From the NCBI RefSeq assembly GCF_000485595.1, contig NW_014578606.1, positions 21,885 to 63,500 of the forward strand: DNA of 41,616 nt, in the 5' to 3' direction. The DNA comes from Priapulus caudatus (Eukaryota > Priapulida > Priapulimorpha > Priapulimorphida > Priapulidae). The notes under the pieces were generated by a model, which made no database searches, was not told the origin of the DNA, and saw only the letters and a program-made list of their open reading frames with translations. Of the stretch, positions 1-41,616 are shown piece after piece (the stretch's first letter is position 1; each line of letters starts with the position of its first letter). A program made the translations under genes and the position numbers.

Positions 1-204
1 AGGTATTAGATATTATTATTTACGAATTTACGAATTTAATTTTTATTATTATCATTATATAATAAATGTATATCAATTAAATTAAAATAAATTAAACAAT
101 TATTATAAAGTTAATAAACAAAACACCTCATTAAATACATATATATCAGGAGATATATATAATATACTTTTTTTGTATTATATGATATACATATTTATCC
201 TTAC

Positions 205-345
205 TCATCCTCTGTGCGATTATTCGCACCCCGAGCTTCGCCAGGACCGCGTCGCCGAGTCTGTCGACAATCCCAGTACCCCTATATACGACGTAACTCG
301 CAGCTCGCGCCAGAATTACGCGAGAATTCAGATTCATGAATCTCT
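205..345 (-). CDS. Candidate third-or-later ligand-domain exon of class C receptor gene X (weak)
   Basis: The minus strand reads an open stretch ending near ...RLGDAVLAKLGVRIIAQR just before a possible donor (GTAAGG, at 204-199). The pattern of a helix followed by a 'GV.II' strand is what the second half of a GABA-B/ANF-type ligand-binding lobe usually shows. The piece lies downstream of the two firm exons of gene X on the same strand. The right-hand (5') boundary cannot be fixed, no acceptor is convincing, and the N-terminal part does not match the family. It may be chance coding potential in intronic DNA. Confidence 0.2.
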
Positions 346-415
346 CGGGCTGGTCGAGACCAGGGGGCGACTATAGCACGGACCTCATGACTTTCTTGCT
401 TCGAGGTGTACTGCT

Positions 416-714
416 AAGGGGTATATGTATTATTATATATATAATATTTATTATAAAATTACATATAATCCTATAGTGCTAGATATGGGCGGCGGGGCTT
501 GCAAAGTGCAGTGTGCGACTTGGCAGTCTTGTTTTCATTTCTTACATTCATGCTATGTTATTACTCGTGCCTTGAACCAACTTCGACAAAGGTACTCTAT
601 TATTATAAATTGATTCCTAATGAGAATAATTGTTCAGTGGACGTGACCATTGTTAGTAAGACAGATCGTCGAAAGGGGTTTATATAATATCGATCTCAGT
701 TAATTTTCAATGTA
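416..714. other. Intronic or intergenic DNA, no gene seen
   Basis: AT-rich sequence with short open frames on both strands, none resembling a known protein and none bounded by good splice sites. It probably belongs to an intron of gene X, because ligand-domain exons lie to its right on the minus strand. Confidence 0.4.
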
Positions 715-1270
715 ATGTTGATGGCGATGTGTTGTGTGTGTGGTAGTGTGTGGTGGGGCGGAACCGCGTTTTGTCGTTGGCCGCTGTGTTGTGTGTGTGT
801 GGTGTGTGTGGTGCTGTGTGTGGACCAGGATTGGTGGTGTGTATGTGCTGTGTGTGGACCCTTGTGTGTTTGTGCTGTGAGGGTCGTGTGTGTGATTAGA
901 TGTGTGTGTGTGTGTTGTTTAGTGTGTGCGCGCATTGTGTGTGTGTGTGCTGTGTGTGTGTGTGTCGTGTTTGTGCGTGTGTGTGTGTGCCGCGATGTGT
1001 GTGTGTGTGTGTGTGTGTGGCTTGTGGTGGTTTGTGATGTGTGTTGTTGTGTGTGTTTGTGTGTGTGCTGTGTTGCTGTGTGTGTTGTGTGTGTGTGGGG
1101 CTGTGTGTGTGTGTGTGGGCGTGTGTGGTCTATGTAGTTGGTTGTGAGCCTGGTTCTGGTGTGCGTCTGTTTGTGTGTTGTGCTGTCGTCGTGCCAAGTC
1201 GCTGGTGTGTGTGTGTCGCTGTGTGTGCGGTGTGACGCGAAGTGTGTGTGATGTGTGGGCGCGTGTGTGT
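715..1270. repeat. Degenerate GT-rich microsatellite tract (about 550 bp)
   Basis: Almost continuous (TG)n interrupted by TGC, TGG and CGCG steps. All reading frames through it give only Val/Cys (plus) or Thr/His (minus) low-complexity peptides, so its open frames are not genes. Confidence 0.9.
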
Positions 1271-1293
1271 CTATTGCAATGTGTTTGTTACTT

Positions 1294-1295
<2 letters not shown>

Positions 1296-1341
<46 letters not shown>

Positions 1342-1358
1342 TATTATATATATATATC
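1296..1358. repeat. (CT)n followed by (TA)n microsatellite
   Basis: A run of about 16 CT units passes directly into TATATA-rich sequence. It is a compound simple repeat. Confidence 0.9.
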
Positions 1359-1379
1359 TTTTTCTCTGCCCTCGCTTCT

Positions 1380-2017
1380 CAGGCTTCTAACCCGGTTAGC
1401 TATTCCCTGGTCAGGGAGCGTTGTCGCGTGCGGCGGTCGCGCGATACGCAACAGAATTAAACGCTCGAATTGAGCAATTAAAAAAAGATCATATTCCATA
1501 TCATCAATCAAGAATATCATAATTATATCATAGGATCAAGGTTTTATTATAACTATAAGCGAATCTACGCAACGCTTATTTCATGTCACACAACCGCAAA
1601 TCTAGTGCACCGAACGCAGTAAAATTATAATCGCACCAATAGCATATTTTATGCGCTTGTTTGAATATGAAATTATATGCCAGGTCTTCTCTGTAATAGC
1701 AGGCGCAGAGAGGCGCATATAATCAAGTCAAATAATCAGGGCACACCGGAAACAAAACAGTAAAAGAGTCGAAGCAACCATCGTACCAGATTATTTCGTG
1801 TAAATTAAAACGTTAAAAAAAACTTTTGTAATTGTTCATAACATTTTATTTGTAATATTTCCTAGTTTGTTATGTAGGCGCTAATTACTCTGCCAATCTG
1901 TTTTCGCATTACTCCTCGGTTTCCTGTTATCTGGAGGCAATTTCCAAGAGTCTGATGAACCCCCGAGATTCCTGACAAATATGCATTTAAGGTGTATAAA
2001 TTCTCATTGAACTATAC
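1380..2017. other. Probable intron of gene X
   Basis: This stretch lies 3' (minus strand) of the firm exon at 2018-2158 and starts with its GTATAG donor. No further ligand-domain exon could be recognised here. Confidence 0.4.
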
Positions 2018-2158
2018 CTGTAGTATGTTCCAGTAGCGCGACAGCCTTCCAGTGGCCTCTACGACAGGCGAACAGACGGGTCCTAGCATCGAGATCATTG
2101 TCGGCCCAGGTTCCGTAAGCATGCGGGTGACTGCGTACATGCCTAGACCAATGTGACA
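2018..2158 (-). CDS. GABA-B-like class C receptor gene X, ligand-domain exon 2
   Basis: This 141-bp exon (47 codons, phase 0 at both ends) follows an acceptor reading TTTCTAG|TGT and ends ...ATACTACAG|GTATAG. It encodes C-H-I-G-L-G near the start, then GPTMISMLGPVCSPVVEAT and a final YWNILQ. In GABA-B receptors the matching piece follows the first beta strand with a conserved Cys, then 'GPxCSxV.E..A...FWN..Q', and forms part of the extracellular Venus-flytrap ligand-binding domain. The upstream exon at 2761-3042 ends in phase 0, so the two join without shifting frame. The protein would be a plasma-membrane GPCR with an extracellular N-terminus. Whether GABA or another small ligand binds cannot be told from this part. 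The rest of the gene lies to the left, mostly outside the window. Confidence 0.85.
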
Positions 2159-2760
2159 CTAGAAATACAGACAGAGGACGAAACTTTATATTCTCCAGTA
2201 GCGGTTACAGCAATGGGTGAACGCTGGCCGAACACCGAAGCAGCGAGGGTGTCTTTCTCGGCAGGGTATGTTGGCAACAACCCATACCAGAAGGGGGGGG
2301 GGACAACAGTTCATGTCAGTGCTTCAAACTGTAATTTTTTGCTTCTAATGAGCAATAAACCGAGCAACGATAGGTAAAATGGAGATCTGAAATGACCATA
2401 AATGACGGGTTTACGTTCTCTTTCTCTTGTTTTTAGTATTGATTAGTATATTGATTCCAAAGCGGGGGAGGGCATGTCCGAATGCTTTCCCTGATATGCA
2501 TGCCAGTACAGTGTCGTGTAGTTTCACTATCGATAATAGGCTACGATTATTATGACTCGTATTCTATATGTAAGTGATGCAGTATATAACAATCCGTTTA
2601 ACTATGAATGGAGCAGCATAACTTATACGCCAGCCATTTTAAATTGTTGCAACGTACCACAATAACACAGAAAACGCCACAAGCGAATTAACCCAGGCGA
2701 TTCATTCAATGACGACCCCCTCCCCCAATATAGCCCAAACGAGCCCCCCTCCGTAACTAC

Positions 2761-3042
2761 CTGCGTGTCGTTCCAGATTACGTTCAGTTGATAGTCGGGT
2801 AGAATGTCGCTGCGGTTGTTAATCTGGTCTATCGCCATCATCGCCGCCACCCGCAACGCACCGCCACTTGGCCACCTGCTGCCCGTCATCGGAGCGAATC
2901 CAGCGATGTAGAGATTCAACTTGCCGTCGCTCGTCCGCGCGTCCGTCGTGTTGTCGGCCGTTGCTGCCCCTGCAGCAAGTAAGCCGACGATCACTGCTGC
3001 TATGCGTGCGGCACCGCGGTTGCGCTGCCGTGCTCGCATCAT
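2761..3042 (-). CDS. GABA-B-like class C receptor gene X, first coding exon (signal peptide and start of ligand domain)
   Basis: The exon has 94 codons, starting at Met-Met at 3042 and ending at ACACGCAG|GTAGTT (phase 0). Residues 1-30 form a basic stretch followed by a hydrophobic Ala/Val/Leu core, as in a signal peptide. Residues about 41-94 contain LNLYIAGFAPMTG, a WPSGG motif and AIDQINNRSDILPDYQLN, the classic opening of the GABA-B Venus-flytrap domain (first strand, helix with 'VNxRxDILPxYxL', second strand). This start was chosen because it lies directly before the signal peptide and because the CpG-rich sequence at 3045-3130 looks like a promoter region. The gene runs leftward; exon 2 is 603 bp downstream. 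A GABA-B-like receptor is much the likeliest identity; a related orphan class C receptor cannot be excluded. Confidence 0.88.
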
Positions 3043-3044
3043 GC

Positions 3045-3130
3045 CGACGACGCACTGCTAGCCGCGTCGCGTCCGCGCGCGGGTTATATCAAGTTGCCGC
3101 TACCCTGAAAACCGCGCGCGCTGACGGCTT
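3045..3130 (-). promoter_or_regulatory. CpG-rich putative promoter/5' UTR of gene X
   Basis: A short block rich in CG dinucleotides lies directly upstream of the gene X start on the minus strand, whereas the surrounding DNA is AT-rich. No TATA box at a fitting distance was recognised. The promoter role is inferred from position only. Confidence 0.35.
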
Positions 3131-4031
3131 GACAACACTTGCTCAAGTCGTCACGACAGATATTCTAGATAGACGTTATGCATTCGCACGGAAAGATATT
3201 ACAATGGCGAGTAAGTAACTGTCATGTCGGAAGCGAAAGAGGCGTGTGACGTGCGACACGCGAGAGGAAGTAAGTTACTTAGTAGATTGCGTAAAGCGGT
3301 TTCACTTGTTAATGGCGCCGGCGATAATCGTTGTTTGTTGTCACTCAGGCTTGCCCACGTAAGCATGCCGTGTGAAGACGCATAGTCGGGTGCCTCTGCA
3401 AAGTCAGTATTAGCACATTCATCGCTGATCTACACGTCTATTGCTGCATAACAGTTGACAATTGCGATATATCAGATGCAATACAAAGTACGTACTAGTT
3501 TGCGTGCGTGTGCGGTATCTATCTAGTAAAACCTAGAGATAAAACACCTAACATGTGATAGGGCCGCTTCCGTTTTTGTTCTTTGAGATTTTCATCCGAG
3601 CTTCGTAATAATGTTTGCGATATAAATCAGTAGATATCACCGCCGTTTGTTAATTAATTGGCAAAGTATCTGTTTATCCGCATCTTGTGAATTTGAGTCG
3701 AGTGGATTTTGATCATATGTGGGAGAGACAATTAGAGTCTAGGTTAATTGAATGCTTAAAGCTGCTTTCCCACAAACTCCACAAGGTATCTACTCAAAGT
3801 AGGCTAGTGTTCTATGCAAGCATTTTGTGCAAAAATGTTTTGATCGTATGCTTCCTTGTTCGGCCAAAAGCATTCAACGCTTTTGTGCGGTGCAATCTAT
3901 TAACACAGCGGCTCCGTGAGTAGTAAGGAAACCTGTACTCTCGCCCTGAGGGAGGATTCCGATTGGTTGAGACACCACGTGACCACGTCCACGTGACGTG
4001 ACATCACTACCACGTGGATACAGTGAGTTAT
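3131..4031. other. Intergenic DNA, no gene supported
   Basis: There is an open frame at 3687-3923 (plus) of 78 codons, but it resembles no family I recognise and has no good splice context. CACGTG-type palindromes cluster at about 3972-4015 (CACGTGACC, CACGTGACGTGAC, CACGTGG), which could be E-box sites. Confidence 0.4.
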
Positions 4032-4040
4032 GATATGTTC

Positions 4041-4147
4041 AGGACTAAGATAATATAGGATCCTATAATATTATCTTATATTATAATATATATATAATAT
4101 ATATAAGATAATATGATCCTATATTAATCCTATATTATCTTACTCCT
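4041..4147. mobile_element. Palindromic MITE of the AGGAGT family with a perfect 9-bp target duplication
   Basis: The element begins AGGACTAAGATAATATAGGA and ends with its near-perfect reverse complement (...TATTATCTTACTCCT). Its AT-rich centre lets nearly the whole unit fold on itself. Flanks repeat GATATGTTC exactly (4032-4040 and 4148-4156). A 9-bp duplication is typical of Mutator-like elements, but no transposase is present. Related units with AGGAGT ends occur at 19963, 22882, 23468, 39594 and 39818. Confidence 0.8.
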
Positions 4148-4150
4148 GAT

Positions 4151-4543
4151 ATGTTCACAGAATATATGGTAAAAGAATGGGAGTTAGTAAATCATCAGAG
4201 AGGGACCACTACCAGTTATGAAGGAACGCCAAAACTCATGTTAACCCAGTTCGATAAGGTAGAGTATAGCATACATTTCAAAGTATTAAAATTCTACTTA
4301 GAACAGGGTATGATTATTAGAAAGATACATCGAGGCTACTCGTTCCAACAAAGCGCATTTTTCGAACCCTACATTAATTTTAATTCGTTCAAAAGAGCGC
4401 ACGCACGAAACGACGTTGAGAAAGATTTCTGCAAACTTCTCAATAATGGATCTATCTGGCTTAATTGTTACTCAAACGTAAAGATTGAAAACGTACAGCT
4501 GACGTTTCGCCTCCTATCAGGAGGCTTTCTCAAAGCTGACTGA
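4151..4543 (+). pseudogene. Fragment of a Polinton/Maverick-type protein-primed family B DNA polymerase
   Basis: The open frame of 130 codons contains, at residues about 26-100, a segment with the order 'KLM..........H...L.FYLEQGM...KIHR...F.QS.F..PYI..N...R..A.NDVEKDFCKLLNN'. This pattern (…HRxxxFxQSxWLxPYIxxNtxxRxxAxNDxEKdxxKLmNN…) is characteristic of the palm/fingers region of polymerases carried by Polinton/Maverick elements and related protein-primed polymerases. After the LLNN motif the sequence departs from the family, consistent with a frameshift or decay. No other Polinton genes (integrase, ATPase, capsid) were seen nearby. It is a relic fragment of a virus-like element and cannot work as a polymerase. 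A MITE lies immediately upstream. Confidence 0.7.
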
Positions 4544-4578
4544 AGATTATCAGTTTTGACCACCAAATAGTGTAGTGG

Positions 4579-5228
4579 TCAACAGCTTAGTCCACACGTG
4601 ACTGAGTCTGTATCCCACCTCGTCACGGTTGATGTTTGGGTCTTGCGGATCCAGATGGCCTCCTTAATCCAACGCCTGATTTTGATTGGCTCGCGATCGA
4701 TGATCTTAGAATTCTCCCAATCGATTGTGTGATTGTCCTTCGCTGCGTGGTCCGTGATCGCGGATTTGGTTAATTCGGTAGCCGACTGTTTTCGTTGGGC
4801 CCTTGTGAATGATTTGGGTGCTACGGTGTTTACGTCATTTTTATGTTCTTTAAGGCGGGTTTCAAATTTTCAGCCGGTTTCTCCAATATAACTTTTTTCA
4901 CACATTGCACACGGTATCTTGTAGTCTTACAGTCTGTAATGTTGTGTATATCTGTTCTGTCCTTAGGGTGTACCAAATGCATTTTTAAGGTCTCAAGCGG
5001 TCTAATTGTTAATGCCACACCTGCATTTTTTAGGTAACGTTAAACTACGTCCGTGACACCTCTGACATATGGTAGGACAATCATCGCCTTCGGTTTCTCA
5101 GTGGAGGTTTTCTTATGGGATGTTGTTTGTACGCGTGAAGTGTTCATTTCCTTGGACACTTTTCGAGTGCCCATTTGGGGTAGCCGCATTTACCTAGCGC
5201 GTTGTTGATGTGGCGCGCTTCGGCTTCC
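4579..5228 (-). pseudogene. Broken 3' part of a Penelope-like retroelement (RT end plus GIY-YIG endonuclease)
   Basis: Read on the minus strand, the order matches a Penelope-like element. A 'HINNALGKCGYPKWAL' piece comes first (about 5225-5160), then a 'RPLETLKMHLVHPKDRTD' connector (about 5005-4950). A GIY-YIG endonuclease follows, with CEKSYIGETG, FETRLKEHKND, AITDHA, NHTIDW and RRWIKEAIWIRK, stopping at TGA (4581-4579). At least two frame changes and one in-frame stop just after YIGETG break it. From FETRLKEH to the end the frame is open, so decay is moderate. In intact elements the reverse transcriptase copies the RNA at a nick made by the endonuclease. Only the last ~650 bp remain; the RT catalytic core is absent. 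Confidence 0.8.
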
Positions 5229-5229
5229 C

Positions 5230-5230
<1 letters not shown>

Positions 5231-5260
<30 letters not shown>
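5231..5260. repeat. (GT)15 microsatellite at the edge of the Penelope-like remnant
   Basis: Perfect dinucleotide run immediately at the 5' edge of the truncated Penelope-like element. Confidence 0.95.
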
Positions 5261-5269
<9 letters not shown>

Positions 5270-7085
5270 ATAGAGTACATAGTTCCCACTTACTTCAATA
5301 GCCTATTAAATAATTCTCTTTGTAGGTATAACCAACCCCAACGACCACTACGCGATCTGACGTGATCGTATGCCACAATGAGAGCAATGATATGTCATTA
5401 CAGCTTTACATCTATCAAGGCCAGAGGAAATGTCATTACTGTGTGGTGGCAGTTGTTCGATATCATGTGATGGTGACAGGAATTACATGAATTTATTCCA
5501 AATGTTGTCAGGTGTTGTTCAGTAATAACTTGAGATGGGAATTTTCTGTCAATAGCCAGCGGGGTGGTGATAAATATATATTACGGACATAAAACGCTCA
5601 GTCTAAATGCAATTGCGTCGAAATTTGCGGGCATTTGAGACGCTGTCAAGCAATGAATTTATTATCGTCCGTTTGGATTATTAGAGAATTACGTAGCGTA
5701 CATGCAAATCGTATTGTAAAAATGTTCCAGCAAGTGTTAAACAGAATTTGTAGTGTCACGTGATATTTCACATAACCTAATGCAATGAGTGATCACGTGT
5801 GATAATTTAATCGTCAGTAGTTGAGACAATATGAATTATTTGAATTTCAATGGCATTATTTTAGAGAAACAAACAGAACCGCAACTAATTTACCGACAGA
5901 TGGTACACTTGCCGCCTTTACGCTAATTTCGGTTGCAGTTTAAAATTTATAAAGGTTTGTTACACATAGAAAACTGCTTTGAGGATCGGATAAATTAATT
6001 TTACGCATCTCACTTAGCTCCATGTCTATGAACACTGAAGAAAGTGTTCATTCAGGAGGCGGAGTGCTAGGCTAAACCTTCGTAGAGACAATCCCATGCA
6101 CCTAAATCATATAATACCAACACACAAAAACAATGACAATTGCTATTTACGATGTTACAGATAAATTATTCTATTAATGAATATATCCTTGATAGTTTTG
6201 TGTCTATCAGTCATCAATTGTCTCGATCACCCACGTCCTCTTTCGTTCTTTCTCTCCCCACTCTACGACGCGAAAAGTAAAGCCATGCGGGCGACACAGT
6301 TCGTCATGTTCCACACTGTAAACACCACGCGATTCAACAAATAGCTACAAGCAGAATTTACTCCTCCGGCTCAATCTTATAAATTGAATAGCTTTCCCAA
6401 TACTAAGTAATTGTAACAATAGATGGCGCCAGGATGCAACAGACCGCAGAATGAGAGCGTCGGGTTCTTAAACAATCATTTGCTACCGCTTTAAATTTTT
6501 CGCGATTTGCTCGTCAGCTTGGAATGAGATATTACAAGGCCGTAACCTTGATAAGAAAACGACAGCAGCTACTTTTTAATTTGCGAGCCAAAATAAAATA
6601 AGAAGCCTAACATACATGAAGTCAACGTGAATGTAAACAATAATAGAAATTGATTATTTCTTCATTCCTATTTCTATCCTCAACGACCTTAACTTATTAA
6701 AAACTGTTGAAGTAAAATACTCCAGTGAAAGTATTCACTTATAACTACTTGGTTAGGTAGCGCAATTTGGCACCAGGGAATTTCTCGGCCTATGGCTCTG
6801 ATTTCTAAGCAAAACTGCATTGAACACTAACAAACGCACGGCGGTTTCGTCTTGCGTCAACAGTAATAAGAATAGTGAGTTACATAGCGCCCTGATTGCA
6901 ACGAAATACACGAAGACCGTGTTAACGAGCATTAAAAACTAGTACGGTGTGAATACAGTTCTGATTACATGTGGCGCACCCTACCCAACTGGTGCTCTAT
7001 TTGCTTCTAATGGACGTTCACTCATGAAGAAAGTGAGAACGGGGGACAATCGATTTAGTTCTACCCAACGTTGACATACTAGACC
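5261..7085. other. Intergenic AT-rich DNA, nothing recognised
   Basis: No open frame longer than about 60 codons, no recognisable exon, RNA gene or mobile element end was found in these 1.8 kb on either strand. It separates the 5' end of gene X from the 3' end of gene Y. Confidence 0.5.
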
Positions 7086-7092
7086 GTGACTT

Positions 7093-7096
7093 TCTC

Positions 7097-7153
<57 letters not shown>
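7093..7153. repeat. (TC)n microsatellite
   Basis: About 30 uninterrupted TC units. It extends a spurious minus-strand open frame with an Arg-Glu run. Confidence 0.95.
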
Positions 7154-7154
<1 letters not shown>

Positions 7155-7155
7155 A

Positions 7156-7245
7156 GCGCACACGTGGCGATTTCTCGGCGATTTTGTCGCCGGCAACAGA
7201 ATCGCCGGTACTAGCGATAAAAATCGCCACGTGTGCGCCGGGCTT
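7156..7245. mobile_element. 90-bp MITE with TAA target duplication
   Basis: Flanked by TAA at 7153-7155 and 7246-7248. The right end read backwards starts AGCCCGGCGCACACGTGGCG; the left end GCGCACACGTGGCGATTT matches it after losing a few terminal bases. The arms pair over about 20 bp. The ends resemble those of the larger TAA-flanked element at 14208-14625. A 3-bp TAA duplication fits PIF/Harbinger-type transposition. The microsatellite abuts its left target site. Confidence 0.65.
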
Positions 7246-7249
7246 TAAG

Positions 7250-8640
7250 AAGGGCATGAAGGGAAAACAAGAACGGAAAGGAGGAAGGCTTCGAAGGGAA
7301 GAGAAACGAGAGCGAGGGCAAAGAAGCCCTGAAAAGAAATGGTCGGGTAGAAGGTATGGGAAAAAAGATACAGGAAAAATTAGCAAAGGATAAGGCAGAG
7401 GCATACAAATGTGATAGAAGGAAAATAGAGGAGTAGCGTGTGATGGAGGGAAAATACGAGACGATTGGTAAGGTAAAGAGATGCAAAGACGCGAGAGCGA
7501 TGAGAGAGGACACATAGTGAAGATATAGGTCATTTCGAAAATATAAGAAGAAACAAACTGTCGCAATTTATAATCACATTACTAAAAACAATTTTAGATG
7601 GTCTTTCATGTTTTATCCTAAATGCCACATTAACTTCGTCGTCAATTCTATTTTCTGCCGACACCTTACAAATAACTTCCATTCTTAACGTCCTAAATGC
7701 GATTACCCGTGTCTAAAATTTCTTACACCAACAGAAAACTCGATAAAGTGCCTAATAGCAATGGCTTTTAGCAACAACCATTACCATTCATGCCATTACC
7801 ATGACCAATCAGGACACGACATATCGGTGCAAGGATTTGAGTCAGGCGACCGTACCTCTAAGAAAAGATATCTGAGACGAACAACTTGCATTTCCGGTGT
7901 CACGAAAAATACCACGTAAATATAAGAAGATCTACTGTCACGCATGTGTCATACGTGCCTTTCACGTGTGCAGTGCTCACAAGGATTGCGCATATTGAGG
8001 AAGTATGTTAACGCATACGAATTGGGGGATCAGGAACGGAGGGAAGAGGAAGGCGAATGAAAAGGAAATAGGGAGGTGTGAAAAGAGGAAGAGAAGAAGG
8101 GAGAAACTACAAATTAAGAGGAGGGAAGAGCGAGAGGATGAAAAAGATGAGAAATATTCGGGATGTTCAAAAATAGGAGTCATGGGTTATAGTTAGAAGG
8201 CTCAGGTGGTTGAGCTGGGAGCGGTAGCAGAAGAGAGGGCCAAAATCCATGCAATTAAAGTCACGGCATATTCTCTGCTTCTGATGCCAACTGAACTTAA
8301 TGTGAATAACAGCGTTTCAATGTTTGAATCCTCACACACTATCACGAAAAGCAAATCAACACATGACGCATACTCCGGCTTGCTCATGCGCACTCTGTCG
8401 CGTGTCGTTGCACTGCGTCATTTCTGATCTTCCTTTGTTCGTCGTCGTGTGTTTGTTACATGATCGGTCTTGCCGCTCGTGTGCTTACATACATATTCAA
8501 TAACACACGACCGATTTAATTCTGGGAATTGGCCGTTGATAGTGCTTTGTGAATTACGGCCTTCTTGTGAGACGGCACTTAACCGCATGTAGGTCGCGAA
8601 CATGTTAACAAGGCTCGGCATCAGATGCACTGCGAGAAAG
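7250..8640. other. Purine-rich intergenic DNA, no gene supported
   Basis: Several open frames exist but consist of Lys/Arg/Glu or Ser/Phe/Leu runs caused by purine-rich composition (for example 7260-7500 and 8005-8160). None resembles a known protein. Confidence 0.4.
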
Positions 8641-8647
8641 GTAGAGC

Positions 8648-8648
<1 letters not shown>

Positions 8649-8675
<27 letters not shown>
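8649..8675. repeat. (GA)n microsatellite
   Basis: Short perfect dinucleotide run. Confidence 0.95.
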
Positions 8676-8681
<6 letters not shown>

Positions 8682-8702
8682 AAGAGTAAGCGAAAAAGAG
8701 AA

Positions 8703-9126
8703 TATAAAAGGAAGAGCGCGGGATAGACTGGGGCCTCGTAATATTCTCCCGGGATGTGCTAGTTTGCTATTACTGTAGTAGTACAGCGTAGACTTTCCTC
8801 TACGCTATCGTTCGGGAACGATTTTCTGTGATTGCTGATCCTTACTGTGTTTACGGTTGCTGCTATTGACCCTTTCGGTGTATGGTGCGGCGTCAACTTT
8901 TCGGTGAACATTTCTCGGTGACCGTTTCATGACTGTCACAGTACCATCCGAGGCCGTTTATTGTTTGCGGTCAACCACTGTAGCGCGTGCATCGCCACCA
9001 ACGCTACGCAGGCACGTGGGGCGCGAGTCGAAGCCACCAACGCCCTCTATAACTACCATCATCATCGTCGCACTTGTCGCGTTGTGTTTCGCACAATACG
9101 TGACTAGAGTCCATTTTCAACTATAG
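8703..9126 (+). other. Possible plus-strand transcription unit with TATA-like box and a 65-codon open frame (weak)
   Basis: A TATAAAAG box lies at about 8703, and an ATG at 8929 opens 65 codons ending at 9126. The predicted peptide has a Thr/Pro-rich middle and a hydrophobic C-terminal stretch (TTIIIVALVALCFA) that could be a membrane segment. I recognise no family. The open frame overlaps, on the opposite strand, the presumed 3' UTR of receptor gene Y, so it may equally be chance. Confidence 0.2.
8956..8961 (-). terminator. Candidate poly(A) signal of receptor gene Y
   Basis: TTTATT on the plus strand reads AATAAA on the minus strand, about 200 bp after the stop codon of the putative last exon of gene Y. 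Assigned by position only. Confidence 0.35.
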
Positions 9127-9159
9127 GAGACCCTATGCGAGACGTCAGCACTTTCTGTG

Positions 9160-9339
9160 CTAACATCGTACGTCTTGCACTGCACGCGTAGCGGGAGACG
9201 GGGGAGGCGGAGGCATCGGCGGCGTTTCTGGCGGTGACGAGTCAGCCGTGTGTCGCTTCGCAGTACCATTGTCACACACCTTTACCCCCGACCTAAAAAT
9301 CTCCAGTTCTTTTAACGCCTCCTCGTAGTCCTGCTTTAC
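9160..9339 (-). CDS. Probable last exon (cytoplasmic tail) of class C receptor gene Y
   Basis: An acceptor (TTATTGTCGGACAG|GTAAAG) opens 59 codons ending in TAG at 9162-9160. The encoded piece begins with a charged helix (VKQDYEEALKELEIF), then a Ser/Pro-rich section with PPETPPMPPPPPSP, and ends AVQDVRC. GABA-B receptors follow TM7 with a cytoplasmic tail that often starts with a charged or coiled-coil helix, so length, composition and position (same strand, downstream of the transmembrane exons at 11537 and 12519) suit a receptor tail. The intervening TM7 exon was not found, so linkage to gene Y is inferred. Confidence 0.45.
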   Translation of the reverse strand, partial: VKQDYEEALKELEIFRSGVKVCDNGTAKRHTADSSPPETPPMPPPPPSPATRAVQDVRC

Positions 9340-9342
9340 CTG

Positions 9343-11530
9343 TCCGACAATAACAAAAAACATGGTTGCACGGCCAGTTGTACGAACAGCGATCTTTAGA
9401 AGCAAATGAGGACTAAAATTAAGGATTTTTATGTTAAATAACAAATAATGCTGAAGGTTATTATAATAATAATTATCATGATTATTAATATCATGGTCAT
9501 TGTCATTATATAGCGACTCGCGTAACACTCACGACCTTTGTTATGTAAGCATAAAGACAATATTTTAAGTTAACTGATTTAACACGAGGTGAGATATATT
9601 ACAGCTTTAATGCGATAACAATATAATAAACATAATTAATGGTATCACACATGACACATAGACGTAAGTTTACTATCGGGTCTCGGAAATATCAGGAGTT
9701 CCTATCGTTGATATAATATCGACATAAAAGAAACGCCACATTTGTACAAGTTAGGGTGTAAACACTTGACAACAAACAATTCCGTGTCAACAAACACAAC
9801 AAGCAACGCACGCCTTTATTTGTTGTCGTGTTTTTCGTGTGAATTGAACTCGGCATGAACGTGGTGGCTCGGCTCGAGCCATGCCTATAAATATCCACAA
9901 TGCAATTTCCCGCCGTCGTTGCAACTGACGGCACGCAATATAGCTGGCGATGTTGCCACGTTATAAAATACAAGTACACAATGTCTACGCGCAGACGAGC
10001 GGTATGTGACGTTGATGATAACGTCAATGTCGGACAACGACGGCACACGCGAGGCATCGGCTACGTAGGCTACCGTAGGCAGGTCACGGTAAATTACGAT
10101 GGGCAGGTGCTAATTTTTAATTCTAAAGTTATGACAGATATGACGCCCATACCAACTATTATAACGCGCGTTCGTTATAATATACGAGTGCACGGCGTTA
10201 GACGAAGAGCGGCTAAAATGTGGTAACGCTACGTGCTGCTTTTTAACTAAGGGTTTGACGATATGCGATGAGCTTTTAGCCTTAAGTGCACACATTTGTA
10301 GCGCTTAGATTCGTTTACCGTGCCTGACGAAGCCAAACGAAATTTAATCACATGCAGGAGGTAATGGCCACCGCGCAGCAGGGCTGGCGAGACGTGCGTA
10401 TAAGTGAAACTGCGACTCCGTTAGATGTTGACGATGCCGCGAAGGCCGCTTAGTTGATCTAACAAAGTTATGACGCGGTTTCTCAGTTCGAAAACAGCAA
10501 CATTATGTCTAAGATTGTCTAAGATAGCAGTGAGCCCATCTGCTCATTACGATGGAGGTTGGAGGGAAGCGGAGAGGGTCCACATACACTGAGTAGAAGG
10601 AAGGAAGGAAGGAAGAAGGGGAGGGCGTCCACATACGCAGGAACGACGGGTACGGGCACCCCACACGTAGGAAAGAAGAGGATAGAGTCACCGTACGAAT
10701 TCCGTTAATAGGTGAGAAGCGCGCGACTATCGCGGTGTTAGATGGGTTTCCCGTCTCTTCACGTCTGTAATACAAGTCTATTCGTTTGGCGAACTGAATT
10801 AACGTGGTGCCGGTCTACTACGGTGTACGGCTTCTGCAAGGTGGCGCGCGTTAGAACGTATCCCTAGAACGTATATTCCGGATTCCAACAAACGCATCGT
10901 CGTAAATATACACACGTGCACGCGCGTGGAACGGTTGGTTATTGTAGAATCGATTTATGTGCGAGACAAGAAGTAGGCTTATATATATATATATATATAT
11001 GGATATCCACGACATAGAATGTTACATGAATCAGGCATAAATGAAAATCCATGAATCTTATACACCGAACTGCTATGCTATCCGAAGTTGTTGTCGCGAT
11101 GGTTTTGATTCGACGACTGCATTCATTTGATATGAATCGTGACGAGTGTCCGCTCCCTGCGACGTTGATTTATTTTGATCGTTGTTTAGCAGAATAAACA
11201 CGCGCGCTTTGCCTGAGGTTCACCAACGTTCTTTTGTTCGCAGACGCAGCAACAATACACGCGAGACTACCTGACATGTTAGTGTACACGCAATAATGCG
11301 CTGTTTGTCGTGAGCCACATTCGCAAGCACGGCGTACACGTAAAAAGACGAGCACGGCTAAATCACTAGATTATTGTCTTTTATGGATCCCTGTGACAAC
11401 CGATTACAGTGCACGTCACCCGCCATCCCCATGCATTTTCGTGTATCGCGCGCATAAATTATGTAATTCTTAAATGAAAAACCGCTAGCGTGCGGCATAC
11501 ACACATCCGGTATCGAGCACTACAACTAAC
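9343..11530. other. Presumed intron(s) of gene Y; TM7 exon expected here but not found
   Basis: A class C receptor should have an exon encoding TM7 between 11537 and 9339 on the minus strand. I searched for a VYNV...FVPK-type stretch and found none convincing. The region holds a (TA)n run at 10981-11000, purine-rich GGAAGGAA repeats near 10600, a TATA-like CTATAAATAT at about 9887, and an unrecognised plus-strand open frame at 9900-10226. A tiny plus-strand frame (10352-10453, 33 codons) is also present without known relatives. Confidence 0.3.
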
Positions 11531-11536
11531 ACTCAC

Positions 11537-11620
11537 CTATGTATTTGGAGTCGTTTAGGACAGGCACGGATACTTTCCGAGTTTCCCACGCGAGAAAAGC
11601 TCCAAATATTAATAATAAAC
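11537..11620 (-). CDS. GABA-B-like class C receptor gene Y, transmembrane exon after ECL2/TM5
   Basis: An 84-bp exon with acceptor CCCTTATAG|GT and donor TACATAG|GTGAGT, phase 1 at both sides. With the G supplied by the previous exon it encodes [17 protein letters not shown] followed by [12 protein letters not shown], nearly identical to the conserved GABA-B receptor block: a hydrophobic membrane segment, the 'AxETR' intracellular loop important for G-protein coupling, and 'LNDSKYIG'. It joins in frame with the exon at 12519-12621 (YAYKG then LLLIFG). This is one of the best-conserved parts of the family, so the call as a GABA-B-type receptor is strong; ligand and subunit type cannot be deduced. 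Confidence 0.93.
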
Positions 11621-11622
11621 CT

Positions 11623-12518
11623 ATAAGGGCAAACAATATTGAAGTTTAGTGACGATCGTCAAGACATTGTAAAATTGTTGCATGATTACAAATTGTCGGC
11701 AAACGTCATGAAATTCACTCAAGCCGATAGCATTAATTCTATTTGACAGTAGGGGAGTAGCTTTTATGAGCAAATATAGCGTGAGTAGGGGGCGTGACTT
11801 TCATAGCACGGATGTGACGTCAACAGCAGAGGCGTGGTTTCCACGACTTAGGCGGATGGAATAGCGTAATTAATACGACAGGGCGTGGCCATCAGAGCTC
11901 ACAGCCATAGTACCCGCTCTCAAGCATACATTACCCGCGCACATTTCAGCGGTAAATTATTATTATGCAATTAGTGCAACCGCTATAAGCACGTACGCAT
12001 ATCGAGCACATTCTGAAAACAGCGAACTACCTCGAGTGATCATTACATTATAGTACTGTATACTGTGGCTACCAAGAAAAGAGATATATACAGCGTTCGT
12101 AAGCGTTCGTAAGCGTCACGTAAGCAGCCAAAGTCCACGAGTACGTTGGAAAGGAGAGCGGACAAATCAGTCAAGTAGAGAAGAGTATTGATTCTGCTCT
12201 GCATGCTAGCTGGACTTAATTATAACTAATCATGATAAAACAAAGAGTAACTATAACACTGAAGATGACGACTAAGACATCGACGATGATGATCACGAAG
12301 ACACAGAGTGATAACGCCACCGCTATCGTCAACGTTTAGCGCCAACGAAGACGCCGACGCTGACACTGACGGTGACACCGGCGCTGACGCTGACGCAAAC
12401 GGTGACGCACACGGTGACGCAGACGCTGACACTGTCACCGACGCTGACACTAACACTAACATCATTAGCAACACGAATGACGTAACTACAACAACTGCAA
12501 ATATTTCTATCGACTTAC
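11623..12518. other. Intron of gene Y
   Basis: Bounded by the GTAAGT donor of the exon at 12519-12621 and the acceptor of the exon at 11537-11620. It contains the hexameric minisatellite at about 12345-12465 and otherwise no recognised feature. Confidence 0.75.
12345..12465. repeat. Hexameric GACRCN/GACGGT minisatellite in a gene Y intron
   Basis: About twenty imperfect hexamers of the GACGCT/GACACT/GACGGT type. The plus strand reads Asp-Ala/Asp-Thr/Asp-Gly repeats, the minus strand Ser/Ala/Val repeats. The minus frame is open through the 12519 donor, so a retained intron would add a low-complexity Ser/Ala segment; the perfect donor argues that it is normally removed. Confidence 0.85.
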
Positions 12519-12621
12519 CTTTATATGCATAAAGTGCACCGGCAAAGTACCAGTGCTTCTCTTTACTCTCAAAAACTATCATTTGTGGAATGATGAGTTC
12601 GTCCTCATTAAGAGGGTTTGG
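12519..12621 (-). CDS. GABA-B-like class C receptor gene Y, ECL2/TM5 exon
   Basis: A 103-bp exon (34 codons plus one base) with acceptor CCGTCATTTTCAG|CCA and perfect donor TATAAAG|GTAAGT. It encodes PNPLNEDELIIPQMIVFES, then KEKHWYFAGALYAYKG. In GABA-B receptors the end of TM4 and ECL2 reads 'DPLxR...E...ILPxxxxCxS' and TM5 starts 'W.G..Y.YKG', so order and spacing match. The equivalent of the conserved extracellular-loop Cys seems replaced (FES here). Upstream exons (ligand domain, TM1-TM4) must lie to the right on the minus strand but were not recognised in the repeat-rich DNA beyond 12621. Confidence 0.9.
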
Positions 12622-12679
12622 CTGAAAATGACGGATAAGGTGATATATACGTCATGTGCCCAGTCTCCTCGCGCGTATA

Positions 12680-12800
12680 ATCGTCGGCTATGACGTCATA
12701 CGCCAGCCTCCGCACATCTGTCCTAATTCGTCACGAATGACGTCATACGCGCAGCCCACCCCCCACATGTGTATTCGTCACTAATGACGCCATACGTCAG
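12680..12800. promoter_or_regulatory. Cluster 1 of CRE-type sites in a 47-bp tandem repeat
   Basis: Perfect TGACGTCA palindromes at 12691-12698 and 12738-12745 and a one-mismatch version at 12785-12792, exactly 47 bp apart, each followed by TACG. TGACGTCA is the binding site of CREB/ATF bZIP factors. The array lies just upstream (minus strand) of gene Y's TM5 exon, inside an intron or repeat. Whether it is a regulatory array or only a repeat that contains the site cannot be decided here. Confidence 0.6.
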
Positions 12801-13279
12801 TCTACAGACACGTGCATTTGGTACAACAGTACAACAGTGAGCTGCCGCAATTGTACACCTTTGCACTATTTCGTCTCTAGAAAATGCCTTTTTTGGCATT
12901 TTTTTTCGCCGAAATTCGGCACTAGAGTGCAATAATTTGCATTATGCACGCAAGGTAGATGCCTCGTGGACGTTTAGAAAGCATTAGAAGTAAAATTATT
13001 CGTGTTGTGTAATTGTGCCATTCCAGCTAGTGGCGTAGCCATGGTCGCCGGTCGGCCATTTTTGTGTATGAAACGGCCGACTACTCTGTAGAAATTCGCA
13101 TCATAGAGCTGGCAAAAGTTTCGAGCGGAGCATAGAGCACGAATCTGTAGTTATTTAACATGAATAAAGTGTATGTTTTGTAAGCGCAGTAACAGTGTGC
13201 GTATTTTTAATTAATTTCTGTTCGAGGCTTATTCAGGCCTGCAGCCTATGGACGCCCTCTACTGTTGTTCAACACCTAT
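12801..13279. other. No gene; spacer between CRE clusters
   Basis: Contains a short inverted repeat at about 12885-12922 (GCCTTTTTTGGC-like and CCGAAATTCGG) and otherwise nothing recognisable. Confidence 0.35.
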
Positions 13280-13480
13280 AGTCGGCCATGACGTCATACG
13301 CCAGCCTCCGCACATCTGTCTTCGTCACGAATGACGTCATACGCGCAGCCCTCCCCCCACATTTGTATTCGTCACCAATGACGCAATACATCAGTCTACA
13401 GACACGTGCATTCGGTACTCATGACATCATACGCCCCGCTACAAAACACGTGTCTCTGTATTTCACATGACGTCATACGC
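13280..13480. promoter_or_regulatory. Cluster 2 of CRE-type sites (five units)
   Basis: Units at 13289, 13332, 13379, 13422 and 13468 (spacing 43-47 bp). The first, second and fifth are perfect TGACGTCA; the others are TGACGCAA and TGACATCA. The sequence between units matches cluster 1 (CCAGCCTCCGCACATCTGTC and following), so the clusters are duplicated copies of one tandem array. A TATATA element follows at about 13518. Confidence 0.6.
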
Positions 13481-13504
13481 ACCCTCTCGGCTCCTCGCGC
13501 CAGC

Positions 13505-13985
13505 CCTCTTGCAGCCTTATATACCGCGCTCACACGGTAATGAATTGGTTCGAGCTAAATGGGCAAAATTTTGCTCAGGCTAAATTTGGCTCGGGCCGGT
13601 TTGAGTCGGAGCGTTCACACGTACGCAAGTGAATACTGTCTGTCAAATTCAAATTCAAATAAATTTTATTGCACAAATATCTCACATATACTGTGTTTAC
13701 TTCCGTTCCGAGTTCAATTATCAATCTTGAAAAAATGCATCCTGATCAAATTTTTCTAATTAAATACTGTTTTGGACTTTATTTCGTCGAAGTACACGTT
13801 CGACACTCGCGGCATCTACCGCTCTACCGATTTAGCTGGTGCTAAAATTTGGCTCGGGCCTAGTCAGACGTTTTCGATGAGACCAAATTAATTGGCTCAT
13901 GTTAACTCGGCACGGCCCCGAAAAACCGTCCGTGTGAACGCTCGGCTCGAGCCAAATTTGTACCATGTACCAACGAACGGACGCA
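13505..13985. repeat. GGCTCG/GTTCACACG inverted-repeat unit, probably a decayed non-autonomous transposon
   Basis: AAATTTGGCTCGGGCC occurs near 13590 and again near 13850, and GTTCACACG near 13614 answers CGTGTGAACG near 13930 in opposite orientation. The arrangement suggests a MITE with imperfect arms, but termini and target duplication could not be fixed. Confidence 0.4.
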
Positions 13986-14207
13986 TCATTATCATAATCA
14001 ATACACGCGCCTGTCGCCCTCTAGCGGTTCCGTAACAAAGCGGGATGTAATTATCTATGTTAGTATGATGTCGCATTGTCGATCACCTGTTCTATATTTT
14101 CATTGTCGTGTTACACCGTCTGCGTCTTGTTTTATCAGTGCGTTTATGTGTCACATTGTCACATTGTCACGTTGTAACTCTCACCCTGCTCATCCGCTGC
14201 CTGGTAA

Positions 14208-14625
14208 AGCAGGGTGGACACGAGCGAATATTTTTCGCCCAATCGCGGCGATTTGGAAATCGCTTCGAAATTTCGCTCGTGTGCCCGCTACAGCGACCGT
14301 ACGGCGACTGAAGTGAATCCAGTCGCGCGATCAATCGCACGTATCTAACATGTTTGATATTTTCGCCCGATTTTATTTCGCCGGCGATCAGATTGCCGAG
14401 AAAATCGCTCGCGTGGCCACTATGGCGAGTACAGTCGACGGACAATCACTGGACGGCGCCATATTGTACAGGACACATGATCGTTGGATTTGTAGGGTGC
14501 GTTGGCGTATACGGTCTCGAGTAATATTGCAGCGTTCGCCCGTTTTCCTCATCGGGCGTAAAATTTCGCCGACGATTTATAAACGCGGCTATCGGCGAAA
14601 AATATCGCTCGTGTGCCCCCTTGCT
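14208..14625. mobile_element. 418-bp MITE with TAA target duplication
   Basis: Flanked by TAA at 14205-14207 and 14626-14628. The left end starts AGCAGGGTGGACACGAGCGA; the right end read backwards starts AGCAAGGGGGCACACGAGCG, and both continue into TATTTTTCGCC. Internal sub-repeats of the TTTCGCC/GGCGA type recur. No coding capacity is recognisable, so it is non-autonomous; the 3-bp TAA duplication fits a PIF/Harbinger transposase supplied in trans. Confidence 0.8.
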
Positions 14626-14628
14626 TAA

Positions 14629-15190
14629 CTCTGCCCATCAGCTGGACTGTTTAAATTGCAGACGGGGTTGGGTATGTTTCAGCGGCAGAAGCTATTGATT
14701 TCGACGATAGAGGTGGCCATATTTCACCGTCAGGAGCTCCACGACGTTCATTGCTTTGCCAACAGCAGGTGACCAATCATCTCGCTTCTTCGCAGGGGTC
14801 TCTCCATGTTGCCACACGCGGGAATAACACGCGACTGTTCGTCTGCTGGCGTTGGTAAGGCGGTGGCGCTGCCCGCGGGCAGTGGCCTACGTGCGCAACG
14901 CCGCGAGGGAATGTGCATGCGTGCGTGCGTACGTGCGCGTGAGAGAGAGAGAGTGACCGCTGGTGTGGCGTGGTGACAGACGGGGGGTGGGGGTGACCTG
15001 GATATTTGGCGGTGCGGCGGCGCGGCGAGGCGTGTCATTGCCAACGTCGTACCCTCGATTTAAAGTCGCTGCGCCGTCACTGCGCCACACTCTAGCAGAA
15101 CACATCGTCGCCTCGAAAAGCGCCGAACTACGTACGCTCAGAATGGTATCAGGAGAAATACAAGGATCAATCAATCCAAACAACAACAAC
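14629..15190. other. GC-rich DNA without a recognisable gene
   Basis: Contains a GAGAGAGA run (about 14940) and open frames on both strands rich in Arg/Pro/Ala. An ATG at 14963 opens 132 codons but runs into the minisatellite at 15210, so its length has no weight. Confidence 0.35.
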
Positions 15191-15204
15191 AATCAAATAC
15201 AAAT

Positions 15205-16350
15205 CAGAACAATCACCCCCCGGACAATTACACCCGGACAATTACTCCCCGGACATTTACCCCCCCATGCCATTCACCCCCGGACAATTACCCCCGGACA
15301 TTTACCCCCCGGACAATTACCCCCCGTACATTTAGCCCCGGACATTTACCCCCACCCCTAACAATCACCCCCCGGACAATTACCCCTCACACATTTACCC
15401 CCCGGACAATTACCCCCGGACATTTAACCCCCGGACATTCCCCCACGGACATTTTAGAGGAGGAGTTAGAGGCAACGACGGAGAAGGTAGTGGAGGGAGA
15501 GGAGGACAGATAGGAAGGGGAAAGGAGGAGGGTAGAGAGTACGAGGATCGAGGGCTGCAGTCGTGGGTTGCAGGAGGAACGAGTATAGCAGGAGGGGGGC
15601 CGATGTGATGGAGGAGGTGGACGAGGAGAAGGTAGAGGCGCCCTCCTCCTACACCTCCCGTTCTCCTCCTCTCTCCTCCTCCTCCTCCTCCTCCTCTCAT
15701 CCCTCCTCCTCCACCTTCTTCCCCTCCTCCTCTCCTCCTCCTCGCTCCTTCCACCACCTTCTACCACGTCTTCTTCCCCTCCTCCTTCACCAACCTCCTC
15801 TTCCTTCTCCTCCCCTCCTCCACCTTTCTCCTCCTACTCCTCCTCCTCCAACATTCATCCCCCTCTCCTCCTCCTCCACCCCTTCTCCCCACGTATCTCC
15901 CCCTCCTCTCTCCTCCACCTCGTCTCCACCTCCTTCTCACCCTTCTTCCTCCTTCTCCTCCCCCCCTTATCTCTCCCCTCTCCTCCTCCTCTCCTCCTCC
16001 ACCTTCTTCCCCATCTTTCTACTCCTGCCTCCTCCTCCACACACTTCCCTCGCTCCTCAACCTTTCTCCTTGCTTTCACTGTTCAAACAATTAATAATAA
16101 ACACCAAGTGAGTATATTGTCCGGCGTTTGGGCCCAAATGTCCGCGGGGGGGGGTAAATGTCCGGGCGGTAAATGTTCGGGGAATAATTGTCCGGGGGGC
16201 TTAATGACCGGGGGGTAATTGTCGCGGGGTATAAATGTCCAGGGGTGCGATTGGTCCGGGGAGGGGGTAATTGTCCGGGGGGTAATTGTCGGGGGGTAAT
16301 TGTCCGGGGGGTAATTGTCCGGGGGTGATTGTCCGGGGGGTATTTGTCCT
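15205..16350. repeat. Fold-back structure: inverted minisatellite arms around a polypurine/polypyrimidine core
   Basis: The left arm (about 15205-15450) is a tandem array of ~15-16 bp units, CCCCCGGACAATTAC with variants (CATTTAC). The right arm (about 16120-16345) has the same unit in opposite orientation (GTAATTGTCCGGGGG). Between them the plus strand is purine-rich to about 15635 (GGAGGAGG, GAGG) and pyrimidine-rich from about 15640 to 16075 (CTCCTCC), so the core can also pair with itself. Long arms built of short tandem units recall fold-back (FB) type transposons. The long Ser/Pro open frame at 15563-16111 is a composition artefact. Confidence 0.75.
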
Positions 16351-16364
16351 AGAACCATTAATAT

Positions 16365-16796
16365 AGAGGGAACTGGCCCTCGGACGTCGGTGGCCGTTAA
16401 CTGCTAAGATAATTTTCTTCGGCCGTTTTAATACGGTGAAGTTGGATCCGGGCGGGCTGCCAGCACGTGTGCAGGGTATAAAATCAGAGATATAATATTC
16501 ATTTTTCTCGCAGCATCACGCCCTGAGTTTCGCGTTATGCCTATGTTAATATACAGGGAATTGGGCCTCGGACGTCGGTCGCCGTTGACTGCTAAGATAA
16601 TTTTCTTCGGCCGTTTTAACACGGCCAAATTGGAGCCGGGCGGGCTGCCAGCACGTGTGCAGGGTAAAATCAGAGATATGATATTCATTTTTCTCGCAGC
16701 ATCACGCCCTGGGTTTCGCGTTATGCCTATAGTAATATACAGGAAATTGGGACTCGGACGTCGGTCGCCGTTGACTGTTAAGAAAATTTTCTTCAA
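16365..16796. repeat. Tandem repeat of 186-188 bp, about 2.3 copies, upstream of the SOD gene
   Basis: CTCGGACGTCGGT...GCTAAGATAATTTTC recurs starting near 16378, 16566 and 16752. Each full unit carries CAGCACGTGTGCAGG (an E-box-like CACGTG) and TCTCGCAGCATCACGCCCTG. Unit 1 has TATAAAATC where unit 2 has TAAAATC. The array ends about 130 bp before the SOD start codon, so it may lie in the promoter. Confidence 0.85.
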
Positions 16797-16926
16797 TAAC
16801 CACACAATATCGCGTCAGCCAGTCATTCAGTGAACGCTAATGAACCGGCAGGCTAATGAACCGGTAGTGATTACCAAGGAGCTCCTTGGTGATTACTGGT
16901 GGTGTTCACGTGTCATAAAGTTTAAA

Positions 16927-17202
16927 ATGGCGTTTAGCAACAAGTGTATGTTCTTCGATGGTTATTGTATACAGTTGCTATCATTGCTGCTCATAGGTTT
17001 CCTGTCGATTGCTACCGCATTGCACATCGAAGCTTACAACGTAGATACATTTCAGGAAGAATATGCGTTGCCAGATCTGCCATTTGGCGATGATGCGTTA
17101 GAACCGTATATCGATGCGGCTACTGTCAAAGTTCACCACCGAGGCCACCACGCCGCCTATACTAGTAAACTCAACACTGCGCTACAGGCAATGCTAAAAG
17201 AG
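16927..17202 (+). CDS. Fe/Mn superoxide dismutase, exon 1 (signal peptide and first metal ligand)
   Basis: Codons 1-92, ATG in good context (AAAATGG) and ending AAAAGAG|GTTAGT in phase 0. Residues about 12-32 (YCIQLLSLLLIGFLSIATAL) form a hydrophobic core with a likely cleavage near Ala31, so this is a secretory signal peptide, not a mitochondrial presequence. Residues 47-92 match the N-terminal hairpin of Fe/Mn SOD: ALPDLPF, ALEPYIDAATV, then VKVHHRGHHAAY, where His70 is the first metal ligand and Tyr78 the gateway tyrosine. The enzyme converts superoxide to hydrogen peroxide and oxygen. An earlier in-frame Met (16840) would place 29 residues before the signal peptide, so 16927 is preferred. 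Together with the C-terminal HDEL in exon 5, the protein should act in the ER lumen. Confidence 0.92.
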
Positions 17203-17535
17203 GTTAGTTCGTGTTGCGGCTAGCCCGACCGCGAATTTTTTTTTCTACACATCAATTGGTCTCCTCTCAGGACCTCTGATTGGCTGCTTTGATTTGACCA
17301 CACCATAGATAGTGTTTGGGATACCATACTCCGTAGATAGTATATAACCCGAGTTGGTTTATTGTTAGTGTTACACTGTTAGGACTTAGGGTTAGGGTTG
17401 AGGTTACGATTTTTGCATCATTATTACGGATATAGTCTGATGCGGAAGTTGAAATGCGTAGTCCAATGGATCAAGCCCAATGGATGTAACGTGTAGGAAA
17501 AAAAAATTTGCAGCCCGACCAGGCTGCAAGAAGAC
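17203..17535. other. SOD intron 1, first part
   Basis: Begins with the GTTAGT donor. No feature stands out; a short GGGTTAGGGTT stretch at about 17387 is too brief to be telomeric. Confidence 0.6.
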
Positions 17536-17538
17536 TAA

Positions 17539-17985
17539 TGCTAGCCGCACACTATCCGATTTTGCACTGTACACAGCACTAAGCCCTCGCACACTATACG
17601 GCCCGCTCCCGATCGATCGGGAGGGCCCCGCACACTGTCCGACTCAAAGTTGGCGCAAACCATGGCACTCTCGTCGCGTTCCAAGCGGATTTGGCGTGTA
17701 CTAAGGGTCGGGAGTGTTTTCCCGCCATGTTTACCGAATGCGGTTCCCATAGCGCTGCTCTGTGATGGGTCAATTTTCTTCAGCGCTCGCCGATCGGGTC
17801 GGATGGCCACGCACACTATCCGAGTCGCGTCGTAAGCCCTCGCACACTATCCGCTCCCGATTCAAAATTCGAATCGGGCCAAAAAAACCTCGGGCCAAAC
17901 TTAAGCCTCCCGATACAAACTTAAGCTTCCCGATACAAACTTAAGCCTCCCGATCACTCTCGGGTCGGATAGTGTGCGACTAGCA
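17539..17985. mobile_element. 447-bp MITE with TAA target duplication, in SOD intron 1
   Basis: TAA at 17536-17538 and 17986-17988 flank termini TGCTAGCCGCACACTATCCG and, reversed, TGCTAGTCGCACACTATCCG. The motif CGCACACTATCCG recurs several times inside, in both orientations, and an AAACTTAAGC(C/T)TCCCGATAC unit is tandemly repeated near the right end (17897-17950). No coding capacity. The duplication and the CACAC-bearing ends group it with the TAA elements at 7156, 14208 and 22929. Confidence 0.8.
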
Positions 17986-17989
17986 TAAC

Positions 17990-18810
17990 CCCCCTCGTTT
18001 TCGATGTATGACCCTGCCCGGGGCGCGAGTATTTTTTTCCCAGTCGACATAGAATTTAGCGCCTTCTGATTGGCTGCTTCGATTTGCTTTGCCTTTGACA
18101 AGAGAATAAACTTTTCAGCAATATTTTTAGAAGGTCCGATGAAAGATCTGGAAGGTCCAAATATGTAACGTTTGTTTGGCTAATAGATCGTTTGGTAACA
18201 GTGGGTCCTTTTTTTGATACAAAACTAAACGTAAACAAGCTCGTTTTTGCCCTCGTTTGATACATGTGTCGTCTGCAGGCATTCCGAGTTACTCGCACGA
18301 GCGACGAGTTACTTCCAGTATGCTGAAACTACGCGTGCATTCGCGTTACAACTTCCGTTATAAACAACTATGCTACTAACGTTGCAGCATACGCTATCAG
18401 TATGTGTAATTTCGATCAGATTTTTGGTACATTTGACTCTTTAATATATTTGGTATGTTTCATCGTGAATATTAAATATGGCACTATAGATGTTGACAGT
18501 GACCAATAATCGATCTACTTTTGCTTTATTTCTTTGCAATTTGCAATGGTTTAATGATGTTTTATTTGATGAAAGTGGGGTTTTGTAAATTATTGAAATT
18601 GCGAAGGTCCAAGCATGAAATCGGCAGGTCCCGGACCTCGGACTTGCCCTATTTTCAGCCCCTGAAACTGTAGAATAGTTTTTCCGTTTCTTCAAACTTA
18701 TACCCCATACATACAGACTGCAAAATTTGATCCCACATCAAACTCGTCCGGGCCAGGCCTGTGCCTTAATTTGCAGGTGCGCGATAAATCGCAGCGTACA
18801 GACACAATTT
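17990..18810. other. SOD intron 1, middle part
   Basis: No exon recognised. The sequence CTGATTGGCTGCTT(C/T)GATTTG near 18066 repeats one near 17275 on the other side of the MITE, suggesting a local duplication. Confidence 0.45.
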
Positions 18811-18824
18811 GTTGAACAGCGCTA

Positions 18825-19198
18825 TAGGCTCCCTATATACAGAGAGTTGCGCCAACTCAGGATTTGACGCCATTTTGTTTCCAAATGGATCCTCACCGCT
18901 GCCGCTTAAGTACAGCACTGTATGAATACGCTGTAAAATGGTCCGTAGTAATTAATTAGATTAATCGTGCTTCAATAAACTCAAAATTTACAGAGATTAT
19001 AGCTAAGACATCTGTCTATGTGTATCTAGATTTCTAGAAATGTAACTCAAATCGTTCGCGCCATATGATAATTTAATTGTACACTTTCTTACGGCCATAG
19101 CCGTGCGTATCCATTTGGAAACAACATGTCGTCCAGCGACCACGTAACCGATTTTTTCCGACTCGTCATCGCGCAACTCTCTGTATATAGGGACCCTA
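18825..19198. mobile_element. 374-bp MITE with 10-bp target duplication, in SOD intron 1
   Basis: Flanked by AACAGCGCTA at 18815-18824 and 19199-19208, identical over ten bases. Termini are TAGGCTCCCTATATACAGAG and, reversed, TAGGGTCCCTATATACAGAG, both continuing AGTTGCGC: 28-bp inverted repeats with one mismatch. The 9-10 bp duplication fits Mutator-like elements. A minus-strand open frame inside (19003-19230) has no recognisable domain. Confidence 0.85.
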
Positions 19199-19208
19199 AA
19201 CAGCGCTA

Positions 19209-19590
19209 AGTTAACATGGGTTGACTGCACATGCTCAGTTTAGCTTGTTCTGTTTCTCAGCAGAAAACTATATACTTTTATGTGACCCAAATAAGGCTAT
19301 GCGAATGCGTATTGTGAAATTTAACCCGGGCCTGTCACCAGATTGCGTACGCACACATTTCCGCGCTTGCTAACTTAGCACGGGCTGACTTGGCATATGC
19401 TTCTGAGCGGGCCTGGTCCACCTCTATTCGCGGGGCTAACTTAGTCCGGACTAGCGCGTATAATTAGCATGGCATACTATGTACACACTTAGTTTGATAC
19501 AGGTTCAAATTTGCAGTCTGTACGAGGTATTAATGTGACGATTTCGAACAATAATCCCAACCTTTCTCATATTTTCCCAACTATAACAAT
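19209..19590. other. SOD intron 1, last part
   Basis: No exon, RNA gene or mobile element end seen. CTAACTTAGC/CTAACTTAGT motifs recur at about 19370-19440. Confidence 0.4.
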
Positions 19591-19594
19591 ACTT

Positions 19595-19702
19595 AGTGAT
19601 ATTGCTTGCGAAACTTGTGTCTAAAGTAGGTCTAAGATGTCTTAGAACACTCGTACATGTATTGTTACTTTTACCAAAAAACAAAAAAAACAATGGAGGA
19701 GG
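19595..19702 (+). CDS. Superoxide dismutase, exon 2 (3' end firm, 5' end uncertain)
   Basis: The exon ends AACAATGGAGGAGG|GTATGT, encoding N-N-G-G plus two bases of a third Gly, and joins in frame with the next exon to give NNGGG-YLNHAFYW, the block before the second metal ligand in Fe/Mn SODs. Upstream the same frame reads ILLAKLVSKVGLRCLRTLV, roughly the expected helix, but then a Lys/Asn run caused by poly(A)-rich sequence. No acceptor in the phase demanded by exon 1 (phase 0) was found. Either the 5' boundary lies elsewhere, another small exon exists, or the A-rich run contains sequencing indels. Confidence 0.6.
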
Positions 19703-19798
19703 GTATGTTTCACACTTAAACTCATTGTTTATTTTTGAATACGGTTGACCTAAAATTGCACAAAAGATATGAGCATACATTCAATATTTCCATTCAAG

Positions 19799-19868
19799 GT
19801 ACCTCAACCATGCATTTTATTGGACAGTACTGGCACCAAACCCTAATAATGAATATCGACACCCAGAG
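19799..19868 (+). CDS. Superoxide dismutase, exon 3 (second metal-ligand histidine)
   Basis: After an acceptor TTTCCATTCAAG|G the frame reads YLNHAFYWTVLAPNPNNE and then YRHPE, 23 codons. In Fe/Mn SODs the motif G-G-x-x-N-H-x-x-x-W-x-x-L-x-P surrounds the second metal ligand, here the His of LNHA, followed by the active-site aromatic residue and Trp. The intron before it is only 96 bp. The exon must end in phase 0 after HPE to join exon 4 (GKIAED...), but the next bases are ATAATATT instead of a GT donor: one G-to-A change from GTAATATT. Confidence 0.85.
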
Positions 19869-19962
19869 ATAATATTTATAATAATTTTTTGATTCTATTT
19901 TAAATAAGATACCACCCAATTTGTTTGTCACAGCAAACAGTATAACTGATAGTAATAATACC

Positions 19963-20766
19963 AGGAGTGTATAATATAGAAGAGTATGACTCGCTCGAAA
20001 CACACAAAATTTAACATTTCCATGCCCTAGTTTACTTATGATTTATTACCTGAAACACAATAATAAAGATCGACATCACATGCATTGTAGATCCAACTTG
20101 CCCTCACACTTTACCTTGTATCAATATCTCTTCTGATTATATAGACTAAAATTGTAGTTATAGCTTTGAACATCAGACATGGTTTTAGTTAAGTGGCCAT
20201 CGTTTCCGCCCGATGCAAGTAAACAATTGGCAGCTCGCGGTGATAACGCTGTTGACGGGGTTCCGTAGGGATTCGCAGCTCGCAAATTAGTAGCAAGAGT
20301 ACATCGTAAAAACTTCCAAAATGTCGCCAAAACAAAAACTTCTTATGAGGGATTATTTTATATATAACTATGTCATATGACATCTGTTTATCTGCACTCG
20401 CAGCCGTGGCGCGGGCCAGAGCCAGCGGTCAGAGCCCGGCACTAATTTGCGAGTTGCAAATCTCTGCCAAACCCCGTCAACAGCGTTATCACTGTGAGCT
20501 GCCAATTGTTTACTTGCATCAGGCGGATACGATGGCCACTTGACTAGGTGAATGACTAAAACCATGTCTGACGTTCGAAGTTATAACTACGTAATAAGAA
20601 GGGGTATCGATACAAGGTGAAGTGTGAGGGCAAGTTGGATGTACAACGCTACTTGTGATATAATTATTATTGGGCTTCACGTAATAAATCATAGGTAAAC
20701 TAGGGCATGGAAATGTTGAATTTTGTGTGTTTCGAGCGAGTCATACTCCTGTATATTATACACTCC
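19963..20766. mobile_element. 804-bp fold-back element of the AGGAGT family, in a SOD intron
   Basis: Left end AGGAGTGTATAATATAGA; right end read backwards AGGAGTGTATAATATAC. The two halves are inverted copies of each other over nearly the whole length: the CGAGCGAGTC/GACTCGCTCG, CCATGCCCTAG/CTAGGGCATGG and CGGTGATAACGCTG blocks each appear in both arms, centred near 20355. Flanks ATAATAC are shared (left within AATAATACC, right within GATAATACT), fitting a 9-bp duplication with two mismatches. Arms have diverged by scattered changes. No coding capacity. Confidence 0.85.
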
Positions 20767-20948
20767 TGATAATACTAGTTGAAATTTTTTGAAAACTACC
20801 TAGTTAACTATCAGGGGTTGATGTGAACAGAAATCTGGAGTTAATTACCTCATGTTTACTGCCAGATGTCCTGATGTGACATCAGCATGAGTATTTCTCA
20901 CAACCTTGAAATTCTTCCACACATCACCATATATCCAAAATAATTTCT

Positions 20949-20970
20949 TAAACAGTATTTAATGCCCCAA
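20949..20970. repeat. 22-bp sequence shared with 32689-32710 (probable assembly junction)
   Basis: TAAACAGTATTTAATGCCCC followed by AA is identical at both places. Here it is followed by the 3' inverted repeat of the transposon; at 32689 it is followed by the SOD exon 4 region. The last bases (CCAA) also match the inner start of the transposon's 3' repeat at 37700, so this is where two versions of the locus diverge. Confidence 0.8.
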
Positions 20971-21622
20971 CTGAAGACGGTTAATTCCTAATTAATGTGT
21001 CAGTGTCATTGACAGGAAGAAAACAATGTGACATTTACTTGTTTTCAACCTTGTAAGTGATAAAGTAACAACAAAATGAGATATCGGGAATTCCTGATTT
21101 TATGTTTTTTTTGCAGATAGGGTTAATCAGCCATGTAGCATTAAAATATGCAAATCAAACATCAATATTCATACAGCTGACATCCTTACGAATCAAATGA
21201 GACCAGATTTGTTTTGTTATAATATGGGGGAGGAGTACTGCATCAAAACTTAGGATTGGAAAATGGCAAAAGGGGTAAAACCCCAATTTTGGGGCTATTA
21301 AGGGGCCCAAACCCCATTGAAGGGGTTAAAACCCAAAGCTATTAATTGTTATTAGCAGAAAGGAATTAATGTGATATAACATGTTTTCAGTCTTTTAACG
21401 TGCCAAATAACAATTATATCTGATATTCCAAAATTAACATTTTTTATGGGTTTTTGCAAAAAGGGGTTAATTTGCCATGTTTTAATTAGAATCTGACTGA
21501 AAACATTGTTTTTCATGAAGGAGACATCCTAACAAATCCAACGATACCTTATTTGCCTTGTTCTAAAGTGGGGGGGTACATCCTTAAATAAGGCCCTGTT
21601 TGGGCCCGCGTCGCTCCACTAA
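20971..21622. mobile_element. 3' terminal inverted repeat of the long-TIR transposon, copy 1
   Basis: Matches 37704-38343 almost base for base with scattered one-base indels, and ends in the same GTCGCTCCACTAA. The rest of the transposon is missing on its left side; a corrupted version of that part appears after the N gap (about 28050-31380). Confidence 0.85.
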
Positions 21623-21797
21623 ATGTCTGATGGAGATGTTTTTTCAGTGTTTTCAAGGCTGCATTACACTGTTCACAAAACCCTAAGAAGTAATTACAGC
21701 TCTGTTGAGATATACCCATTAATCGAATCGAGGCGATCGGTGAAAGCATGAAACATTACGCACATGCATATAACTCTACACTTGTCTCACTATGTAG

Positions 21798-22054
21798 GAT
21801 ATGTTGTGGCCTCTGCGCTGATTTTAACATCGGACACGGCTCTCACTTAATGATAGCGACTACCGCCAACCAGGACTCCCCTCTCTCTGAGGGACTTCAC
21901 CAATTCTGGCATCGATCTATGGGAGCATGCGTACTACCTGAAGCCACCAGAAATGTCGAGCTGCCTACATCGACGATGTGGGCGTGTTGTTAGCTGGGAT
22001 GCTGTAGCTCAGCTGACAAGTGTGGTCAAGAGGAACATGCACGACGAACTGTGA
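21798..22054 (+). pseudogene. Superoxide dismutase exon 5, copy 1 (frame broken by indels)
   Basis: Same acceptor (CACTATGTAG|GATATG) and same end, including the HDEL codons and TGA, as the intact exon at 38518-38777. It is 257 instead of 260 bp and has several one- or two-base insertions and deletions (for example ATGTTGTGGCC for ATGTGTGGC), so no frame reads through. The indels are scattered and mostly single-base, as uncorrected long-read sequence would show; genuine decay is possible. Its position before exon 4 copy 1 is wrong for a working gene. Confidence 0.85.
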
Positions 22055-22375
22055 ACGCGCTTCGGCACAATTTGGCTAATTTCCTATCTATGTCATAACC
22101 CCATCTTATACTGTACACTGTCGTTGTGTGATGTTTGCTGAATTGCTAACAGTTGCCGCAGCCATATTGCCGTTATTCAGCCAGCTTTCCAACCATCAGG
22201 TCCCTTGCTAGATTGCTTTGATTTGCTAATAGGCACTGCATTCAGTTCTTGGCAGTGCAAAGCGAGTTTGTGTATTTAAATTTATCCCACAGCTACATTG
22301 CAGGACAATGATTAAGAGAAATCAACGTGTGTTTACTCGCTCTGCCGTGGTGCAGTAGCACCGGTACAATGGACT

Positions 22376-22460
22376 CAGAGAAACTTTCAATTACACTAAA
22401 TCTAGGTAACATCACCATAATGGTGATGTTACCTAGATTAGTGTAATTGAAAGTTCTCTG
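22376..22460. repeat. Near-perfect 42-bp-arm hairpin, copy 1
   Basis: Starts CAGAGAAACTTTCAATTACA and ends with its reverse complement; same hairpin as 39091-39175, with one inserted A and one missing T. GACTC flanks both sides. Confidence 0.85.
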
Positions 22461-22881
22461 ACTCACTAATCCAATGGGAGAGATGCAACAGATAGCAGAT
22501 CATAATTGGTTTTATAAACAGTTTTGATATATAAGATAAGAATGAATTCATTTGGTGACATGCACGAGCATGACCACACGTTGGCAGTGAGGACTGATTC
22601 ACAAGGTGAGACAGTATGGTATTCAACTGGTTTAGCTTTTATGGTGCTATTATTGTGCAACCAAGTTAGTGTTAGCAAAAAAGTTTCCTGTAATAACGCT
22701 GTATTAAGAGAAAACTTGTTAGCGCGCAAAAGCGGTTATCCTAGATCAGACAATCTGCGTTGTGAGTTGTTGCTAGTTATTGTATTGTACGCGTTAGAGA
22801 CTAGATATCAGGCTAGCACGCACGCACTCACGCACGCAGGCCGCATTTCATTGTCAATATTCGTTTGCTGCTGGTATGATC

Positions 22882-22926
22882 AGGAGTGTATAATAATTAT
22901 ATTATTGTGTTTTTTTAGACACTCCT
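22882..22926. mobile_element. 45-bp AGGAGT-family mini-palindrome, copy 1
   Basis: AGGAGTGTATAATAA...TAGACACTCCT with TATGAT in the left flank and again after the adjacent inserted MITE. The second copy lies at 39594-39637. Confidence 0.65.
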
Positions 22927-22928
22927 AA

Positions 22929-23284
22929 AGGGCCGGACACACCAGGCGATGCCATCGCCCGACGCCATCGGCCGATGGCATCGCGCAGTCGTGGACACAC
23001 CAGGCGATTTCATCGGCGATGCCATCGCCCATGGCATCGCGCAGTCGTGGACACCCAGGCGATTTCATCGGCGATGGCATGCGCCGATGGCATCAGTATC
23101 ATTGAACAACTCTGATTGGCTGATGAAATGCTAGAAATCGGCGATGTTATCGCGGTCGCGGACACACAGGCCGATGGCATCGGGCGATGCCATCGCGCGA
23201 CGATTGATGACACACCAGGCGATTTCACGCCGATGCCATCGGCCGATGGCATCGGCCGATGCATCGCCTGGTGTGTCCGGCCCT
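22929..23284. mobile_element. 356-bp MITE with TAA target duplication, present only in copy 1
   Basis: Termini AGGGCCGGACACACCAGGCG and, reversed, AGGGCCGGACACACCAGGCG are identical. TAA stands at 22926-22928 and 23285-23287. The second copy of the locus has the empty site with a single TAA (after CACTCC, at 39637-39639). The interior is made of CGATGGCATCG/CGATGCCATCG palindromic blocks and repeated GTGGACACACCAGGCGAT units. No coding capacity; a PIF/Harbinger-type non-autonomous element is the best fit. Confidence 0.92.
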
Positions 23285-23467
23285 TAATATGATGGCATAG
23301 AAAATGTGATTCCAGCACATGAGAACAACGTATATCGATCGGTTCGTGCCGAAAGTGACAAATATATTTATCGGCTGTCGGTGTTTTTCCTATGAAAGCG
23401 TGTAACGACACAACTTTTATGCACTATGTGTGTGCATGCGCGCGCGTGTGTGTGTATAATATATATC

Positions 23468-23587
23468 AGGAGTAGATAATAGGGATTATTACTTATTATT
23501 CTATAGTAATTTTATAAATTCTAATTTTAATTCGAATAAATTCAATAAATCGAATTCTAATATATAAATTCCCTATTATCTACTCCT
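23468..23587. mobile_element. 120-bp AGGAGT-family palindromic MITE, copy 1
   Basis: AGGAGTAGATAATAGGGA at the left is answered by TCCCTATTATCTACTCCT at the right; the AT-rich centre includes TTCGAATAAATTC-type palindromes. Flanked on both sides by ATATATAT, so the target duplication cannot be delimited. Confidence 0.75.
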
Positions 23588-23619
23588 GATATATATGTAT
23601 ATAATATATATATGCATAT

Positions 23620-23651
<32 letters not shown>

Positions 23652-23689
23652 ATATGAAATTCCGTTTCCCAAATGCAAGTTAAAATACA

Positions 23690-23784
23690 CAGAAAATATT
23701 GAAATAACAACAACTGGTACACTAATTATGCACTGTGCATAATGAGTGCATATTATGTCTCCAGTTGTTGTCATTTCAATATTT

Positions 23785-23786
<2 letters not shown>
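23690..23786. repeat. Hairpin with ATTGAAATAACAACAACTGG arms, copy 1
   Basis: Left arm ATTGAAATAACAACAACTGG is answered by CCAGTTGTTGTCATTTCAAT. The centre TTATGCACTGTGCATAATGA is also palindromic. (TA)n runs border it on both sides (23586-23650, 23786-23825). Confidence 0.8.
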
Positions 23787-23827
<41 letters not shown>

Positions 23828-25450
23828 TGTGTGTTGTGTGTCTGTTACGTCACCAAAATAGATGATACTAGGTCTATATAAGTCTATGTTTGATAGCGCG
23901 TGAAGGTTTTTAGAGCTTGTGTGTTTAGACAGAGCAGTACGTGCAGTAACAACGTGTGGCATGATACGCCTGCAAAGTGATTCACATAAAAATATATACG
24001 ACTTTGTTTGTGCTTATATGAACTTGACAAAAAAGTTATATATGCGAACGACTACGGCAATGAATATTATATAATTAAATGTCCTTACCGTGAACGCACA
24101 TGCACGCAAGCTAACAAGCCATCACAGGTCCAGTGCAGTGCTAATTAATTAAAAAGCGCCAGTGTTCACAGGTACCGTTGACGGATCCAACATGGGAGAC
24201 GGAACCATCGGGGCCATGGTTGCGTCTCGGAATATATACGTACCAGCAAACGACTGAAAAAACGTGAAGACGTCATTCATGAGCATTTCAGAACTCCATT
24301 TCACTTGCGCTGCTTTCAAAATTTAATGGATGACTATAGGCTTCAAATTGCCGTCACACATACGATATATACCGGACCCAAATAAGTTGTTACATCACTT
24401 CACAGACCGCATCGTGCTCTCTCCGTTTGTCCATTCCTCGATCCTCCAATGTGTACGGTATATACGACATGGAGTGAATGCATGTAGCACAGTAGGTGTG
24501 GTTTAGGTGTCTTGTGTTTTGCCTGGCTGTCCGAAAGGATGGATGTTGTAGGGTTGTCTTGGTTATCGGTCTGATGAAGCAAAAGACGGCGAAAATAGTA
24601 CATCAGTTTCATTTCGGCGCGTGAGAAAATGCGCGCAGAAGTAATGCAATTTAACGGAAAAACGGCAATGACCACTAACTTGCCAAGTACGGTCTGAATT
24701 ACGGTCAAGCTGAAATTATTTTTGAGCGGTAAATGTTAAATATTGAGCCTGCCATAAAATTTATCCAAGTAACGCACCCTGGTACCTCGAATATAAAACA
24801 GTTGCATGCCAAGTTTACTTACTTAAATTTGCACCTGCGACTCCCATTATGGAAATATAAAAGCAGACCATAGAGATATTGTTAGGTTAATGCGCTCCGG
24901 TTATAGCGTGGTATTCTTCCTTCATTGGACAGGGTTCCACTGGGACATACTCGCCATTGCTTGTCTGAATATGGACGGAGCAGCATATATGCAGCATATG
25001 CATAGAGGTTATTATGCATAATGTTACGTCCTGGTGTGAGAAACTATCTGCCGCCGCTACACCATAGCGCGCGTATATATTTAGAAATTAAAATATAGTA
25101 TACAAACACTGTTACAATGAAAACATTTTCTTCAGGAGTTGTATATAAAGTCCAGTTTCTAATCGGTGTGATTTTCACCGAATCGGCGAAAACTGACGAG
25201 TTATGCCCTTGTTCACAACAGGCACTTGAGCGTTTCAATAAATATAATGCTAAATAAATACGAACTTATTTACTACCAAAGTTTAATGTTTCTATACTCT
25301 CTTTCACCTATTATTGCGACAATTTCCTGTAAATGCGTCGTCAAATGCTCATCTACAACAAACACTGGCTGCCGCCATTACATTGCTGCCGCTGCACACT
25401 GACATATAAATATATAGATATAAATAATAGATATAAATATATGACAAAAT

Positions 25451-25475
25451 NNNNNNNNNNNNNNNNNNNNNNNNN
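25451..25475. other. Assembly gap (25 N)
   Basis: Exactly 25 unknown bases. Left of it is downstream DNA of SOD copy 1; right of it begins a second version of the SOD exon 4 region. The fixed size suggests a nominal gap, not a measured one. Confidence 1.
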
Positions 25476-25478
25476 GCT

Positions 25479-28050
25479 CAATTGCAGTCATCCAACTGCT
25501 ATTGTATGCAAATTATTGTTACCTTGGTTTTTAACTGTGGATAGCATATTCTGTCATTTTTGCTGCTGGCATTCTCTTCTGAAGAAAATACCAATTATCT
25601 CTAGGGTAAAATAGCAGCAGGATATAATGAACACATTTGGGAACTTCTCAATTTTTCAAGAATATATTTACGCGATGTGTTCTACTTCGTTCAGGTATGA
25701 ATATTACATTGATTCCATTATATATTACATCAAGAGCTTAAAATAATCTTAGCATGTCGTCACATTCAATGCCATTAATAACATAATGTAATATAGAAAA
25801 TAATTAATTTAAATTAAAGAGGTGTAACATAATATATATTAATAATATAATGTTGTGTATGTAACATAACATAGGATGACATAAGTTCAGGAGTGTATAA
25901 ATGTAGATAACATAACATAGCTCTGATACATACTATATATAATTAAATTAATTTCGTGATATAATATAATAACATATATGTGACCCTGCTCTAGCATAAT
26001 ACGACTAAGTCACAAGTCATTGTTTTGAGTCATGAGCACGCACACATGTCAATGCTGAAAATGGCCTACCTAGACAAAAATAAGATTTTTACAAAAAAGT
26101 TTCTAAGTGCATATTTAATCCGATATATAGGTTCAGATATCTCTAGATTTTATGGGCCTTCTTTTTATGGGCCTTGTATTGCTCATCCCCGACTGGGCCC
26201 CTTACCCGGAACGCTTTATCTTAAAAGCGGCATATTCCGCGAATTTAAGTCGGTTACGATCTTCAAATTGCTGTAGATCGGTCAATTCTTTAATATAGCC
26301 AAATATTATATATGACCATTTTAAAGGTAATTAAAATGATCTATTCAAGATATGCACATAACCAATTTGTAGAATTTCCTTACTTAATCCTGGTTTTGGT
26401 GGAGCGGGTCACATTAAATAATTTACTATATGGGTACTTTGCAGAGAACATCGTGTGCTATGAAATAAAAACCAATATTGTTGATTAAAATTAATGTTGC
26501 TTGCTGTGAGGTGCAGCACCTATCAAGAATTTCACGCCACTAATGGCTCTCACAATGTGCTGTAAGAAAGTTTAACTAGTAGATGAGGGCAGTATAATAT
26601 ATCAAATCTAGTAAAACAATTTTATATTTAAAATTAAAATTAAAAGTAAAATAGTTCAAAACGCCAGCAACAGTCTACCACTGATCACGACTCTAACCCA
26701 ACTCTCTCACTTCTCGCTCAACCATCAACTATCTCTCTATTCCTAGAAACCATCTTCACACTACATTTAAAGGGATATATACTACACCCTAGAATTTTAT
26801 GGTATATTCTGATAGGAAGGGGCATATATAATAGTATGTATCTACAAACTTCTATAATTATCATTCACCAATTGTCCAAAACAACAGTGAGTTTCAAAAT
26901 CGCTTATTTTTGGCTGCTGAATGACACCCTGCCAATTGTGCTGCCACCCTGGAGAAGTTGCACTTTTTCATTATTTTGCACGTTACAGACTGAGAGCTAA
27001 TCACAAAAGTACTATTTATACCTAACTGCTATTTACAGAACTATTTTTATTTCAGGACAAACTCCATCCACATAACTGAATCTAAAAGTTTTTTACAAGA
27101 ATTGCAATCCTTAAGTTCTTATCTTAAATTAGTAAATTAAGAAACAACCGATTTCACAATTACGATACGTAACGTTGAAGTAGATGGCTAGTACTAGTTG
27201 TGTCCCATTGTCATTGTTGAAGAACGATACAGCTGTTACTTTTTTAAACAAGAAAAAATATTTCTAATCAATATTGAACAATGAAATTTTTATTATGCAG
27301 TGTAATTTGAACCTAGAGTCATGTAATTAATTCCTTTAAATTGACTACATCGCAAATTTTCTATGGTGTTATTATTTTTGTAAAATTAAAATTTTTGTTG
27401 CAATTTGTACATGAAAAGTAAGTACTACGGTACTAAATGTATCCTCAAAGTCTTACCTGATAAGATTGTTTCTCAACAAGTTAAAAATCCAAAAACCTGG
27501 GCGATTTGATATATTGATCACGAATTAAATGCTTGCTGATGGCCTATGTATGCAGTCACAAATGTTTGTTTACATCGAACAGAATAGCAAAATAGGAAGT
27601 ATAATGCAGCATTTAACCATAAAAAGTGAACAGAATCCTTCTATTTTGTGAAAGGTGGTGCCACCGGTGAATTTTATCCGGACTAAAAGAGTTCCGCGGC
27701 CATCAGTGTCCAGAAAATCGGTGGTGTACCTGTACTAACATAGCAGTATATATAGTATGCATATCTGTATATATGTTATGTTAGATATGTATACTTTGAA
27801 TAGATAGTTCGTGGTTATATATGCTTAGGATGCTAGAGGAACACCCATACACAATTATATGTTATACTTATAGCATGAAGTGTAATATGTTTCTGTTACT
27901 TGGCCAACACAAGTAATTTTAAACGATATCACCAAGTCCTATCCTACACATAACATAATCATAAAACATATGTCCGTAAATATTTCATCATGTCTCAAGT
28001 TGGACTACCTGCCCGCATTTACTAGATGAGCGAAACCTTTGTGGTCGTTA
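25479..28050 (+). repeat. Copy 1 of the SOD exon 4 region and following intron (duplicate of 32708-35383)
   Basis: Collinear with 32708-35383 over its whole length. Differences are mostly one-base insertions and deletions. Only copy 2 has the 69-bp duplication at 34845-34975. Order relative to exon 5 copy 1 is inverted compared with the intact arrangement. Confidence 0.92.
25605..25694 (+). pseudogene. Superoxide dismutase exon 4, copy 1 (with indels)
   Basis: Acceptor ATCTCTAG|GGTAAAATAGCAG and donor TTCAG|GTATGA as in copy 2, but 90 bp instead of the expected 88. Extra bases (GCAGCAGGA, TTTGGGAA, CAATTTTTC, ACGCGATG) and a missing G in ACTTCGTTCAG break the frame. Where copy 2 has an extra C (GTTCCTAC), this copy reads GTTCTAC, which restores the family sequence there. 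Confidence 0.85.
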
Positions 28051-31000
28051 TCAATGAGCCGAATTGATTTTTAGGGGGGAGTTGCGTTATGTTTGGGGCT
28101 TGAGACCGTAGAAGATTTTTACGCTTTCTACCGACTCGTATCTCCCCACTGTTTGGAGGATCATTGGTCCAAATGATTTGAATTATTTTCGTTTGGTATT
28201 TCGTTTTTTTTTTTAGTTGATTTGTTTTTTTTTTTTTTTCGTCTTTATTGAATAATTACTCAATGTTTTTTATCTATGTTTCAGGATTCTAATTGGTAGA
28301 AACTAATGCCAATTAACCCGCTGTTTGTTGCCAAAGTTGGGTTGTGAAGTTTTGGGTGTGTATATTAGTGTCTTATGAATTTGTAATTGGTTTCTATTTT
28401 GGCCATACTCTTTTTATAAATGGGATGCTGAAAATACTATGTTGAATATCATGTTTAATTTCTCCTTTCTGCTAAGTACTAGCTCACGATTTATTCGTTT
28501 TTTTGTTTTCCGTTTGTTTAACCATCTTCAAGAGTGCGGGGTTGGGCTGCGCTTTAGAGTAGGCTCGCCAAAGATCGGCTTCTGTTGGTTTTTGACCCGC
28601 TTGTTTTGCTTCATTGTCCAATCCTAATTTGAGTGTGGCTGTTGTGTGTGGAGGTGTGAGCCCCTCCCCCCATATTATAACTATTCGCTAAGATGTCAGC
28701 TGTGTTATAGGTGTTGTGTGATATGTTGATGTTTGATTTGCATATTTGTTTAATGAAATTACTGAATTTCAGTATAGTAAGAGTGGTTTTTGGTGTTTTA
28801 ATATTTATTTGGGTTTTGTGTTTGCCCTAAGCTGATGGCCAATTAACACTCTTTTTTTGAAAAAATGTTGCCGTCTTAGTTGATTGTTACAGTGTGGTGT
28901 TTGATTTTGTGTTTGGGTGGTTGGTTGATTTCGTATGTTTTTTTTCATATTATTTTTTTTTTTTATTTTTGGTGTCGACTCTGTAGAATAAGGACTGAAG
29001 ACATGTTTTGTATTAGTATCAGCTTGAAGTGCCTTTCTGCCTAAGGACACTCACATATATTTGGGGTTACCCACTTCAATGAGTTTTGGGCCCGGGATTA
29101 ATCCAGAGAAAAATTTGGCTCGGTGTTTTTGACTCCTTTTGGTGGCGCATTTTTTCTAGATTTTCTTTCGTAATTGCTTTTGTATTGCGGGTAGTATTCC
29201 CTCCCTATATTTTTTTTAGTGATATATTCAATTAACAAAGTGGGCTGGTTGTTCTTCATTTTTGATTTTCGTTAATGTGGAGTGTCAGTTCTCGTTTATT
29301 TTTGATATATTGAGTGTGTTTTTTATGATTTGATGATTTTAATGCCTAACATGCTGATTAACCCCTTATTGCCCAAAAAAAACATAAATCAGGAATTTCC
29401 CCCTATATATCTTTCATTTTTGGTTTTTGGTTACTTTTTTTGAGGTGCACTTACGAAGGGTTGGATATGGAACAAGTGGTGGTAAATTTTGGTCACTTGT
29501 TTTTCTTCCTGTCAAGCTGATCTCACGTGAGTCTTTCTTCATTAGATTTAGGGGATTTAACCCTCTTTCGGATGTTGGATCCAGATAACGGGCTATTCCC
29601 CCTTCAATTTTTGTTCAATGACGGTGGTTCCAGTGAGCGGAAACCACAAATCAGTATCTTGCCAAAAAGCTGTTTTTGAAGCAAACACGTCATAATACAT
29701 TCTTTTATTGGTTTTTTCTCTTTTATTCATGTGTTGAATACCACGACATCAATCACAGTCTGCTGCATACCTCATTGATGACATTGGCCAAGTGTTTTGG
29801 GGGGGTGTGTTCAGGGCCCTAAATGAGATATTTGCAGTGGTGTTCAGTGGAGTTACGTTCAAGCAAACTTTGAAAGGTGGTCTGACTTGAAGTCCAATTT
29901 GCCAACAAGGGCTAGTCTCGCTTCATGTTTCATCCTGCTCAGTATATCTGCCGACAATGCGACAAGCAGTATCCTGCTGCAGAGAAATCGGGTAGTACTG
30001 GCAGGTGCATTTGAAGATGGAGAAGTCGTCAAAGTCTGAATGAATGTGAGCGCACTGTGTGCTCTAGTCTTGACTGTTGGGGGGTTGTACAAGCTACACA
30101 ACGAGGAAGCGCAATATCCTCGGCTCCCGCTATATCAGATCACGCAATGTGATTACCGGGCCTGTCGCCAATCTGGAGGCTCCTATTGCACGACGATAAT
30201 CATGCCTGCTCGACCGACTATACGATGTTTACTGTGTTGCTGATTACATTAGCTGGCCAGCAGGGAAGCGTGCGTGGCGATGAGTGTATATGTGCACTGC
30301 CTGGCACTCAGCGGAAGTTTGTCACAACTACCGGAATCCCACGTATCTTCATGCTCAAAATGTGTGTTCGGTGGATGCTTGTGTGTACCAAACCACAATC
30401 AGCACCAATACTTCAGGCCCAACAGCAGCATTGTGCATATTCACTAGCGGTTGTTGTGTTATCGTGTGCTGCCGCATGCATCTGTCGGGATGCCTAACAC
30501 CCGCACAATGCTCTATACAAGACTTGCGTGATGTTAATATCGAACGTGCCGGCTAATGAGTCTATCGGCTGTCTACACCAAATAATGCAGAGTGTGGGTT
30601 TCAGGCGCTGCTTTACAGGCCCCAGCTCTCTCGCATGCTCCATGTGATCAGATGTGTTTTTGTCTCCCGCTACCTGCCCTACGTTTCTTTACAGACTACT
30701 GCATGAGGGCGACGTTCAGTCTTCGCTTGCATTCTCTTGCTCTGTGGGCTCATTATGACTCGGCTATTTTGGGTGTGGTGTCCCTCATACTAAAAAACAA
30801 AAATCTTAAGTTCAGCTCCAACCTAGCTTCGCCTTTCGTACTCGCCCACGAATCGATTGCGGTCACGTGACCAAGTGTCTGCCCATCCAATACTCGCTGT
30901 CGACAGAGCGCATGCTTTCGACCACACACATGATATGCACTGGCCCTTGATACTTGAGATGCGATACGGGTTCGCTCCTCGGTGTGCGGTTGGGTCAGAG

Positions 31001-31380
31001 ACACCGTACACAAACCCTCGCTGAGCATTTGGCACCAGTTCCCGGCCATGCGCTTGGTGCCTAAATTAGCCACTACCAACGCTCGTAGATACCTCTCGTA
31101 CCACTTGTACAGTAATCGAATCTGGCACTCAGCTGACGGTTAGAGAACTATTAAGAGGCTCTGATTTGTACTGCACATCGACAAGATTGTTGTGTTTTCT
31201 TGGGGGGGCGGTGCAGCATGTGTGTGCCCTGTGTTGCGCTGACTGCGACAGAAAATGCCCAAGTGTCGGTTATTGACTGGACTTTTGTCATCAGTGTGTT
31301 GATATCTGTGGTGGTTTTGATTTGGGTGATGTGTAGGGCAATGTGGGTGTTGTGTGTGAGAATCGATGGTTTGGGAAATA
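28050..31380 (+). pseudogene. Insertion-riddled copy of the long-TIR transposon (5' repeat and gene)
   Basis: Follows 35384-37595 in order: TIR fragments at 28150-29420, then the gene region (ATAACGGGCTATTCCCCCTTC at about 29586; GAAGATGGAGAAGTCGTCAA at about 30013), to the VRISG region near 31365. It is about 1.5 times longer than its counterpart because short random insertions, many of T or G, occur every few bases. No frame survives beyond about 100 codons. The pattern is unlike mutational decay, where substitutions dominate, and looks like uncorrected noisy long-read sequence. Confidence 0.8.
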
Positions 31381-31411
31381 TATATTTATATGTCAGTGTG
31401 CAGCGGCAGCA

Positions 31412-31519
31412 ATGGCGGCAGCCAGTGTTTGTTGTAGTCTAGATGAGCATTTGGACGGCATTTACAGGAAATTGTCGGCAATAATAGGTGAAAGAGAGTA
31501 CAGAAACATTAAGACTTTG
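31412..31519 (+). CDS. Possible first coding exon of an unrecognised gene (weak)
   Basis: ATGGCGGCAGCC in good start context opens 36 codons (MAAASVCCSLDEHLDGIYRK and 16 more) up to a possible donor TTTG|GTAGTA. The peptide looks like ordinary soluble protein and is not low-complexity, but I recognise no family and no further exon. It lies just after the corrupted transposon copy, where sequence accuracy is doubtful. Confidence 0.2.
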
Positions 31520-31689
31520 GTAGTAAATAGATTTCGTATTTATTTTGCATTATATTTTATTGAAACGCCCCAAGTGCCTGTGTTGTGTCACCACGTCGTT
31601 TCATTTTCCAATAATGTAAAGGGTCCTTGTGCGACATTGCTTCTTCCTTGTTTCTTTATTCCATTTTATCGTATCTAATATTAATTAAT

Positions 31690-32688
31690 TAGTAATTAAG
31701 ACGCAGTAGTAGCGTCATTAGCAAATAAAGCAAAATACCAATAAAGCAATTAGTAATTAAAAGAGTATTTAATTCCCGCAATAACCCTACCGTGTGGGCC
31801 CTAGTTGTAACTCTTGTTTGAACTGTTAGCTTGCTCCCCGATGCGTTACTTTGCTTCGGCTGGATCCCGGCCACGGATAGCGAGTTCGCCGGAGGACCTC
31901 CCACGGCCACCTGCATAGTACTGCGATGGTGGTAGATCTGCGAGCAAATCAATAGAGCCGCGTCAGTGCAACGATACCGAATCTATCCTCTGGTACGTGG
32001 GCCTACCCTGTACTTAAATAAACATCATCAACACCCTCTCCCTAACCTAATGACAAAGGTGCAGGACAACGATAATTGTGAGTAGATGCAGCACTGTTCG
32101 ACATGCAACAATTTGCGTAATAACACGTCCATTAACGTCGTTCCTGGTTTATCGGCCTGTGCGTTGAACAGTTTTCGTTAACATGCAGTATTATGGCAGA
32201 AAGGCAGAAAGGCCTAACATGCAGTATTGGACGCACAAGCGCTCATGTGTAATAGTGATATCAAAAGATCATATAAAATAAAATAAACATAATCATGAAC
32301 TCTTGTTGATTCATGGTATACCCATGGTTTCTCAACCCATTATACATATTTCTTGTGTATTTTTAGTCATTTTTTACAGTTGCGTAAATCTATACATTTG
32401 TAAAAACTTGCTGTCAGGCAACATTGTCCTTCGATGCGACTATGTGAAAACAGCAACGTACGCCATCCGCGGCTACTGATGGTGATCGCGCTTAAACTTA
32501 TATATATATATCAAGAGTACATAATGGGAGATATATATATATATATACATATACATATATTATGAGATCAACAAACATATCTATAACACAAAATATATCT
32601 CTAGCAATTATATGTAATGTGTAATATGTAATATGTAATTATACTTTGACGGCTGGAGAGCTGTTCCTGCCCAGTGGTTATTTTAACA
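31690..32688. other. Unassigned DNA between corrupted and clean copies
   Basis: Has no counterpart elsewhere in the window. TTAGTAATTAA recurs at about 31688 and 31750; (TA)n runs with TCAAGAGTACATAATGGG at about 32500 resemble a decayed AGGAGT-family end. A minus-strand open frame at 31689-31952 is unrecognised. Confidence 0.35.
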
Positions 32689-32836
32689 TAAACAGTATTT
32701 AATGCCCCAATTGCAGTCATTCCAACTGCTATTGTATGCAAATTATTGTTACCTTTGGTTTTTAACTGTGGATAGCATATTCTGTCATTTTGCTGCTGGC
32801 ATTCTCTTTCTGAAGAAAATACCAATTTATCTCTAG

Positions 32837-32925
32837 GGTAAAATAGCAGAGGATATAATGAACACATTTGGAAACTTCTCAATTTTCAAGAATATATTTA
32901 CGGATGTGTTCCTACTTCGGTTCAG
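32837..32925 (+). CDS. Superoxide dismutase, exon 4, copy 2
   Basis: Acceptor TTATCTCTAG|GGT in phase 0, donor GGTTCAG|GTATGA. It reads GKIAEDIMNTFGNFSIFKNI then FTDVF, matching the Fe/Mn SOD segment 'G.L...I...FGSF..FK..F...A'. After FTDVF an extra C (GTTCCTAC) shifts the frame. Without it the exon is 88 bp and ends Y-F-G-S plus one base, which with exon 5 gives the family's FGSGY-V-W-L. Copy 1 lacks this extra C, so the shift is probably a sequencing error. Joins exon 3 (…RHPE) in phase 0. Confidence 0.88.
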
Positions 32926-33124
32926 GTATGAATATTACATTGATTCCATTAATATATTACATCAAGAGCTTAAAATAATCTTAGCATGTCGTCACATTCA
33001 ATGCATTAATAACATAATGTAATATAGAATAATAATATAATTTAAATTAAAAGAGTGTAACATAATATAATATAGTATAATATAATGTTGTGTAATGTAA
33101 CATAACATAGGATGACATAAGTTC

Positions 33125-33165
33125 AGGAGTGTATAATGTAGATAACATAACATAGCTCCTGATAA
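33125..33165. repeat. Short AGGAGT-type palindrome, copy 2
   Basis: AGGAGTGTATAATGTAG...CTAGCTCCTGA-like arrangement (observed AACATAGCTCCTGATAAC). Copy 1 counterpart at about 25890-25930. Probably a decayed member of the AGGAGT family. Confidence 0.4.
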
Positions 33166-34844
33166 CATACTATAATATAATTAAATTAAATTTCGTATAT
33201 AATATAATAACATATATGTGACCTGCTCTAGCATAATACGGACTAAGTCACAAGTCATTGTTTTGAGTAATGAGCACGCACACATGTCAATGCTGAAAAT
33301 GGCCTACCTGGACAAAAATAAGATTTTTACAAAAATAAGTTTCTAAGTGCATATTTAATCCGAATATATAGGTTCAGATATCTCTAGATTATTATGGGCC
33401 TTTTTTTTATGGGCCTTGTATTGCTCATCCCCGACTGGGCCCCTTACCCGGAACGCTTTATCTTAAAAGCGGCATATTCCGGAATAAGTCGGTTACCGAT
33501 CTTCAAATTGCTGTAGATCGGTCAATTCTTTAGATATAGCCAAATATTATATATTGACCATTTTAAAGGTAATTAAATGATCTATTCAGATATGCACATA
33601 ACTCAATTTGTAGAATTTCCTACTTAATCCTGGTTTTGGTGGAGCGGGTCACATATAAATAATTTACTATATGGGTACTTTGCAGAGAACATCGTGTGCC
33701 ATGAAATAAAAACCAATATTGTTGATTAAAATTAATGTTGCTTGCTGTGAGGTGCAGCACCTATCAAGAATTTCACGCCACTAATGGCTCTCACAATGTG
33801 CTGTAAAGAAAGTTTAACCTAGTAGATGAGGGCAGTATAATATATCAAATCTAGTAAAACAATTTTATATTTAAAATTAAAATTAAAAGTAAAATATTTC
33901 AAAACGCACAGCAACAGTCTACCACTGATCACGACTCTAACCAACTCTCTCACTTCTCGCTCAACCATCAACTATCTCTCTATTCCTAGAAACCATCTTC
34001 ACACTACATTTAAAGGGATATATACTACACCCTAGAATTTTATGGTATATTCTGATAGGAAGGGCATATATAATAGTATGTATCTACAAACTTCTATAAT
34101 TATTCATTCACAATTGTCCCAAAACAACAGTGAGTTTCAAAATCGTTATTTTTGGCTGCTGAAATGACACCCTGCAATTGTGCTGCCACCCTGGAGAAGT
34201 TGCACTTTTTCCAATTATTTTGCACGTTACAGACTGAGGACTAATCACAAAAGTGCAATTATATTTATACCTAACTGCTATTTAACAGAACTATTTTTAT
34301 TTCAGGACAAACTCATCCACATAACTGAATCTAAAAGTTTTTTACAAGATATTGCAATCCTTAAGTTCTTATCTTAAATTAGTAAATTAAGAAACAACCG
34401 ATTCACAATTACGATACGTAACGTTGAAAGTAGATGGGCTAGTACTAGTAGTGGTCCCATTGTCATTGTAAGAAACGATACAGCTGTTACTTTTAAAACA
34501 GAAAAAAATATTTCTAATCAATATTGAACAATGAAATTTTTATGTAGCGTAATTTGAACCTAGAGTCATGTAATTAATCCCTTTAAATTGACTACATCGC
34601 AAATTTTCTATGGTGTATATTATTTTGTAAAATGTAAAAATTTTGTTGCAATTTTTTTACATGAAAAGTAAGTACTAACGGTACTAAATGTATCCTCAAA
34701 TTCTTACCTGATAAGATTGTTTCTCAACAAGTTAAAAATCCAAAAAACCTGGGCGATTTGATATATTGATCACGACATTAAATGCTTGCTATGGCCTATG
34801 TATGAGTCACAAATGTTTGTTTACATCGAACAGAATAGCAAAAT

Positions 34845-34975
34845 AGGAAGTATAATGCAGCAATTTAACCATAAAAAGTGAACAGAATCACTTCTATTTT
34901 GTGAAAAAGCGACAGGAAGTATAATGCAGCAATTTAACCATAAAAAGTGAACAGAATCACTTCTATTTTGTGAAA
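34845..34975. repeat. 69-bp tandem duplication unique to copy 2
   Basis: AGGAAGTATAATGCAGCAAT... up to ...CTTCTATTTTGTGAAA occurs at 34845 and again at 34914. Copy 1 has it once (about 27594-27654). Confidence 0.85.
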
Positions 34976-35383
34976 GGTGGTGGCCACCCGGTGAATTTTA
35001 TCCGGACTAAAAGAGGTTCCGGGCCATCAGTGTCCAGAAAATCGGTGGTGTACCTGTACTAACATAGATGATAGAGTATATATGTATGCATATCTGTATA
35101 TATGTTTATGTTAGATATGTATACTTTGAATAGATATGTTCGTGGTTATATATGCTTAGGATGCTAGAGGAACACCCATACACAATTATGATGTTATACT
35201 TATAGCATGAAGTGTAATATGTTTCTGTTATTTGTGCCAACACAAGTAATTTTAACACGATATCACACAGTCCTATCCTACACATAACACAACATAAAAC
35301 AATGTTTCGTAAATATTTCATCATGTCTCAAGTTGGACTACCGCCCGCATTACTAGAGGGAAACTTTGTCGTTATCAAAGCAA

Positions 35384-36359
35384 TTAGTGGAGCGACTGAG
35401 AGCCAAAAATTTAGCTCGACCCCTCCCCACTTTAGAACAAGGCAAATGAGATATCGTTGGATTCGTTAGGATGTCTGCTTTATGAAAAACAATGTTTTAC
35501 AGTCAGATTCTAATTAAAACATGGCCAATTAACCCCTTTTTTGCAAAATGTGAATTTTGGAATATCAGAATAATTGTTATTTTGGCACCTTAAAAGACTG
35601 AAAACATGTTAATATCACATTAATTCCTTTCTGCTAAGGACACTCACATTATTTCGGGTTTTAACCCACTTCAATGGGGTTTTGGGCTCCTTAATACCCC
35701 AAAATCGGGGGTTTTACCCCTTTTTGCCATTTTCCAATCCTAAGTTTTGATGCAGTACCCCTCCCCCATATTATAACTATTCGTAAGGATGTCAGCTGTA
35801 TGAATATTGATGTTTGATTTGCATATTTTAATGCTAACATGGCCAATTAACCCTTTTTTGAAAAAACCCATAAAAATGTGAATTTTGGAATATCAGAATA
35901 ATTCTTATTTTGGCACCTTAAAAGACTGAAAACATGTTAATATCACATTAATTCCTTTTTGCTAAGGACACTCACATTATTTGGGGTTTTAACCCACTTC
36001 AATGGAGTTTTGGGCCCATTAATACCCAAAAATTGGGTGTTTTACCCCTTTTTGCCATTTTTCAATCCTAAGTTTTGATGCAGTACCCCTCCCCCATATT
36101 ATAACAAAACAAATCTGGTCTCATTTGATTCGTAAGGATGTCAGCTGTATGAATATTGATGTTTGATTTGCATATTTTAATGCTAACATGGCTGATTAAC
36201 CCCCTATTTGCCAAAAAAAACATAAAATCAGGAATTTCCCAATATCTCATTTTGTTGTTACTTTATCACTTACAAGGTTGAAAACAAGTAAATGTCACAT
36301 TGTTTTCTTCCTGTCAAGGACACTGACACATTAATTAGGGATTAACCCTCTTCAGTTGG
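35384..36359. repeat. Left terminal inverted repeat with internal tandem duplication
   Basis: Contains two copies of a ~327-bp block (35440-35780 and 35780-36105) bearing GACTGAAAACATGTTAATAT, GACACTCACATTATTT and CCCACTTCAATG. The right repeat has this block once. Confidence 0.85.
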
Positions 36360-36387
36360 ATCCAAATAACGGGCTATTCCCCCTTCA

Positions 36388-37597
36388 ATGTTCAATGACG
36401 ATGGTTCCATGAGGAAAACCAACAAATCAGATCTTGCCAAAAAGCTTGAAGCAAACACGGATGAAATTCTTATTGTTTCTCATCAGAATACCACGACATC
36501 ATCACAGTCTGCTGCATACCTCATTGATGACATGGCAATGTGTCAGGCCCTAAATGAGAATCATTTCAAGACGTTCAACAAACTTGGAAAGGTGGTTCTG
36601 AACTTGAAGTCCAATGCCAACAAGGCTAGTCTCGCTTCATTCATCTGTCAGTATATCTGCGACAATGGACAAGATATCCTGCCTGCAGAGAAATCGGTAG
36701 TACTGTCAGGTGGATTTGAAGATGGAGAAGTCGTCAAAGTTCTGAATGAAGTGGGTGTGTCTAGTCTTGAGGGGTTGTACAGCACACAAGAGGAAGCGGA
36801 TACTCGCCTCGTATTACACGCAATAACGTTGTCGAGAGGCTATTATCCACGGATAATCATTTGCTGTGACGACACATGTTCTGGTGTTGCTGATATATTA
36901 CTGGAGCAGGGAAGCGCTGGCCGATGAAGTGTATATGCATGCTGGACACTCAGGGAAGTTTGTCACAAAGGAACGATTCATACCTGTACACCACATCAGT
37001 ACCAAACTTGGCAAAGCAGCATGCATGTCCTTACCGGCTGCGCATGCTCTGTCGGGATGTAACACGACAAGTGCTCTATACAGACTTGGAAAGCGAACGG
37101 CTTATTCAGCTCTCACCAAAAATGCAGAGGCCTTACAGAGTCTGGACTCATTCCAAGATGTCCCTACTTTCTTAGATACTGCAAGGCGATTTGTTCTCCT
37201 CATGCATGGTAAAAAAAACAAAAATCTTAGTTCACTCAATGAGCTTCGTTTCGTACTCGCCACAACCACTGACAAGCCTGCATCAATACTGCCGCTGACA
37301 GAGGATGCTTTCGCACAACATGTATTGCATGCCCAATACCAAGTTGCAGTGTGGTGTCAGAGACACGTCACAAAACCTGTGAGCATGGACCCAGTTGGCC
37401 ATGGTTGGCATGTAAATGCAAAAGGTGAACTCTGTCCAACATTGTACCAGAATGAATCGGCACCAGCTGAGGTTAGAGACATAACTCATTTGTACTGCAC
37501 AGACAAAGATTGTCGTGGACAGAAATGCCAGTGTGTTATTGCTGGACTTTTGTCATTTGTATCTGTGGTGGAGAATGTGAGAATCAGCGGGAGATAA
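36388..37597 (+). pseudogene. Transposon-borne PIN/FEN-like protein of the 'GCDTTS' family, split by a frame change
   Basis: Two overlapping frames: 36388-36927 and 36866-37597, changing at about 36876-36884. Frame 1 has FICQYICDNGQDIL, VVLSGGFEDG and EEADTRLVLHAI; frame 2 continues VLVLLIYYWSREA, HALSGCNTTSALYRLGKRTA and ends with a Cys cluster (CTDKDCRGQKCQC). Proteins with EEADTR, DTDVLVL and H-x-(L/F)-(S/T)-GCDTTSAF are common in cnidarian, mollusc and fish genomes, usually unnamed; EEADTR...DTDVL resembles the acidic core of PIN/FEN-type nucleases. Here two bases are missing exactly where the DTD motif should stand. The N-terminus also seems shortened: the stop TAA in ATCCAAATAACGG precedes the start. 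Role in transposition unknown. Confidence 0.75.
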
Positions 37598-37699
37598 GTG
37601 AGGTTGAAAATACAGATGAAGTCTGAGGTCATACGGACATGACGGTGTAAAAGGCAGTATGTTCAAACACTAACAATATTCTCAAAAGGTTATTTGGAG

Positions 37700-38343
37700 C
37701 CAACTGAAGACGGTTAATTCCTAATTAATGTGTCAGTGTCATTGACAGGAAGAAAACAATGTGACATTTACTTGTTTTCAACCTTGTAAATGATAAAGTA
37801 ACAACAAAATGAGATATCGGGAAATTCCTGATTTTATGTTTTTTTTGCAGATAGGGGGTTTAATCAGCCATGTTAGCATTAAAATATGCAAATCAAACAT
37901 CAATATTCATACAGCTGACATCCTTACGAATCAAATAAGACCAGATTTGTTTTGTTATAATATGGGGGAGGAGTACTGCATCAAAACTTAGGATTGGAAA
38001 ATGGCAAAAAGGGGTAAAACCCAAAACCCCATTGAAGTGGGTTAAAACCCAAAGCTATTAATTGTTATTAGCAGAAAGGAATTAATGTGATATTAACATG
38101 TTTTCAGTCTTTTAAGGTGCCAAAATAACAATTATTCTGATATTCCAAAATTAACATTTTTTATGGGTTTTTGCAAAAAAGGGGTTAATTTGCCATGTTT
38201 TAATTAGAATCTGACTGTAAAACATTGTTTTTCATGAAAGAGACATCCTAACAAATCCAACGATACCTTATTTGCCTTGTTCTAAAGTGGGGAGGGGTAA
38301 CTCCTTAAATAAGGTCCTGTTTGGGTCCCGGTCGCTCCACTAA
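37700..38343. repeat. Right terminal inverted repeat
   Basis: Reverse complement of 36359-36065 plus 35755-35384, with few mismatches. It ends 175 bp before SOD exon 5. Confidence 0.88.
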
Positions 38344-38517
38344 ATGTCTGATGGAGATGTTTTTTCAGTGTTTTCAAGGCTGCATTACACTGTTCACAAA
38401 ACCCTAAGAAGTAATTACAGCTCTGTTGAGATATACCCATTAATCGAATCGAGGCGATCGGTGAAAGCATGAAACATTACGCACATGCATATAACTTACA
38501 CTTGTCTCACTATGTAG

Positions 38518-38777
38518 GATATGTGTGGCTCTGCCGTGATTTTAACATCGGACACGGCTCTCACTTAATGATAGCGACTACCGCCAACCAGGACTCCCCT
38601 CTCTCTGAGGGACTTCACCCAATTCTGGGCATCGATCTATGGGAGCATGCGTACTACCTGAAGCACCAGAATGCTCGAGCTGCCTACATCGACGATTGGT
38701 GGCGTGTTGTTAGCTGGGATGCTGTAGCTCAGCTGGACAAGTGGTGGTCAAAGAGGAACATGCACGACGAACTGTGA
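38518..38777 (+). CDS. Superoxide dismutase, last exon (C-terminal domain, two metal ligands, HDEL)
   Basis: Acceptor CTCACTATGTAG|GA, phase 1, then 85 codons and TGA. It encodes [22 protein letters not shown], then [26 protein letters not shown], and ends RNMHDEL. D-x-W-E-H-A-Y is the Fe/Mn SOD signature, with Asp and His as third and fourth metal ligands. The Gln of ANQD in the C-terminal domain is the pattern of manganese enzymes. The final four residues HDEL are a KDEL-receptor retrieval signal, which with the signal peptide of exon 1 predicts an ER-lumen Mn-type SOD. Copy 1 (21798-22054) preserves the same ending despite indels. A poly(A) signal was not firmly identified. Confidence 0.93.
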
Positions 38778-39090
38778 ACGCGCTCGGCACAATTTGGTTA
38801 ATTTCCTATCTATGTCTAACCCCATCTGTATACTGCACACTGTCGTTGTGTGATGTTTGCTGAATTGCTAACAGTGTGCACGGCAGCCATATTGCCGTTA
38901 TTCAGCCAGCTTTCCAACCATCAGTCCCTTGCTTTGATTTGCTATAGGCACTGCATTCAGTTCTTGGCAGTGCAAAGCGAGTTTGTGTATTTAAATTTAT
39001 ACCCACAGCTACGTTGCAGGACATATTAAGAGGAAATCAACGTGTGTTTACTCGCTCTGCCGTGGTGCAGTAGCACCGGTACAATGGACT

Positions 39091-39175
39091 CAGAGAACTT
39101 TCAATTACACTAAATCTAGGTAACATCACCATAATGGTGATGTTACCTAGATTTAGTGTAATTGAAAGTTCTCTG
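39091..39175. repeat. Perfect hairpin, 42-bp arms, one-base loop, copy 2
   Basis: CAGAGAACTTTCAATTACAC...CACCAT-A-ATGGTG...GTTCTCTG: all 42 positions pair. GACTC flanks both sides (the left overlapping the hairpin's first C), so it may be a tiny palindromic transposon. It lies 314 bp after the SOD stop codon and could be within the 3' UTR. Confidence 0.92.
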
Positions 39176-39593
39176 ACTCACTAATCCAATGGGAGAGATG
39201 CAACAGATAGCAGATCATAATTGGTTTTATAAACAGTTTTGATATATAAGATAAGAATGAATTCATTTGGTGACATGCACGAGCATGACCACACGTTGGC
39301 AGTGAGGGACTGATTCACAGGTGAGAAGTATGGTATTCAACTGGTTTAGCTTTTATGGTGCTATTATTGTGCAATCAAGTTAGTGTTAGCAAAAAAGTTT
39401 CCTGTAATAACGCTGTATTAAGAGAAAACTTGTTAGCGCGCAAAAGCGGTTATCCTAGATCAGACAATCTGCGTTGTTGAGTTGTTGGCTAGTTATTGTA
39501 TTGTACGCGTTAAGACTAGATATCAGGCTAGTACGCACGCACTCACGCACGCAGGCGCATTCATTGTCAATATTCGTTTGCTGTGGTATGATC

Positions 39594-39637
39594 AGGAGTG
39601 TATAATAATCTATTATTGTGTTTTTTTATACACTCCT
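39594..39637. mobile_element. 44-bp AGGAGT-family mini-palindrome, copy 2
   Basis: AGGAGTGTATAATAATC...TTATACACTCCT between GGTATGATC and AATATGATG, which share TATGAT, in keeping with a decayed 9-bp duplication. Confidence 0.65.
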
Positions 39638-39817
39638 AATATGATGGCATAGAAAATGTGATCCCAGCATGAGAACAACGTATATCGATCGGTTCGTGCC
39701 GAAAGTGACAAATATATTTATCGGCTGTCGGTGTTTTTCCTATGAAAGCGTGTAACGACACCACTTTTATGCACTGTGTGTGTGCATGCGTGCGCGCGTG
39801 TGTGTATAATATATATC

Positions 39818-39938
39818 AGGAGTAGATAATAGGGATTATTACTTATTATTCTATATAATTTTATAAATTCTAATTTTAATTCGAATAAATTCGAATAAAT
39901 TCGAATTCTAATATATAAATTCCCTATTATCTACTCCT
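39818..39938. mobile_element. 121-bp AGGAGT-family palindromic MITE, copy 2
   Basis: Same element as 23468-23587: AGGAGTAGATAATAGGGA and TCCCTATTATCTACTCCT ends, centre with three TCGAATAAAT units. Confidence 0.75.
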
Positions 39939-39962
39939 GATATATATGTTATAATATATATA

Positions 39963-40008
<46 letters not shown>

Positions 40009-40039
40009 TCCGTTTCCCAAATGCAAGTTAAAATACACA

Positions 40040-40133
40040 GAAAATATTGAAATAACAACAACTGGGTACATAATTATGCACTGTGCATAATGAGTGCATA
40101 ATTATGTCTCCAGTTGTTGTCATTTCAATATTT

Positions 40134-40134
<1 letters not shown>
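40040..40134. repeat. Hairpin with ATTGAAATAACAACAACTGG arms, copy 2
   Basis: Second copy of the hairpin at 23690-23786, again between two (TA)n runs (39958-40002 and 40135-40168). Confidence 0.8.
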
Positions 40135-40169
<35 letters not shown>

Positions 40170-41616
40170 CGTGTGTGTCTGTTACGTCACCAAAATAGAT
40201 GATACTAGGTCTATATAAGTCTATGTTTGATGGCGCGTGAAGGTTTTTAGAGCTTGTGTGTTTCGACAGAGCAGTACGTGCAGTAACAACGTGTGGCATG
40301 ATACGCCTGCAAAGTGATTCACATAAAAATATATACGACTTTGTTTGTGCTTATATGAACTTGACAATTAAACGTTATATATGCGAACGACTACGGCAAT
40401 GAATATTATATAATTAAATGTCCTTACCGTGAACGCACACGCAAGCTAACAAGCCATCACAGGTCCAGTGCAGTGCTAATTAATTAAAAAGCGCCAGTGT
40501 TCACAGGTACCGTTGACGGATCCACACGGGAGACGGAACCATCGGGGCCATGGTTGCGTCTTGGAATATATACGTACCAGCAAACGACTGAAAAAACGTG
40601 AAGACGTCATTCATGAGCATTTCAGAACTCCATTTCACTTGCTGCTTTCAAAATTTAATGATGACTATAGGCCTTCAAATTGCCGTCACACATACCGATA
40701 CATACCGGACCCAAATAAGTTGTTCACATCACTTCACAGACCGCATCGTGCTCTCTCCGTTTGTCCATTCCTCGATCCTCCAATGTGTACGGTATATACG
40801 ACATGGAGTGAATGCATGTAGTACAGTACGCGTCGTTTAGGTGTCTTGTGTTTTGCCTGGCTGTCCGAAATGGATGGATGTTGTAGGGTTGTCTTGGTTA
40901 TCGGTCTGAGTGAAGCAAAAGACGGCGAAAATAGTACATCAGTTTCATTTCGGCGCGTGAGAAAATGCGCGCAGAAGTAATAGCAATTTAACGGAAAAAC
41001 GGCAATGACCACTAACTTGCCAAGTATCGGTCTGAAATTACGGTCAAGCTGAAATTATTTTTGACGGTAAATGTTAAATATTGAGCCTGCCATAAAATTT
41101 ATTCAAGTAACGCACCCTGGTACCTCGGATTAAAACAGTTGCATGCCAAGTATTACTTACTAAAATTTGCACCTGCGACTCCCATTATGGAAAATAAAAG
41201 CAGACCATAGAGATATTGTTAGGTTAATGCGCTCCGGTTATAGCGTGGGTATTCTTCCTTCATTGGACAGGGTTCCACTGGGACATACTCGCACATTGCT
41301 TGTCTGAATATGGACGGAGCAGCATATATGCAGCATATGCATAGAGGTTATTATGCCTAATGTTACGTCCTGGTGTGAGAAACTATCTGCCGCCGCTACA
41401 CCATAGCGCGCGTATATATTTAGAAATTAAAATATAGTATACAAACACTGTTACAATGAAAACATTTTCCTCAGGAAGTTGTATATAAAGTCCAGTTTCT
41501 AATCGGTGTGATTTTCACCGAATCGCGCCGAAAACTGACGAGTTATGCCCTTGTGTCACACAGGCACTTGGAGCGTTTCAATAAAATATAATGCTAAATA
41601 AATACGAAATCTATTT
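40170..41616. other. DNA downstream of SOD, no gene supported
   Basis: An open frame at 40513-40821 (102 codons) exists only in this copy; the counterpart at about 24185-24480 is broken by indels, and the peptide resembles no family I know. CTGATGAAGCAAAAGACGGC near 24575 and its counterpart near 40910 recall the 3' tails of Penelope-like elements, but this is too short to call. Confidence 0.35.

Follow-up and report, generated by a model that had tools for sequence, protein, structure and literature searches.

Results

The window, that is the whole stretch of 41,616 nucleotides of Priapulus caudatus DNA that was analysed, carries on its + strand the exons of a gene with both Fe/Mn superoxide dismutase (SOD) Pfam domains, Sod_Fe_N and Sod_Fe_C, the two halves being encoded by separate exons. 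Exon 1 (16927..17202) comprises 92 codons, matches Sod_Fe_N (E 4.6e-14) and ends at a GT donor (boundary AAAGAG/GTTAGT). It encodes a hydrophobic leader of about residues 1-31, with an 11-residue core from residue 18 (mean Kyte-Doolittle value 2.62), and the first SOD hairpin with the ligand His70; an in-frame ATG lies upstream of the exon start, at 16840. Of exon 2 only the 3' end is tentatively placed (19590..19702; NNGG, then G across the junction, with a GT donor), at a site that scored 20.6 in a frameshift-tolerant profile scan, where 30 shuffles reached 18.1 at most, and that reached an E value of 0.2 with the plain HMM; the rest of the exon was not found by translation, HMM, splice-site enumeration or the frameshift-tolerant scan. 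Exon 3 (19799..19868; family HMM E 4.4e-6) follows an AG acceptor, encodes LNHAFYW with the second ligand and is directly followed by AT in place of a GT donor. Two copies of exon 4 are present, both matching the family HMM weakly: copy 2 (32837..32925; E 0.024), which encodes GKIAEDIMNTFGNFSIFKNIFT between an AG acceptor and a GT donor, has its frame broken close to the 3' end, and copy 1 (25605..25694; E 1.1) is noisy and out of order in the window. Neither copy joins exon 5 in frame.

The last exon is likewise duplicated. Copy 2 (38518..38777) is open, encodes the C-terminal domain with the DLWEHAY ligands (Sod_Fe_C E 7.7e-23; family HMM E 3.6e-41) and ends in NMHDEL followed by TGA, with the HDEL codons at 38763-38774. 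The first-pass annotation had reported HDEL in both copies, and NMHDEL-stop is indeed read in copy 1 (21798..22054) as well, but this copy is frameshifted and does not form one open frame; relative to copy 2 it shows 21 substitutions and 6 small gaps in a stretch of about 266 bases. The assembly across the locus is duplicated and noisy, and no single intact gene with a complete open frame can be read from the window copy. Because the span contains duplicated blocks (20967-25440 recurring as 37700-41616, and 25476-28050 as 32705-35345) and a run of N at 25451-25475, the exon order within the window is in part an assembly artefact.

All four metal ligands that the first-pass annotation had named, three His and one Asp, were confirmed in the window exons. 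His70 of exon 1 corresponds to human H26, the LNHA His of exon 3 to H74, and the Asp and His of DLWEHAY to D159 and H163; equivalents of human Gln143, Tyr34, His30 and Glu162 are also present. The Mn-type outer-sphere Gln (human position 143) is Q in the window protein and in 59/59 of the relatives listed. Judged from these residues, the gene probably encodes a Mn-type Fe/Mn-SOD, for which manganese would be the presumed metal. The proteins P0001 and P0149 and the window exon matched NCBIfam SOD models with scores short of the curated cut-offs (in one case 153.8 bits where 363 are required). A profile built from 48 relatives gave bacterial Mn-SODs up to 244 bits compared with about 172-178 bits for human SOD2 chains, and the nearest PDB matches were bacterial Mn-SODs too, namely that of Bacillus subtilis (2rcv) by profile and a cyanobacterial membrane-bound enzyme (1gv3) by the fold of a chiton relative's model. 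In sequence, the window SOD appears to resemble bacterial Mn-SODs more closely than the human mitochondrial enzyme SOD2. In the predicted structure of one relative the C-terminal end is of low confidence and probably flexible.

To the 59 relatives belong the rows with at least 274 bits in one profile search and at least 309 bits in another, drawn from the best 120 matches per search with about 8000 candidates scored each time. P0010, P0051, P0066 and the fragment P0252 (267 bits) were added, and P0132 (Albugo) as well as P0237, a protein of 554 aa with two SOD domains, were removed, both being outside rows in the tree. Since the scores dropped at the cut from 309 to 273 bits in one search and showed no gap in the other (274 to 269 bits), membership was finally checked by tree. 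The relatives form one clade of 60 rows (support 100/99, bootstrap not settled), set apart from 28 other SODs and from human mitochondrial SOD2, the one mitochondrial sequence in the tree. The window sequence itself joined P0001 weakly in a quick tree and was unplaced in a careful one. Several of the 59 relatives appear to be truncated or odd gene models.

The search of Fe/Mn-SODs for retrieval endings that had been proposed as a check separated the two groups: among the matches listed, [KHR][DE]EL ends 44/59 relatives and 0/239 other SODs, the latter mostly bacterial or unnamed, with the reservation that most sequences behind the search profiles carry the motif themselves (5/6 in A2, 15/15 in A3), which may favour relatives of that sort. 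By a home-made Kyte-Doolittle heuristic for hydrophobic leaders, also applied to exon 1 above, 42/59 relatives listed combine leader and motif, compared with none of the 239 other SODs listed, of which 37 have a leader alone. The earlier proposal of a Mn-type SOD with a signal peptide and HDEL is therefore supported by relatives that possess both ends. Relatives lacking the ending, which would have pointed to chance, are a minority among those listed, so that this check turned out largely in favour of the proposal, the strict motif being absent from 15/59: HDEF was found three times, HEEF twice, and HTEL, HHEL, HGEL, REDL, HSDF, RNSL, WSKL and NAKQ once each, and two Mytilus proteins extend beyond HDEL. 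In the right-justified tails of the relatives listed, entropy falls from 2.93-3.99 bits at the twelve preceding positions to 1.54, 1.71, 0.76 and 0.69 bits at the last four, and composition alone would produce the motif with a probability of about 1.1e-4. Given its distribution between relatives and other SODs listed, a chance origin of HDEL was ruled out. N-glycosylation sequons (46/59 relatives and 207/237 others) and cysteines (medians of 1 and 0, respectively) gave no support among the same matches.

Discussion

In our assessment, with a probability of about 0.8, the locus represents a SOD2X-type animal gene, encoding a secretory-pathway Mn-type SOD that is returned to the endoplasmic reticulum (ER) by means of HDEL. 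The signal peptide would direct the protein into the secretory pathway, the KDEL receptor would return it to the ER through the C-terminal HDEL, and in the ER lumen the enzyme would convert superoxide to hydrogen peroxide and oxygen. Soluble proteins that the KDEL receptor brings back to the ER carry two marks, a signal peptide and a C-terminal [KHR][DE]EL, and both are read in the window sequence. The metal, leader cleavage, receptor retrieval, ER residence and role of the protein are inferred. The first-pass annotation knew of no comparable animal enzyme, a claim overtaken by the description of SOD2X, an ER-type clade of animal MnSODs recognised from DeepLoc predictions (Hewitt and Degnan 2022; PMC9524095). 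According to that survey, SOD2X extends from sponges to chordates, has a signal peptide in many members and, like the window gene, contains both Pfam halves and is separate from mitochondrial SOD2. Since the survey distinguishes two main animal MnSOD clades and the clade recovered here is not SOD2, it would correspond to SOD2X, a correspondence drawn at the level of clades. In that survey as in the present analysis, the ER localisation is predicted.

A sea-cucumber enzyme of the same clade provides a further comparison. Ps-Mn-SOD of Paelopatides (P0149; 255 aa) has a signal peptide like the window protein but ends in HEEL instead of HDEL, and the recombinant protein is an active Mn-SOD with a Vmax of 9112 U/mg (PMC6410416). 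Its cDNA was amplified with primers at the mature N-terminus and, by our own reading of the codons, over the HEEL codons, so that in this relative the counterparts of exons 1 and 5 lie in one mRNA; the terms endoplasmic, extracellular and HEEL gave no match in the text of that paper. ER-targeted SOD1 constructs (PMC6819749) also place a SOD in the ER lumen, but these are engineered Cu/Zn enzymes.

A Mn-SOD that is secreted, extracellular or vesicular, with retrieval being partial or cell-type-dependent and its main work done outside the ER, appears unlikely. In its favour, 5/18 SOD2X proteins were predicted to be extracellular by DeepLoc-2.0, compared with 10/18 predicted ER, and the conclusions of the survey call SOD2X "predominantly extracellular" (PMC9524095); moreover, the motif is weakened or lost in some relatives listed, such as those with HDEF, which gives poorer retention than HDEL (PMC7617889), or the extended Mytilus proteins. 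However, most relatives listed have kept the motif on an otherwise variable tail, and the window's own HDEL is the strong-binding form, with a Kd at the KDEL receptor of 0.24 uM compared with 1.94 uM for KDEL (PMC7617889). It is quite improbable that this copy of a SOD2X gene has become a pseudogene in decay and that its features are mere relics, even though exon 2 is mostly unread, AT follows exon 3, both exon 4 copies are out of frame, and copy 1 of exon 5 is frameshifted, with the exon 5 copies diverging somewhat more than their surroundings (21 substitutions over about 260 bases compared with 120 over about 3870). Exon 1 and copy 2 of exon 5 are open, and every ligand and HDEL are intact; furthermore, small gaps are also frequent in the non-coding duplicated blocks (58 in about 3.9 kb, compared with the 6 in about 266 bases of exon 5), so the frameshifting gaps are explained by assembly noise. 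The fold family and metal ligands are also shared with mitochondrial SOD2, and human SOD2 (1luv, 1n0j) has the same ligands, Gln143 and Tyr34, yet a mitochondrial SOD2 with unusual ends is highly improbable and was rejected: the profile scores favour bacterial Mn-SODs, the human enzyme, the one mitochondrial sequence in the tree and compared in its mature form, is outside the clade and without an ER leader or HDEL, and leader and retrieval motif occur together in most relatives listed.

As the enzyme class has already been described, what is added to the SOD2X picture here is the return tag kept in many animal relatives. The main text of the survey contains none of the terms KDEL, HDEL and retention and ends on a predominantly extracellular enzyme, wavering between ER and extracellular on the basis of software prediction (PMC9524095), so that a conserved retrieval signal, as read from the sequences, is a useful refinement. 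Within the literature searched, which included few subscription journals and no preprint server, the term SOD2X occurred in one paper only, and a discussion of its retrieval motif was not found. A tetrapeptide conserved on a variable tail supplies a mechanism that can be tested by deleting four residues, which opens the question of enzymatic removal of superoxide in the ER lumen to experiments on sea urchins, anemones or sponges. We lean slightly towards the broader view that a dedicated ER-lumen SOD of bacterial-like sequence, retrieved by the KDEL receptor, is ancestral to animals and possibly their close unicellular kin. If so, lineages without SOD2X would have lost an enzymatic luminal step from superoxide to peroxide that serves oxidative folding and signalling. 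One of the proteins compared, P0122, bears a name that we take to be choanoflagellate-like.

Gene structure in the window

Exon 1 of the SOD gene (16927-17202) encodes a hydrophobic leader, as judged by a Kyte-Doolittle heuristic, ahead of the first SOD hairpin. A GT donor follows this exon. The second metal ligand lies in exon 3 (19799-19868), which is followed directly by AT, and the last exon (38518-38777, exon 5 copy 2) supplies the remaining two ligands and ends in NMHDEL-TGA. Pfam matches were obtained to Sod_Fe_N in exon 1 (4.6e-14) and to Sod_Fe_C in the last exon (7.7e-23). Alignment to human SOD2 demonstrated that all four metal ligands, H26 (His70 in the window), H74, D159 and H163, are kept, as are the Mn-type Gln143 and Tyr34, His30 and Glu162. 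The leader, the four ligands and the HDEL ending described in the first-pass annotation were therefore recovered, the last of these in exon 5 copy 2. A G-rich short repeat of the form GGGGGGTAATTGTCC (16150-16350) lies immediately upstream of the gene.

A complete SOD reading frame was not found in the window, since exon 2 is suggested by no more than its 3' end, AT follows exon 3, neither copy of exon 4 is in frame and exon 5 copy 1 carries a frameshift. Two pairs of duplicated blocks (20967-25440 with 37700-41616, and 25476-28050 with 32705-35345) are separated by an N run. In the first pair, 120 substitutions and 58 small gaps separate the two blocks across the approximately 3.9 kb compared; between the exon 5 copies there are 21 substitutions and 6 small gaps in about 266 bases. 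We read the blocks as two haplotypes placed one after the other in a noisy assembly, and exon 5 copy 1 as a poor stretch of it. A stretch ending TTTAATGCCCCAA is common to ~20.97 kb and ~32.71 kb, and in the gene exons 1, 2 and 3 (16.9-19.9 kb) are most plausibly followed by exon 4 (32.8 kb) and then exon 5 (38.5 kb).

A conserved putative retrieval signal

KDEL or HDEL endings occurred in 5 of the 120 matches listed in the first search (ranks 1, 10, 12, 51 and 66), and further relatives came from two profile searches, whose listed matches included Liolophura, Mizuhopecten, Ylistrum, Mytilus, Haliotis, Solemya, Owenia, Helobdella, Lineus, Actinostola, Rhopilema, Lytechinus, Diadema, Apostichopus, Paelopatides, Amphiura, Glandiceps, Ptychodera, Branchiostoma, Protopterus, Strigamia, Chamberlinius and Corticium. 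These genera cover molluscs, annelids, a nemertean, cnidarians, echinoderms, hemichordates, amphioxus, a lungfish, myriapods and a sponge. Among the matches listed, 44 of 59 relatives end in [KHR][DE]EL, 42 of them with a hydrophobic leader; two have the motif only, nine the leader only and six neither. The ending was found in none of the 239 other SODs listed, and a leader in 37 of these. In the right-justified tails of the relatives, entropy at the last four positions was 1.54, 1.71, 0.76 and 0.69 bits, compared to 2.93 to 3.99 bits at the twelve preceding positions, so that the C-terminus combines a variable linker with a conserved terminal tag.

The strict motif is absent in 15 of the 59 relatives listed, which have HDEF (n=3), HEEF (n=2) and single cases of HTEL, HHEL, HGEL, REDL, HSDF, RNSL, WSKL and NAKQ. 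The other two of the 15, both from Mytilus (P0134 and P0162), extend beyond HDEL to end in GHDELYLWF, which would hide the retrieval signal; either these proteins are secreted or their gene models are in error. Several of the exceptions other than HDEF may also be wrong gene models. According to PMC7617889, HDEF keeps receptor binding with poorer retention, and the Kd is 0.24 uM for HDEL versus 1.94 uM for KDEL.

Family position and ER reading

In an 89-row tree, in which bootstrap values had not settled and human SOD2 was the sole mitochondrial sequence, the 59 relatives and the window formed a single clade (support 100/99), to which neither human SOD2 nor any of the 28 other SODs belonged. 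When a profile built from 48 relatives was used, bacterial Mn-SODs scored up to 244 bits, compared to ~172-178 bits for human SOD2 chains. For the Liolophura relative, the predicted structure (mean pLDDT 91.7; 43 at the final residue) had its best PDB match in 1gv3, a cyanobacterial membrane-bound Mn-SOD. Taken together, the tree, profile scores and structural match make the enzyme look more like a bacterial-type Mn-SOD fitted with ER tags than like a re-targeted SOD2. Most mitochondrial SODs belong to a separate subfamily, SodFM5, according to PMC10172142.

The leader would bring the protein into the ER, the KDEL receptor would catch HDEL and return it, and the enzyme could then convert luminal superoxide to peroxide and oxygen. 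Peroxide is usable by luminal peroxidases. Established are the sequence features described here, and catalysis for the Paelopatides relative only: expressed without its signal peptide, this protein forms a dimer and is active as a Mn-SOD (Vmax 9112 U/mg; PMC6410416), and the reverse primer given there encodes, in our translation, PSKHEEL-stop, matching the Paelopatides sequence P0149.

The first-pass annotation knew of no animal enzyme combining these features; this novelty does not hold, as the animal MnSOD clade SOD2X, partly ER-predicted, was already published in 2022 (PMC9524095), and the window gene is most likely another SOD2X in a poor assembly. The conclusions of that study name SOD2X "another predominantly extracellular clade"; KDEL, HDEL or retention had no hit in the main text. 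What the present analysis adds is the conserved retrieval signal, which speaks for the ER reading rather than the extracellular one. The ER reading of the window SOD is well supported at the sequence level, and the signal makes it testable by removal of four residues.

Other features of the window

An inverted-repeat element at 35419-38298 has arms of 332 nt and 130 nt (95 percent complementary) and two more arm pairs (84-85 percent complementary); its overlapping open frames (36370-36927 and 36857-37597) gave no Pfam match. It is probably a transposon in the intron preceding the last SOD exon. The region 28051-31450, which poorly resembles 35345-37660 (1358 matches, 910 substitutions, many gaps), may be another copy of this element that has decayed or was poorly assembled. 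Nested, noncoding, MITE-like inverted repeats occupy 19953-20777 and 23055-23271. On the minus strand, an open frame with a hydrophobic start (2623-3057) matched Peripla_BP_6 (4e-05) and ANF_receptor (0.01), both below curated cut-offs, and may be where a receptor gene has its first exon.
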